Origin: Buchnera aphidicola (Brachycaudus cardui)
Lineage (GTDB): Bacteria; Pseudomonadota; Gammaproteobacteria; Enterobacterales; Enterobacteriaceae
Reading direction: 5' to 3'
Assembly: GCF_005081945.1 (NCBI RefSeq)
Contig: NZ_CP034879.1
Coordinates: 315,363 to 379,362 of the forward strand
DNA length: 64,000 nucleotides
Made by a program: the position numbers and the translations under genes. A model generated the notes under the pieces. That model was not told where the DNA came from. It saw only the letters and a program-made list of their open reading frames with translations, and made no database searches. Positions 1 to 64,000 of this stretch are shown piece after piece; positions within the stretch are counted from its first letter, which is position 1, and each line of letters starts with the position of its first letter.

Positions 1-1
1 T

Positions 2-568
2 AATGTCGTTTCTGCATTAAAAATAATTTTAGATGAACATGGTTTTGGTTTATCAAAACGCCGAATTACTGTGTCCACTTCTGGAATAGTGCCAGCATTA
101 GATAAATTAAGAAATATGATTGATGTTGGTCTAGCAATTTCTTTACATGCTTCTAATGATTCTATTAGAGATACTCTTATGCCTATTAATAAAAAATATA
201 ATATTGCATCTCTATTATATTCAGCATTAAAATATTTTAAATGTTCTAACGCTAATAGAGGTGGAATTACAATAGAATATGTTATGTTAAAAGGAATTAA
301 TGATTCTAACAAAAACGCTGAACAATTGGCTAATTTATTAAAAAATATACCTAGTAAAATTAATCTTATTCCTTGGAACTCTTTTATAGGTTCATCTTTT
401 ATATGTAGTGATATTAATCGAATTAATATTTTTGCAAAAATTTTAAGAAATAAAGGTTTTACTACAGTTATTAGAAAGAATAGAGGAAAGGATATTAATG
501 CTGCATGCGGTCAACTGACTGGAAACGTAATTAATCGCTTTAATATAGTTAATTATTCTAATAAATAA
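2..568 (+). CDS. rlmN: 23S rRNA/tRNA adenine-C2 methyltransferase RlmN (3' part, cut by window edge)
   Basis: RlmN is a radical-SAM enzyme that methylates C2 of A2503 in 23S rRNA and A37 of some tRNAs. The reading frame is open from base 2, so the gene begins before the window and only about 188 C-terminal codons are seen. The CxxxCxxC cluster motif would lie upstream. The visible part has the family blocks [31 protein letters not shown] and TIEYVMLKG, and ends with AACGQLTG, which holds the methyl-carrying cysteine. It ends 104 bases before ispG. In E. coli rodZ and pilW lie between rlmN and ispG and are absent here. An internal ATG at 71 is not the true start, because conserved sequence continues upstream of it. 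Confidence 0.95.
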
Positions 569-672
569 TAATTTATTACATTCTATGTTAATAATGTGTA
601 ATTTAATTAAGTAGTAATATAATTTATTATTCACATGCTATTTTATACAAAATAAAATTTATTTAAAACAAT

Positions 673-1770
673 ATGAATAAATATAAAAATATTTCTAGAA
701 GAAAATCTGATCGAATTTATGTAGGTACAGTTCCTATTGGAAATAATGCACCTATTTCAGTTCAATCTATGACTAATACTCGTACAACAAATAGTTTTCA
801 AACTATTCAACAAATTTTAGAATTACAAAAATTCGGTGCAGATATTGTGCGTGTTTCTATACCTAATTTAGAAGCTGCAGAGTCATTTAAAGTTATTAAG
901 AAAAAAGTACGAGTTCCATTAATAGCAGATATACATTTTGATTATAGATTAGCTTTAAAAGCGGTAAAATATGGAGCGGATTGTTTAAGAATCAATCCTG
1001 GAAATATTGGAAATAAAAAAAGAATATCAGAAATTATTAAATGTGTAAAAGACAAAAACATACCGATTCGTATTGGTGTAAACGCAGGATCACTAGAAAA
1101 AGATATATTAAAAAAATATAGCATTCCGACTCCAGAAGCTTTAGTAGAATCAGCTATGAGGCATATTGAATATTTTGATGCTTTAAATTTTAATCAATTT
1201 AAAGTTAGTGTAAAAGCATCTAATGTATTTTTAGCTGTAGAAGCTTATCGAATGTTAGGGAAAAAAGTTACACAACCATTGCATATTGGCATAACAGAAG
1301 CAGGAAGTTTAAGAAATGGAACGGTAAAATCTTCTATTGGTATTGCTTTATTATTATTAGAAGGTATTGGTGATACATTACGAATTTCATTAGCAGCAGA
1401 TCCTGTTGAAGAAGTAAAAATAGGGTATGATATTTTACAAGTTTTAGGTATAAGATCTAGGGGTGTTAACTTTATTGCTTGTCCTACTTGTTCTAGACAA
1501 GAATTTGATGTCATTAAAACAGTAAATCAATTAGAACAAAAATTAGAAGATGTTTCTACTCCTATTGACGTATCTATCATTGGATGTATTGTTAATGGAA
1601 TAGGTGAAGCTAAAATAGCAACATTAGGATTAACAGGCGGTTGTAAAAAAAGTGCTATTTATGAAGATGGTGTACGTCAAAAAAATAAATTAAATAATGA
1701 AAAAATTATCGAACAAATGGAAATAAAAATTCGAGAAAAAATAAAAAAAATAAATGAATTAAAAAAATAA
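673..1770 (+). CDS. ispG: 4-hydroxy-3-methylbut-2-enyl diphosphate synthase (flavodoxin)
   Basis: IspG (GcpE) reduces methylerythritol cyclodiphosphate to HMBDP, the penultimate step of the MEP isoprenoid pathway, using a 4Fe-4S cluster and flavodoxin. At 365 aa it is close to the E. coli length. The N-terminal TIM barrel shows VQSMTNT and [10 protein letters not shown]. The cluster ligands are the two Cys of [10 protein letters not shown] (near residues 271 and 274) and the Cys of [11 protein letters not shown] (near 305). It lies 45 bases upstream of hisS, as in E. coli, and the two are probably cotranscribed. The flavodoxin gene fldA in this window is a likely electron donor (inference). 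Confidence 0.97.
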
Positions 1771-1815
1771 TACTTAATTCATCTTTATTAGATTATTGGA
1801 AAACAAGAGAAAATA

Positions 1816-3087
1816 GTGAATAAAGAAATTAAATCAATTAGAGGAATGCATGATTATCTTCCAGAAGAATTAAAACTTTGGAATTACATAGAAACTATTT
1901 TAAAAGAAGTTTTATCTAGCTATTGTTATTTGGAAATTAGATTACCTTTATTAGAAAAAACTGAAATATTTAAAAGAGCTATTGGTTGTATTACTGATGT
2001 AATTGAAAAAGAAATGTATTCTTTTAATGACCGGAAAGGTAATAGCTTAACTTTACGTCCAGAAGGTACTGTAGGATGCGTACGTGCTATAATACAAAAT
2101 CATTTATTACATAAAAAAAATAACAGATTTTGGTATTTAGGACCTATGTTTCGATATGAAAGACCACAAAAAGGACGTTATCGTCAATTTTATCAATTAG
2201 GTGCTGAAGCCTTTGGAGTAGATACAGAAGATATTGATTTAGAAATGATTTTAATGACTAATCGTTTATGGAAAATAATAGGTATTAATGCATATATAAA
2301 ATTAGAGATTAATTCTATTGGTTCTCAAAAAGATCGATTTCAATATAAAAAAGCATTAGTAATTTTCCTTAAAAAATATGAACATTTATTAGATGTAGAC
2401 TGTAGAAGAAGACTATATACTAATCCTTTAAGGATTTTAGATTCTAAAAACAAAGAAGTACAAAAAATACTACAAGAAGCTCCTTTATTAAGTAAATATA
2501 TTGATATTTCTTCGACTAATCATTTTAAAAATTTATGTAGTATGATTACTGATCATGGAATAAAATATACATATAATCAAAACTTAGTAAGAGGATTAGA
2601 TTATTATAATAATACTGTTTTTGAATGGAAAAGTAATTATTTAGGTTCGCAAAATACTGTTTGTGCAGGAGGAAGATACGATTCTTTAATTGAAGAAATG
2701 GGAGGAAAAAAAACATCTGCTATAGGTTTTGCAATAGGAATAGAACGTTTAGTATTACTAATAAAAACATTAAATATTTTTTATGAAAAAATAGAAGATA
2801 TTAATATTTATATTATTTTTATAGGAGAAGAAAATAAATATTATGCTATACATTTATCTGAAGAGATTAGAAATTTATATCCAAAATTAAAAATATTTAT
2901 TGATTTTTTAAATCAAAATCTTCAAAAAAAAATAAAAAACGCTATAAATTCTTCCGCAAAAATTGCTATTATAATAAGTTCTAATAAAATACAAGAAAAA
3001 AGCTTTTTAATTAAAGATTTAAAGAATAAAAAAGAATACTATCTTTTAAAAAATCAAATCTTATTAAAGATTAAACAATTTTTTTAA
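1816..3087 (+). CDS. hisS: Histidyl-tRNA synthetase
   Basis: Class II aminoacyl-tRNA synthetase that charges tRNA-His. It has 423 aa, against 424 in E. coli. Motif 2 is in [20 protein letters not shown], the histidine-specific block is [15 protein letters not shown], and motif 3 is [11 protein letters not shown]. The C-terminal anticodon-binding domain follows, from about residue 325. The start is a GTG at 1816, because translation from it ([16 protein letters not shown]) aligns with the family N-terminus and no ATG fits better. The yfgM and bamB genes that follow hisS in E. coli are missing, and glyA comes next after 37 bases. Confidence 0.97.
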
Positions 3088-3124
3088 ACTTGTATAATAT
3101 ATATTTATATTTTTTAGGAGAAAC

Positions 3125-4378
3125 ATGTTTAATTCTAACATAGAATTTTCAAAATATGATCCAGAATTATGGTCTACTATAGAAAAAGAGAATAAAAGAC
3201 AAGAGCTTCATATAGAATTAATTGCGTCTGAAAATTATACTAGCCGTTATGTCATGCATGCCCAAGGATCACAATTAACAAATAAATATGCAGAAGGTTA
3301 TCCTAATAAAAGATATTATGGTGGATGTAAATATGTAGATATAATTGAAGAATTAGCAATTAATCGTGCTAAAAAATTATTTAATGCTGATTATGTTAAT
3401 GTTCAACCTCATTCTGGATCTCAAGCTAATTTTGCTGTTTATACAGCACTTTTAAATCCTGGTGATACAATATTAGGTATGAGATTATCGCATGGCGGTC
3501 ATTTAACACATGGTTCTCCTGTAAATTTTTCAGGTAAAATATATAATGTTATTTCATATGGAGTAGATCTTAATGGTCACATTAATTATGAAGAATTATT
3601 ATATCTAGCTAAGAAATACAAGCCAAAAATGATTATTGGTGGATTTTCAGCATATTCTGGAATTTGTAACTGGAAAAAAATGCGTGAAATTGCAGATGAA
3701 GTTGATGCATATTTTATAGTTGATATGGCTCATATTGCTGGTTTAGTTGCAGCAAAAATTTATCCTAATCCAATTAGTTATGCACATGTTGTCACTAGTA
3801 CCACTCATAAAACATTAGCAGGACCAAGAGGGGGGTTAATTCTTGCTCAAGGTGGTAATGAAGCTTTATATAAAAAATTAAATTTATCAGTTTTTCCTGG
3901 TGCACAAGGAGGTCCATTGATGCACGTAATTGCAGGAAAAGCAGTTGCATTTAAAGAAGCTTTAGAACCAGAATTTATAAAATATCAAAAACAGATAGTT
4001 AAAAATGCAAAAAAAATGGTTCAATCTTTTTTATTAAACGGATATAAGATAATTTCTGGAGAAACTTATAATCATTTATTTTTAATTGATTTAACTAATA
4101 AAAAATTAACAGGAAAAGATGCTGATATAGCTTTAAGTAAAGCGAATATCACTGTTAATAAAAATACTATACCTAATGATTTAAAAAGTCCTTTTATTAC
4201 TTCAGGAATTCGTATTGGAACGTCTGCTGTCACTAGAAGAGGATTTAAAGAAGAAGAAGTTGCTAAAGTTGCAGACTGGATCGTTAATATTTTAAATGAT
4301 GTTAATGACAAAAATAATATTATTAATATTAAAAGTAAAGTATTAGAAATTTGTACAAAATATCCAGTTTATATTTGA
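3125..4378 (+). CDS. glyA: Serine hydroxymethyltransferase
   Basis: PLP enzyme that interconverts serine and glycine and loads one-carbon units on tetrahydrofolate. The length is 417 aa, as in E. coli. The PLP lysine is in [14 protein letters not shown] (near residue 229). Other family blocks are [27 protein letters not shown] and [12 protein letters not shown] clear ribosome-binding site (taggag) sits 5 bases before the ATG. It faces bioD, and the two genes share a short hairpin at 4403-4421. Confidence 0.98.
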
Positions 4379-4402
4379 TTTAATTAAAAAATTTAGATAA
4401 AT

Positions 4403-4421
4403 CTATCTTTATTAAAGATAG
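4403..4421. terminator. Short hairpin between convergent glyA and bioD
   Basis: Perfect 8-bp inverted repeat ctatcttt / aaagatag with a 3-base loop, 25 bases after the glyA stop and 51 bases after the bioD stop. The pairs are mostly A-T, so the structure is weak. The position between convergent genes suits a two-way terminator. Confidence 0.45.
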
Positions 4422-4471
4422 TATTAATAATTTATAAAAAAATAATATTGATAAAAAATTTTTAACCGTAA

Positions 4472-5143
4472 TTAAGGTAATCTAATCTTTATTGTTTCAA
4501 TATTAATGTGATTCTTATTATAAAAATAAGGAATTATACCTAGTAATGGGGATTTTATATAATTTAACAAAGTTTGGATGTAATATATATGATATCTATC
4601 ATTAGGCAATATATAATTAGCAATCCAACCGCCACATCGTAGTTTATCTGAAAGAATAGCTTTTTCTGTTAAAATAGCATGATTTATACATCCTAACTTT
4701 ATTCCAACAATCATAATAACAGTTAGTTGTTCTTTTTTGACCCAATCAGAAAAAGTATGATTATAAGATAAAGGAGTATACCATCCACCAGCACCTTCGA
4801 TTAGAATCCAATTGCTTTTTGTTGCAATATTTTTTAAACCTAAAGATAACTCTTTCATTTGAATAGTTTTTTTTTGAACTTGACTTAAAATATGAGGAGG
4901 AGCACTTTCTACAAATGTAATAGGGTTAACTTCTTTATAACTTAAAGTTATAGAACTATTCTTTTTAAGAATTACTGTATCATTATTAATGATACCATAT
5001 GACTCTTTTTTAGATCCAGAAGATACAGGTTTATATCCTGCTGTATTATATCCTACTTGCGTTGCTTTTTGTAACAGAATACTACTTACAAAAGTTTTAC
5101 CAATGTTTGTATCAGTTCCAGTAATAAAAAATTTTTTAATCAT
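4472..5143 (-). CDS. bioD: Dethiobiotin synthetase
   Basis: BioD closes the ureido ring of diaminopelargonate with CO2 and ATP to give dethiobiotin, the step between BioA and BioB. It has 223 aa, close to E. coli (about 225). The P-loop is GTDTNIGKTFVSS at residues 8-20. The block LIEGAGGWYTPLS is the family's second nucleotide/substrate loop, and KPVSSG carries a substrate-binding Lys. It follows bioB on the minus strand after a 268-base spacer that in E. coli would hold bioF and bioC. The last few residues look frayed compared with relatives. Confidence 0.95.
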   Translation of the reverse strand: MIKKFFITGTDTNIGKTFVSSILLQKATQVGYNTAGYKPVSSGSKKESYGIINNDTVILKKNSSITLSYKEVNPITFVESAPPHILSQVQKKTIQMKELSLGLKNIATKSNWILIEGAGGWYTPLSYNHTFSDWVKKEQLTVIMIVGIKLGCINHAILTEKAILSDKLRCGGWIANYILPNDRYHIYYIQTLLNYIKSPLLGIIPYFYNKNHINIETIKIRLP

Positions 5144-5242
5144 ATTTTTATCTTATTTTAATGAATTATTAAAAAATAAATAAAATGAATTCTATAAAGA
5201 ATTATGGATGATATAATAGTATTTAGCATTCTATATATGATT

Positions 5243-5310
5243 GAGTAACTCAATAAATTTAGTTTTGTGTATTTTATAAAATAGCACATAACTATAATAT
5301 TGAGTTACTC
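5243..5310. repeat. 13-bp inverted repeat in the bioB-bioD spacer
   Basis: The arms gagtaactcaata (5243-5255) and tattgagttactc (5298-5310) are exact reverse complements around a 42-base loop. Each arm is itself nearly palindromic. A 12-base direct repeat gatgatataata lies outside each arm (5207-5218 and 5313-5324). It may end bioB transcripts or be a leftover of the deletion that removed bioF and bioC. The function is not known. Confidence 0.5.
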
Positions 5311-5411
5311 TAGATGATATAATATAAATTATATTATTCTAAAATAAAATATTTATTAAATACATATTTTGGTTTAAAAAATAAAATTACTTAATAATAT
5401 ATTTTTTTATA

Positions 5412-6443
5412 TTATGATATTGCTGCATTATAATATTTATTATTTTTAATTTTTGATGAATTCATAATAGAATTATATTTATTTTTTTCTGATATATTTT
5501 GTTTTATGTACTCAGGATTTAAATTTAATTTTTTTAACAACTTCAAATCAATTTCTTCTTCTGGATTTCCTGCAGTTAGTAACTTACATCCATAAAAAAT
5601 AGAATTTGCTCCAGCCATAAAACACATTGCTTGAGTTTGATCATTCATATTTTGACGGCCAGCAGATAATCTAATATAAGATTGTGGCATCATAATACGA
5701 GCAGCAGCAATAATTCTAATGAATTCGAATGGTTCTATATTTTCATTATTTTCCATAGGTGTTCCGGGAATTTTAACTAACATATTAATAGGGATACTTT
5801 CTGGTTGAACAGATAAATTAGATAATTCCATTAATAATTCCATTCGATCTTGTACTTTCTCTCCTAAACCCATGATACCACCAGAGCAAATTTTCATACC
5901 AGCATTGCGAACTATATTTAAAGTATCTAGTCGTTCTTGGTATGTTCGTGTAGTAACAACATTACTGTAAAAATTACGCGATGTATCCAAATTATGATTA
6001 TAAAAATCTAATCCTGCATTAGCTAATTTTTTTGCTTGTAAACTATTTAAAGTACCCAAAGTCATACAAGTTTCCATACCCATTAATTTTATTTCTTTAA
6101 TAATTTTTTCTAAATAAGGTATATCTTTTTCTTGAGGATTTTTCCAAGCTGCACCCATACAAAATCGACTAGAACCTGAAGCTTTTGCTTTTTTTGCAGC
6201 ATTAATAATTGTTTCTATCTCTAATAACGGTTCTTTTTTTAAGCCTGTTTTATACCTAGCACTTTGTGGACAGTATTTACAATCTTCTGGGCATGCACCT
6301 GTTTTTATTGAAAGGAGTGTACTAATTTGTAGTATATTTGGATTAAAATATTCCCTGTGTTTTTTTTGAGCTTGAAACATAAGATCAAAAAATGGTTTTT
6401 TAAAAAGTTTTTTTGTTTCTTCTAGAGTCCATTTTTTTTTCAT
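5412..6443 (-). CDS. bioB: Biotin synthase
   Basis: Radical-SAM enzyme that inserts sulfur into dethiobiotin, the last step of biotin synthesis. It has 343 aa, against 346 in E. coli. The 4Fe-4S ligands are Cys51, Cys55 and Cys58 in [10 protein letters not shown]. The block [11 protein letters not shown] carries the Arg that bonds the 2Fe-2S cluster, and [11 protein letters not shown] is also typical. The start codon at 6443 is preceded by a ggaga ribosome-binding site. It is divergent from bioA across 77 bases, as in E. coli. Confidence 0.97.
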
Positions 6444-6520
6444 ATTATCTCCAAAAAAAATTATGATTTTGTTGTATTAAAGGTTTATACTAGATCATTG
6501 AATATTTTGATATATAAATA

Positions 6521-7819
6521 ATGATGAGTCAATCTGATACAATTTTTGATTATAAACATATTTGGCATCCTTATTCACCGATGATTAATCCGATTCCTTC
6601 TTATTCTGTTATATCTGCTAAAGGGGTTTATTTAAAACTCAAAAATAAAAAAAATATAATAGATGGCATGTCTTCATGGTGGTCTGCAATACACGGTTAT
6701 AACCATCCTTTTTTAAATCGAGCGTTAAAGAAGCAAATAAAAAAAATGTCTCATGTTATGTTTGGAGGAATTACACATCCTCCTGCTATCGCACTTTGTC
6801 GACAATTAATTGCATTAACACCAAAAAAATTAGAATGTATTTTCCTTTCTGATTCTGGATCAGTAGCTATCGAAGTAGCAATAAAAATGTTAATACAATA
6901 TTGGCAATCATTAGGTCAAAAAAGAAAACAATTTTTAACTATTCGAAATGGATATCATGGTGATACTTTTGCTGCTATGTCAGTTTCTGATCCTAAAAAT
7001 TCTTTTCATAAAATATATAACAATTTATTACCAAATAATTTATTTGCAGATGCACCAGTGTCTTCTTTTCATAAAAAATGGCAGAAAAACGATCTTATAT
7101 CTTTCAAAAAAATAATAGAAGAAAACTCATTAAAAATAGCAGGAGTTATATTAGAACCTATAGTACAAGGTGTAGGAGGAATGAATTTTTATCATCCTAC
7201 ATATTTAAAAAAAATAAAAACTTTATGTAATGATCATCATATTCCACTTATTTTTGATGAAATTGCAACAGGTTTTGGTCGTACTGGAAGACTTTTTGCT
7301 TTCGAACATGCTGATGTTACACCAGATATATTATGTTTAGGAAAATCTATTACTGGTGGAACAATAACTTTAGCTGCCACTTTAACATCACGACATATTG
7401 CTAATACTATCAGTATGAGTGAAGTGGGTTGTTTTATGCATGGCCCAACTTATATGGCAAATCCTTTAGCATGTGCTGTTGCAAACGCGAATATAAAAAT
7501 TTTAAAAACCAATCAATGGAAAACACAAGTAGATAAAATTGAAAAACAATTATCTCAAAATTTATTACCTTTAATTAATCATCCTTATGTTATTGATGTA
7601 CGTATATTAGGCGCTATTGGTGTAGTGGAATGTTCTCATTTAGTAAATATGTTTTTAATTCAAAAATTTTTTGTTGACAATGGTGTATGGATTCGACCAT
7701 TTAAAAAGTTAATCTATATTGTACCACCTTATATTATTAATCCTGATCAATTAAATAAGCTGACCAATGTTATAATTGAAGCTTTAGATAATAAGTCATT
7801 ATTTATATTAAATAGTTAA
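6521..7819 (+). CDS. bioA: Adenosylmethionine-8-amino-7-oxononanoate aminotransferase
   Basis: Class III PLP aminotransferase that makes diaminopelargonate from KAPA with S-adenosylmethionine as amino donor. It has 432 aa, against 429 in E. coli. IWHPYSPM at the N-terminus, GYHGDTFAAMSV and IFDEIATGFGRTG are family blocks, and the PLP Lys is in LCLGKSITGGT (near residue 274). The initiation site could be either of two adjacent ATG codons. It is divergent from bioB and convergent with pgl after 26 bases. Substrate must come from elsewhere, since bioF, bioC and bioH are not next to it. Confidence 0.96.
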   Translation: MMSQSDTIFDYKHIWHPYSPMINPIPSYSVISAKGVYLKLKNKKNIIDGMSSWWSAIHGYNHPFLNRALKKQIKKMSHVMFGGITHPPAIALCRQLIALTPKKLECIFLSDSGSVAIEVAIKMLIQYWQSLGQKRKQFLTIRNGYHGDTFAAMSVSDPKNSFHKIYNNLLPNNLFADAPVSSFHKKWQKNDLISFKKIIEENSLKIAGVILEPIVQGVGGMNFYHPTYLKKIKTLCNDHHIPLIFDEIATGFGRTGRLFAFEHADVTPDILCLGKSITGGTITLAATLTSRHIANTISMSEVGCFMHGPTYMANPLACAVANANIKILKTNQWKTQVDKIEKQLSQNLLPLINHPYVIDVRILGAIGVVECSHLVNMFLIQKFFVDNGVWIRPFKKLIYIVPPYIINPDQLNKLTNVIIEALDNKSLFILNS

Positions 7820-7845
7820 AATTAGAAAAAAATTTTAAAAATATA

Positions 7846-8856
7846 TTAATTTTTGTTAATTGTATGCATAAGTATCCATATTGGATTCGTACTAGTATTA
7901 TAGATATTAATTTTTTTTAATGTTCCATTTATCTGAGAAATACTATATAAAATAAATGTATTAGATTTTTCTCCAGTTACTATTAAATATGTATTATTAT
8001 CATTGATAGAAAAAGATCGGGGTTGTTCTACTGTTGGATAACTTTCAAAAAAAGTAATGTTATAATTCTTTTGATCAATATGAAATAAAGAAATAATATT
8101 TAAAAATCGATCAGAAGCATATAAAAAACGACCACATTGTGTGATATGAATATCAGAAGACCAATAGCGATCTGAAAGTACATTATTTAATATATTAATG
8201 TTTTGTATATTTTCTACTTGTATAATGTTATTTTTTTTATTTATTCTCCATACATCTATAGTTCCATTAAGTTCATTTATAGTATAAATAAAATCTTTAT
8301 TTGGATGAAATATAATATGACGTGGTCCAGAGTTTTTTTTAGTATGTAATAATTTCTGTTCAGTATTTTTTAATATTCCATGATCTGTTAAATGATATAG
8401 ATAAATGGTATCTTCCTTTAAAGACATAACAAATAAAATATTGTATTTATAATTTATTTTAGCAGAATGGCAACCTTCTATATTATAAATAATTTGTATT
8501 GGATTTTGAGGAATACCATATTTATTTAGCGGGCTAACACTAATACAATTAGAATTGTATGAGCTGCAAAATAAAAATTCTTTAGTATAGTTTAAAGAAA
8601 TATAATTTGGATTTCCAGGAATAAAACTTTCACTTTTTTTTTTCAAAAAACCATTATCATCAATACAGTATGTAATAATTCTATTATTAGGACGAATACC
8701 AGCGTATAACAAATTTTTACTCTTAATAATTTTAAGAGGTTGCACTTGACCATCTGTTATAACTGTTTGTATGAGATTCATTTCTCCATTTTTATATAAA
8801 TTCCATACTTCTATATTTTCACTAACTGAATTTGCAATATATACAACTTCTTTCAT
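7846..8856 (-). CDS. pgl: 6-phosphogluconolactonase (YbhE type)
   Basis: Seven-bladed propeller lactonase that hydrolyses 6-phosphogluconolactone in the oxidative pentose phosphate path, after Zwf (also in this window). It has 336 aa, against 331 in E. coli. Recognisable blocks are VYIANSVSENIEVW at the start, the repeated blade pattern, and SGPRHIIFHPNKDFIY in the middle. It lies 82 bases downstream of mfd on the same strand and converges on bioA. Confidence 0.92.
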   Translation of the reverse strand: MKEVVYIANSVSENIEVWNLYKNGEMNLIQTVITDGQVQPLKIIKSKNLLYAGIRPNNRIITYCIDDNGFLKKKSESFIPGNPNYISLNYTKEFLFCSSYNSNCISVSPLNKYGIPQNPIQIIYNIEGCHSAKINYKYNILFVMSLKEDTIYLYHLTDHGILKNTEQKLLHTKKNSGPRHIIFHPNKDFIYTINELNGTIDVWRINKKNNIIQVENIQNINILNNVLSDRYWSSDIHITQCGRFLYASDRFLNIISLFHIDQKNYNITFFESYPTVEQPRSFSINDNNTYLIVTGEKSNTFILYSISQINGTLKKINIYNTSTNPIWILMHTINKN

Positions 8857-8938
8857 ATAATTCCTTTAATATTTTTTGATAATTATGTCATATAAATTCT
8901 TTATATGATAATAAATTTTAATTAAAAATATTTTTTAA

Positions 8939-11416
8939 TCATGATTGTTTACTTAAATTATATAATATATTTTTGATCCAAATTAGACGTAAATAATCAT
9001 CATTTGGATGCCAAATAAATTGTAGTGTTGTTGAATTTTTCATTTTCCAAGTATTAGGTTCATCTTGAAATATTTTTAATAGATATTGAGTATTAATTGA
9101 ATTCTTATTATTAAATTCTATAATGCCTATTTTTTTATTAGATTTAATACGTTTTATACCTATTTTATATGCTATTAATCGAATTTTAGCAATTATAATT
9201 AAATTTTTAGAAAAATCAGGTAATGGTCCAAATTGATAGATTAATTCATTTTTTATTTGTTCTATGTTGTTTTCATTTTCAGCATTAAAAATTTTTTTAT
9301 AAAAAAATAATCTTGTATTAACATCTACAATATAGTTATCAGGTAATAAAGAAGATACATATAGTTCCACTTCCAATGGTTTTTTTAATAATTTATCAAT
9401 AGATAAATGTTCTCCAGTTTTTAATAGGTCAATGGCATTACGTAATAATTTCATATATAAAGAAAAACCTATGTTTTTCATGTGTCCACTTTGCTCTTTA
9501 CCTAATATTTCTCCTATTCCTCTAATTTCAAGATCTTGATTAGAAAGAGAAAACCCTCCTCCAAAATTATTAACTGATGAAATAGCTTCTAATCTTTTTT
9601 TTGCATTAATAGTCATTTTATTAAAATTATTCACTAGGAATAAAGCATATGCTTGATAGCGTGATCTACCAATTCGACCCCGTAGTTGATGAAGTTGAGA
9701 TAATCCAAAATGATCAGAGTTTTCAATAATAATTGTATTTGCTCTTGGAATATCAATACCACTTTCAATAATTGTAGTACAAATTAAAACATTAAATTTA
9801 TTGTTATAAAACTCATTCATAACTTTTTGTAAATCAATGTTACTCATTTGTCCATGACCTATTTTAATATTAGCTTCGGGAATTAATTTTGATAATCTTT
9901 CAGCAATATTTATAATATTTTTAACTTTGTTATATACGTAATAGACTTGACCACCACGTAATATTTCTCGTAAAATAGTGTTTCTGACTAATGTAGAACT
10001 GTATTCTTGAATATAAGTTTTTACTGCTAATCTTTGAGCAGGCGGTTTTTCTATAATTGATAAATCTTTTATACCAGTCATAGCCATATTTAAAGTACGA
10101 GGAATAGGTGTAGCTGTTAAAGTTAATATATCAATATTAGAGTATTTTTTTTTGATAATTTCTTTATGATTAACACCAAATCTATGTTCTTCATCAATAA
10201 TTAGTAAACCAAGATCATACCATTCTATCTCTTTTAATAATAATTTATGAGTTCCTATTAAAATATCAATTTTACCATTTTTAGTATGTTGAAGAAGTAA
10301 ATTTTGTTGTTTTTGATTTTGAAATCTAGATATTAAATCAATGTAAAAAGACCAATTAGAAAAGCGTTTTTTAAAATTTTCATAATGCTGTTGAGCTAAC
10401 AATGTAGTTGGGACTAAAACTGCTACTTGTTTTTTATTAGATACAGATAAAAAAGCAGATCTCATTGCAATTTCTGTTTTTCCAAAACCTACATCGCCAC
10501 AAATTAAACGATCCATAGGAGTGGATTTATACATATCTTTTAATACAGATTTTATTACTTGATCTTGATCTGGTGTAATTTGAAATAAACAATCTTTAGA
10601 GAATATTTGATATTTTTCTTCATTTTTTTTAAATGAAAAACCTTCTATAGATGCTCTATTAGCATAAATATCTAATAATTGTGCAGCATGATCATATAAA
10701 GTTTTACTGATTTTTTGTTTTTGTTTATTCCATTCATCACCTCCTAATTTATGAAGAGGAGCATGTTCTATTGATGTTTCTGTATAAGGGGAAATAAGAT
10801 GAAGAGATGACACAGGTAAATATAACTTGTCTTCTTCTGCATATGAAATTATTAAATATTCAGATTTAATACTCGCAGTTTTTATTGTTGTTAATCCTTG
10901 ATATCGTCCAATACCATGCTCAACATGTATAATAGGATGATTAAAAATCAGTTGAGATAAATTGTTTTTTTGTATGTGAGTATTGTCTATAATTGTTGCA
11001 ATAGATGTATTTTGAGTAATTATTGGTAATAAATCTTTCGTACAAATAAATAAAATATTATTTTTTTTATCAAAAAATCCATTTTTTAATTTACTATTCG
11101 TATAAAAAAAATTACTTTCTTTATTAATATCAATTATTTTTTCTATATATTGAGGATAGATTTTATTTTCTATTAATACTTTTAAAATTTTTTGTATATA
11201 TTCTTTTTTATTTAAACAAAATATTATTTTTCCTGAAAATGAATGAATAAAAGATAATAATTTTTTTATTTTTTCTTGATTGTCGACATTTTTAAATACA
11301 TGAGGCAACTGTTTGCATGTCAAATTAATAATTTTTTTATTTTTTAAAATATAATCATCTATAATTGGCATAAAAGAATCTTTCTGTAAAGAAAGTAATT
11401 TATCTTTATTTTTCAT
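8939..11416 (-). CDS. mfd: Transcription-repair coupling factor Mfd, N-terminally shortened
   Basis: DNA translocase that binds stalled RNA polymerase, pushes it off and, in E. coli, recruits UvrA. It has 825 aa, against 1148 in E. coli. The first 160 residues are poorly conserved. The RNA-polymerase-interaction (CarD-like) domain starts near residue 160 at VEHGIGRYQGL. The RecG-like motor follows, with Walker A CGDVGFGKTE (about 303-312), the DEEH box at IIDEEHRFG (near 407), TATPIPRTLNMAM, and QLHQLRGRIGRS. The C-terminal TRCF domain (VELYVSSLLPDNYI) is complete. About 320 residues, matching the UvrB-homology and UvrA-binding region, are missing, so polymerase displacement is likely kept and UvrA recruitment lost (inference). 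Confidence 0.95.
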   Translation of the reverse strand: MKNKDKLLSLQKDSFMPIIDDYILKNKKIINLTCKQLPHVFKNVDNQEKIKKLLSFIHSFSGKIIFCLNKKEYIQKILKVLIENKIYPQYIEKIIDINKESNFFYTNSKLKNGFFDKKNNILFICTKDLLPIITQNTSIATIIDNTHIQKNNLSQLIFNHPIIHVEHGIGRYQGLTTIKTASIKSEYLIISYAEEDKLYLPVSSLHLISPYTETSIEHAPLHKLGGDEWNKQKQKISKTLYDHAAQLLDIYANRASIEGFSFKKNEEKYQIFSKDCLFQITPDQDQVIKSVLKDMYKSTPMDRLICGDVGFGKTEIAMRSAFLSVSNKKQVAVLVPTTLLAQQHYENFKKRFSNWSFYIDLISRFQNQKQQNLLLQHTKNGKIDILIGTHKLLLKEIEWYDLGLLIIDEEHRFGVNHKEIIKKKYSNIDILTLTATPIPRTLNMAMTGIKDLSIIEKPPAQRLAVKTYIQEYSSTLVRNTILREILRGGQVYYVYNKVKNIINIAERLSKLIPEANIKIGHGQMSNIDLQKVMNEFYNNKFNVLICTTIIESGIDIPRANTIIIENSDHFGLSQLHQLRGRIGRSRYQAYALFLVNNFNKMTINAKKRLEAISSVNNFGGGFSLSNQDLEIRGIGEILGKEQSGHMKNIGFSLYMKLLRNAIDLLKTGEHLSIDKLLKKPLEVELYVSSLLPDNYIVDVNTRLFFYKKIFNAENENNIEQIKNELIYQFGPLPDFSKNLIIIAKIRLIAYKIGIKRIKSNKKIGIIEFNNKNSINTQYLLKIFQDEPNTWKMKNSTTLQFIWHPNDDYLRLIWIKNILYNLSKQS

Positions 11417-11960
11417 TAATATCTTTTTAGTTAAAATTTTAATATTATATCTATTTTTATATTTTAAAAACAGTTATTTAGATAAAATCATATATATTTT
11501 TTAAAAAATAAACGTGTTAATGTAAGTGTATTATAGCGATGGTAAATTATATTAAATATCAAATTTGACTTTTTTATACATTTTTCTATAAATATTTTTA
11601 TATTTCAATACTTTCAAAAAATAAATTGATTAAATATTAATTATATATAAGATAAAACTTCATTAATAATTTCGAAATAAGTTGTTATTTAATTTTAAAT
11701 ACAGTTAATAATATCTATTTTTTTAACTAAAATTATATTAGTTTTTAAATGAAATAAAATTTATTTAAATAAAACTATAAAATAGAGTAAAAAAGATAAT
11801 ATATTTAATAGAAAATAATATTTTTATACGAATAAAAATAAAATTTATTATACTAATAATACTTTAAAAAATTAAAATTCATGATTATTCCATGTTAATT
11901 TATTTATGAAATATTTTAAATTTTTTTATTTTCAACTTATTTAATTTAAGAAAAAAAATA
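11417..11960. other. 544-base A+T-rich spacer between divergent mfd and lolC
   Basis: No reading frame of useful length and no alignable gene remnant was seen on either strand. It should hold the promoters of mfd (minus) and lolCDE (plus). It is far longer than most spacers here, so it may be the last trace of a deleted gene. Confidence 0.6.
11565..11592 (+). promoter_or_regulatory. Candidate sigma-70 promoter upstream of lolCDE
   Basis: ttgact (11565-11570) and tataaa (11587-11592) with a 16-base gap match the sigma-70 boxes well. The site is about 370 bases before lolC. In such A+T-rich DNA chance matches are common, so this is only a candidate. Confidence 0.25.
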
Positions 11961-13136
11961 ATGTATCATCCTATATATATATTTATTGGTTTGCGTTATC
12001 TATGGAATTCTCATTTACCAAAATTTAAAAAATTTCTTATTCTTTTATCTATTATGGGTATTAGCATCAGTGTTTTTTCTCTTATTATTATAATATCTAT
12101 TATGAATGGATGTGAAAAAAATTTTGAAAAAAATATTTTATCTTTTATTCCACATTTAATTATTACGAATAAAAATAAATATGTTAATAAATCAGAATTT
12201 CCTAAAAATATTTTAAAATTGAATAGCATTAAAAAAATTTCTGATTTTATTAATAAAGATATCCTTATTAAAAATAAGAATAACATCACTACAGGTCAAA
12301 TAGTTGGTATCGATATTAATAATGATAAAAATATAGGTAACTATCATATAAAAAATATCTTAGATCTATTAAAACCAGATAAATATAATGCAATTATAGG
12401 AAAAGAATTAGCTAAAAAACTTGATATACATATTGGTGATGAAATTAAAATTATTCTTTTATCAAAAAATATAAAAGAACAAGTATTTAAAATAATTAGT
12501 ATATTTTCTACTCAAAATGAAATTGATTATTATCAAATATTAATTAATAAAAAAGATAGCATGCATTTTTTAAACTATTCTAAAAATTATATTACTGGTT
12601 GGCGAGTATGGTTAAAAAAACCATTATCTTTGAATTTTCAGGAGATAAAAAAAATAGTACATCCTTTAATATTATATGATTGGACATTACAAAAAGGTAA
12701 TTTCTTTAAAGCTATAAGAATTGAAAAATACATGATGATATTTTTATTTATATTAGTTCTATTGGTAGCTATTTTTAATATTTTTATAACTCTTTCTATT
12801 TATACAATAGAAAAAACAAATACTATTGCAATTTTAAAATCACAAGGATTATCAGATTGGAAGATTATGTTAATATTTATTACACTAGGATCAAGTATTT
12901 CTATTATTGGAAGTACAATTGGTACAATTGTCAGCATTGTATTAATAATAGAAAATAATTGCTTACAGTCTTTCATTCAAGTCGTTTTTAATAGTATGAA
13001 TATTCCAATAATTATGATGCCATTTCAAATTTTTTTTATTAATATAATATCAATATTCATTACAATTTTTGCAACATTTTATCCAGCTTGGAATGCTATA
13101 AAAATACAACCATCTAGGATTTTATCTAATGAATAA
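11961..13136 (+). CDS. lolC: Lipoprotein-releasing ABC transporter permease LolC
   Basis: Inner-membrane subunit of LolCDE, which extracts outer-membrane lipoproteins from the inner membrane and hands them to LolA. It has 391 aa, close to E. coli (399). The N-terminal membrane helix covers about residues 20-50 (ending SIMNGCEKNFEKNIL), then a periplasmic domain (KYNAIIGKELAKKL), then three C-terminal helices with the FtsX-type block EKTNTIAILKSQG. The N-terminus MYHPIYIFIGLRYLW aligns with E. coli LolC. It overlaps lolD by 8 bases, so the two are translated together. Confidence 0.93.
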   Translation: MYHPIYIFIGLRYLWNSHLPKFKKFLILLSIMGISISVFSLIIIISIMNGCEKNFEKNILSFIPHLIITNKNKYVNKSEFPKNILKLNSIKKISDFINKDILIKNKNNITTGQIVGIDINNDKNIGNYHIKNILDLLKPDKYNAIIGKELAKKLDIHIGDEIKIILLSKNIKEQVFKIISIFSTQNEIDYYQILINKKDSMHFLNYSKNYITGWRVWLKKPLSLNFQEIKKIVHPLILYDWTLQKGNFFKAIRIEKYMMIFLFILVLLVAIFNIFITLSIYTIEKTNTIAILKSQGLSDWKIMLIFITLGSSISIIGSTIGTIVSIVLIIENNCLQSFIQVVFNSMNIPIIMMPFQIFFINIISIFITIFATFYPAWNAIKIQPSRILSNE

Positions 13137-13806
13137 TATCATTATAAAATGTATTAATTTAACAAAATCTTATCAAGATGGAGATCTTATTTATAATATT
13201 ATAGAAAAAATATCATTTGAGTTAAATAAAGGAGAAGTAGCTGCTATTATCGGAAAATCAGGATCTGGTAAAACTACATTATTACATCTAATTGCCGGTT
13301 TAGATAAACCTACATCTGGATCTATATTGTTTAATGGAAAAGCATTAAATTTTATGTCATCTAATGAAATATCAAAATTTAGAAATCAAGAAATCGGTTT
13401 TGTTTATCAATTCCATCATTTAATGTTAGATTTTAATGTATTAGAAAATGTTGCAATACCTCTTCTAATTAATCATAAAAAAAAGAAAGAATCTGAAGCA
13501 ATTTCGTATGAAATATTAAAAAAAGTACATTTAGAACATAAAATAAAAAAATATCCTTCTGAATTATCTGGTGGTGAAAGACAACGTGTTGCTATTGCTC
13601 GAGCTTTTGTAAATAATCCTTCGTTAATAATAGCAGATGAACCTACTGGAAATTTAGACCAATATAATACTGATGTTATTTTTAATTTAATATTAAAATT
13701 AAATAGTGATTTTAATACTACTTTCTTAATTGTTACTCATGATACTACTTTAATAAAAAAAATACCTATTTTATTGAAAATGAAAAGTGGTCAATTATTT
13801 AAATAA
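13129..13806 (+). CDS. lolD: Lipoprotein-releasing ABC transporter ATPase LolD
   Basis: ATPase subunit of LolCDE. It has 225 aa. Walker A is IGKSGSGKTTLLHLIAGLD, the Q-loop is in GFVYQFHHLMLDF, the signature is ELSGGERQRVAIARA, Walker B with the D-loop is IIADEPTGNLD, and the switch His is in VTHD. The start lies inside the end of lolC, and lolE follows after 29 bases. The ATPase is intact although its permease partner lolE is frameshifted. Confidence 0.96.
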   Translation: MNNIIIKCINLTKSYQDGDLIYNIIEKISFELNKGEVAAIIGKSGSGKTTLLHLIAGLDKPTSGSILFNGKALNFMSSNEISKFRNQEIGFVYQFHHLMLDFNVLENVAIPLLINHKKKKESEAISYEILKKVHLEHKIKKYPSELSGGERQRVAIARAFVNNPSLIIADEPTGNLDQYNTDVIFNLILKLNSDFNTTFLIVTHDTTLIKKIPILLKMKSGQLFK

Positions 13807-13835
13807 TAAAAATTAATATAAAAAAGAAATATTCA

Positions 13836-15049
13836 ATGAATTTTTTACCTTTGCTAATTGTAAAACGATTAGGTTTAAAAAAAGACAAAAGTTATATGGT
13901 ATTATTTATTTCCATTTTATCTAAGATGGGAATATCTATTAGTGTTTTTGCATTACTTATAAGTTTTAGTGCATTTAACGGTTTTCAAATATTTTTGAAT
14001 AAAAAAATTTTATCAACTTTACCTCATGGAATTATTCAGTTCACTGATAAAACATCATTAAAATGGCAAGATGTAATTAAAAAATTATTTTTATTTCCAG
14101 AAATTACCTATTGTGAGCCTTATATTATAGCTAATGGATTTTTAATAATTAATAATGAAATCAAACTGATTGAAATTAAAAGTTTTAGTAATATTGAATA
14201 TTTAAAAAAAAAATTTCTTTAATAAACAATAAAAGTGATTTTGGACAAAAAAACTATAAATATCAAATTATTATTTCATCTTATTTAGCAAATGATTTAT
14301 TAATTAAAAAAAATGATTCAATTAAATTACTTTTTTTTAATTCACATTTACAAAATTTTTCTTTTAAAATAAAAGATATATTTGAGTCAAACGGATTTTT
14401 AGATACAAATGTAGCATATATACCTTTTGAATTTTTTCAAAAATTTTTTAATATAAAAGATAACATTAATGCAATTGAATTACATATGTCTAATCCTTTT
14501 AATGCTAATGAAATTCTTAAAAAGGTAATAAAAAAAATAGATACTCCTCTTTTTACATATAGTTGGATTAATAGTTATAAATATATATACGACGACATCA
14601 AAAAAATGAAAGTCATGATATATTTTATACTATTTTTACTAACAATTATTTCGTCTTTTAGCATTACATCTATTTCAATTATGACTATATCTAAAAAAAC
14701 ACAAGAAATTGCTATTTTACGTACTATGGGCGCTACTAAGTTTCTTATTCAAATAATTTTTGTATATTATGGATTACGTTCTGTAATCGTTGGAGCTTTT
14801 ATTGGTTTAATCACAGGTATCATAACAGTTTTAAATTTTGAAAATATAGTATTTTTGTTAAATAAATACTTTAAGGATAATATACTATTAGATAATATCT
14901 ATTATCATCATTTTTTAATATTGAAACTAAATATTTCAGACATAATAATAATATTTACGACTACTATAATAATAGGAATAATAGCAAATTGGTATCCAGC
15001 ATATTACGCTTCAAAAATTAATCCTAGTAAAATATTAAAAGAATACTAA
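13836..15049 (+). pseudogene. lolE: Lipoprotein-releasing permease LolE, frameshifted in a 10-A run
   Basis: Third LolCDE subunit. The first frame (13836-14222) gives the N-terminal helix and early periplasmic domain (FLPLLIVKRLGLKKDKSYM, FSAFNGFQIFLNKKIL) and stops just after a run of ten A at 14204-14213. Continuing in the -1 frame from that run gives an open frame with no stop to 15049, covering the rest of the periplasmic domain and the three C-terminal helices with KKTQEIAILRTMGATK and NWYPAYYASKINPSKIL. One extra A, or two fewer, would restore about 404 codons, the normal family length. An internal ATG at 14486 is not a natural start. It could be a young pseudogene, be rescued by slippage, or be a homopolymer read error. 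Confidence 0.9.
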
Positions 15050-15143
15050 CATGATTTATATTTCATTAATTAAATAATAATAATATATATTAAAATAAAA
15101 TATTTTCAATTTTAGAAATGCTATATTTTAAAAAGAGGAAAAA

Positions 15144-16142
15144 ATGACTATTAAAGTTGGAATTAATGGATTTGGTCGTATTGGACGTGTATTATTTCGA
15201 TTAGCTCAAAAACGTTCAGATATTGAAATTATAGCTATTAATGACTTATTAAGTCCTGAATATATAGCTTATATGTTAAAATATGATTCTACTCATGGAA
15301 TGTTTAGAAAGAATATTAAAGTTGGAAAAGAATCTATTACTATAGATGGTCAAACTATCAGAATTACTGCAATAAAAGATCCTGAAAAATTAATGTGGGG
15401 TAACTTATCTATTGATGTTGTTATTGAATCAACAGGTCTTTTTTTAACGAAAGATACTGCTTATAAACATATTTTAGCTGGATCAAAAAAAGTAGTTATA
15501 ACAGGACCATCTAAAGATGGTATTCCTATGTTTGTTAGAGGAGCTAATTTTGATCAATATAAAGGAGAAAATATTGTATCAAATGCTTCATGTACTACTA
15601 ATTGTTTAGCTCCTTTATCTAAAGTTATAGATGATGAATTAGGCATTATAGAAGGTTTAATGACTACTGTTCACGCTAGTACAGCTACTCAAAAAATTGT
15701 TGATAGTGCATCTTCTAAAGACTGGAGAGGTGGTAGAGGAGTATTACAAAACATTATTCCATCATCTACTGGAGCAGCTATTGCTGTAGGAAAAGTTTTA
15801 CCTAACTTAAATGGTAAATTAACTGGTATAGCATTTAGAGTACCTGTATCAAATATATCTGTAGTAGATTTAACAGTACGATATAAAAAAACAGCTACAT
15901 ATAAAGAAATATGTGAGATAATTAAATACGCTTCTCAAGAAGAAATGCGAGATATTATAGGATATACTGAAGATGAAGTAGTATCTTCAGATTTTAACGG
16001 TCAAGAATTAACTTCTATATTTGATGCTAAAGCAGGTTTATGTTTAAATAAAAATTTTGTTAAATTAATATCTTGGTATGATAATGAAACAGGTTATTCT
16101 AGTAAAGTTCTTGATCTAGTATCTTTAGTAGCTAAAATATAA
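15144..16142 (+). CDS. gapA: Glyceraldehyde-3-phosphate dehydrogenase A
   Basis: NAD-dependent glycolytic enzyme. It has 332 aa, against 331 in E. coli. The Rossmann start is [17 protein letters not shown], the catalytic Cys is in [13 protein letters not shown] (near residue 150), and the His and Arg regions are in [10 protein letters not shown] and [14 protein letters not shown] strong ribosome-binding site (agagga) precedes the ATG. It is followed by a hairpin shared with the opposing queF gene. Confidence 0.98.
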
Positions 16143-16199
16143 TATTTTTTTATATTTTAATTATATAATGAGAATATGTTTTATTTTTTTATCTCAAAT

Positions 16200-16238
16200 A
16201 AATAGCAGTATTGAATATTTCATTTAATACTGCTATTT
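16200..16238. terminator. Two-way terminator between gapA and queF
   Basis: Perfect 13-bp stem aaatagcagtatt / aatactgctattt with a 13-base loop, between two convergent genes. It is flanked by T-rich sequence on the plus side (tatatttt) and A-rich sequence upstream, so it can work in both directions. Confidence 0.75.
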
Positions 16239-16261
16239 ATATTTTAAAAAACATTCTATTT

Positions 16262-17050
16262 TTATTGTCTAGCCATTCTAATAAGACATGGGGAAAAAGG
16301 AGTATTGCTACGCCATGGATTAATATCAATACCACCTCTACGTGTATATCTTGCATATACGCTCAGTTTTTTAGGTTTACAGATATTTTCAATATCATTA
16401 AAAATTCTTTCAATGCACTCTTCATGAAATTCATTACAACTACGAAAAGAAATTAAATAAAATAGCAATGCAGCATGATTAATTTTTTGACCAGAATATA
16501 TAATTTGTATTGATGCCCAATCAGGTTGTTTAGTAATTGGACAATTAGATTTTAATAAATGACTATATAAAGATTCTTCTACTATTTCATTATTAGAAGA
16601 ATTAATAAGTAATAACGGATTATATTTATAAGATGTAACTTGAATATCTTGATTATCTATACACATTCCATAGAATTCTGATATTTTTTGATTTTTAATC
16701 TCATTTAAATTAAATAATTTTATAGAGACTTCTCCACACACACATTTTATAAGATCTAGTTCTAAAGTCTTAACTAATGTTGTATGATGATCAAATTTAA
16801 TTTGATGAAAACTATTTATATAAATTTTCAAACTTTTAGATTCAAAAATATTTTTACTAGTCACATTAACTTCTACTCTAGCAATGGCTATTTGGGGTAA
16901 TCCGTTTCTGTTCAACCATGATAATTCATATAATGTCCAAATATCTTTTCCAATAAAAGGCAAATGGATATAATTTAATTCAATCATCTTACGATGTTTG
17001 TCACGAGGAATACTTTTTAATAAACTAAAATGATCTATTTGAGAGTTCAT
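16262..17050 (-). CDS. queF: NADPH-dependent 7-cyano-7-deazaguanine reductase
   Basis: Reduces preQ0 to preQ1 in queuosine tRNA modification. This is the two-domain (YqcD) type, with 262 aa against 282 in E. coli. The catalytic Cys is in LLKSNCPITKQPDW, and the second half of the fold has EFHEECIERIFNDI and YARYTRRGGIDINPWRS. GKDIWTLYELSWLN marks the N-terminal T-fold half. The shortening is all at the N-terminus, before that half begins. It lies 104 bases downstream of fldA on the same strand. Confidence 0.95.
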   Translation of the reverse strand: MNSQIDHFSLLKSIPRDKHRKMIELNYIHLPFIGKDIWTLYELSWLNRNGLPQIAIARVEVNVTSKNIFESKSLKIYINSFHQIKFDHHTTLVKTLELDLIKCVCGEVSIKLFNLNEIKNQKISEFYGMCIDNQDIQVTSYKYNPLLLINSSNNEIVEESLYSHLLKSNCPITKQPDWASIQIIYSGQKINHAALLFYLISFRSCNEFHEECIERIFNDIENICKPKKLSVYARYTRRGGIDINPWRSNTPFSPCLIRMARQ

Positions 17051-17154
17051 ATTTTTTCTTTTTATTTATTTTTTTAAATATTAGTATAAAAAATATTTTT
17101 TATATAATTATCTTTAAAAAATAATATGATTCTTTTAAAGAAAGTATATATATT

Positions 17155-17676
17155 TTATGTTACATTGAGAATAATATTAGGAAGAATTTTTTTTATCCAC
17201 TCTACAACTCTTAATTTAGTTTTATCTGATTGACGATCTTCATCTAAAACTAATCCGAAAAAATAATCTTTATTTAATAAAGCTTTAGAATTGTCAAAAT
17301 TATATTCTTTTGTAGACCATTTTCCAATTATATTAGCATTATTTTTTTTTAATATATTATATATTACTCCTATTGCATCACAAAAATATTCACCATAATC
17401 TTCTTGATCACCACATCCAAATAATGCTACAGTTTTATTTGAAAAATTAATTTTTTTCAGAATAGGTAGAAAATCATCCCAATCACATTGTACTTCACCA
17501 TAGTACCAAGTAGGTATTCCTAATATTAAAAAATTAAAAGATTCCATATCTTGTTTAGAAGTATTACAAATATCATATAATGTAGCAATTTTTTCACCTA
17601 TACATTGTTGTATTAATTTTGCTATTTTCTCTGTGTTTCCAGTATCACTTCCAAAAAAAATACCTATTTTTTTCAT
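17155..17676 (-). CDS. fldA: Flavodoxin I
   Basis: Small FMN electron carrier. It has 173 aa, close to E. coli FldA (176). The phosphate-binding loop is [15 protein letters not shown] near the N-terminus. The aromatic FMN stack is in [17 protein letters not shown], and [18 protein letters not shown] is the second FMN loop. Likely clients in this window are IspG, BioB and RlmN, which need low-potential electrons in E. coli. The ribosome-binding site is an unusually G+C-rich aggcgg. Confidence 0.96.
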
Positions 17677-17862
17677 TTTAGCCGCCTATAATAAATATAT
17701 TATTAAAAACAAATAATATGTTAATGTATAAATATCTATATTTTATTGATATATAGAAAAATATAATTTTTAAAAGATTTTATATTAAAACTATTTAAAA
17801 AACGTTTTTATTATATTAATAAAAATTAAAATTTTTTAACAAAATAAAAAAATTAAAATATT

Positions 17863-19296
17863 ATGCAAAAAAATTTAATTTGGTTTCGAAATGATCTTCG
17901 TTTATATGATCATACAGCTTTAAATGAAGCATGTAAATCTGATGAAGATCAAGTAATAGCTTTGTTTATTGCTACTCCTGAGCAATGGAGTAATCATTTT
18001 ATGTCTAGTAAAAAAATATCTTTTCTTTACTACCATTTAATCTCTTTAAAAAAAGAATTATTAAAATTAAATATTATTTTACATTATTATGAATCTACTA
18101 ATTTTTTAAAATCTATCGAATATTTAATGTATTTTTGTTCTCAACATAAAATAAATAATTTATTCTATCATTATGAATATGAAAATAATGAACGTAATAG
18201 AGATTGTTTAGTAAAAAAACAATTATCTCAACAAGGAGTTGTTGTAAAAGGTTTTCATGACAAACTTTTAGTTTCAGGCCAATACATAAAAAATAAAAAA
18301 AATCAAACATATAAAGTTTTTTCTTTTTTTAAAAAAAAAATAATAGAAAATTTACAGTATAATATACCTTTATGTTTTCCTATTCCCTCTAAAAGAAAAT
18401 TAAATAAAAATTCTTGTTCTCATTTTTTTTCTTCTGAAAAAATAAATCTTAACTTCAATAAAAAAATTTTTCCTATTGGAGAAATAGCAGCTATTAATAG
18501 ATTAAAAATTTTTTGTAAATATAAAGCAAATGATTATTTATTAAAAAGAAATTTTCCTTTTTTAGATAGTACAAGTATGTTATCTCCTTATCTATCTTTA
18601 GGAATAATATCATCTCGGCACTGTCTTATAAAGTTCTTAAAAGAACAAAAAAATATTTCATTAAATATTTTATACTCTTCATCTTGGTTGAATCAAATAT
18701 TATGGCGTGAATTTTATTATCATTTATTAATCGCTTTTCCAAAAATCAGTAGATATCAATCATTATCACTATGGGAAAAAAATATTGATTGGAGTACTAA
18801 TATAAAATATTTGAATGCTTGGAAGGAAGGAAATACTGGTTTTCCTATAGTAGATGCTGGAATGAGACAATTAAACAAACTAGGTTGGATGCATAATCGA
18901 TTAAGAATGATTACAGCAAGCTTTTTAGTAAAAAATCTTTTAATTAATTGGAGAGAAGGGGAAAAATATTTTATGTCTCATTTAATTGATGGAGATCTAG
19001 CATTAAATAATGGAGGCTGGCAGTGGTGTGCATCTGTTGGTAGTGACTCTGTACCTTATATAAGAATTTTTAATCCATGCAATCAATCAAAAAAAATTGA
19101 TAAATTAGGTATGTTTATAAAAAAATTTATCCCAGAGTTAAGACATGTACCTAACCAGTATATTCATCAACCGCAAGAATGGTCTCATCGAAATCATTAT
19201 AAAATAGATTATCCTGCTCCAATAATAAATTATAACGATAGTAGAAAAAAGGCTCTATTAATATTTAATAAAGCACGATTATCTTTTAAAAAATAG
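17863..19296 (+). CDS. phrB: Deoxyribodipyrimidine photolyase
   Basis: Light-driven repair enzyme that splits cyclobutane pyrimidine dimers, with FADH and a folate antenna. It has 477 aa, against 472 in E. coli. The N-terminal antenna domain starts NLIWFRNDLRLYDH. The FAD domain has WLNQILWREFYYHLL, GNTGFPIVDAGMRQLN and the Trp-rich block NNGGWQWCASVGSDS. A run of ten A at 18331-18340 is in frame here and does not break the gene. ybgI follows after 13 bases, and both genes are neighbours in E. coli. Confidence 0.97.
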   Translation: MQKNLIWFRNDLRLYDHTALNEACKSDEDQVIALFIATPEQWSNHFMSSKKISFLYYHLISLKKELLKLNIILHYYESTNFLKSIEYLMYFCSQHKINNLFYHYEYENNERNRDCLVKKQLSQQGVVVKGFHDKLLVSGQYIKNKKNQTYKVFSFFKKKIIENLQYNIPLCFPIPSKRKLNKNSCSHFFSSEKINLNFNKKIFPIGEIAAINRLKIFCKYKANDYLLKRNFPFLDSTSMLSPYLSLGIISSRHCLIKFLKEQKNISLNILYSSSWLNQILWREFYYHLLIAFPKISRYQSLSLWEKNIDWSTNIKYLNAWKEGNTGFPIVDAGMRQLNKLGWMHNRLRMITASFLVKNLLINWREGEKYFMSHLIDGDLALNNGGWQWCASVGSDSVPYIRIFNPCNQSKKIDKLGMFIKKFIPELRHVPNQYIHQPQEWSHRNHYKIDYPAPIINYNDSRKKALLIFNKARLSFKK

Positions 19297-19309
19297 GTAT
19301 AAAAAATTT

Positions 19310-20053
19310 ATGAAAAATTTTGTTTTAGAAGAAATTATTAATAAAAAATTATCATCTCAAAAATATACTGATATAGTTCCTAATGGTTTGCAAATTGAAG
19401 GTTCTAAAATAGTAAAAAAAATTATTACTGGAGTCACTGCTTGTCAAGATTTAATAGATGAATCACTATTATATCATGCTGATGCAATAATAGTACATCA
19501 TGGTTACTTTTGGAAAAATGAATCTCAATATATACATAATATGAAAAGAAATAGATTAAAAACTATACTCTCTAATGATATTAATTTATATAGTTGGCAC
19601 TTACCTTTAGATATTCATTCTGAATTAGGCAATAATGCACAAATAGCTAAAAAATTAAATATTTTTATTAAAGGTCATATTTTACCTTATGTATTTTGGG
19701 GTATTATAGAAGATAAAATAACTGGTGTTGATTTTGCAAAAAAAATAGAAAAAAAATATAAAAAATATCCTATACATGTATATAAAAATGCACCTCTTTA
19801 CATTAAACGTATTGCTTGGTGCAGTGGTAAAGGACAAAGTTTTATTAAAGAAGCATATGCATTTGGAATAGATGCTTTTTTAACAGGTGAAATTTCAGAA
19901 GAAACTACTCATATTGCTAAAGAATTAGGTATACATTTTTTTGCTTTAGGTCATCATATCACTGAAAAAGATGGTATTAAATCTTTAGGAGAATGGTTAT
20001 ATATTAAATACAATTTAGATGTTAATTTTATTGATATTTATAATCCAGCATAA
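19310..20053 (+). CDS. ybgI: NIF3/YbgI family metal-binding hydrolase-like protein
   Basis: It has 247 aa, the E. coli YbgI length. The family forms a toroidal hexamer with a dinuclear metal site, and its exact substrate is uncertain (annotated as GTP cyclohydrolase 1 type 2 homologue). Likely metal ligands are the two His of IIVHHGYFWK (near residues 63-64), the Asp of LPLDIHSELGNN and the His/Glu of LGHHITEKDG. DIVPNGLQIEG is the conserved N-terminal block. It sits between phrB and sucA. Confidence 0.9.
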   Translation: MKNFVLEEIINKKLSSQKYTDIVPNGLQIEGSKIVKKIITGVTACQDLIDESLLYHADAIIVHHGYFWKNESQYIHNMKRNRLKTILSNDINLYSWHLPLDIHSELGNNAQIAKKLNIFIKGHILPYVFWGIIEDKITGVDFAKKIEKKYKKYPIHVYKNAPLYIKRIAWCSGKGQSFIKEAYAFGIDAFLTGEISEETTHIAKELGIHFFALGHHITEKDGIKSLGEWLYIKYNLDVNFIDIYNPA

Positions 20054-20140
20054 TTATCGAAAAATAAAAAATCAGATGATAATATAAATGTTTAAACATT
20101 TATAATATTTAAGGTAGCAATTTCTTTTAAAAATAAAATT

Positions 20141-22879
20141 ATGAAAAAAAATCAAATAAAATATTGGTTACAGTCCTCTTGGTTGTCTATAAACAATCAA
20201 AATTATATAGAAGAAATATATAAAAATTTTTTAAAAAACCCCCAATCTATTGATATCTCTTGGCATTCTGCATTGTTAGATATTTCTCAAGATAAAAAAA
20301 ATATACATTATCTAGATAATTTAAAAGATCATAACTGTCAATTAATCGATAGAATGAATTCTATTATTAATACATTTCGTACACAAGGTTATAAACAATC
20401 TTTAATTGATCCTCTTCAATTACTAGAACAAAAAATTATTAAAAGTTTAGATTTGACATCTTATAATTTTACTAAAGAAGAAATAGAAAAAACTGTTGAA
20501 ATAAATTTCAAAAATAGTCATCAATTTAAAACAAATATTATAGATTTACATAAAACATTGTCTAAAAAATACTGCAGTTCTATTGGTTTTGAATATATGT
20601 ATATGGATAATGCATTAGAAAAAAAATCAATTTCAGATTATATAGAATCTTTTTATCAAGAAGAATTATTAAAAACAGAAGAAAAAATTAATTTTTTAAA
20701 AGAAATAACTTATGCTGAAATGTTAGAAAAACATTTGGGAAAAAAATTTCCTGGTGTTAAAAGATTTTCGTTAGAAGGAGCTGAAGCATTAATTCCAATA
20801 TTGCATGAAACTATAAGATACTCAAAAAAAAATAATATATCTGAAATAATATTGGGTATGGCTCATAGAGGTAGATTAAACGTACTAGTGAATGTTTTAA
20901 ATAAAAGTCCTGAAATCTTATTTAAGGAATTCTCTGGTACTAGTATATTAAAAAATATTAGTGGTGATGTGAAATATCATATGGGAGGTATTTCAGAAAT
21001 AAAAAATGAGAAAACAATATTATTTAAAATGGCATGTAATCCATCTCATTTAGAAATAATTAGCCCAGTAGTCTCAGGAATGGCTCGATCTTCTATTGAT
21101 CAATTAGGAAAATGTAATAGCGAAATATTACCCATTAATATTCATGGAGATGCTTCTGTAATCGGTCAAGGTGTAGTACAAGAAACATTGAATATGTCTC
21201 AAACAGAAGGCTATCAAGTAGGAGGTACCATTCATATCGTTATTAATAATCAAATTGGATTTACTACTTCTGACCCAAAAACACTTCGTTCAAGTCAATA
21301 TTGTACTGATATCGCTAAAATAATTCAAGCACCAATATTTCACGTTAATGCAGACGATATAGAAGCATGTATTTTTACTATACAATTAGCTCTTTATTTT
21401 AGAAATAAATTTAAAAAAGATGTTTTTATAGATCTTGTATGTTATAGACGTCATGGACATAATGAAGTAGATGATCCATCTGTTACACAACCTATTATGT
21501 ATCAAAAAATAAATAATCATCCTACTGTAAGAGAAATATATTCTAATTTATTAATATTAAAAAAAATAATCACACCTCAAAAAAATCAAGAAATTATGAA
21601 TAAATATTCTTATAAATTAAGAACAGGTGATCATATTTTTTCAAGACATAAAAAAATTAATTTTCAATATGAAAAACCTGTAACTTCTTTCAAGGAAAAA
21701 AATATAAAACAGATTATAAAAAATATAAATCAAGCTAATTTAAAAAAATTATCCTATTTAATTAATAGTATTCCTGATTCAATTAAGATGCATCCTAGAG
21801 TAAAAAATATTTATGAAGATAGATTAAAAATGTCTAAAGAATTAAAATTATTTGACTGGGGTGCAGCTGAAACATTAGCTTATGCAACAATTATCAACGA
21901 AGGTATTTCTTGTAGATTTTCAGGAGAAGATGTAAGTAGAGGTACTTTTTTTCATCGACATGCATTCATTCATGATCAAATTAATGGTTCTATTTATATA
22001 CCTTTAAATCATATTAGAAAAAAACAAGGAAAATTTCAAATTTGGAATTCTGTACTATCTGAAGAAGCAGTATTAGCTTTTGAATATGGTTATTCTTTAT
22101 TTCCATCTAAAACATTAACTATTTGGGAAGCTCAATTTGGAGATTTTGTTAATGGTGCTCAAATAGTTATTGATCAATTCATTAGTTCTGGTGAACAAAA
22201 ATGGAATCAAAACTGCAATTTAGTTATTTTATTACCTCATGGATATGAAGGACAAGGACCTGAACATTCATCAGGAAGAATTGAAAGATTTCTACAACTT
22301 TGCGCAGAAGAAAATATACAAATATGTATACCTACTACATCTTCACAAATATTTCATATTTTACAACAACAAATATTCAATGAAATTTACAAACCACTCA
22401 TTATATTTACTCCTAAATCTCTTTTAAGACATCCTATGGCAAGATCTTCTTTAGATACTCTTATCAATGGAAGTTTTAAGAAAATAATAGATGAAATAGA
22501 TCATAATAATAAAATAGCAAAACGTCTTATTTTTTGTACTGGAAAAATCTATTATGATTTATTAGAAAAACGTCGTAACAATAATATTGTGAATATTATT
22601 TTAGTGCGTATTGAACAATTATATCCATTTCCTCATAATGAAATATTAACCATATTAAAAAAATATTTTTATATAAAAGATTTTATTTGGTGTCAAGAAG
22701 AACCTTGTAATCAAGGTGCATGGTTTTATATTAAAAATTATTTAAATGATATGATTCCGTCAAATGCTTCATTAAAATATATTGGTCGTTTATCTTCTGC
22801 TGCACCTGCAGTAGGATATATATCTTTACATAAAATACAACAAGAAAAAATAATTAATACTGCATTAAATATTAATTAA
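20141..22879 (+). CDS. sucA: 2-oxoglutarate dehydrogenase E1 component
   Basis: Thiamine-diphosphate decarboxylase subunit of the 2-oxoglutarate dehydrogenase complex, giving succinyl groups to SucB. It has 912 aa, against 933 in E. coli. Blocks seen are the E1 N-terminal [68 protein letters not shown], and the C-terminal pyrimidine-domain [20 protein letters not shown]. sucB follows after 15 bases, so they form an operon. The sdhCDAB genes upstream and sucCD downstream in E. coli are gone. Confidence 0.98.
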
Positions 22880-22894
22880 AAAATAGGACAGGTA

Positions 22895-24082
22895 ATGAAA
22901 AAAATAAATATTATTGTTCCAGATTTACCAGAATCTATTAGTGATGCAACAATTGTAAAATGGCATAAAAAAATAGGAGATATGGTTTTATCTGATGAAA
23001 ATATAGTTGATATTGAAACCGATAAAGTAATGTTAGAAATTTCATCTCCGTGTAATGGACAATTACAATCAATTTTAGAGATAGAAGGAGCAATAGTTAA
23101 ATCACAACAAATTATAGGTGAAATAAATCATTTAGATAATGTTAAAAAAAATATTATTGATGATCCTGTTATAGAAAAAAAAGAAAATCTATTCAATCAA
23201 ACAGAAATCATGACACATTTCACACCTTCTACAAGACGCTTGATGAAAATCAATTTAATGGATAGTGATTTTCCGCACTCAAAACAAATAATAGAAAACA
23301 AAAATCATAATCAAAATATTATAGAAAAAGAATCTAATATAAATATATTACAAGAAGGGTTCATCGAGCAATCCAAAAATAGTAAAGTTCAACATCGAGT
23401 CACTATGAGTCGATTAAGACAAAGAATTGCAGAAAGATTATTATATAGTACTCAAAATACAGCAATGCTAACAACTTTTAATGAAGTAAATATGCATCCA
23501 ATAATACTTTTGCGTAAAAAATATGGTAAAGATTTTGAGAAAGAACATGGAATCCGCATTGGATTTATGTCTTTTTTTGTAAAAGCAGTAATACAATCTT
23601 TAAAAAAATTTCCAGAAATAAATGCTTCTATAGATAAAACAGATATAATTTATTATAAAAATTTTGATATTAGTATTGCTATTTCAACACCAAAAGGATT
23701 AATAACACCAGTATTAAGAAATGCTGAAAATATGACTATGTCAGAAATAGAAAAAAAAATAAAAGAATTTTCTATTAAAGGACTTCAAAATAAAATTGAT
23801 ATAAAAGATTTAACAGGAGGAAACTTTACCATTACTAATGGCGGTATTTTTGGATCTTTAATGTCTACACCAATTATTAATCCTCCTCAAACAGCTATAT
23901 TAGGAATGCATACAATTCAAGATCGACCAATAGTTGTTAATGGAAAAATTAAAATTCTTCCAATGATGTATTTAGCTTTATCTTATGATCATCGTTTAAT
24001 AGATGGTAAAGAATCAGTAGGTTTTCTAGTATCTATTAAAAATATATTAGAGGATTTTACTCGTATCTTAATAGATATTTGA
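22895..24082 (+). CDS. sucB: 2-oxoglutarate dehydrogenase E2, dihydrolipoyl succinyltransferase
   Basis: It has 395 aa, against 405 in E. coli. The N-terminal lipoyl domain (residues 1-77) has the lipoylated Lys in [11 protein letters not shown]. The catalytic domain starts near residue 170 ([17 protein letters not shown]) and holds the active-site His in [15 protein letters not shown]. Between them, the peripheral-subunit-binding domain is only partly recognisable: [15 protein letters not shown] is there, but the usual GTGxxGRLTxxDV end is replaced by Asn/Lys-rich sequence. A hairpin (24120-24157) follows the gene. Confidence 0.97.
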
Positions 24083-24119
24083 AATTATATTGATTATTTA
24101 AAATATTTTTATTTGCTTT

Positions 24120-24157
24120 AAAAGTACAGGGATTGAATTAAACGCAACTGTACTTTT
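24120..24157 (+). terminator. Hairpin after sucAB
   Basis: Perfect 10-bp stem aaaagtacag / ctgtactttt with an 18-base loop, 38 bases after the sucB stop. The trailing tttataat is T-rich. It separates sucAB from gpmA. Confidence 0.6.
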
Positions 24158-24226
24158 ATAATCAAAATAAAACATTTTAAATTAAAGAATCATTAATTAT
24201 CTTTATACAATAATATGAGAAAAAAC

Positions 24227-24922
24227 ATGATAGCTAAAAAAGTAGTTTTAATTAGACATGGTCAAAGCGTATGGAATGAACTTAATCAATTCACTGGATG
24301 GCATGACGTAGAATTAACTAGAAAAGGAAAAGATGAAGCTCAATCTGCAGCTTTATTATTAAAAAAAAATAATTTCTTTTTTGATTGCTCTTATACATCT
24401 GTATTAAAAAGAGCAATACATACTTTACAGTATATTTTAGATGAAATAGACCAATCTTGGTTATCAGTTCAAAAAACTTGGCGTTTAAATGAAAGGCATT
24501 ATGGTGCACTAGAAGGATTAAATAAAAATCAAGTGATTGAAAAATATGGAGAAAAAAAAGTCATGTTATGGAGAAGAAGTTTTAATATTACTCCTCCTAA
24601 AATTAGCATGCATGATAAACGATTCCCAGGACATGATAGACGTTATTCTCATTTAAAATTTGATAAAATTCCTTTAGGAGAAAGTTTAGAAACAACTGCA
24701 ATAAGAGTAATTCCTTATTGGGATCAAGTTATTTATCCTGAATTAAAAAAAAATAAAAAAATACTTATTGTAGCACATGGAAATTCATTACGTGCATTAG
24801 TACAATATCTTAATAAAATAGACAATCAAAAAATTTTAGAATTAAATATTCCAACTGCAACACCTATTATTGTAGAATTCAACGAACAATATATTCCTAT
24901 AAAATGGTACTATTTAAAATAG
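24227..24922 (+). CDS. gpmA: 2,3-bisphosphoglycerate-dependent phosphoglycerate mutase
   Basis: Glycolytic mutase interconverting 3- and 2-phosphoglycerate through a phospho-His. The phospho-acceptor is in [20 protein letters not shown] and the second active-site His in [30 protein letters not shown] is the Glu/Tyr block. The ATG at 24227 is chosen because [12 protein letters not shown] aligns with the E. coli start and has gagaa before it. An in-frame ATG at 24215 would add four residues without a ribosome-binding site. The protein is about 19 residues shorter than E. coli, mostly at the C-terminal tail. Confidence 0.95.
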
Positions 24923-25090
24923 TTGTATTAAAAAATCATTTTTTTTATTTTTCATTATTCCTAAAAAATTTCATACTCAATTGATATAGTTATATTTAAA
25001 ATTATATTCATATTTCATAATACAAATGTATTTTTTTCAAAAATTATGTTTCATAGAATGTTTTTATAGAAATTTCAAATCGAGGTTGTA

Positions 25091-26053
25091 ATGGTTAAAA
25101 AAATTGGAGTCTTGACCAGTGGTGGAGATGCTCCAGGTATGAATGCTGCAATTCGAGGAGTAGTAAGAACAGCACTTAGTGAAAAATTAGAAGTTTTTGG
25201 AGTTTATGACGGATATTTAGGTCTATATGAAAATCGTATGAAACAACTAGATAGATATAGTGTTTCTGATATGATTAATAAAGGTGGAACATTTTTAGGA
25301 TCAGCTAGATTTTCTGACTTTTATAAAAAAAAAATACGTTCTATTGCTGCTAATAACGTAAAAAAAAGGAAAATAGATGGTCTAGTTGTTATTGGAGGTG
25401 ATGGATCTTATATAGGAGCTCAAAAATTAACAGAAATAGGTGTGCCATGTATTAGTATTCCAGGTACTATAGATAATGATGTTGCAGGTACTGATTATAC
25501 AATAGGTTATTTTACAGCTTTACAAACAGTTGTTGAAGCTATTGATCGATTACGTGATACTTCTTCTTCTCATCAACGCATTTCTATTGTAGAAGTAATG
25601 GGAAGATATTGTGGAGATTTAACATTAGCTGCAGCAATTGCTGGAGGCTGTGAATTTATTGTGTTACCAGAAATTCATTATACTAAAGAAGAATTAGTTA
25701 TTGAAATAGAAGCTGGTATAGCTAAAGGTAAAAAACATGCTATCGTTGCAATAACAGAATACATTTGTGATGTAGAAAAATTAGCTCGATATATTCAAAA
25801 AAAAACAAATAGAGAAACTAGAGCAACAATTCTTGGACATATTCAAAGAGGTGGTGCACCAGTTGTATATGATCGTATATTAGCCTCTAGAATGGGTGCA
25901 TATGCTGTTGAATTATTGATACAAGGTCATCAAGGTAAATGTGTTGGAGTACAAAATGAAAAAATGGTCTTTAATGATATAACAAATGCGTTAAAAAATA
26001 TGAAACGTACTTTTAAAAGAGATTGGTTAATCACTGCTAAAAAGTTATACTAA
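25091..26053 (+). CDS. pfkA: 6-phosphofructokinase I
   Basis: ATP-dependent kinase making fructose-1,6-bisphosphate. It has 320 aa, as in E. coli. The ATP site is [17 protein letters not shown], with GDGSYIGAQ. The catalytic Asp is in [18 protein letters not shown], and sugar binding is in [13 protein letters not shown] and [15 protein letters not shown]. The gene has a ribosome-binding site (gaggt) and ends at a strong G+C-rich terminator. Confidence 0.98.
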
Positions 26054-26063
26054 TATAAAAATT

Positions 26064-26084
26064 AGTGCCGGTGTTTCCGGCGCT
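26064..26084 (+). terminator. G+C-rich intrinsic terminator after pfkA
   Basis: 8-bp stem agtgccgg / ccggcgct (one G-U pair) with a 5-base loop, followed by ctctttttattttttt. It lies 11 bases after the pfkA stop. It is the most classical rho-independent terminator in the window and stands out by its G+C content. Confidence 0.9.
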
Positions 26085-26127
26085 CTCTTTTATTTTTTTA
26101 AAATAAGATTATATAGGTTATTTAAAA

Positions 26128-26949
26128 ATGAATTTTTACACAAAAAAAAATATCCTTAAGCAATGTATTGTTGAATTTTTTGGAACAGGACTAATAATAT
26201 TTTTTGGAACAGGATGTTTATTAGCTTCAAAATTAACAAATATCTATTTAAATTCATTTGAAATAAGCTTTATTTGGGGTTTAGCAGTATCTATATCAAT
26301 TTATTTTAGTTCTTCAATATCAGGGGCTCATCTAAATCCAGCTATTACTATTTTTTTTTGGTTATCTTGTAAGATTCATAAGAAAAAAGTACTTCCATAT
26401 ATTATATCTCAAATTTTTGGCGCTTTTTTTTTTACAATGTTAATATATTTTCTTTACTATCGCGAATTAGTTTCATTTATTAATCATAATAATATTATTA
26501 TAGGTTCTCAAGAAAGCCTTAATTTAGCTTCTATTTTTTGTATATATCCTAATTTTAATAATAGTTTTATTCGTAATGCTATAATAGAAGTATTTACAGC
26601 TGCTTTTTTTATGATAATTTTATTACAGTTAAATAATAAAAAAAATAATAAATTATTATATAATAGTTCTATAAGACCAATATTAATAGGAATATTAGTT
26701 TTTATGATCAATTTATCTATAAGTCCTATCAATAACATCAGTCTCAATCCGGCAAGAGATCTAGGTCCTAAGATATTTCTTAGTTTAATTGGATGGGGTG
26801 TTTTTTCTTTTACTGGAGGAAGTAATAATTTTTTATATTTTTTAATTCCTGCTATAGGTCCTATTATAGGTATTAATTTAGGTGGTTGGACTTATAAAAT
26901 ACTGATGAACAATGACTTTTTAAAAAATAAAAATATTAATAATATTTAG
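26128..26949 (+). CDS. glpF: Glycerol uptake facilitator (aquaglyceroporin)
   Basis: MIP-family channel that passes glycerol and small polyols across the inner membrane. It has 273 aa, against 281 in E. coli. Six membrane helices and the two half-helix signatures are present: SGAHLNPAITIFF (near residue 70) and ISLNPARDLGPK (near 207), where the Arg of the selectivity filter is kept. No glpK follows, unlike E. coli. Its last 14 bases overlap the end of tpiA on the other strand. Confidence 0.96.
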   Translation: MNFYTKKNILKQCIVEFFGTGLIIFFGTGCLLASKLTNIYLNSFEISFIWGLAVSISIYFSSSISGAHLNPAITIFFWLSCKIHKKKVLPYIISQIFGAFFFTMLIYFLYYRELVSFINHNNIIIGSQESLNLASIFCIYPNFNNSFIRNAIIEVFTAAFFMIILLQLNNKKNNKLLYNSSIRPILIGILVFMINLSISPINNISLNPARDLGPKIFLSLIGWGVFSFTGGSNNFLYFLIPAIGPIIGINLGGWTYKILMNNDFLKNKNINNI

Positions 26950-27709
26950 TTACTTTTTCTGCTATCGCTATAATTTTACAAAATTCTTTTGAATCTAAAG
27001 ATGCACTTCCAATTAGTAAACCATCTATATCAGGTTCTTTAATGAACTCTTCTGCATTAATAGCGTTAATAGAACCACCATATTGAACTATTATATTTTT
27101 TATACTTGTAGGATCATGCTGTGCAATATAATCCTTGATAAATTTATGTATAAATTGTACATATTTTGGATCAGCTGATAAACCAGTACCAATCGCCCAA
27201 ATAGGTTCGTATGCAATAACTGTATTTCTAAATACTGATTTACCTAATACCTGAAACATGCAATTTAGTTGTTCTATAAGGATTTTTGTTGTTTGATTAT
27301 AATTTTTATTTTTTTCTATTTCACCTATACATAAAATAGGTATTAAATTTAATTTTTTTATTAAATCAAATTTTTTTACAAGTATATCATTAGTTTCATT
27401 ATGCAATAAACGTCTTTCAGAATGTCCTATAATAACGTATTTTACACCTATATCTCGCAACATTAAAATAGAAGTTTCACCTGTAAATGCACCTTTGAGA
27501 TTAATATCAACATTTTGTGCACCAAGAAAAATATCAATGTTATTAAGATTTTTATAAATTTCACTTAAGTATATAGTAGGAGGAGCAATTACAATAATAT
27601 TTTTTTTTGAAAGAACTGATAAACATGATTTTACACATTTGATATACTGAGAAATCATTTTTATACTTCCATTTAATTTCCAATTTGCTACAAGTAAATG
27701 TTTTTTCAT
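26936..27709 (-). CDS. tpiA: Triosephosphate isomerase
   Basis: Glycolytic TIM-barrel enzyme interconverting DHAP and glyceraldehyde-3-phosphate. It has 257 aa, against 255 in E. coli. The catalytic residues are the Lys of VANWKLNGS, the His of VIIGHSERR and the Glu of IAYEPIWAIGTG, and the phosphate loop is VQYGGSI. A ribosome-binding site (aggag) precedes the ATG. It is convergent with, and overlaps, glpF by 14 bases. Confidence 0.98.
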   Translation of the reverse strand: MKKHLLVANWKLNGSIKMISQYIKCVKSCLSVLSKKNIIVIAPPTIYLSEIYKNLNNIDIFLGAQNVDINLKGAFTGETSILMLRDIGVKYVIIGHSERRLLHNETNDILVKKFDLIKKLNLIPILCIGEIEKNKNYNQTTKILIEQLNCMFQVLGKSVFRNTVIAYEPIWAIGTGLSADPKYVQFIHKFIKDYIAQHDPTSIKNIIVQYGGSINAINAEEFIKEPDIDGLLIGSASLDSKEFCKIIAIAEKVTKYY

Positions 27710-27740
27710 TTTTTCTCCTAATAATTTTTTTATAGAATTA

Positions 27741-27787
27741 TAGAAACTAAGTTTTTTTATAAAAAAATTATATAGACTTAGTTTCTA
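27741..27787 (-). terminator. Hairpin after ihfB, before tpiA
   Basis: 11-bp perfect inverted repeat tagaaactaag / cttagtttcta. The 25-base loop holds a further T7/A7 pair that can extend the stem. It sits between the ihfB stop and the tpiA start on the minus strand, so it likely ends the rpsA-ihfB transcript. Confidence 0.6.
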
Positions 27788-27807
27788 TTGTAGAAATTTA
27801 AAATATG

Positions 27808-28092
27808 CTATTTGTATATATTCGTACAAATTCGTAATTGTTTACCTGGTTTGAAATAGGGGACATATTTTTCATTTAATTTGACTATTTTTCCAGTTTT
27901 TGGATTTCGACCAATACGAGCGGAACGATAATGTAAAGAAAAACTGCCAAATCCTCGAATTTCAATTCTTTGACCTTTTGCTAACGACATTGTCATATGT
28001 TCTAACATTTCTTTTATAGCACTTTCTATTATCTTATTTGAAATATGAATTTTTTTTTCTGAAATTCTTTCAAATAATTCTGACTTTGTCAT
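27808..28092 (-). CDS. ihfB: Integration host factor subunit beta
   Basis: DNA-bending nucleoid protein of the HU/IHF family. It has 94 aa, the E. coli length. [20 protein letters not shown] is the helical base, [15 protein letters not shown] is the beta body, and [15 protein letters not shown] is the DNA-intercalating arm with its Pro. It follows rpsA by 73 bases, as in E. coli. The partner gene ihfA is not in this window, so a homodimer cannot be ruled out. Confidence 0.95.
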
Positions 28093-28165
28093 AAAACCTC
28101 TATATTAATATACTTTAAAAATTTATTTACTTTTTTGATAGATAAAATATTTTTTATAAAAATAA

Positions 28166-29842
28166 TTATTCAGTATTTTTAGCGGCTTTAAATGCTTCTG
28201 CCATTACATTAGAAAATGCATCATCATTTATTTTTTTATTGGATGAAATAGTTACGTCTTTTTTTTCAGTTTCATCTATTATATGCATAATAAGATAAAC
28301 TATTCTATTTTTGCGATCAAAACTAGATAATTTAACGAAAATTTCATCATTAATTTTATATTTTTTCATGAATTCCTCATAATGTAAACGAGAAATATCT
28401 GAAAATTTTAAAATTCCTTCTATGTCTTCTGATAATTTTATTGTCGCATTTTTTTTATCGAAATTCTTAATCTGACCATTAATTACTAAACCTTTTTTAT
28501 GATTAGCAATATATATATTAAAAGGATCTTCTTCTAATTGTTTAATGCCTAAAGATATACGTTCTCTTTCAGCATCTACTTGTAGGACTACAGCAGAAAT
28601 TTCATCACCTTTTTTATATTTTTTTACTGCTTCTTCACCAGATATCTTCCAAGAAATATCAGATAAATGCACTAAACCATCAATACCACCATTTAAACCA
28701 ATAAAAATACCAAAATCTGTAATAGATTTTATTTTTCCAGCAACATGAATTCCTTTTTTATGAGTTTCAGAAAATTCTTTCCATGGATTAATTTTACACT
28801 GTTTTAAACCAAGTGAAATACGACGACGCTCTTCATCAATATCTAAAACCATAACTTCTACTATATCATTAACAGTAACTACTTTAGAGGGATGAATATT
28901 TTTATTAGTCCAATCCATTTCGGATACATGAACAAGACCTTCTACACCTTCTTCAATTTCTACAAAACAACCATAATCTGTTAAATTTGTAACACGTCCA
29001 CTTAATTTTGTATTTTCTGGATAACGCTTAGAAATCGCTATCCAAGGATCTTCACCTAATTGTTTCAATCCTAATGATACACGAGTTCTTTCTCTATCAA
29101 ATTTTAAAATTTTAACATTAATATCATCACCTACATTAACTATTTCACTAGGATGCTTTACTCTTTTCCAAGCCATATCAGTAATATGTAAAAGACCATC
29201 AACTCCTCCTAAATCTACAAAAGCTCCGTAATCTGTTAAATTCTTTACAATACCTTTAATATGCATTCCTTCTTGTAAACTTTCTAATAATTGATCTCTT
29301 TCAGCACTATTTTCTGATTCAATAACAGCACGACGTGAAACAACAACATTATTACGTTTTTGATCTAATTTAATTACTTTAAATTCTAATTCTTTTCCTT
29401 CAAGATGAATTGTTTCTCGTACTGGTCTAATATCTACTAAAGAACCAGGTAAAAATGCGCGTATATCATTTAATTCAACAGTAAAACCACCTTTAACTTT
29501 ACCATTAATAATACCTGTTACTGTTTCTGATTTTTCATGCGCTTGTTCTAATATTAGCCATGCTTCATGACGTTTTGCTTTTTCACGAGATAATAGTGTT
29601 TCACCAAAACCATCCTCAATAGCATCTAAAGCAACGTCAATTTGATCACCGACATTAACCTCTACTAAACCTTGAGCATTTTGAAATTGTTCAGAAGGAA
29701 TTGCAGACTCAGATTTAAGACCTGCATCGACTAGAACTATATCTTTTTCTATGGAAATTATCGTGCCGCGAATAATTGAACCTGGACGAGTTTTAATCTC
29801 TTTTAGTGATTCTTCAAATAATTGAGCAAAAGATTCATTCAT
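28166..29842 (-). CDS. rpsA: 30S ribosomal protein S1
   Basis: mRNA-binding ribosomal protein with six S1 (OB-fold) repeats. It has 558 aa, against 557 in E. coli. The repeats begin near residues 20, 105, 190, 275, 360 and 450, with the typical cores [20 protein letters not shown] and [25 protein letters not shown] blocks. The sixth repeat is the most diverged. No Shine-Dalgarno-like sequence lies before the ATG, which fits E. coli rpsA, whose start region also lacks one. It follows cmk by 124 bases, with a hairpin in the leader. Confidence 0.97.
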
Positions 29843-29874
29843 ATTAATAATATTAAGAAATTTTTATGTAATGT

Positions 29875-29899
29875 TCATTTTAACTTCATGTTAAAATGA
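29875..29899 (-). promoter_or_regulatory. Hairpin in the rpsA leader
   Basis: Perfect 10-bp stem tcattttaac / gttaaaatga with a 5-base loop, 33 bases upstream of the rpsA start. E. coli rpsA is autoregulated through leader hairpins, so this may have that role. A terminator of cmk is the other option, but no T-run follows. Confidence 0.4.
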
Positions 29900-29966
29900 G
29901 CTTATTTTATATATCTTATAATAATCCTTATTAAAGAGTGTTGTTTTGAAAAATAAAAATTATTGT

Positions 29967-30625
29967 TTATAAAATCTTTATCTTTTCAATGATGTATTCC
30001 ATTGAAGCTGTGGCTACCTCTGATAAATTCATATTAGTAGAATCTAATATTATAGCATTTTTTGGAATGCATAAAGGGGAAATTAAACGATTTTTATCTT
30101 GTTTATCACGATTTTTTATTTGTGTGGCTAACTCTTTAAAACTGATATAATAACCATTTTTATTTAATTCTAACATTCTTCTCTTTACACGTATTTCTAA
30201 ATGAGCATTTAAAAAAAATTTAAGCATAGCATCTGGAAAAACTACTGTGCCCATATCACGTCCTTCAGCTATTAAGCCAGGTAAACATCTTAATAATCTT
30301 TGTTTTTTTAGTAAAATTTTTCTCACTATAGGATAAGATGCTAATTGAGAAGATATTTGACTAACTTCATTAAGTTTAAGTAATTTAGAAGAATATTTTA
30401 TATTTTTTTTTTAATTAGTATAAAATCTAGTCTTTTTGCAATTGGAATTATATTTTTTTCAATAATATTAATTTTTTTATTTAATGCCAATAAAGCAATT
30501 AATCTATATATTTTCCCTGATTCTAATACAGACCAATTTAATTTTTTTGCTATCATTTTAGATAGTGTGCTTTTACCAACACCACTAGGACCATCAATAG
30601 TAATAACAGGAATTTTATTTATCAT
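29967..30625 (-). pseudogene. cmk: Cytidylate kinase Cmk, frameshifted in a 10-A run
   Basis: Phosphorylates CMP and dCMP. The first frame (30625-30398) holds the P-loop ITIDGPSGVGKSTLSKMIA and the LESGKIYR block, and stops just after ten A (T at 30403-30412 on the plus strand). The second frame, open from the run to 29967, holds the rest, with PGLIAEGRDMGTVVFPDA, KRRMLELNKNGYYISF and LDSTNMNLSEV. One extra A restores a single frame of about 220 codons, near the E. coli 227. Every active-site block is conserved. The gene is required in related bacteria for CDP supply, so rescue by slippage or a read error is more likely than true loss (inference). Confidence 0.9.
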
Positions 30626-30690
30626 GTGTTATATTATTTAATATTCAACAAATTTGTTTTTATTAACAAATATTTTTTTATTTATTAAAA

Positions 30691-31977
30691 TTAATCTGAT
30701 TTGGTAATAGATAAAAAATCTTTAAAATAAGATGGAAAAGTTTTAGCAGTACAACTTGGATTAAGGATGTTCACACCAATTTCAGATAAAGATACTAGTG
30801 AAAAACACATAGCTATACGATGATCATTGTAAGTATTAATATTTGAATATTTAAAAAAAACAGGTGGAGTAATAGATAAAAAATCTTTTCCCTCTTCTAC
30901 TATAGCGCCAATTTTTTTTAATTCTATAGACATTGCAGATAAACGATCAGTTTCTTTTACACGCCAATTATATATATTTCTTATAATAGTAGTACCTTTA
31001 GAAAAAAGAGCTACTATTGCAATCGTCATAGCTGCATCAGGAATATGATTCATATCTAAATCTATTGCATTTAATGTATTACGAGTGCAAGTAATAAAAT
31101 CATTTTCCCAAAAAATTTTCGCTCCCATCTTTTCAAGAACATTTGCAAATTGTATATCGCCTTGTATACTATTTTTACCAACACCTACAACTTTAATTGA
31201 ACCACCTTTAATAGCTGCAGCAGCTAAAAAATACGAAGCTGATGAAGCATCTCCTTCAATCATAAATTTTCCTGGTGTTTTATACTGTTGTCGACCTTGA
31301 ATATAAAAAACATTATAAGAATCATGCTTAATATTTATAAAAAAAGATTTCATTAAATTAATCGTAATATCAATATAAGGTTTTGAAACTAAATGTCCTT
31401 TTATAAAAATAGTAGTATCTTTAAAAGCTAGTGGTGCAATCATTAATAATGACGTCAAAAATTGACTAGAAATATTTCCATTTAAAATAATAGAACCACC
31501 AATAAAACCACCTCTTGTACGTATAGGAGGATAACCTTGTTTGTTTTCATACTCTATATTAGCCCCTCCTTGTCTTAAGGCGTCAACTAGATGTTCAATA
31601 GGTCGTTCGTGCATTCTATCATCTCCACTCAATACAACATTATTTTTATACACAGATAACGCAGATAAAAGAGGTCTCATAGCAGTACCTGCATTACCTA
31701 AAAATAATGAAAGTGGTTTAGATAATTGAAAAGCTTGACCAATACCTTCAATATGACATTCTTTTTTATCATTAGATAAAAAATATTGAATGCCTATTTT
31801 TTTTAAAGATTCTAACATATAACGAATATCGTCACTATTCAATAAATTAGTTAAATGTGTTCTACCTTTAGCCATAGAAGATAATAATAAAACTCTATTT
31901 GATATACTTTTAGAACCAGGTAGATAAACAGTTCCATTCACATAAGATATTGGTGGTAAATTTAAAGAATCTTGCAT
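30691..31977 (-). CDS. aroA: 3-phosphoshikimate 1-carboxyvinyltransferase (EPSP synthase)
   Basis: Sixth step of the shikimate path to chorismate, central to the aromatic amino acids that Buchnera makes for its host. It has 428 aa, against 427 in E. coli. [16 protein letters not shown] carries the shikimate and phosphoenolpyruvate site, and [28 protein letters not shown] and [12 protein letters not shown] are further conserved blocks. It follows serC by 35 bases, the ancestral serC-aroA operon. Confidence 0.98.
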
Positions 31978-32012
31978 AGTTAATATATACTCTATTTTAT
32001 TAAAATTGTGAT

Positions 32013-33098
32013 TTATCCATATCGATTTTCAAAATATGACATAAATTTTATTAAAGATTGAATACCTTCTAATGGCATAGCATTATAAATAGACGCACGC
32101 ATTCCACCTATTATACTATGTCCTTTTAAAGCAATTAAACCTGATTCAAAAGATTCTTTCAAAAAAATTTCGTTTAAATTAGGATCTACTAAATTAAAAA
32201 CAACATTCATTTTTGATCTATTTTTATCATCTATTGTATTAATATAAAAGTTACTTTTATCTATTTTTTCATATAATAAATGCGATTTAATCTGATTTAA
32301 TTCTTCAATTTTTTTTAAACCACCTTTTCTTTTTAACCATTTAAAAACTAATCCTGATAGATACCAAGCAAATGTAGGTGGTGTATTAAACATAGAATTA
32401 TATTCTGATATTATTTTGTAATCTAAAATAGAAGGAGATATTTTAGAAGTATATCCTATTAAATTTTCTCGAATAATAATGATTGTTATACCTGCAGGAC
32501 CAATATTTTTTTGAGCACCAGCATAAATAAGATCATAATTTTCAATATTTATTGAACGCGATAAAATACAAGATGAAAAATCTCCAATAATTATTTTATC
32601 TTTGAATTTTGGTTCTTCATAAATAGATAATCCATCTATCGTTTCATTAGGACAATAATGAATATATGCTGATTTTTTATTAACATCCCATTGTGACATA
32701 GATAGAAGAGATGTTTTTCCATTAATCTGTTCTTTAATTGATATAGAATTAGGAATACAATATTTTTTAGCTTCTATAAACGCAGATTTTGACCAGTAAC
32801 CACTATCTATATAATCAGCTGTTTTTAAATTTCCTAATAAATTTATAGGAACAGCAGAAAATTGACCTCTAGCACCACCTTGACAAAATAATACTTTATA
32901 AAAATCAGGTATATGTAGTAAATCTCTTAAGTCTTGTTCTGCTTGTTCAGCAACTTCTATAAATTCTTTACTACGATGACTTATTTCCATTATAGAAAAA
33001 CCTAAATTTTGCCAATTTTGAAGTTCTTGTTTAGCTTGATTAAGTACATCTTGTGGAATCATAGCAGGTCCGGCACTAAAATTATAAATTGTATTCAT
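32013..33098 (-). CDS. serC: Phosphoserine aminotransferase
   Basis: PLP enzyme of serine synthesis, and in E. coli also of vitamin B6 synthesis. It has 361 aa from the chosen start, matching E. coli (362). The PLP Lys is in [27 protein letters not shown] is the family N-terminus, and [17 protein letters not shown] and [16 protein letters not shown] are conserved. The ATG at 33098 follows a ggtga ribosome-binding site. A start at 33128 would add ten residues not found in relatives. It lies 41 bases after serS. Confidence 0.97.
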
Positions 33099-33139
33099 GA
33101 TTTCACCCAACGTATTTATTGCTAGCAATATATTTATAA

Positions 33140-34423
33140 TTAATTTATAAATTCTAAGCCCTGCATATATTTTTTTTGAAGGATTTTAGGAATTTCGACA
33201 CTACCATCAGAATGTTGATAATTTTCTAATATAGCTGCTAATGTTCTACCTATTGCTAAACCTGAGCCATTTAACGTATGTACTAAAGAAATTTTTTGTT
33301 CAGATTTTTTTCTATAACGAGTTTTCATACGACGTGCTTGAAAATCACTTGTATTAGAACACGAAGAAATTTCTCTATATTTTTTTTGAGCAGGAAACCA
33401 AACCTCTAAATCGTATGTTTTAGAAGAAGAAAAACTCATCTCCCCTGTACATAAAAGTACTTTTCTATACGGTAATTCTAACAGTTGTAAAACTTTTTCA
33501 GCATGACTAGTTAATTTTTCTAAGGCTAACATAGATTGTTCTGGTTTAACAATTTGAACTAATTCAACTTTATCAAATTGATGTAATCTAATTAATCCTC
33601 TTGTATCACGTCCATAAGAAGAAGCTTCTGATCGAAAACAAGGAGTATGAGCAGTTAACATAATAGGCAAATCTTTTTCATCTATAATTTGATTATAAAA
33701 CAAATTAGTTAATGGTACTTCTGCTGTAGGAATTAATGTATAATTATTTTTATTCATAAAGTTTATATGAAATAAATCATCACTAAATTTTGGTAATTGA
33801 CCCGTTCCATATAAAGCTTTAGAATGAACTAAATAAGGTACATAAGCCTCTATATATCCATGTTCTATAGTATGTAAATCTAACATAAATTGACTCAATG
33901 CTCGATGTAAAAGAGCTATATTTCCCTTCATTACAACAAATCTTGAACCTGATATTTTTGCTGCAGATGTCCAATCTAAATTATTAAATTTTTTTCCTAT
34001 TTCAACATGATCTTGAATTATAAATTCATACTTTCTTTTTTGACCCCAATATTTTATTTTTTGATTGCTTTTTGATGTATCTCCTTCTGGAATATTATCA
34101 TCAGGAATATTAGGTATATCTAAAGAAAAATTATAAATTTTTTCTTGCAGAGAATTTAATTTAATTTTAGCATCTTGTAACTCTTTTCCAGAATTTATAA
34201 TCTTATTTTTTAAAATTTCATTTTCTTTTTTAAGATTTTTTGCATCTTTAAACAAACGTGATAAAACATTGTGATTATGTTGTAAATTTTCAGTTTGAAT
34301 TTGTAATATTTTACGTGTATCTTCCATCGAAGAAATTTTATAAGTATCTAATTTATAACCTTTTTTTAGTAATTTTTTAGCTGTTAAATGTAATTCATTT
34401 CGTAATAAATAAGGATTTAACAT
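33140..34423 (-). CDS. serS: Seryl-tRNA synthetase
   Basis: Class II synthetase charging tRNA-Ser and tRNA-Sec. It has 427 aa, against 430 in E. coli. The N-terminal coiled-coil arm that grips the long variable arm of tRNA-Ser covers about residues 30-100. [28 protein letters not shown] and [18 protein letters not shown] form the active site, and [18 protein letters not shown] is motif 3. It heads the minus-strand block down to ihfB. Confidence 0.97.
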
Positions 34424-35809
<1,386 letters not shown>

Positions 35810-35846
35810 AAATATTATATATTAAATATATTCAATTTTTCAAAAC

Positions 35847-35869
35847 ATACTAGTCAAAATGACTAGTAT
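35847..35869 (+). terminator. Hairpin after trxB
   Basis: Perfect 10-bp stem atactagtca / tgactagtat with a 3-base loop, 37 bases after the trxB stop. No T-run follows, so it may be a weak terminator or a stability element. Confidence 0.5.
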
Positions 35870-35922
35870 CTGATATAGTAAATCACTAAATAATTTTGTT
35901 ATTATTTTATAATGAGAATAAA

Positions 35923-36141
35923 ATGGCTAAAGAAGAAAACATTGAAATGCAAGGTATAGTAATAGATACCTTACCTAATACCATGTTCCGTGTAGAATTA
36001 GACAATAAACATATTGTTACAGCACATATTTCAGGAAAAATGAGAAAAAATTATATTAGAATATTAACAGGGGATAAGGTAACTGTAGAATTAACACCTT
36101 ATGATTTAACTAAGGGAAGAATTATTTTTAGAAGTCGTTAA
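35923..36141 (+). CDS. infA: Translation initiation factor IF-1
   Basis: OB-fold factor that binds the ribosomal A site during initiation. From the ATG at 35923 it has 72 aa, exactly the family length, beginning [11 protein letters not shown]. The core [20 protein letters not shown] and the end [10 protein letters not shown] are typical. An in-frame upstream ATG at 35896 would add nine residues not found in relatives and has no ribosome-binding site, while gagaat precedes 35923. Confidence 0.97.
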
Positions 36142-36194
36142 TTTACATTAAAATATTTAAATAATCACTCATTTTATCAAAATACAAGTATTTA

Positions 36195-36217
36195 ACAAAC
36201 AATAACTAATTGTTTGT
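36195..36217 (+). terminator. Hairpin after infA
   Basis: Perfect 9-bp stem acaaacaat / attgtttgt with a 5-base loop, 53 bases after the infA stop and before aspS. It is A-T rich with no T-run after it. Confidence 0.4.
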
Positions 36218-36344
36218 GTAAAAAATTCACTTCTCAAATAAACTAAAATTATCTTATGCAAATCAAATCTATTTAAAAAAATCATTATTAAAATTAATTC
36301 TATTGTTTTCTGTAAAAATAAAAAATAAATTTTAAAGAGTATTT

Positions 36345-38111
36345 ATGCGTACTAAATATTGTGGAAATATAAAAAAAATTCATTTGAATCAAAGTGTTAA
36401 GTTATGCGGTTGGGTACATAAAATAAGAAATTTTGGTCAATTTATTTTTATTGATATGAGAGACTATACTGGTCTTATTCAAGTAATTTTTGAATCGAAA
36501 AATATTATTAATTTTCAAAAAGCTATTCAACTAAGAAATGAATTTTGTATTCAAGTTTTTGGTATAGTTAGACACAGAGAAGAAAAAAATAAAAATTTCA
36601 AAATGACTACTGGTGAAATAGAGGTATTAGCAGATACATTAAACATTTTAAATACTTCTAAATCGTTACCATTAAATTATATGAATAACAACTATGATGA
36701 TTCGAGATTAAAATATAGATATCTAGATTTACGTCGCTTTAATATTTTAGAAAATCTTAAAATAAGAAATCAAATAACTTATTTAGTAAGAACATTTATG
36801 ACAAAAAAAAATTTTTTAGATATTGAAACTCCTATTCTTACTAAATCTACACCAGAAGGTGCTAGAGATTATTTAGTTCCTAGTCGCAATTATCATGGAA
36901 AGTTTTATGCATTACCGCAATCTCCTCAACTTTTTAAACAATTATTAATGATTTCTGGAATTGATAGATATTATCAAATAGTAAAATGTTTTCGTGATGA
37001 AGATTTACGTTCAGATCGACAACCAGAATTTACACAAATTGATATTGAAGCATCATTTATGAATTCTAAAAAAGTTCTTAAATTAACAGAAAATCTTATC
37101 AAACATATTTGGTTAAAAACTATAAATGTTAATTTAAATAAATTTCCTAGAATATCGTTTCATGAATCAATGAAACGATACGGATCAGATAAACCTGATT
37201 TACGAAATCCAATAGAAATTATTGATGTATCTAGTATATTTAAGAATAAAAAATTTATATCATTTTTTAATATAAATTGTTTTAATTCTAGTCGAATAGC
37301 ATTATTATGTATTTCTGGAGGTTGTGATTTAAGTAGAAAAACAATTGATATATATAGCCAATACGTAAAAAAATACCATGCAAAAAAATTATTTTACATA
37401 AAAATTAAAAAATTGAACATTGGATTATCAGGTATTGAAAGTTCAATAAAAAAAATATTAGATGAAAATATTTTAAAGAAAATATTTAGTAAAACTCATG
37501 CCAAAAATGGGGATATATTATTCTTAATAGCTGATCAAAACTCTATTGTTAATAAATCTCTTGGTATGTTACGTTTAAAACTAGGAAACGATCTAAATAT
37601 TACTAAAAAAACGAGCTGGAAACCTGTTTGGGTCCTTAATTTTCCTATGTTTCATAAAGATATAGAAGGAAAATTTTCCTCTGTTCATCATCCTTTTACT
37701 GCTATAAAAAATATGGATGTAAAAAAATTAAAAAATTCACCCAATAGCGCTATTTCTGATAGTTATGATCTTGTTATAAACGGATATGAAATTGGTGGAG
37801 GTTCAGTTCGTATCCACGATATAAATATACAAAAAATAGTATTTGATATCATTGGAATAAAAAAATCAATACAGTATGAAAAATTTGGTTTTTTAATGGA
37901 AGCATTACAATATGGCGCTCCTCCACACGCAGGAATAGCTTTAGGACTAGATAGAATAGTTATGTTGCTTACTCATAGTACAAACATTAGAGATGTAATT
38001 GCTTTTCCAAAAACAACTTCAGCAGCTTGTTTAATGACTAATTCTCCTAGCATATTAGATAGTATAATGTTACAAGAATTAGGTATAAAAATAATAAAAA
38101 ACAAGATTTAA
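36345..38111 (+). CDS. aspS: Aspartyl-tRNA synthetase
   Basis: Class II synthetase for tRNA-Asp. It has 588 aa, against 590 in E. coli. The N-terminal OB anticodon domain covers residues 1-105. Active-site blocks are [40 protein letters not shown], the bacterial insertion GAD domain (about 285-420), [10 protein letters not shown] and [13 protein letters not shown]. It is convergent with znuB after 21 bases. Confidence 0.97.
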
Positions 38112-38132
38112 ATATATTTATTAATGCATATG

Positions 38133-38924
38133 TCAATAAAAATATTTCTTGATATTACTAAATAAACAAAGAAATGAAGAACATAAGACAATAGACGGAC
38201 TAGCTGGGGTATTATAAAAAATAGATAACAACATACCGCCTGTAACAGATATAACACTTGCTATTATAGCAATGATGACCATTTTTTCAGGAGATCCAGA
38301 AAAATGTTGCGCAGTTGCAGGAGGAATTATTAATAAAGAAGTAATTAATAATGCACCTACAAATTTAATTGATACAGCAATAGTTAAAGCGGTCATTAAC
38401 ATTATAGTTAAACGAACATAAAATATATTTATACCATCGATCTGAGCTAATTCTTCACTGATAGTTGCTAATAAAATAGAATTCCAACGATAAATTAAAA
38501 AACTAAGTATAATTATACTACTTATTATAATTATAAGTAAATCAGATTCTGTTACGGCTAACAAATCACCAAACAAGTAATTTGAAATATCTATTTGTTG
38601 ATAATTAGAGGAAAGCAAGCTAATAAATACTATCCCGAGAGATAATGAACTATGTGACATTATACTTAATATAGTTTCTAAAGAAAAAGGTAATAGCTCC
38701 TCTAAATATGCTAAAATAATTGCAAGTACACTAACAAGTAAAAATATAATATAAAAAGAGTTAACATCTAAAGCAAAAGATATAGATAACGCTAGCAAAG
38801 AAGAATGTGATAAAGTATCACCGAAAGCTGACATGCGACGCCAAACTATAAATGAACCTAATGGACCAGTTGTTAAAGACAATATGATACCTGCTAGCCA
38901 TCCTGGAAAAATTAGTTCAAACAT
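38133..38924 (-). CDS. znuB: Zinc ABC transporter permease ZnuB
   Basis: Membrane subunit of the ZnuABC high-affinity zinc importer. From the ATG at 38924 it has 263 aa (E. coli 261) and begins MFELIFPGWLAG. A GTG nine bases upstream is also open. Blocks are GPLGSFIVWRRMSAFGDTLS, YLFGDLLAVTESDLL and KFVGALLITSLLIIPPATA, with about eight membrane helices. It follows znuC by 35 bases. Confidence 0.95.
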   Translation of the reverse strand: MFELIFPGWLAGIILSLTTGPLGSFIVWRRMSAFGDTLSHSSLLALSISFALDVNSFYIIFLLVSVLAIILAYLEELLPFSLETILSIMSHSSLSLGIVFISLLSSNYQQIDISNYLFGDLLAVTESDLLIIIISSIIILSFLIYRWNSILLATISEELAQIDGINIFYVRLTIMLMTALTIAVSIKFVGALLITSLLIIPPATAQHFSGSPEKMVIIAIIASVISVTGGMLLSIFYNTPASPSIVLCSSFLCLFSNIKKYFY

Positions 38925-38959
38925 AAAAACCACTCTATTTTATAAATAAATATTATTTT

Positions 38960-39679
38960 TTAAAAATAATGAATATGATTATGATTATGATGATAAATAG
39001 CTAACTCTTGTTTATCTTTTATACCAAATATAGAAGTAAATTCTATATTTTTACAAACAGATTCTGGTGTTCCAGAACAGCAAATATGATTATTTAAACA
39101 AATCACTTCATCTGTTTTAGCCATAACAAAATTTAAATCATGAGAAACCATTAATACAGAACATTTTAATTCATCCCTAATGGTATTAATTAATTCATAT
39201 AAAGCAAATTGCCCCATTACATCTACTCCTTGTGTAGGTTCATCTAAAACTAGAAGATCTGGTTTATTTAGTAAAGCTCTTGCTAAAAGAATACGCTGCA
39301 TTTCTCCACCAGATAACGTTTGCAATTGACAATTTTTTAATGATTCTGCCTTTACACGCTTTAAAATTTCTAATATTTTTATATCATTTTGAATTTTTTG
39401 AGATAATTTCATAAATCTTTTTACTGTAATCGGTAATAAAATATTAAGACATAATTTTTGTGGCACATAACCAATAGATAAATTATATGAACGAATAATC
39501 GTACCAGAACTAGGTTTTATCAATCCTAAAATAATACGTACTAAAGTAGATTTACCGGCTCCGTTAGGTCCAATAAGAGTCAATATACGATTAGGAATTA
39601 ACGATAATGATATGTTAGAAAGAATAGAACGATTAGAGAAATTAACATAAATATTTTTTAATTTAATAAATTCTAACAT
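38960..39679 (-). CDS. znuC: Zinc ABC transporter ATPase ZnuC
   Basis: ATPase subunit of ZnuABC. It has 239 aa, about 12 shorter than E. coli at the C-terminus. Walker A is [17 protein letters not shown], the signature is [17 protein letters not shown], and Walker B is [25 protein letters not shown] is a ZnuC block. It ends in a His-rich tail ([10 protein letters not shown]), the part that in E. coli continues a few dozen residues further. It is divergent from znuA over 63 bases, as in E. coli. Confidence 0.96.
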
Positions 39680-39742
39680 AGTTTTATAAATGATATTTTT
39701 ATATAGTTTTTAATCTTAAGATTATAAGATATATTTTTTAGA

Positions 39743-40711
39743 ATGAATATGAATATTATATTAAATAAAAAGAAAATAAATTTTTTTACTATATTAGTAA
39801 TTATTTTATTATCTTTATTACCAACTCTTGCCAATGCTACTATAGTTACAATGTTTAAACCATTAGGATTTATTGCAGCCGCTATTGCCGATGGCATTAC
39901 TACCGTAGAAGTTATTACACCTAATGGGACAACAATACATAATTATTCTTTACGTCCACTAGATATTATGAAAATAAAAAATTCTGATTTTGTAATTTTA
40001 ATCGGAAATAATGCTGAACCGATTTTTTTAAAAAAAATTATAGATCATTTGAAAAAAAAATATATAGAGCTTATTTCAAAAAAAAGAATTAAATCACTTT
40101 TAATATGTAATTCTAAATGTTTTATAGATAAAAAAAAACAAAAAAATACTTTGCAAAATAATTATCAAATTAATAATATATCATATGATATGCATATATG
40201 GCTCTCGCCTGAAATTGCTTTAGAATCTGCAACAATTATACATAATATGTTAATTACAATTATGCCGAAAAAAAAAATCTTAATAGAAAAAAATTTCAAA
40301 AAATTTAAGCGTAGTTTATTAGCATTAGATAATACTATAAGAAATAATTTTGTATCGATTAAACAAAAAAAATATTTTATTTTTCATGACGCTTATAAAT
40401 ATTTTGAAACATATTATAAATTACATCCAGTAGGATATTTTAAAAAATATCCTGGAATACAAACAGGAGCTCGAAGTTTATATGAAATTAGAAATCAATT
40501 AATAGATAAAAAAGCTATATGTATTTTTACAGAGCCACAGTTTAATGCAGATATTATCGATGTTATAATACGTGGAACAAAGGTTCATAAAGGTTTTCTT
40601 GATCCCCTTGGTGTCACAATACCTTTGAGTAAAGATAGTTATTTAAAATTTCTTCTACAATTATCTAATCAATATGTTCGCTGCTTAAAAATACCTCAAG
40701 GAATCAAATAA
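39743..40711 (+). CDS. znuA: Zinc-binding periplasmic protein ZnuA
   Basis: Substrate-binding protein of ZnuABC. It has 322 aa and a signal peptide ending near LLPTLANA. The zinc ligands of E. coli ZnuA line up with the His of IHNYSLRPLD, the His of YDMHIWLSPEIA and the His of YFIFHDAYKYFE. The charged His/Asp-rich loop of E. coli ZnuA, between the first two ligands, is absent here and replaced by Lys/Asn-rich sequence. Two close ATG codons start the gene (39743, 39749). mepM follows after one base. Confidence 0.93.
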   Translation: MNMNIILNKKKINFFTILVIILLSLLPTLANATIVTMFKPLGFIAAAIADGITTVEVITPNGTTIHNYSLRPLDIMKIKNSDFVILIGNNAEPIFLKKIIDHLKKKYIELISKKRIKSLLICNSKCFIDKKKQKNTLQNNYQINNISYDMHIWLSPEIALESATIIHNMLITIMPKKKILIEKNFKKFKRSLLALDNTIRNNFVSIKQKKYFIFHDAYKYFETYYKLHPVGYFKKYPGIQTGARSLYEIRNQLIDKKAICIFTEPQFNADIIDVIIRGTKVHKGFLDPLGVTIPLSKDSYLKFLLQLSNQYVRCLKIPQGIK

Positions 40712-40712
40712 A

Positions 40713-41939
40713 GTGCAGCAGATTTACAAAATATTTTTTTTATACTTTTGTCGTATCTCTTTTTTTTATAAAATTATTTCAATATTAATTAATAGTATAA
40801 TAATCTTTTTATTATCAGGTTGTAGTACTTTATTTCCAAACCAAATTAAAAATTCTACAATAAAATCAAAATACAACATAAAAGAATATTTAAATGAAGA
40901 AGTAGATAATATTAAAAAATATTTTCATCTAATTAAAAAAGAAGATGATATTAGTGTATTACTGAGTACATCTGGAGTACGTTTAAATGATATATTAAAA
41001 ATCAAAAAAATAGATTTTAATTTAAATAATTTACAACCTGGTCAAAAATTATTCTGGACAGTGAATGCATCTGGTAAATTATTAAAATTAACATGGAAAA
41101 TTTCTGCAATTCAAAAAAATATATATAAAAGTATTAATAATAATTTTTTAATTTCTAAGAAACTATCAAAAAATATATTAATCAAGAAAAGTATATTAAT
41201 TAAAAAAAAATCAAATTTCTTTCGAAGTGCACTTGAATTAGGTTTGAAAAAATCTGAAATACAAAGTGTTATTAACGCTCTTGAATGGCAAGTAGATTTT
41301 AAAAATTTAAATATAGGAAGTAATTTTAATTTAGTTTTTTTACATAATGTATTACAAAATAAAAATATATTATTAGGTGTTAAACTAAATAATTTTAAAA
41401 AAAAATATTATTCTATACGTGCATTTAATGGAAAATTTTATGATATTTATGGTTTTAATAAAGAAGAATATCTTATAAATTCATCTTTTTTAAAAAAATA
41501 TCGTATCTCTTCTAATTTTAATTTACATCGTTTAAATCCAGTTACACATCGTGTTTCTCGTCATTTAGGAGTAGATTTAGCCATGCCTCAAGGAACTCCT
41601 ATTTTAGCAACTATTAATGGTATAGTTATAAAAGCACGATTTAATAAAATAGCTGGTTTGTATATTGCATTAAAAAACAAAAATCATTATATAACTAAAT
41701 ATATGCATCTTAAAACACTTCTAGTTAAATTAGGTGATAATATTAAAATAGGTCAAAAAATAGCTTTATCTGGTAATACTGGTAGAACTACTGGACCACA
41801 TTTACATTATGAGGTTTGGATTAATAATCATGCAATTAACCCTATAAAATTAAAATCTTTATTCTCTAATACACTAACAAAAAACGAAAAAAAAACTTAT
41901 TTAGAACAATCAAAAAAAATACTCAAATATTTACAATAA
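40713..41939 (+). CDS. mepM: Murein DD-endopeptidase MepM (YebA)
   Basis: LytM-type zinc endopeptidase that cuts peptidoglycan cross-links. It has 408 aa, against 440 in E. coli. The start is a GTG at 40713, because MQQIYKI aligns with E. coli MQQIARS. A membrane segment (about residues 17-35) ends in LLSGCSTLF, which looks like a lipobox. A LysM-like part and the M23 domain follow, with Zn ligands in RHLGVDLAMPQG and GPHLHYEVW and the block LSGNTGRTTGP. It starts one base after znuA, as in the E. coli znuA-mepM pair. Confidence 0.94.
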   Translation: MQQIYKIFFLYFCRISFFYKIISILINSIIIFLLSGCSTLFPNQIKNSTIKSKYNIKEYLNEEVDNIKKYFHLIKKEDDISVLLSTSGVRLNDILKIKKIDFNLNNLQPGQKLFWTVNASGKLLKLTWKISAIQKNIYKSINNNFLISKKLSKNILIKKSILIKKKSNFFRSALELGLKKSEIQSVINALEWQVDFKNLNIGSNFNLVFLHNVLQNKNILLGVKLNNFKKKYYSIRAFNGKFYDIYGFNKEEYLINSSFLKKYRISSNFNLHRLNPVTHRVSRHLGVDLAMPQGTPILATINGIVIKARFNKIAGLYIALKNKNHYITKYMHLKTLLVKLGDNIKIGQKIALSGNTGRTTGPHLHYEVWINNHAINPIKLKSLFSNTLTKNEKKTYLEQSKKILKYLQ

Positions 41940-41960
41940 AAAATTTTTTATTTAAAAAAA

Positions 41961-43403
41961 TTAGCTAACTTTTAAAATTCTACTAGTATTAGTTTTTCCT
42001 GTTTTTCTCATAATGTCACCTTGAGTAATGATAACGAGATCACCAATACATAAAAAACCTTGTTTACGTAACAGAATCATTGCTTCATTAGCTGCTTTAA
42101 CACCATCATATTTACTATCAAAATATATTGGAGTAACACCTCTATATAAAGCAGCTAAACTCAAAGTTTTCTTATGCTTTGATAAAGCAAAAATAGGTAA
42201 TCCAGATGTAATTCTAGATGTCATTAACGCAGTTTTACCTGATTCAGTCATTGTAATAATGGCAGTAATACCTTTTAAATGATTAGCAGCATACATAGCT
42301 GACATAGCTATCGTTTCTTCAATATCATTAAATTCAGCATTAAGACGATGTCTAGAAACATTAATACTAGGTACTTTTTCTGCTCCTTGACAAATTTTTG
42401 CCATTTTTATAACGGTTTCAGATGGAAATTTACCAGATGCAGTTTCTGCTGACAGCATAACTGCATCGCTACCATCTAAAACAGCATTAGCTACATCCAT
42501 GACTTCTGCACGAGTAGGTAATGGATTAATGATCATAGATTCCATCATTTGTGTTGCAGTGATAACGATTCTATTTAATTGTCTGGCAGTTCTAATTAAT
42601 TTTTTTTGAATCCCTGCTAATTCATAATCACCAATTTCTACACCTAAATCTCCTCTAGCTATCATGATGGCATCAGAAGCTAATATTATATCTTCTATAG
42701 TTTTTTGATTAATTACAGCTTCAGCACGCTCTATTTTTGCAATAATTTTAGCATGACTTCCAGATTTTTCAGCTAATTGTCTTGCTTGATTTAAATCATT
42801 ACTGCACCGTGGAAATGATATTGCCAAATAATCTACATCAATTTTAGCTGCAAGTATTATATCTTCTTTATCTTTTTTTGTTAATGATTGTGCTGATAAA
42901 CCACCACCTAATTTATTAATACCTTTATTATTAGAAAGCATACCGCCTATCATAACTTTTGTAAATATTTCATAATCTGTTACTTGTATAACTTTTAATT
43001 GTATTCTTCCGTCATCTAATAATAAAATATCGTTTATTTTTAAATCTAATGGTAATTTTTTATAATCAATACCAACTCTTTCCTTATTTCCATCATTTTC
43101 TTCTAATAATGCATCTAGTATAAAAAAATCACCTATATTCAAAAAAATATTATTTTTTTTAAATTTAGAAATTCTAATTTTAGGGCCTTGTAAATCACCT
43201 AGTAATGCAATATGACAATTTAAATCTGTCATAATTTCTCTTGCTTTTTTCGCTCTTAATTTATGTTCATGTGCTGAACCATGAGAAAAATTTAATCGAA
43301 GAACGTTCACTCCAGAAAGAATTATTTTTTCAAGATTATTATTAATATCTGTAGAAGGTCCTAAAGTTGCTACAATTTTTGTTCTTCTTAACCTGTTTAA
43401 CAT
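41961..43403 (-). CDS. pykA: Pyruvate kinase II
   Basis: Last step of glycolysis. It has 480 aa, the E. coli PykA length. Blocks are [11 protein letters not shown] and [14 protein letters not shown], the catalytic Lys in [12 protein letters not shown], the metal site [15 protein letters not shown], and [11 protein letters not shown]. The C-terminal domain ([15 protein letters not shown]) matches PykA better than PykF. It is convergent with mepM after 21 bases and divergent from zwf. Confidence 0.96.
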
Positions 43404-43714
43404 AAAAACACCTTTTTTATTAAAGTTTTTACAATCTATATTGTATGAATTATTTTTTTTATTCTTAACTTATTCATCAAAAATTATCAATATAAAATAT
43501 ATATTTATATTTATTAAGTTATTTAGTAAAATCATAAAATTAATTTTATTATAGAAATAATATATTATAAAAAATATTAAATAATATATCTTTAAATAAA
43601 AATCTTTATATACAATACTACAATTCTTATAAAACTCTTATCTGAATAATACCATTTAAATTATTACATTAAAATTTTAAATTTTATATGTAAATTTTTA
43701 AAAAAGAGAAGATT
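43404..43714. other. 311-base spacer between divergent pykA and zwf
   Basis: No reading frame or remnant was seen. It is A/T-rich DNA that must carry both promoters, as between pykA and zwf in E. coli, where hexR also lies. No trace of hexR is visible. Confidence 0.5.
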
Positions 43715-45178
43715 ATGATTATAGAAATAAATGAACCTTGTGATTTAGTAATTTTTGGTGCAAAAGGAGATCTAGCAAAAAGAAAACTATTACCTGCTTT
43801 ATATAAATTAGAAAAATCTAAAAAAATTCACGAAAATACACGTATCATTGGTGCAGGACGTGCTAATTGGAGCATACAAGAATATAGAAAAATAGTAGAA
43901 AACGAAATTAAAACTTTTTTAAATGAAGAAATTGAAGATTATATTTGGAAAAAACTTAGTACTCGTTTATATTTTTGTAATATTGATGTTTTTGAAAAAT
44001 TACATTTTCTTAGATTAAAAAAAATATTACAACAAAAAAAAAATATAATGATTTACTATTGTGCTGTTCCTCCTAATACATTAAATGCTATTTTTAAAGG
44101 TTTAGGAGATTCAAACTTAAACTCTCTTCCAGCACGTATAGTATTAGAAAAACCATTAGGTGTTTGCTTAAAAACATCTCAAAAAATTAATAATCAAATT
44201 TCTAAATATTTTTTAGAATCACAAATTTTTCGCATCGATCATTATCTTGGAAAAGAATCAATACTAAATCTTCTTGCTCTAAGATTTGCTAATTCATTTG
44301 TTTTTAATAATTGGAATAATCAAACTATTGATCATATTCAAATTACTGTATCTGAAGAAGTTGGAATTGAAGGTAGATGGAATTATTTTGATGGTATGGG
44401 ACAAATGAGAGATATGGTACAAAACCATCTTTTACAAATATTAACTATTATTACAATGGATCAACCTAATAGTATTACATCTGAAAATATTCGACATAAA
44501 AAACTAAACATATTGCGTGCATTAAATCCTATTAATATTAATAATATTAATATAAAAACTGTTCGAGGACAATATAGTTCTGGAGTAATTAAAGGGAATA
44601 AGGTACCTGCTTATTTAGAAGAGCATGGTGCAAATAAAAATAGTCAAACTGAAACATTTGTTGCTGTTGAAGCCAATATTAATAATAAGAAATGGTGTGG
44701 TGTACCTTTTTATTTAAGAACAGGAAAACGTTTAGCATGTAAGTATTCTGAAATAGTCATTGTTTTTAAAAAAATACCTATAAATTTATTTCAAAATTCT
44801 AATTTAAAATTATTAGAAAATAAATTAATCATACGTTTAGAGCCAAATGCAAACATCAAACTTAATTTTTTTAATAAAATACCAGGATTAGATCAAGAAT
44901 ATAAACTAGACAATTCTCAACTAGAGTATAATTGTTTTCATAAAAAATCAATTGATGCCTATGAAAGATTATTATTAGAGAGTATGAGAGGTATACAATC
45001 TTTATTTGTATGTCGAGATGAAGTAGAAGAAGCATGGAAATGGATAGATCCTATTATAAATGCATGGAAACAAAAAGACAGTAGTATTCTTCAATTATAT
45101 ATGTCTGGAACCTGGGGACCAGAAGATTCAAATTTATTGCTTTCTCGTAATAATCATGTTTGGCATAAATATAATTAA
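43715..45178 (+). CDS. zwf: Glucose-6-phosphate 1-dehydrogenase
   Basis: First step of the oxidative pentose phosphate path, making NADPH and the lactone used by Pgl. It has 487 aa, against 491 in E. coli. The nucleotide loop is IFGAKGDLAKRKLLPAL, the catalytic block is FRIDHYLGKESI, and EKPLGVCLKTS and YLRTGKRLACKYSEIVIVFK are conserved. A run of ten A at 44034-44043 is in frame here. The ribosome-binding site is agagaag. Confidence 0.97.
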   Translation: MIIEINEPCDLVIFGAKGDLAKRKLLPALYKLEKSKKIHENTRIIGAGRANWSIQEYRKIVENEIKTFLNEEIEDYIWKKLSTRLYFCNIDVFEKLHFLRLKKILQQKKNIMIYYCAVPPNTLNAIFKGLGDSNLNSLPARIVLEKPLGVCLKTSQKINNQISKYFLESQIFRIDHYLGKESILNLLALRFANSFVFNNWNNQTIDHIQITVSEEVGIEGRWNYFDGMGQMRDMVQNHLLQILTIITMDQPNSITSENIRHKKLNILRALNPININNINIKTVRGQYSSGVIKGNKVPAYLEEHGANKNSQTETFVAVEANINNKKWCGVPFYLRTGKRLACKYSEIVIVFKKIPINLFQNSNLKLLENKLIIRLEPNANIKLNFFNKIPGLDQEYKLDNSQLEYNCFHKKSIDAYERLLLESMRGIQSLFVCRDEVEEAWKWIDPIINAWKQKDSSILQLYMSGTWGPEDSNLLLSRNNHVWHKYN

Positions 45179-45341
45179 AAAATTATCTATCTTGACTCAA
45201 TTAATATAACTATGGTAGCTTAAAAAAAATCAATTTTTTAAAATTGGCACAAGTAAAAATTTATAACTCTTATTTTTTAAAGATATTTAATTTTATATTG
45301 TTGTAAATATTTCTTTTGCTAATGGAGGAAAATAATATCCT

Positions 45342-46217
45342 ATGATACGTATGATTCTTTTCTTATGTACTAATTTAGCAGTTATGTTTATATTTAGCCT
45401 GATTCTTAGTCTAACAGGTATTCAATCGAATACTATTTATGGTCTATTAATCATGTCACTTTTATTTGGTTTTAGTGGTTCACTTTTATCTTTACTTTTA
45501 TCAAAATGGATAGCATTACGATCTGTAAATGGTAGAATCATTACTCATCCTCAAAATGAAATAGAAAATTGGCTAATAGATACAATTCGTGAACAATCTA
45601 TAAAAAAAGGAATTATTATGCCTCAAATAGCAGTATATGATGCTGCTGATATTAATGCCTTCGCAACTGGTGCCCGTCGAAATTCTGCTTTAATTGCTGT
45701 TTCTACAGGATTATTAGAAAACATGACTCGCAATGAAGCAGAAGCTGTAATTGCTCATGAAATTAGTCATATTTCTAATGGTGATATGATCACTATGACG
45801 TTAGTACAAGGAGTCGTAAATACTTTTGTAATTTTTATATCTCGTATTCTTTCACAAATAATAAGTAATATTTTATCAAATAATAAAAACGAAAATGAAG
45901 AAAAAAATCCATTTATATATTTTTTAATTTCCACATGTTTAGAATTAATTTTTGGTGTTTTAGCTAGTATGATTACAATGTGGTTTTCTAGACATCGTGA
46001 ATTTTATGCAGATGCAAGTTCTGCAAAATTAGTAGGTCGTGAAAAAATGATTTCTGCATTAAACCGTTTAAAAACTAGTTATGAACCTCAAGAATCTGAC
46101 AGTATGATAGCATTCTGTATTCATGGAAAAAAAACTAATTCTTTTTTACAATTATTTGCATCTCATCCATCTCTGGAAAAAAGAATACAAGCATTGTATA
46201 ATAAAGAATATATGTAA
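45342..46217 (+). CDS. htpX: Membrane protease HtpX
   Basis: Inner-membrane zinc metalloprotease for quality control of membrane proteins. It has 291 aa, against 293 in E. coli. Two N-terminal helices (about 5-55), the zinc motif [14 protein letters not shown] (His near residues 140 and 144), two further helices, and the third ligand region [17 protein letters not shown] are present. A ribosome-binding site (ggagg) precedes the ATG. The partner FtsH is not in this window. Confidence 0.97.
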
Positions 46218-46230
46218 TTAAAAATATATC

Positions 46231-46271
46231 TCTCTTAATAGAAATATTAAAAATAAATTTCTATTAAGAGA
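46231..46271 (+). terminator. Hairpin after htpX
   Basis: Perfect 15-bp stem tctcttaatagaaat / atttctattaagaga with an 11-base loop, starting 14 bases after the htpX stop. It is the longest perfect stem in the window and probably ends the zwf/htpX transcript. The sequence after it is A-rich, not T-rich. Confidence 0.65.
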
Positions 46272-46440
46272 AATAAAAATATATTGAAAAAATAAATTTA
46301 CACTTGTTTTTTATCTAAAAACATTATAAAATAAAGCTATTAAATTTTTTTAAAAAATTTATTATTCATTAAATCTTTAATCAAAAAATTATAATTCTAT
46401 TTATATATCAAGTATAAAAAAATTTAGAATAAATATATCG

Positions 46441-46640
46441 ATGTAATAGCTACAAATCAATTTATTTAGTTCAAAACAAACTTGAATTTTTTAGTTTTAT
46501 TTGGTAGTTAAAATTTCTTTTTCATTTTGTCTTTAATTCACGAAAACAAATTTAAAAATTAAACGATAATAAAACAAAACATTGAATTTAATATTAAAAA
46601 TAGACTCAACAGTCCTGCAGAAGTAAATATTCTTCCTAAT
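46441..46640 (+). pseudogene. cspC: Eroded cold-shock protein gene cspC
   Basis: Between htpX and yoaE the plus strand can be read as a decayed copy of cspC, with several stops and small indels. From an ATG at 46441 the pieces are FFSFI (for GFGFI), GS*NFFFILSLIHENKFK (for GSKDVFVHFSAIQGNGFK), and KQNIEFNIKNRLNSPAEVNI (for [20 protein letters not shown]). The spacing of the pieces fits the 69-codon gene with a short deletion in the TPAD part. I recall cspC standing between htpX and yoaE in related Buchnera, which supports the call. Clearly non-functional. Confidence 0.85.
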
Positions 46641-46961
46641 AATTTAGATCAAAAAATTTTTGTTCTATTAAAAAATTATATTTTAACCCCTAAAAATATT
46701 AATATTTGATGTATTTAAGCATTAAAAATATGTATTAATAATATTCATTATTATAATCAAAAAAATAACTTATTAAAATAAGCATTAACTTCATAGATGA
46801 ATTCTCTCAAAATCTGTTCATTCATATGACCTATTTTTATCTAAACTAATCTTCTAAGTATAAAATAATATATAGGCTATATCGATAAATTCTATATATA
46901 TTATTATATCTTAGATATATTTAATATTATTCTGTCCTATTTTTTTTACGGAGTTTTTCTG
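46641..46961. other. Spacer between cspC remnant and yoaE
   Basis: About 320 bases with no reading frame and nothing I can align. It likely holds the yoaE promoter plus decayed DNA. A slightly less A/T-rich patch lies at about 46790-46850. Confidence 0.45.
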
Positions 46962-48527
46962 ATGGAGTTTTTTCTAGACCCGTCAACTTGGGCAGGCTTA
47001 TTAACACTAGTTATTCTAGAAGTAGTATTAGGAATTGATAATTTAATATTTGTAGCAATTTTGTCAGAAAAACTGCCTCCTAATCAAAGAGATAAAGCAC
47101 GTTTAATTGGTTTAGGATTAGCTCTATTAATGCGATTAGCATTATTATCATTAATATCTTGGGTTGTAACACTCACTTCTCCTATTATTCAAAATAATTT
47201 TTTTTCTTTATCAATACGTGATGTAATTCTTTTATTTGGCGGTTTATTTTTATTATTTAAAACTACGATGGAATTACATGAAAGATTAGAAAATAATCAT
47301 CATGAAAACTCAGAAAATAAAAATTATGCAGGTTTTTGGGCTGTAGTAATTCAAATAGTTATATTAGATGCAGTATTTTCCTTAGATGCTATCATAACAG
47401 CTGTTGGTATGGTCAATCAATTATTAATTATGATGATTGCAGTTGTATTAGCTACTATTTTAATGTTATTAGCATCTAAAGCATTAACTAATTTTATTAA
47501 TCTTCATCCCACAGTAGTGGTACTATGCCTTAGCTTTTTATTAATGATTGGTTTTAGTTTAGTTACAGAAGCATTACGATTTTATATTCCTAAAGGATAT
47601 TTATATGCTGCTATAGGATTTTCTATTTTGATAGAAGTTTTCAATCAAATAGCACGTCATAATTTTATGAAAAATCAATCTAGAAGACCTATGCGACAAA
47701 GAGCAGCTGAAGCCATTTTTCGTTTAATGATTGGGGAAAAAAATAAACACCAAAAAGTGATAAAAAAAGATTTAGATGATAAAAAAACAACTTTTATTCA
47801 GTCTTCATCAGAAACAGAAATGTTTAAAGACGAAGAAAGATATATGATTAACGGTGTTCTTACTTTAGCCGGAAGATCTATTAAAAGTATTATGACTCCT
47901 AGAAGAAATATTTCTTGGGTAAATACAGAAAAAAATACTGATGAAATTCGCATGCAATTATTAGATACCCCACATAGTTTATTTCCAGTATGTAAAGGAG
48001 AATTAGATGAAATAATAGGTATTGTAAGAGCTAAGGAATTATTAGTTGCTATTGAAAAAAAAATAGATGTATCTACCTTTGCAAGTAAAATATTGCCTAT
48101 TGTTATACCTGATACTTTAGATCCGATTAATCTTCTTGGTGTACTTCGTCGTGCTCAAGGTAGCTTTGTAATTGTTAGCAATGAATTTGGAGTTGTCCAA
48201 GGTTTAATTACCCCTTTAGATGTTTTAGAGGCAATAGCAGGAGAATTTCCAGATGCTGATGAAACACCAGATATTATAAAAGAAAATAATAGTTGGTTAG
48301 TAAAAGGCGAAACAGATTTACATTCATTACAACAATTATTAAATACTGAAGAACTAATTAAAGAAGATAATTATGCTTCTTTAGGAGGTCTTTTAATTGC
48401 TCAAAAAGGTCAATTACCTCTTCCAGGAGAAAGAATTGACATTTATCCTTTTCATTTTCATATTATTAAAGCAACTGAATATCGTATTGATTTAGTAAGA
48501 ATTATTAAGCATAAAGATGAGAATTAA
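46962..48527 (+). CDS. yoaE: TerC-family membrane protein with CBS and CorC domains (YoaE)
   Basis: It has 521 aa, against 518 in E. coli. The N-terminal TerC domain has about seven membrane helices (residues 10-230) with the acidic blocks [16 protein letters not shown] and [17 protein letters not shown]. Two CBS repeats follow (about 300-425; [33 protein letters not shown]). The CorC/HlyC domain is at the end ([19 protein letters not shown]). TerC-type proteins are linked to metal (Mn) export in other bacteria, but the role here is not known. The start has a ggagt ribosome-binding site. Confidence 0.93.
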
Positions 48528-48609
48528 TAAATATTAATATTTTTTTTCATTTATATAATAACTTATATATTATTTTTTAAAAATATTTAATTAATCTTTT
48601 GAGAAAAGC

Positions 48610-49275
48610 ATGTCTAATATCATTTTAGCAATTGATACGTCAATTAATTATTGCTCAGTTGCTATATATAAAAAAAATAATGTTTATTTTATATCAGAGA
48701 AATGTGAAAAAAAACATACTTCTCAAGTGTTACCTATGATTCACAAATTACTATTACAGACACAAACAACATTAAAAGAATTACATTATATTGCTTTTGC
48801 AAAAGGACCTGGTAATTTTACTAGTATACGAATTGCAGAAAGTATTGCACAAAGTTTTGCTTTAAGTTTAAAAATTCCTATAATTGGTATTTCAACTTTA
48901 CTAATCATGGCTGAAAAAGCATGTCGGAAATATAAAAAAACAGAAATTATAGTTATAATAAACGCAAAAACGACACATTTATATTGGGCTGCATATATTA
49001 AAAATAAAAAATCTATTTGGACGGGAGAGCACACAGAATCTTTAGTAAAAAAAGAATTAGTACGAGATAAAATTAATGATTTAAAAAAGAAATGGACTAT
49101 TGTTAGCCATGAATATCAAACAATTGAATATAAAAAATTTGCAAATATCAACGATATTAAGATTTTTTTTCCTAATGCACGAGATATTATTCCATTTGTT
49201 TTACTAAAGATTAAAACTGGAATAATTTTGTATTCTGCAAAAAATGGTCCAAATTATTTATATAATAATTTTTAG
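48610..49275 (+). CDS. tsaB: tRNA t6A threonylcarbamoyl transfer subunit TsaB
   Basis: Partner of TsaD in making t6A37 of ANN-reading tRNAs. It has 221 aa, against 231 in E. coli. The ASKHA start ILAIDTSINYCSVAIY and the helix block FAKGPGNFTSIRIAESIAQS are typical. The C-terminus is shortened and Lys/Asn-rich. In E. coli this gene (yeaZ) also lies near minCDE and yoaE. It is convergent with minE across a hairpin. Confidence 0.94.
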   Translation: MSNIILAIDTSINYCSVAIYKKNNVYFISEKCEKKHTSQVLPMIHKLLLQTQTTLKELHYIAFAKGPGNFTSIRIAESIAQSFALSLKIPIIGISTLLIMAEKACRKYKKTEIIVIINAKTTHLYWAAYIKNKKSIWTGEHTESLVKKELVRDKINDLKKKWTIVSHEYQTIEYKKFANINDIKIFFPNARDIIPFVLLKIKTGIILYSAKNGPNYLYNNF

Positions 49276-49302
49276 AAACATTAATTTTTTATTATATAAA
49301 AA

Positions 49303-49343
49303 CAATCAATTCTGAAATATTGAATATACTTCAGTATTGATTG
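49303..49343. terminator. Hairpin between convergent tsaB and minE
   Basis: 14-bp stem with one mismatch, caatcaattctgaa / ttcagtattgattg, with a 13-base loop, between the two convergent stop codons. The position suits a two-way terminator. Confidence 0.6.
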
Positions 49344-49400
49344 TATGAAAGAAGTATATTATAAAAAACATCTTGAGATCAAAATATTTAATGAAATGTT

Positions 49401-49667
49401 TTAATCAGGTAAACTAATATTTAGTTCTAATATAGAGATGTCTTCTCTTTTTTGTTCTAATTGAACACTTATCATATTTTGATCTATATTTACATATTTA
49501 GAAATTACAGAGAGTATTTCACGTTTTAATTGCGGAAAATAATCTGGTTCATTATTATATTTTCTTTGTTCTGCAACAATTATTTGTAATCTCTCTTTTG
49601 CAATATTAGCATTAGCAATATTAGCAGTATTTTTGTTCCGGGATAAAAAAAAATCTAATAAAGCCAT
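49401..49667 (-). CDS. minE: Cell division topological specificity factor MinE
   Basis: Drives MinD pole-to-pole oscillation. It has 88 aa, the E. coli length. The N-terminal membrane/MinD-binding part is [20 protein letters not shown], with the [10 protein letters not shown] block and the C-terminal dimer domain [18 protein letters not shown]. It is two bases after minD on the minus strand. Confidence 0.97.
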
Positions 49668-49669
49668 AC

Positions 49670-50479
49670 CTATCTCCCGAATAAACGTTGTAAAAAACTT
49701 TTTTTTTCTTCAACGAAGCGAAAAGGATGTTTTTCGCCTAGTAATCTATTAACAGTATCTAAATAAGCGTGTCCTGCATTAGAATTGACGTCTAATATAA
49801 TAGATTCTCCTTGATTAGAGGCACGCAGAACAGATGGATCTTCTGGTATTATACCTATTACAGGTATTTGAAGAATTTCTACAACGTCTGTCATACTCAA
49901 CATTTCACCTTTTTTAACACGCGTAGGATTATAACGAGTTAATAAAAGATATTCTTTTATAGGAGTCGTGTTTTGTTTTGCTCTTTTTGATTTAGATGCA
50001 ATTATTCCTAATATTCGATCTGAATCTCGCACTGAAGAGACTTCTGGATTAGTGGTAATAATCGCTTCATCTGCAAAATATATTGCTAAAATTGCACCTG
50101 TTTCAATTCCTGCTGGCGAATCACAAATAATAAAATCAAATTCCATTTTTACAAGTTCAGATAAAACTTTTTCGACTCCTGAACATGTCAGAGCATCTTT
50201 ATCTCGAGTTTGTGATGCTGGAAGGATAAATAAATTACTAGTTTTTTTATCTTTAATTAAAGATTGATTTAGTGTCGCATCACCTTGAATGACGTTGATG
50301 AAATCATAAACTACTCTACGCTCGCATCCCATAACTAAATCTAAATTTCTTAATCCTATATCAAAATCTATTACAATAGTTTTTTTTCCTTTTTTTGCTA
50401 AACCTGTTGCAATAGCTGCACTTGAAGTAGTTTTACCTACACCTCCTTTCCCTGAAGTTACTACAATAATCCGTGTCAT
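49670..50479 (-). CDS. minD: Septum site-determining ATPase MinD
   Basis: Membrane-cycling ParA-like ATPase that carries MinC. It has 269 aa, against 270 in E. coli. The deviant Walker A is [18 protein letters not shown], the Walker B-like block is [16 protein letters not shown], and switch I is [13 protein letters not shown]. The C-terminal amphipathic membrane helix [11 protein letters not shown] is intact. minC is 26 bases upstream. Confidence 0.98.
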
Positions 50480-50505
50480 ATGAAAATGTCCTTAAAAAAA
50501 CATAC

Positions 50506-51228
50506 TTAACTGAGAGAATTTATAGTTAAAAATTTATTTTTTAAGTAAATTTGCGCTGATTTTCCAATAAATTCTGATGGTATTTGATCTGATAACCAAT
50601 ATTCACCAGATATAGAAACTAATTCAGCAAATAATCCTGTACAAAATATTTTTCTTGTTATATCTCCATTCGCACCTGCAAGAACTCTTCCCCGAACTAT
50701 ACCATAAATATGAATATTTCCATCTGCTACTAATTCTGCTCCAGCGCTGACATTATTAATGATGATTAAATCAGCATCTTTTGCATAAATTTTTTGACCG
50801 GATCGGACTGGTATGTCTATAATATGACTTTTTTGTGTTATATCTTTTTGAGTTTTTTTTAAAGAAGTTATAAAAGGATTATAAATAACATTAATATTTT
50901 TATTTTTATTTTTAATTATATGGTTATTTTCTGATAAAATAGGTAATCCTGAATCAATAATATTTTTTTTTAACATATTATCTTTACAACCACTGACTCC
51001 TACAACAGAAAAACCATGAGAAATAATAATTTCTTGTATTCTTTTCCAATTTGCTTGATGACACAATCCTGAAATATTAACAATAACAGGTGCATTTTTA
51101 AAAAAATTTGGACATTCTTGAATTTTTTTATGTAATGATTTATTTATTAAATCTATATCATGATTATTTATATATAGTACTAATAATGTAAAATTACTAC
51201 CTTTAAGTTCAATAGGTGTTTTTTGCAT
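50506..51228 (-). CDS. minC: Septum site-determining protein MinC
   Basis: Inhibitor of FtsZ ring formation, targeted by MinD. It has 240 aa, against 231 in E. coli. The N-terminal domain (about 1-110) starts PIELKGSNFTLLVLYIN. The linker is Lys/Asn-rich, and the C-terminal beta-helix (about 140-240) has VRSGQKIYAKDADLIIIN, AELVADGNIHIYG and GRVLAGANGD. First gene of minCDE. Confidence 0.96.
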   Translation of the reverse strand: MQKTPIELKGSNFTLLVLYINNHDIDLINKSLHKKIQECPNFFKNAPVIVNISGLCHQANWKRIQEIIISHGFSVVGVSGCKDNMLKKNIIDSGLPILSENNHIIKNKNKNINVIYNPFITSLKKTQKDITQKSHIIDIPVRSGQKIYAKDADLIIINNVSAGAELVADGNIHIYGIVRGRVLAGANGDITRKIFCTGLFAELVSISGEYWLSDQIPSEFIGKSAQIYLKNKFLTINSLS

Positions 51229-51490
51229 ATTTATTTATTGCTCAATAATATTTGCTTATATGCAGACAAAATTTACATGAAGTATAAAATTTTTTTTTAA
51301 TAAAAAATAAATATTTAATTTAATATGGATTATATTATAAATACTCTTTGATAACAATTTCTATTTTTCATTAAAAATATATCAAAATAGTCAATTAAAA
51401 TAAGTTATAATTTTAACAAAAAACATCTTTATAAATAAACTTTTTCTTTTTAAAATTATATGTATTTAAAATATAAGGAATATATTAATT

Positions 51491-52508
51491 TTGTTATTTT
51501 CTAAAAGTAGTCAACTTATTTTACGTCATAGTAAAATCTTTAAAACAAAAAACGTTTTTTTTTCAGGAAACATACAAGATAATTTTCCTATATATTTATC
51601 AACAAGTAACAAAAAAATAAATCTTCAAAAATATAATGATTACATTAAGTTAAAAAAAAAATCATATAAAAAATTTTGAAATTTATAATAATTTATTAGT
51701 ATCTTATGAAATGGTCAAAAACTGCGATACAATCATTTATTATTGGCCTAAAAATAAGTCCGAGGCACTATTTCAGTTTATTAATTTAATATCTTGTTTA
51801 CCAATAAACACTCAAATATTTATTGTGGGAGAAAATTCTAGTGGAATAAAAAGTGCACCATTAATGTTAAAAAAGTGGATTACTTTATACAAAGTAGACA
51901 GCGCTAAACATTCTATACTCATGACAGGTTCACTTAAAAGAAAAAAACGTTTTTTATTAGAAGATTTTTTTAAAGTACATAAATGGAAAAATTTTTCTAT
52001 AAAATCTTTACCAGGTGTTTTTGGTGACAAAAAAATAGATGAAGGTAGCAAATTACTAGCTTCTACTTTTTCAAAAAGTATAACTGGAAAAATTTTAGAC
52101 GTTGGTTGTGGTACAGGATTTTTATCAGTATCGCTTCTAGATTGTTCACCAAATGTTGATATTACATTAATTGATAATAACAAAACTGCATTAAGATGTA
52201 GTCAAGTTACACTCGATGCTAATCAATTAAGGGGAAAAGTTCTTTGTAGTGATTTTTATTCAAATATATTTGAAAAGTTTGATTTGATTATTTCAAATCC
52301 ACCTTTTCATGATGATCTAAAAATAAACTTTAATATAGTAAAAAAAATAATATGTGATTCAGTAAATTATCTAAAATTTAGAGGTGAATTAAGATTTGTC
52401 ACTAATAGTTGTTTTGATTATAATTTTTTATTAAAAAAAACATTCAAAAGATATTCTATTATAGAAAAAACAAATAAGTATAAGATATATCAAGCTTTTT
52501 TAAATTAA
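51491..52508 (+). pseudogene. rsmC: 16S rRNA guanine-N2 methyltransferase RsmC, frameshifted in a 10-A run
   Basis: Methylates G1207 of 16S rRNA in E. coli. The first frame (TTG start at 51491) gives the N-terminal block SQLILRHSKIF, VFFSGNIQDNFP, and stops soon after ten A at 51652-51661. The +1 frame is open from the run to 52508 and gives NCDTIIYYWPKNK, VGENSSGIKSA, the SAM site LDVGCGTGFLSVSLL and the catalytic ISNPPFHDD. One fewer A joins them into about 339 codons, near the E. coli 343. An ATG at 51711 would give only a shorter protein lacking the N-terminal part. The start TTG has aagga 11 bases before it. Confidence 0.88.
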
Positions 52509-52532
52509 TTTTTAGTTATATATAATATTTTT

Positions 52533-52619
52533 TGGTACCCGGAGCGGGACTTGAACCCGCAAAGCTATAAAGCCGAGGGATTTTAAGTCCCTTGTGTCTA
52601 CCAATTTCACCATCCGGGC
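52533..52619 (-). tRNA. tRNA-Leu (anticodon UAA)
   Basis: Cloverleaf of 87 bases on the minus strand, beginning GCCCGGATGGTGAAATTGG with the anticodon loop CTTAAAA (anticodon TAA), a long variable arm, the T-arm GGGTTCAAGTCCC, and a 3' end TACCA. CCA is encoded. It is very close to E. coli tRNA-Leu UAA. Confidence 0.97.
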
Positions 52620-52633
52620 TGAAAAATTTTTAG

Positions 52634-52704
52634 AGGCGTATCCCGGAATCGAACCGGGTTATACGGATTTGCAGTCCGCTACATATCCAATCTGTCAATA
52701 CGCC
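52634..52704 (-). tRNA. tRNA-Cys (anticodon GCA)
   Basis: Cloverleaf of 71 bases on the minus strand, beginning GGCGTATTGACAG with the anticodon loop in GGACTGCAAATCC (anticodon GCA), the T-arm CCGGTTCGATTCCGG and the discriminator U typical of Cys. The 3' flank is CTA, so CCA is not encoded and must be added. Confidence 0.97.
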
Positions 52705-52859
52705 TATATAACTATTATAGAAAAAAAAAATATAAATTACAAACAAAAAAAAATTTTTTTAAAAGAAAATAATTTATTATTATATAATATAAAAAAATTA
52801 TCTTTACAATAAGTAAGATAATGATTTATTATTACTTAATATAAACTATTTTTACTATC

Positions 52860-52944
52860 GGAGAGGTGGCCGAGTGGTTTAAGGCAGCGGTCTTGAAAAC
52901 CGCCGACGAGCAATCGTCCGAGAGTTCGAATCTCTCTCTCTCCG
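52860..52944 (+). tRNA. tRNA-Ser (anticodon UGA)
   Basis: Cloverleaf of 85 bases, beginning GGAGAGGTGGCCGAGTGG with the anticodon loop in GGTCTTGAAAACC (anticodon TGA), a long variable arm (gacga/tcgtc stem), the T-arm GAGAGTTCGAATCTCTC and the discriminator G. CCA is not encoded (gaaaa follows the acceptor). Confidence 0.97.
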
Positions 52945-53005
52945 AAAATAAAAACATTAAAATAAATATTCGGTATATTAATAACCATTATTTTTCATAA
53001 TACAT

Positions 53006-54061
53006 TTATTGAGCATCAGTAGATAAAACTTCAATTTCTACACGGCGATCAGGAGCTAAACAACTAATTAACAAAGGTTTGTTTTCTATATCATTACATA
53101 CCTGATTAGTTAATGAATATAATTTTCCCATTCCTTGAATAGTGATTTGATTTCTAGAAAATCCTTTAGATGTTAAATAATTTTTAATACTATAAGCACG
53201 ATCTTCAGATAATTGTTGATTATATTCGTCGTCTCCTAACCTATCGGTATATCCTGAAAGAATAATTGAAATATTATTTAAATTCTTTTTTTTAATATTA
53301 TTATCTAATTGAGCAAGTTTATCATAAGCAATAGGTTTTAATTCTGTACTATTAAAAGGAAAATTAATATTTTCATTAAATACAGTATATGGTTTGTTTA
53401 AAAAATTATCATCTTCAGATGAAAAAACATCATTTACATGAGATTCACCAAATTTCCATCCAAAAGACAACACTGCATCTCCTAAAGAAGGTTTTATAGA
53501 TGCATCTATTATGTTCTTAATAGTATTTTTCCAAGTATAATCTATTCTAGTGATAAATTGTTTATTAAAAATATATTCTGCTCCTAAAGAAAGGCTAGGA
53601 AATATTTTACTTTCTTTATTAAACATATTTTTTAAATCTTCTTTAGAAGTAAGATCATCCCAAAAAACTATTCCTCCTAATCGTGTATAAAGATGAAAAT
53701 CATCTGTTATAGGATATGATAATTTTGTTGCAAGTTGAACACTATTGATTTGTGCACTTTGTGCATGTTGAAGCATTTGATGAGGGAAAAAACCATTAGT
53801 ATCATTTTCTATTTCAAAAGAAAAATATGGATTAAACTCATACCCTAAAAATACTCCAATGATTGGAGCACTTAAATTTTTTTGTAATAAATTAATATCA
53901 CTCTCAGCGTCTTTGGAATCTTTAATAATATTATATTTTAAAGGATCAAAATGTGACCATCCAATTTTTGCACCTAGATACCATGCATTTTTTTCTTCGG
54001 CTTGAACAGATGTGACTAAGCTTGCTAATAAAAATGCGATAGCAAAAGCTCGTTTTTTCAT
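53006..54061 (-). CDS. ompA: Outer membrane protein A
   Basis: Abundant outer-membrane porin and peptidoglycan anchor. It has 351 aa, against 346 in E. coli. The signal peptide is [19 protein letters not shown], with a cut after QA. The 8-strand barrel covers about residues 22-195 ([14 protein letters not shown]), and the C-terminal OmpA domain has [19 protein letters not shown] and PDRRVEIEV. The ATG at 54061 follows a very good ribosome-binding site (ggag, 6 bases). A start at 54073 would overlap it. Confidence 0.97.
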
Positions 54062-54180
54062 TTGAAACTCCATTGTTTTATAGATAAATTGTAAATTGAT
54101 GAAAGTGTATAATATATTTATATAAAAAAATAATTTATTGTAAATCTAGTAATATTCTTAAAATATTATATAGCAAATGT

Positions 54181-54231
54181 AACGTTAATCATATATCAAT
54201 AACAATATATCAGTGATATATGATTAACATT
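54181..54231 (-). terminator. Long hairpin after murJ, upstream of ompA
   Basis: 18-bp stem with one mismatch, aacgttaatcatatatca / tgatatatgattaacatt, with a 15-base loop. It starts 13 bases after the murJ stop on the minus strand, so it likely separates murJ from ompA. Confidence 0.65.
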
Positions 54232-54243
54232 ATATTACTTTAA

Positions 54244-55779
54244 TCAAGAAAAATTATAAGAAAAATTTAATAAACGTATTCCTAAAAAATGTAACATAAC
54301 TAAGTAACTGATTCCAGAAATAAAACAAACAAAAATTAAACGAATTATTTTATTTAAAAAAGAACCTGTACTCCAAAGAGGCATAAAATGTAATATACAA
54401 AATAAAATAAAAAGCATTACTAATACTGCTAAAATTAAACGAAAAAGAAAAAAAAATTCATTATATTTAAAAAAAATTATTTTTCTTTGATGTAATTTCC
54501 AATAAAGTAATAAAAAATTTATCCATCCAGATATACTAACAGATAAAGCAAGACCAGCATGTTTAAAATAAAAAATAAAAATTGGATTCATTAATTGTGT
54601 TAAAAATAGTGTTAATAATGAAATCTGCATGGGAATATGTATTTCTTCAGAAGCATAAAAAGCCGAGGCTAATATTTTTACTAAGATAAAAGACACTAGA
54701 CCCAAAGCATATAGCTCTAATACTCTTTTAGTCATTAAAACATCAAAATTTGTAAATTTTCCATATTGAAAAAGAACTATAATAATAGGTTTGGCAAGAA
54801 AAAATAGTATAACAGCACTTGGTAATGATACTATCAAACCAATACGTAACCCCCAATCAAGCAATTTCTTGTATTCTGACTTTATACGATATTTATATCG
54901 TTTAGTAAGAGATGTAAATAAGATAGTACTTAATGACACACCTAATATACCTACTGGAAATTCTATTAATCGATCAGCATAATATATCCAAGATATTGAT
55001 CCTGAACATAATAATGAAGTAAAAATAGTATTAATAATTAAAGAAATTTGATTTGCAGAAGTTCCTAAAATAGTAGGTCCTATTTTTTTTAAAAATCTTA
55101 AAAGACCAATATTATTCCAACTTAAATTAGGTATAACTAACATATTTATTTTGTATAATAATGGCAATTGATAGCATAATTGAATAAAACCACCGATAAT
55201 AACAGCCCATGCTAAAGAAATAATAGAAGGATTAAAAAAAGAACTAAAAAAAATAGAAAAAAAAATAATACTAATATTTAAAAATATTGAAGATAAAGCC
55301 GGAATCGAGAAATAATTCCAACTATTTAAAATAGATGAAAAAAATGAAGATAAAGAAATGAATAAAATATAAGGCAACATAATCGTTAGTAAATGTTCAG
55401 ATAATTTTAATTTTTCGGGTAATTCTGTAAAACCTGGAGCATTAATTAAAATTAAAAAGCGAGAAAAAAACATTCCTAGTATTATTACTATAGACATAAA
55501 AAAAATTATAAAACTAAATATAGAAGAAATAAAATCTTGAATATATTTTTTGTTTTGACAAGTTTTATACTCTATTAATATAGGTACAAAAATTTGAGAA
55601 AACGAACCATCAGAAAAAATACGACATAATAAATTAGGAATTTTAAAAGATATAAAAAAAGCATCAGTAAACATAGAAGCACCAAATGTACTAGCAATTA
55701 AAACATCTCGAATGAAACCTAATATACGAGATAGTAAAGTCATACAGCTTACTGATATTAAAGATTTTAAAAGATTCAT
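54244..55779 (-). CDS. murJ: Lipid II flippase MurJ (MviN)
   Basis: MOP-family membrane protein that moves lipid II across the inner membrane for peptidoglycan synthesis. It has 511 aa, as in E. coli, with about 14 membrane helices. Conserved blocks are SVSCMTLLSRILGFIRDVLI, ASMFTDAFFISFKIPNLLCR and FSQIFVPIL near the N-terminus, and DRLIEFPVGILGVSLSTILF in the middle. It is divergent from pyrC over 112 bases. Confidence 0.96.
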   Translation of the reverse strand: MNLLKSLISVSCMTLLSRILGFIRDVLIASTFGASMFTDAFFISFKIPNLLCRIFSDGSFSQIFVPILIEYKTCQNKKYIQDFISSIFSFIIFFMSIVIILGMFFSRFLILINAPGFTELPEKLKLSEHLLTIMLPYILFISLSSFFSSILNSWNYFSIPALSSIFLNISIIFFSIFFSSFFNPSIISLAWAVIIGGFIQLCYQLPLLYKINMLVIPNLSWNNIGLLRFLKKIGPTILGTSANQISLIINTIFTSLLCSGSISWIYYADRLIEFPVGILGVSLSTILFTSLTKRYKYRIKSEYKKLLDWGLRIGLIVSLPSAVILFFLAKPIIIVLFQYGKFTNFDVLMTKRVLELYALGLVSFILVKILASAFYASEEIHIPMQISLLTLFLTQLMNPIFIFYFKHAGLALSVSISGWINFLLLYWKLHQRKIIFFKYNEFFFLFRLILAVLVMLFILFCILHFMPLWSTGSFLNKIIRLIFVCFISGISYLVMLHFLGIRLLNFSYNFS

Positions 55780-55891
55780 GCTAAACTAACCTATAGCTAT
55801 AACAAATATCTTAATGTTATTTTAAGAAAATGACATTAATGTTATATCAATTTAAATTGATGCTTATTCTCTATAATTAAGGCAATCAAAA

Positions 55892-56950
55892 ATGTCAGAA
55901 TTTGAACAAAAAATAACTATTATAAAACCTGATGATTGGCATGTTCATTTAAGAGATAAAAAAATTTTAAAAAAAGTTATTCGATATACTGGTAAATTTT
56001 ATGAAAGAGCATTAATTATGCCAAATCTTGATGATCCTATTACAAATTGCTTTAAAGGTATTTCTTATCGTAATAGAATTTTAAAATCTATGCATTTATG
56101 TTATCAATTTCAACCATTAATGACTTGTTATTTAACTAGTTTTACTATTCCTGAAGAATTAGAAATTGGATTTTTTAAAAAAATCTTTATAGCAGCTAAA
56201 TTATATCCTTACTGTTCTACAACTAATTCAAAAAAAGGTGTAAGAAAAATTAGTCATATCACTCATGTATTAGAACGTATGGAAAAAATCGGTATGCCAT
56301 TATTAATTCATGGTGAAAAGGTTAATAAACATATTGATATCTATGCTAGAGAAGCAGAATTCATTAAAAATACTTTAGAACCGTTACGTAATAATTTTCC
56401 AAAATTAAAAATAGTCTTAGAACATATTACCACTAGAGAATCTGTAGAATATATTAAAAAAAATGGTTCTAATTATTTATGTGCAACAATTACACCTCAT
56501 CATTTAATGTTGAATCGAAATGATATGTTTGCAGGTGGCATTCAACCTTATCTGTACTGTTTACCTATTTTAAAAAAAAACATACACCAAAAAGCATTAA
56601 GACAAGCCATTGCCAGTGGAAACAAACATTTTTTTTTAGGAAGTGATACAGCACCACACTTACATAAAAATAAAATTAATTTATTTGGTTGCGCAGGTAT
56701 ATTTAATGCTCCATCTTCTTTTTTAGCTTATGTTACAGTTTTTGAAGAAATGAAAGCTTTAAAACATTTACAAGCTTTTTGTTCAGAAAATGGTCCTAAT
56801 TTTTATAACATACCGATTAATAAAAAAACTATAACATTAATTAAAAAACCATGTAAAATAACAAAAAAAATTAATATCGGAAATGATAAAATTATTCCAT
56901 TTTTATCAGGTGAAACTTTAAATTGGTCAATTAAAAGTTTTCCTGAATAA
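55892..56950 (+). CDS. pyrC: Dihydroorotase
   Basis: Third step of pyrimidine synthesis, closing carbamoyl-aspartate to dihydroorotate. It has 352 aa, against 348 in E. coli. The zinc site is DDWHVHLRD near residue 15. LIMPNLDDPITN, the carbamylated-Lys region AAKLYPYCSTTN, the His pair of LLIHGE and VLEHITT, and the catalytic Asp of FLGSDTAPH are all present. The ribosome-binding site is taagg. It is convergent with flgN after 36 bases. Confidence 0.97.
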   Translation: MSEFEQKITIIKPDDWHVHLRDKKILKKVIRYTGKFYERALIMPNLDDPITNCFKGISYRNRILKSMHLCYQFQPLMTCYLTSFTIPEELEIGFFKKIFIAAKLYPYCSTTNSKKGVRKISHITHVLERMEKIGMPLLIHGEKVNKHIDIYAREAEFIKNTLEPLRNNFPKLKIVLEHITTRESVEYIKKNGSNYLCATITPHHLMLNRNDMFAGGIQPYLYCLPILKKNIHQKALRQAIASGNKHFFLGSDTAPHLHKNKINLFGCAGIFNAPSSFLAYVTVFEEMKALKHLQAFCSENGPNFYNIPINKKTITLIKKPCKITKKINIGNDKIIPFLSGETLNWSIKSFPE

Positions 56951-56986
56951 ATTATTATTAGTCCTTTTAAAACTATCATACAACAT

Positions 56987-57393
56987 TTAAATTTCTACAT
57001 TTCCGCTAATGTTATAAGTAATACATTTTTGATGGGATGTAAGTAATTCTAAAAAATGCTGATTCAAATAAAATTTTTTATTTAAAAGAATTTTATTTTG
57101 ATGATTTAATTGTTTTAAAAACAAGCATTTTTTAATAATAAAATTCCAATGTTTATTTAATTTAAAATATTTTAAATAAGGAGAGAATATGTTATATTTT
57201 TCTTCAAGAAAAACTCTCTCTTTATTCAATTTTGAAAACAAATTGAAAGAATCTTCTTTTTTTTTATTATTATTTTTAGTTCATTTATAGTCGCATTAGA
57301 ATCTAATAAATATTTATGCTCTTGATTAAGTATAGTATCTAAAGATAATAAGGTATTTTCTATTTTTTTTATTATGTCTATTAATTTTTTCAT
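56987..57393 (-). pseudogene. flgN: Flagellar export chaperone FlgN, frameshifted in a 9-A run
   Basis: FlgN is the chaperone for the hook-filament junction proteins FlgK and FlgL. From an ATG at 57393 the minus strand reads MKKLIDIIKKIENTLLSLD and on to NATINELKIII, then reaches a run of nine A (T at 57257-57265 on the plus strand) and goes out of frame. The other frame runs from the run to 56987 (KLNKERVFLEEKYN to the end SGNVEI). One extra A gives a single frame of about 136 codons, against 138 in E. coli. The identity rests on length, coiled-coil character and position before flgA, since FlgN sequences diverge quickly. Confidence 0.75.
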
Positions 57394-57505
57394 ATGATAT
57401 TTACAAAATTTTTTTCTATAAATAATAAGATTTTTACATAAAGATATTATTACATCAATAAAAAATTATATTTTTATAAAATAGTGTGTGTTGTTTATAG
57501 TGTAT

Positions 57506-58164
57506 TCATGCAGATACTATAACTTCTTTATTTTTATTTATAATGCCTGTCAGAATTTGACCATTTTTTGTTTTAACACGTATTTTATCATTTTCTGCTC
57601 CATTATTTAATGATATTGCCGTAGAAGAAATAGTAAAATTTTCTTCATGAATAATAATAATAACTTTTTGATTTACTTTTACTAACCAAAATGGACGTAT
57701 CATAAAAGATGTGATTGGCTGTAAAGGAAAAATATCACGTAAACTAACTTTATCAATAACATCTTCTTTCTTAAAATAAGTATTTTTAGGCAGTGTATCT
57801 AACCGACCAATTAACATCTTTAAATCTGATATTTGTATTTTAGTACCTCGTAAAATTTTTCTTTTTGCTACAATATATTCTCCTTTTGTTTGAAGTTCCA
57901 CTTGTAAGTAGTAGTGTCGTTGATTACAAGTTAACAGAACATCCACTAAACCTAAATAACGAAAATTACTTGGTACTGAAAAAAAAGGTTTTTTACAATA
58001 TATATTTTTTTTTAATTGAGTACGTATTATAACATGAATATGATCTTTTTTAATAGGATACTCTTTTTTAAAAAAATGAATTAATTGATCAGTTAAACTA
58101 ATAGCATTAACTTTAAAAGATAAAAAAACCAAAAAAAAACAAATTATTATTTTTTTAATAACAT
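57506..58164 (-). pseudogene. flgA: Flagellar P-ring chaperone FlgA, start broken by a 7-A run
   Basis: Periplasmic protein that helps assemble the FlgI P ring. The mature part (SAF-like domain, from about ISLTDQLIHFFK to the end) is intact with conserved REILRGTKIQ-like and PFWLVKVNQKV blocks, total about 219 codons if repaired, the E. coli length. An ATG at 58164 with an ideal ribosome-binding site (aagga, 5 bases) begins MLLKK but meets TAA after a run of seven A (T at 58150-58156 on the plus strand). One extra A gives the signal peptide MLLKKIIICFFLVFLSFKVN. Without it, only a TTG at 58132 or a rare ATT could start the frame. Confidence 0.8.
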
Positions 58165-58400
58165 TCTTTTCCTTATAGTATTTATATTAATTTAATATGA
58201 TTTTTTATTATATTTTTTAATATCATTATCTTGATAGAAAATATTTAATACAGGTATAATAAGCATAAATATATTATAATTATTAATATTTATAAAAATT
58301 ATAATGAAAATAATAGATATTCTAAACAAAACGGAATAAAATAATATTTTTATATAACTCCTCGAAATAAATTTGTATACTTAATTTTAAGGTATAGAAT

Positions 58401-58811
58401 ATGTTTAATAAAATTAATCAAGTTTTTAACTTTAGTCAACAGGCATTAAATCTATATGCTCAGAGACAAGAAATTTTAGCTTCTAATATTGCTAATGCTG
58501 ATACACCTGGATATAAATCAAGAGATATTAATTTTCAAAAAGAACTTATTAAAATATTACAAAATAGAGATACACAAAATAGGAAGATTTTTCTGAATAA
58601 AACATCTCCTAATCATCTAAATGCAAAATATAATAATCTAATTTCATTACAAATAAAACCTGTGATTAGCAATGAAATAAAACCGGATGGAAATACAGTT
58701 AACATGGATAGAGAAAGAATTGAATTTGTCAATAATAGTTTGAAATATCAATCAAGCTTGGCATTTATAAAAAACGAAATAAAAAATATAACACGTGTTT
58801 TACAAGGATAA
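58401..58811 (+). CDS. flgB: Flagellar basal-body rod protein FlgB
   Basis: Proximal rod subunit. It has 136 aa, against 138 in E. coli. The N-terminal rod/hook motif is LASNIANADTPGYKSRDIN. The C-terminal helix (YQSSLAFIKNEIKNITRVLQ) forms the coiled coil. A ribosome-binding site (taaggt) precedes the ATG. First gene of the flgBCDEFGH run, with flgC 8 bases on, and divergent from flgA. Confidence 0.96.
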   Translation: MFNKINQVFNFSQQALNLYAQRQEILASNIANADTPGYKSRDINFQKELIKILQNRDTQNRKIFLNKTSPNHLNAKYNNLISLQIKPVISNEIKPDGNTVNMDRERIEFVNNSLKYQSSLAFIKNEIKNITRVLQG

Positions 58812-58819
58812 TATAAATT

Positions 58820-59230
58820 ATGTCTCTTTTAAACATATTTAATATTGCAGGTTCAGCAATGACAGCACAATCACAAAAAATAAATGTCATTGCAAGCAAT
58901 TTAGCTAATGTAGATAGCATAATACATAAAAATGGAAAATTTTATCCATATATTGCAAAAAAAGTTATTTTTGAATTTGATCCTTTGAGTAACTCAGAAA
59001 TAGGAGGTGTAAAAATATCCCGTATAATCGAAGATTCTAGTCCTATGAAACTAATATATAATCCAAATCATCCTATGGCTAATAAAAAAGGTTATATTTT
59101 AACATCTAATGTCAACCCTATTTCAGAAACAGTAAATAATCTTGTAGCAGCAAGAAGTTATCAAGCAAATGTAGAAGTATTTAAAGCGGCTAAGTCGATG
59201 ATAAATAAAACATTAACAATTATTGAATAA
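58820..59230 (+). CDS. flgC: Flagellar basal-body rod protein FlgC
   Basis: Proximal rod subunit. It has 136 aa, against 134 in E. coli. The N-terminal motif is INVIASNLANVDSI, in the middle is YPYIAKKVIFEFD, and the C-terminal motif is NNLVAARSYQANVEVFKAAK. flgD follows after 12 bases. Confidence 0.96.
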   Translation: MSLLNIFNIAGSAMTAQSQKINVIASNLANVDSIIHKNGKFYPYIAKKVIFEFDPLSNSEIGGVKISRIIEDSSPMKLIYNPNHPMANKKGYILTSNVNPISETVNNLVAARSYQANVEVFKAAKSMINKTLTIIE

Positions 59231-59242
59231 TGGAGGAAAAAA

Positions 59243-59908
59243 ATGAGTACTATTTATACTAATTCATCTATAGATAACAGATTGATTGAAAGAAATGGGA
59301 ATAACTCAAATCCATTAGAACTACAAAAAAATTTTTTAAACTTATTAATTGCGCAAATTAAAAATCAAGATCCTACTGATCCTATTAAAAATACTGAATT
59401 AACATCACAATTAGCTCAAATCAATACTTCTACTGGAATTGAAAGATTAAATAATACTGTAATAGGTTTTTCTAATCAAATTAATCAAGCACAAAATATT
59501 CAAGTATCTTCATTAATTGGACATCAGGTAATGATACCTAGTACTGAAATCAATTATACTAAAGGTAATGATACAAAATTTAGCATGGAACTAGTTAATA
59601 ATGCTAGTTCAGCAAAAATAGAAATTGTAGATGAAAAAGGTAATATTTTATATGTTAAAAAATTAGAAAATATTAAACCTGGTATATATAATTTCACCTG
59701 GGACGGGAAAGATTTAAATAAAAATAGCGTAAAAGATGGCCAATATAAAATTTTAGTTACAGCTCAAAATCAAGACAAAAATGTACCTGCAGAAATTTTA
59801 ATCTCAGCATTAGTGCATGGTATTATTACATCTTCTGGCGACCCTATTATAGATTTAGGAACTGCAGGAAATATAACACTATCAAAAATTCGAGCAATTC
59901 TTCAATAA
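59243..59908 (+). CDS. flgD: Flagellar hook-capping protein FlgD
   Basis: Scaffold needed to assemble the hook. It has 221 aa, against 231 in E. coli. The N-terminal block is FLNLLIAQIKNQDPTDPIKN. The tudor/FnIII-like part has YNFTWDGKDLNKNSVKDGQY. The ribosome-binding site is ggagg. flgE follows after 35 bases. Confidence 0.96.
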   Translation: MSTIYTNSSIDNRLIERNGNNSNPLELQKNFLNLLIAQIKNQDPTDPIKNTELTSQLAQINTSTGIERLNNTVIGFSNQINQAQNIQVSSLIGHQVMIPSTEINYTKGNDTKFSMELVNNASSAKIEIVDEKGNILYVKKLENIKPGIYNFTWDGKDLNKNSVKDGQYKILVTAQNQDKNVPAEILISALVHGIITSSGDPIIDLGTAGNITLSKIRAILQ

Positions 59909-59943
59909 AATTTTCTATTAATCCACATTAAAAGAGTCAATAT

Positions 59944-61176
59944 ATGACAAGTATGGCAGCTATTAGTGGTTTGCTTATCAATAATGATTATATAAATATT
60001 ATATCTAATAATATTGCTAATGCCTCTACTATAGGATATAAATCCAGTCAACCTGTTTTTTTTAATATTTTCTCAAATTCCATGTATTCAAACAGCGTTC
60101 AAGGGTCTGGTGTTGGAATTTCGCATATTATACAAAATTTTAACAGTGGAATGCTTGTTGAAACAGGTAGAGATTTAGATTTAGGCATTATAAGAGACGG
60201 CTTTTTTCGTGTTTTAGATCCTCGAGGTCATGTATATTATACGAGAAATGGTCAATTCTTACTTGATCAAAATCAAAATATTATTAATACTCAAGGTATG
60301 TATCTAACTGGTCAAAATAAGTCTTTTTCAAAAAATACATTTAATAATTTATCTAATTTAGAACCAATTAATTTACAACACGCTCATATATTAAAAGCTA
60401 AACCCACTTCATCAATTACATTAAGTGCAATTTTAAATAATAACATTGATCCTATTACTAATACAGATGATCCTGATCATGATTTATCTAAATCAGCAAA
60501 TTATGTAAGTAATATCACTATTTATAATAAAGACGATAAACCAGAAGAAATAACTATTTCTTTTAAAAAAATAGACAATAATACATGGAAAGTTCATGTT
60601 AAATCAAAAAATAATGTAGAAACTTCTGCAGAAAATAATATAGATAATAGTTTTGATTTAAAATTCAACTCTAGTGGTGAATTAATTTCTAAAGAACTAT
60701 TTAATATTAGATCTAAAAATGCAAAATATGAAGATATTACTTTAAATTTAACTGGTACTGTAGTGGAAAATTCAGATTCTGATAATTCTTTTCAAGAGTT
60801 TTCTCAAGATGGATATTCACAAGGTTCTTTAAAAGCATTTAATATTCTTTCAAATGGTGAAATTATTGGAACATATTCTAATAAACAAACAGTACCAATA
60901 GGACAAATATTACTATCAAAATTTACTAGTCCTGAAAAATTACGACCTGAAAGTGGTAATGTATGGTCTGCTACTGCAGAATCAGGTCAAGGAGATGTAG
61001 GAATAGCAGGTGATTCTGGTTTTGGAGTGCTAACAGAAAGAACTTTAGAAACTTCAAATGTGGATTTAAATAAAGAGTTAATAAATATGATTATAGCACA
61101 GCGTAACTATCAATCAAATGCTCAATCATTTAAAACAGAAGACAAAATAATTAACACATTAATAAATTTACGATAA
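59944..61176 (+). CDS. flgE: Flagellar hook protein FlgE
   Basis: Builds the hook. It has 410 aa, against 402 in E. coli. The N-terminal rod motif is [20 protein letters not shown]. The central part (about residues 140-290) is Asn/Lys-rich and diverged. The C-terminal block is [20 protein letters not shown]. It is the largest subunit of the run, and flgF follows after 25 bases. Confidence 0.96.
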
Positions 61177-61201
61177 TCTATTAATAGGATGAAATACTAC
61201 A

Positions 61202-61954
61202 ATGGAGAATGCAATATACAGCTCTATGCTCTCTGCTAATCAACTATTAGAAAAACAAACTATTATTTCTAATAATATAGCAAATGCTTCAACTACTGGT
61301 TTTAAAGAAAAATTTTTTTATACATTACAAACGTTAGATGCAAAAAATTTATACAATAATAGCTACAATAAAATTGTAAAAGAATATTATAATCTATCTC
61401 CAGGAACACTACATCATACTGAAAGAAATTTAGACATCTTTATTAAAGATAATGCTTGGTTAACAGTTAAAGATATAAATGGTCAAGAAGCATATACAAA
61501 AAATGGTCATTTAAAGATCAATGCACAAAACAAACTGACTGTGCAAGATAATGAAGTAATATTACAATACGGTAATATTAAAATACCTAATAATGTGAAT
61601 TTAAAAATTTTGTCTGATGGAATTATTACTTCAATAGAAAAAAAGAAAAATAAAATCTTTAATACTCAAATAGGTAAATTAAAATTAACATATCTTCCCG
61701 AAAAAAACATAATACAAAAAGACAATGGATTATTTTATCTTAAAATAAACAATCAACTAAATAAATATAGTAGTAATATTAATCATAATATACGTCTTCA
61801 ATCCGGTATGTTAGAAGAAAGCAATGTTAATCCTTCTAAAAATATGATAGAAATGATATCAAATGCAAGACAATTTGACATGCAAATGAAAATGATATCT
61901 ATATGTGATCAAAATTCTGAACGTGCTAATCAATTAATGGATATTAATAACTAA
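61202..61954 (+). CDS. flgF: Flagellar basal-body rod protein FlgF
   Basis: Proximal rod subunit. It has 250 aa, against 251 in E. coli. The N-terminus is [20 protein letters not shown] followed by [15 protein letters not shown]. The C-terminal block is [20 protein letters not shown]. It is more diverged in the middle than flgG. flgG follows after 16 bases. Confidence 0.95.
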
Positions 61955-61970
61955 ATAATAGGAAAAAAAT

Positions 61971-62753
61971 ATGATTCCTTCTTTATGGATTGCTAAAACT
62001 GGTCTTGATGCTCAACAAATTAATATGAATGTGATTTCTAATAATTTAGCAAATGTCAGTACTAACGGATTTAAACGTTCTAGAGCAGTATTTGAAGATT
62101 TAATGTATCAAACAATACGACAAGCAGGAACAAATTCATCTATTGATACAAATTTACCATCAGGATTACAAATAGGTACTGGAGTAAGACCGGTGGCTAC
62201 TGAAAGAATTCATAGTCAAGGTAATCTTTCAAAAACAGATTCTCAAAAAGACGTAGCTATTAATGGACCAGGTTTTTTTCAAGTACAATTACCAGATGGT
62301 AATATAGCATATACTAGAGATGGTTCTTTTCAATTTGATCAAAACGGTCAACTAGTAACTAATAGTGGTTTTCCAATTATACCTGAAATTAATATTCCTT
62401 CGAATACTTTAAATATTAATATAGCAAGAGATGGTATTATTAGCGTTGCAGTGCAAGGGCAAACACAACCAATTTTTCTTGGTCAATTAAATTTAATTAA
62501 TTTTATTAATAGCTCTGGATTAGAAAGCTTAGGAGAAAATTTATATCAAGAAACTCAAGCATCAGGAACACCAATTGATACTACTCCAGGTTTAAATGGT
62601 ACTGGTGTATTGTGTCAAGGATATGTTGAAACGTCAAATGTGAATGTTGCTGAAGAACTAGTGAATATGATTCAAACTCAAAGAGCATATGAAATAAATA
62701 GTAAATCTATCAATACATCAGATCAAATGTTGCAAAAATTATCACAGTTATAA
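61971..62753 (+). CDS. flgG: Flagellar distal rod protein FlgG
   Basis: Forms the distal rod. It has 260 aa, the E. coli length, and is the best conserved of the run. The N-terminus is [20 protein letters not shown] with [20 protein letters not shown], and the C-terminus is [20 protein letters not shown]. flgH follows after 81 bases. Confidence 0.98.
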
Positions 62754-62834
62754 TGTAAAATGTTTTTATTATTTTCATAAAAGTTTAAGTGAAATTTTAT
62801 ATATCAAAAATCTATAATTAAAGGTAACTTTGTC

Positions 62835-63551
62835 GTGATAAAGTTATTTATTTTTCAAATTAAATATTTTTTAATTGCTATTTTTTTATTATTACTTCAG
62901 AGTTGTGCCTCTGTTCAATATAAACCTCTAGTAGAGGGTATGACAACTGCTGTAGCACCTAACATTTTACCTAAAGTAGTAAATGGATCTTTATTTCAAG
63001 AATATATGCCTATAAAGACTGGTTATCAAGCATTATTTGAAGATCACCGTCCACATAATATTGGTGATATAATCACAGTTGTATTACAAGAAAATATCAG
63101 TGCTAGTAATAGCTCGGCTTCTAATATGAGTCGAGATGGAAATGCTAATCTAGGAGTTACAATATCACCTGGACAATTAAATCCTTTATTAGGTCTTGAT
63201 TTAAAAAATAATCAATCTGGATTGAATGGAATAGGAAAAAATGCTTTTTCTGGAACCGGTAGTAATTCAGCTAAAAATACATTTACTGGACTTATTACTG
63301 TAACTGTGAAAAAGGTACTACCAAATGGAAATTTACAAGTTGTTGGAGAAAAACAAGTTGCTATTAACGAAGGTACAGAATTTATTCGTTTTTCCGGTGT
63401 AGTAAATCCTAATAATATAAATAAAAATAACTTAGTAACATCTACTCAAATATCTGATACACGTATTGAATATTTAAGTAATGGACGCATTAATGAAATT
63501 CAAAAAATGGGATGGTTACAAAGATTTTTACTAAAATTTTCTCCTATATAG
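62835..63551 (+). CDS. flgH: Flagellar L-ring lipoprotein FlgH
   Basis: Outer-membrane L ring around the rod. It has 238 aa from a GTG start, against 232 in E. coli. The lipoprotein signal ends [10 protein letters not shown], with Cys near residue 24. [33 protein letters not shown] and [17 protein letters not shown] are conserved, and the end is [13 protein letters not shown]. As a lipoprotein it would need LolCDE to reach the outer membrane. Confidence 0.96.
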
Positions 63552-63623
63552 ATATTTTTTTATAAAATTATATAATCAAAAAAATATCAAATAATTATAT
63601 GTTTTCTAAATTAGATTAGAGCT

Positions 63624-63650
63624 CATAAAGGACGTTATTAGTCCTTTATG
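63624..63650 (+). terminator. Hairpin between flgH and flgI
   Basis: Perfect 10-bp stem cataaaggac / gtcctttatg with a 7-base loop, 72 bases after flgH. No strong T-run follows. It suggests the flg run is split into two transcripts here. Confidence 0.5.
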
Positions 63651-63753
63651 ACAAAACTAGATAAAATATCTAAAAAAAAATACAATACAAAAAATAAAAA
63701 AATTTTTTATATAATGAGAATATTTATTGAAAATAACATATTTATATACTAAA

Positions 63754-63771
63754 ACACTTTTTGAAAAGTGT
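63754..63771 (+). repeat. Short inverted repeat just before flgI
   Basis: acactttt / aaaagtgt, 8 bases per arm with only 2 bases between, ending 17 bases before the flgI start. It may shape the flgI leader. A chance event is also possible. Confidence 0.3.
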
Positions 63772-63788
63772 ATTCATAAAGGTTTTTT

Positions 63789-64000
63789 ATGTCTAAAATA
63801 ATATCATCATTAAAATTGATTTTTTTTATTGTGATTAGTTTATCAGCTCCTGTATATGCTGAAAAAATACGTGATTTGACTAGCATCCAGGGAATTCGAG
63901 ATAACCAACTTATTGGTTACGGTTTAATAGTAGGTCTAGATGGTACAGGTGATCAATCCACGCAAGCTCCATTTACAAATCAGTCTTTAAGTAATATGCT
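63789..64000 (+). CDS. flgI: Flagellar P-ring protein FlgI (5' part, cut by window edge)
   Basis: P ring of the basal body. About 70 codons are seen, continuing past the window. The signal peptide [20 protein letters not shown] ends near VYA, then [19 protein letters not shown] and [17 protein letters not shown], the family start. The ribosome-binding site is aaaggt. Confidence 0.96.

Follow-up and report, generated by a model that had tools for sequence, protein, structure and literature searches.

One-base changes in poly(A) runs of lolE, cmk and rsmC in Buchnera aphidicola (Brachycaudus cardui): alleles that are probably still in use

Introduction

Three genes of Buchnera aphidicola (Brachycaudus cardui), lolE, cmk and rsmC, lose their reading frame through a one-base change in a run of adenines, and the occurrence of breaks at shared places in related genomes, together with clean downstream frames and purifying selection, points to real genomic alleles in which both sides of the protein are used and which are probably rescued by slippage on the run. 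These genes lie in a stretch of 64,000 bases (the window, which here means the whole stretch analysed), which belongs to a chromosome of 643,931 bases, in an assembly of 654,826 bases and three contigs. Another contig of that assembly, of 7,687 bases, is plasmid-like: its closest relatives are the Buchnera leucine plasmids (best 86%, in the M. persicae Buchnera), and all 52 of the 52 matching records are from Buchnera.

An earlier note on this DNA had placed lolE, cmk, rsmC, flgN and flgA together as five genes broken in the same manner. This single class was rejected, given that flgA presents a start problem and flgN may be decaying.

Materials and Methods

The comparison set consisted of 36 Buchnera genomes, the window's included (35 relatives), with murJ present in all 36, and intact proteins were aligned to the five loci in these genomes with a frame-tolerant aligner. 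Where the stop-to-stop references extend beyond the N-terminus, events and stops were judged by eye to be alignment effects; this applies to many rows of rsmC, to several of lolE and of flgN, and to the flgA of G009, and the rsmC rows concerned are open from residue 2-6 on. C-terminal cmk events in G015 and G028 were left out by eye on the same grounds, and a second flgN event near residue 15 was set aside, as it is absent with a trimmed reference.

The tree was built from seven concatenated proteins (2,221 columns), with 4 genomes lacking pyrC and 1 lacking flgE, and it groups the window with its sister G022, and then with G026. No match of useful length to pyrC (55892-56950 of the window) was found in the murJ stretch of G013, G016, G018 and G019, and a loss of pyrC is given for the U. 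ambrosiae Buchnera in a passage of Degnan et al. 2011 (PMC3164680). Parsimony changes of the broken state were compared with 2000 shuffles over 36 genomes for lolE, 35 for rsmC and 29 for cmk, with lost or decayed genes excluded.

For selection, the two halves of each gene were compared by pairwise dN/dS, each in its own frame. A neutral simulation covered about half of a pairwise dS, with rates chosen by the analyst and 1000 runs per case. In addition, a catalogue of breaks was compiled from 47 proteins in 19 genomes, that is, 893 pairs, of which 761 are intact, 18 have no match and 114 were aligned, some of these being cut by the end of the stretch.

Results

Frames and A-runs in the window

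The sequence check found the five A-runs, as well as the two control runs, exactly where the earlier note had placed them. The claim that five genes are out of frame at these runs stands for lolE, cmk, rsmC and flgN, while flgA loses only its usual start. The accompanying observation that runs of ten adenines also occur in intact genes was borne out, as the A10 runs of phrB (18331..18340) and zwf (44034..44043), both on the forward strand, lie within open frames. In G011 and G001, the phrB gene (17863-19296 of the window, where it is intact with its A10) has lost its frame at A9 runs.

In lolE, on the forward strand, the upstream frame (13836..14222; 128 aa, matching positions 2-115 of the LolE model) is displaced by -1 at the A10 run at 14204..14213, and the downstream frame (14198..15049) remains open for 283 codons, clean to its stop; the sister genome presents the same run with the same break. 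In cmk, on the reverse strand, an upstream frame of 76 open codons (30401..30628) is displaced by -1 at an A10 run of the coding strand (T10 on the forward strand, 30403..30412), followed by a downstream frame of 147 open codons plus the stop (29967..30410). In rsmC, on the forward strand, the A10 run at 51652..51661 separates an upstream frame (51470..51676) from a downstream frame of 284 open codons plus the stop (51654..52508), with a displacement that is +1 here and -1 in seven of the eight other broken genomes. In each of these three genes, then, two frames overlap, and each frame matches one part of the same protein; the frame-tolerant alignment places in every gene a single frame event, at the run, with no stop.

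The flgN gene, on the reverse strand, likewise has one change of length in a long A-run and no stop; an A9 run of the coding strand (T9 forward, 57257..57265) lies between the upstream frame (57229..57465) and a downstream frame (56990..57280) that has no NCBIfam match at 1e-10. In flgA, on the same strand, the run is only an A7 and lies at the start: the usual ATG, at 58164, opens a five-codon frame (58147..58164) which ends in a TAA (58147-58149) after the run (T7 forward, 58150..58156), and this run lies between the usual start and the long open frame (57506..58186; 226 codons stop to stop at 57509-58186, with a TTG at 58132 as its first listed start). The 226-codon frame matches nearly the whole protein, so that only the usual start is severed. 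The displacement in the window is -1 in lolE, cmk, flgN and flgA, and +1 in rsmC.

Distribution of the breaks among Buchnera genomes

Conservation of the break between species is clear for lolE, while the breaks of cmk and rsmC are recurrent, with weak or no clustering. The lolE gene is broken in 9 of the 36 genomes, each time by -1. The break in the A10 run is common to the window and G022; a second run, an A11 slightly downstream, is broken in the whole of a four-member clade (G007, G003, G027 and G004); and the gene is also broken in G029, G016 and G019. These breaks are clearly inherited, with a broken state that takes 4 changes on the tree, a number as low in only 1 of the 2000 shuffles. 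In the part of Charles et al. 2011 that bears on this gene, lolE is listed as a pseudogene in the Buchnera of A. pisum and S. graminum. In G001, taken as the S. graminum genome, the frame of lolE is open from end to end, and the mismatch with that listing may reflect a different assembly version, strain or criterion.

The rsmC gene is broken at A-runs in 9 of 35 genomes, with a decayed copy in the 36th, G011. Two -1 events in G019 were counted in the +1 class, and the gene of G018 is broken (-1) at a different run. The broken state takes 6 changes, as low in 72 of the 2000 shuffles, and the breaks are weakly inherited.

In 14 of the 29 genomes that keep cmk, the gene loses its frame at a poly(A) run around residues 65-86, by -1 in 13 of them and by +1 in G021, and it has no internal break in 15 of the 36 genomes. 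The run reads as A9 followed by C in six genomes. The window is broken and its sister G022 intact; over the tree the gene mostly toggles between the two states, with 8 changes, as low in 315 of the 2000 shuffles, so that the clustering is not significant. Some lineages of Buchnera can do without CMP kinase, given that cmk is gone in G005, G016, G018 and G019 and decayed in G001, G008 and G009 (7 of 36 together). In a search of the wider family, a cmk match was present in 109 of the 119 genomes, and most of those outside the genus consisted of one long match with no more than one stop. Within the part of the literature covered, no title or start of an abstract reported a cmk break in Buchnera.

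As for the remaining genes, flgN is broken by -1 at A-runs in the window, G027 and G031 among the 36 genomes, and that of G018 has one event, away from any A-run. The flgA gene is broken by -1 at an internal A10 in G024, and the window's own flgA break occurs in no other of the 36 genomes. When the five loci are pooled over the 36 genomes, 34 displacements are of -1 and 3 belong to the +1 class.

Selection on the broken genes

A dN/dS value from a broken pair tests the broken state only where the break goes back to the split of that pair, which holds best for lolE. Among the pairs listed, with some sets given in part, downstream values range from 0.16 to 0.54 in broken pairs overall, against 0.18-0.43 in intact ones. 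For lolE, the four-species broken clade gives 0.16-0.45 (6 of 6 pairs), and the pairs with both members broken give 0.36 (window and G022) and 0.54 (G016 and G019), whereas intact pairs lie at 0.19-0.30 (3 of 15 pairs listed in one set, 10 of 10 in another), and 5 of the 8 downstream values of broken lolE exceed the highest intact value, 0.304. For cmk, the large broken clade gives 0.27-0.38 among the 5 of 28 pairs listed, and pairs with both members broken give 0.27 (window and G026) and 0.45 (G012 and G014), with intact pairs at 0.19-0.43. For rsmC, broken pairs lie at 0.19-0.30 among the 3 of 15 pairs listed and intact pairs at 0.18-0.34. The gene lolE is constrained where broken, but less than where it is intact (partly relaxed), and the broken pairs of cmk and rsmC look like intact genes in their constraint.

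Purifying selection is accordingly accompanied, in the broken state, by a clean rest of the gene in lolE (in its partly relaxed form), cmk and rsmC, and none of the three presents the extra stops or indels, or the dN/dS near 1, of an ordinary pseudogene. In the neutral simulation, which accumulated a mean of 4.5-13.3 stops, no run out of 1000 remained without a stop for lolE (three cases) or rsmC (one case), and 9 of 1000 did so for cmk (two cases). The earlier claim that both sides of each break are kept is therefore upheld for the halves of lolE, cmk and rsmC, with dN/dS well below 1, and lacks such support in flgN and flgA.

Downstream replacement changes on the window branch and on the G022 branch are, respectively, 43.8 and 40.2 in lolE, 13.8 and 22.2 in cmk, 25.7 and 30.8 in rsmC, and 19.4 and 19.1 in flgA. 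In flgN the totals are 29.6 and 17.1 (downstream 16.6 and 10.6, upstream 13.0 and 6.5). Per codon, the window branch carries 0.16 replacement changes in lolE and 0.21 in flgN, both above the 95th percentile of 0.145 among 42 control genes. The flgN gene evolves faster in the window and may be decaying; together with the flgA start, its change is probably recent and less constrained, and may lead to loss.

Run length and direction in the catalogue

The 893 pairs of the catalogue contain 34 clean single breaks (one internal frame event, no stop), of which 30 are labelled with a coding-strand A-run of at least 9. As lolE of G003 and of G004 adjoin A11 runs, 32 of the 34 lie at such runs, which is more than chance, and the two away from runs are flgB in G029 and tsaB in G001. 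The share of runs broken is 9/439 for A9, 13/124 for A10, 7/24 for A11 and 3/6 for A12 or more. Another 7 pairs carry a stop or several events, and a long A-run is assigned to none of those events. These pairs are rsmC in G011, cmk in G009, the gene at 17155 in G001, the gene of 94 codons at 27808 in G032, and the gene of 825 codons at 8939 in G013, G001 and G004.

Clean single breaks are of -1 in 31 instances and of +1 in 3. As the pairs lack independence, origins at runs were counted by eye over the catalogue and the 36-genome set, which gave about 20 at -1 and 4 at +1. The -1 sense is the one offset by a one-base insertion in the transcript or by a -1 slip of the ribosome. The excess of -1 was nonetheless rejected as proof of rescue, because a deletion-biased replication slippage could give the same excess. 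Coding-strand T-runs of at least 9 are broken in 0 of 165 instances; the asymmetry between the strands (30 labelled breaks in 593 A-runs against 0 in 165 T-runs) was judged not significant once independent origins and length are considered.

The window had been put forward as a dense example of such breaks. It is so only mildly: it holds 4 clean single breaks among the 47 proteins, but G029 also has 4, one of them away from any A-run, and G001 and G013 have 3 each.

Two further genes of the catalogue may be mentioned. The tsaB gene (48610-49275 of the window) is intact here and presents a frame change at A-runs in G022 (A10), G007 (A12) and G013 (A10, in the +1 sense); its product, TsaB, is essential in E. 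coli. In bioD (4472-5143 of the window), G001 has a frame change at an A13, and no other clean break of the catalogue lies at so long a run.

Discussion

Homopolymer read or assembly error, which the earlier note wished to see eliminated first, is improbable here, even though 454 data of the M. persicae Buchnera are reported, in a passage of PMC3890641, as unreliable in poly-A-rich regions. In separate species' assemblies, including those taken as A. pisum Tokyo (G029) and M. persicae G002 (G026), the same runs or runs close by are also broken, which makes a general read error unlikely for lolE and cmk, and for rsmC as a class; flgN and flgA have no such support. The runs of ten in phrB and zwf also remain in frame, and an error of this type should ignore the strand, yet no T-run is broken, an argument that is weak by independent origins and length. 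A somewhat stronger case, though still an unlikely one, is that of early pseudogenes, in which the breaks would be recent losses in a drifting symbiont, with clean halves too young to have decayed. The states of cmk and rsmC do toggle on the tree, and their weak or absent clustering means that many breaks may be recent and repeated. Moreover, cmk is gone or decayed in several genomes, one of the three events in the decayed copy of G008 lying beside an A9/A8 run; the constraint on broken lolE is partly relaxed; replacement changes in flgN are more numerous on the branch of the window than on that of its sister; and Degnan et al. 2011 (PMC3164680), in the passage concerned, count homopolymer breaks mostly in single genomes. 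On the other hand, the lolE break is common to a four-species clade and to the pair of the window and G022, with downstream dN/dS still low, cmk, rsmC and flgA are not accelerated on the window branch relative to the sister branch, and stops or several events mark the genes whose decay took another course (rsmC in G011; cmk in G001 and G009).

The preferred reading remains that of lolE, cmk and rsmC as used alleles, for which slippage on the A-run would occur either in the RNA polymerase, which would add an extra A in some transcripts, or in the ribosome, through a -1 slip on A AAA AAA. Either way, a fraction of full-length protein would be made, which may be sufficient in a host-restricted symbiont. 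As slippage on A-runs would favour the insertion sense, -1 alleles would persist and +1 alleles would be rarer; the +1 of the window's rsmC, opposite to the main direction, counts against this explanation. In the portion of Traverse and Ochman 2017 (PMC5574713) devoted to Buchnera transcripts, 151 of 157 insertions fall in homopolymer runs, with an exponential rise with length, which fits the -1 excess and the length trend found here; the same portion reports no transcript error that restores a reading frame in Buchnera. A 2016 review (PMC5009743) gives, in the relevant passage, 12-50% corrected transcripts for such endosymbiont genes. That the ribosome rather than the RNA polymerase is responsible, possibly at a programmed site, is a tentative alternative which overlaps the favoured explanation: A AAA AAA occurs within the runs of lolE, cmk and rsmC, and such a slip offsets -1, but stimulators were absent from the 19 sites tested of the 32 broken lolE, cmk and rsmC sites. 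None of these 19 has AGGA, GGAG or GAGG within 22 bases upstream, and the downstream folding is ordinary in 18 of them (100 mononucleotide shuffles each), with rsmC of G029 (z -3.2) as the sole value below -2. Whichever the agent, polymerase or ribosome, rescue of the poly(A)-broken genes is likely.

Frameshifts of this type are already described for Buchnera, and the genes of the window belong to a known kind. Tamas et al. 2008 reportedly showed, in Buchnera and Blochmannia, that transcriptional slippage rescues frameshifts at poly(A) runs. The likeness lies in a single indel in a long A-run of an otherwise intact gene, in an AT-rich insect symbiont and the same genus; unlike that study, where transcripts were measured, the present cases are known from sequence alone, and the passages that cite it name cell-wall genes and a histidine gene, not lolE, cmk or rsmC. 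Wernegreen et al. 2010 are likewise said to have found ancient homopolymer frameshifts kept by selection in Blochmannia, which are similar in being common to several species without degradation of the gene, but which concern another symbiont and other genes. A Blochmannia paper (PMC3017870) also states, in part, that some homopolymer frameshifts are conserved between species without degradation. For Buchnera, six Aphidinae genomes carry 8-18 homopolymeric frameshifts each, according to the corresponding passages of Degnan et al. 2011 (PMC3164680), which also describe repeated independent breaks, such as in murF, and suggest a regulatory role for the class. In contrast to that class, the present comparison covers 36 genomes for five genes and includes a clade-wide lolE break, with direction and selection measured. 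Programmed frameshifting or slippage of the dnaX type shares the A-rich slippery site, and differs in that no stimulators were found here at the tested sites and only one useful product is evident. What may be new, as a detail, is the lolE break of a whole clade together with the selection measured on it.

A broader and more tentative proposal is that in Buchnera the frame at long A-runs is almost free to drift by -1, with slippage of the insertion type so frequent that it forms a standing decoding step and not an occasional rescue, and with a tolerance that rises with run length, in which case out-of-frame alleles such as lolE would be inherited by whole clades as working genes. Genes of this type are often entered as dead in the inventories of reduced genomes, and, if they are decoded, each inventory would be in error by several genes. 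Sister species in which one and the same gene is in frame and out of frame, as with cmk, broken in the window and intact in G022, provide a natural experiment, and the comparison carries a predicted direction and a length dependence that are open to cDNA sequencing.
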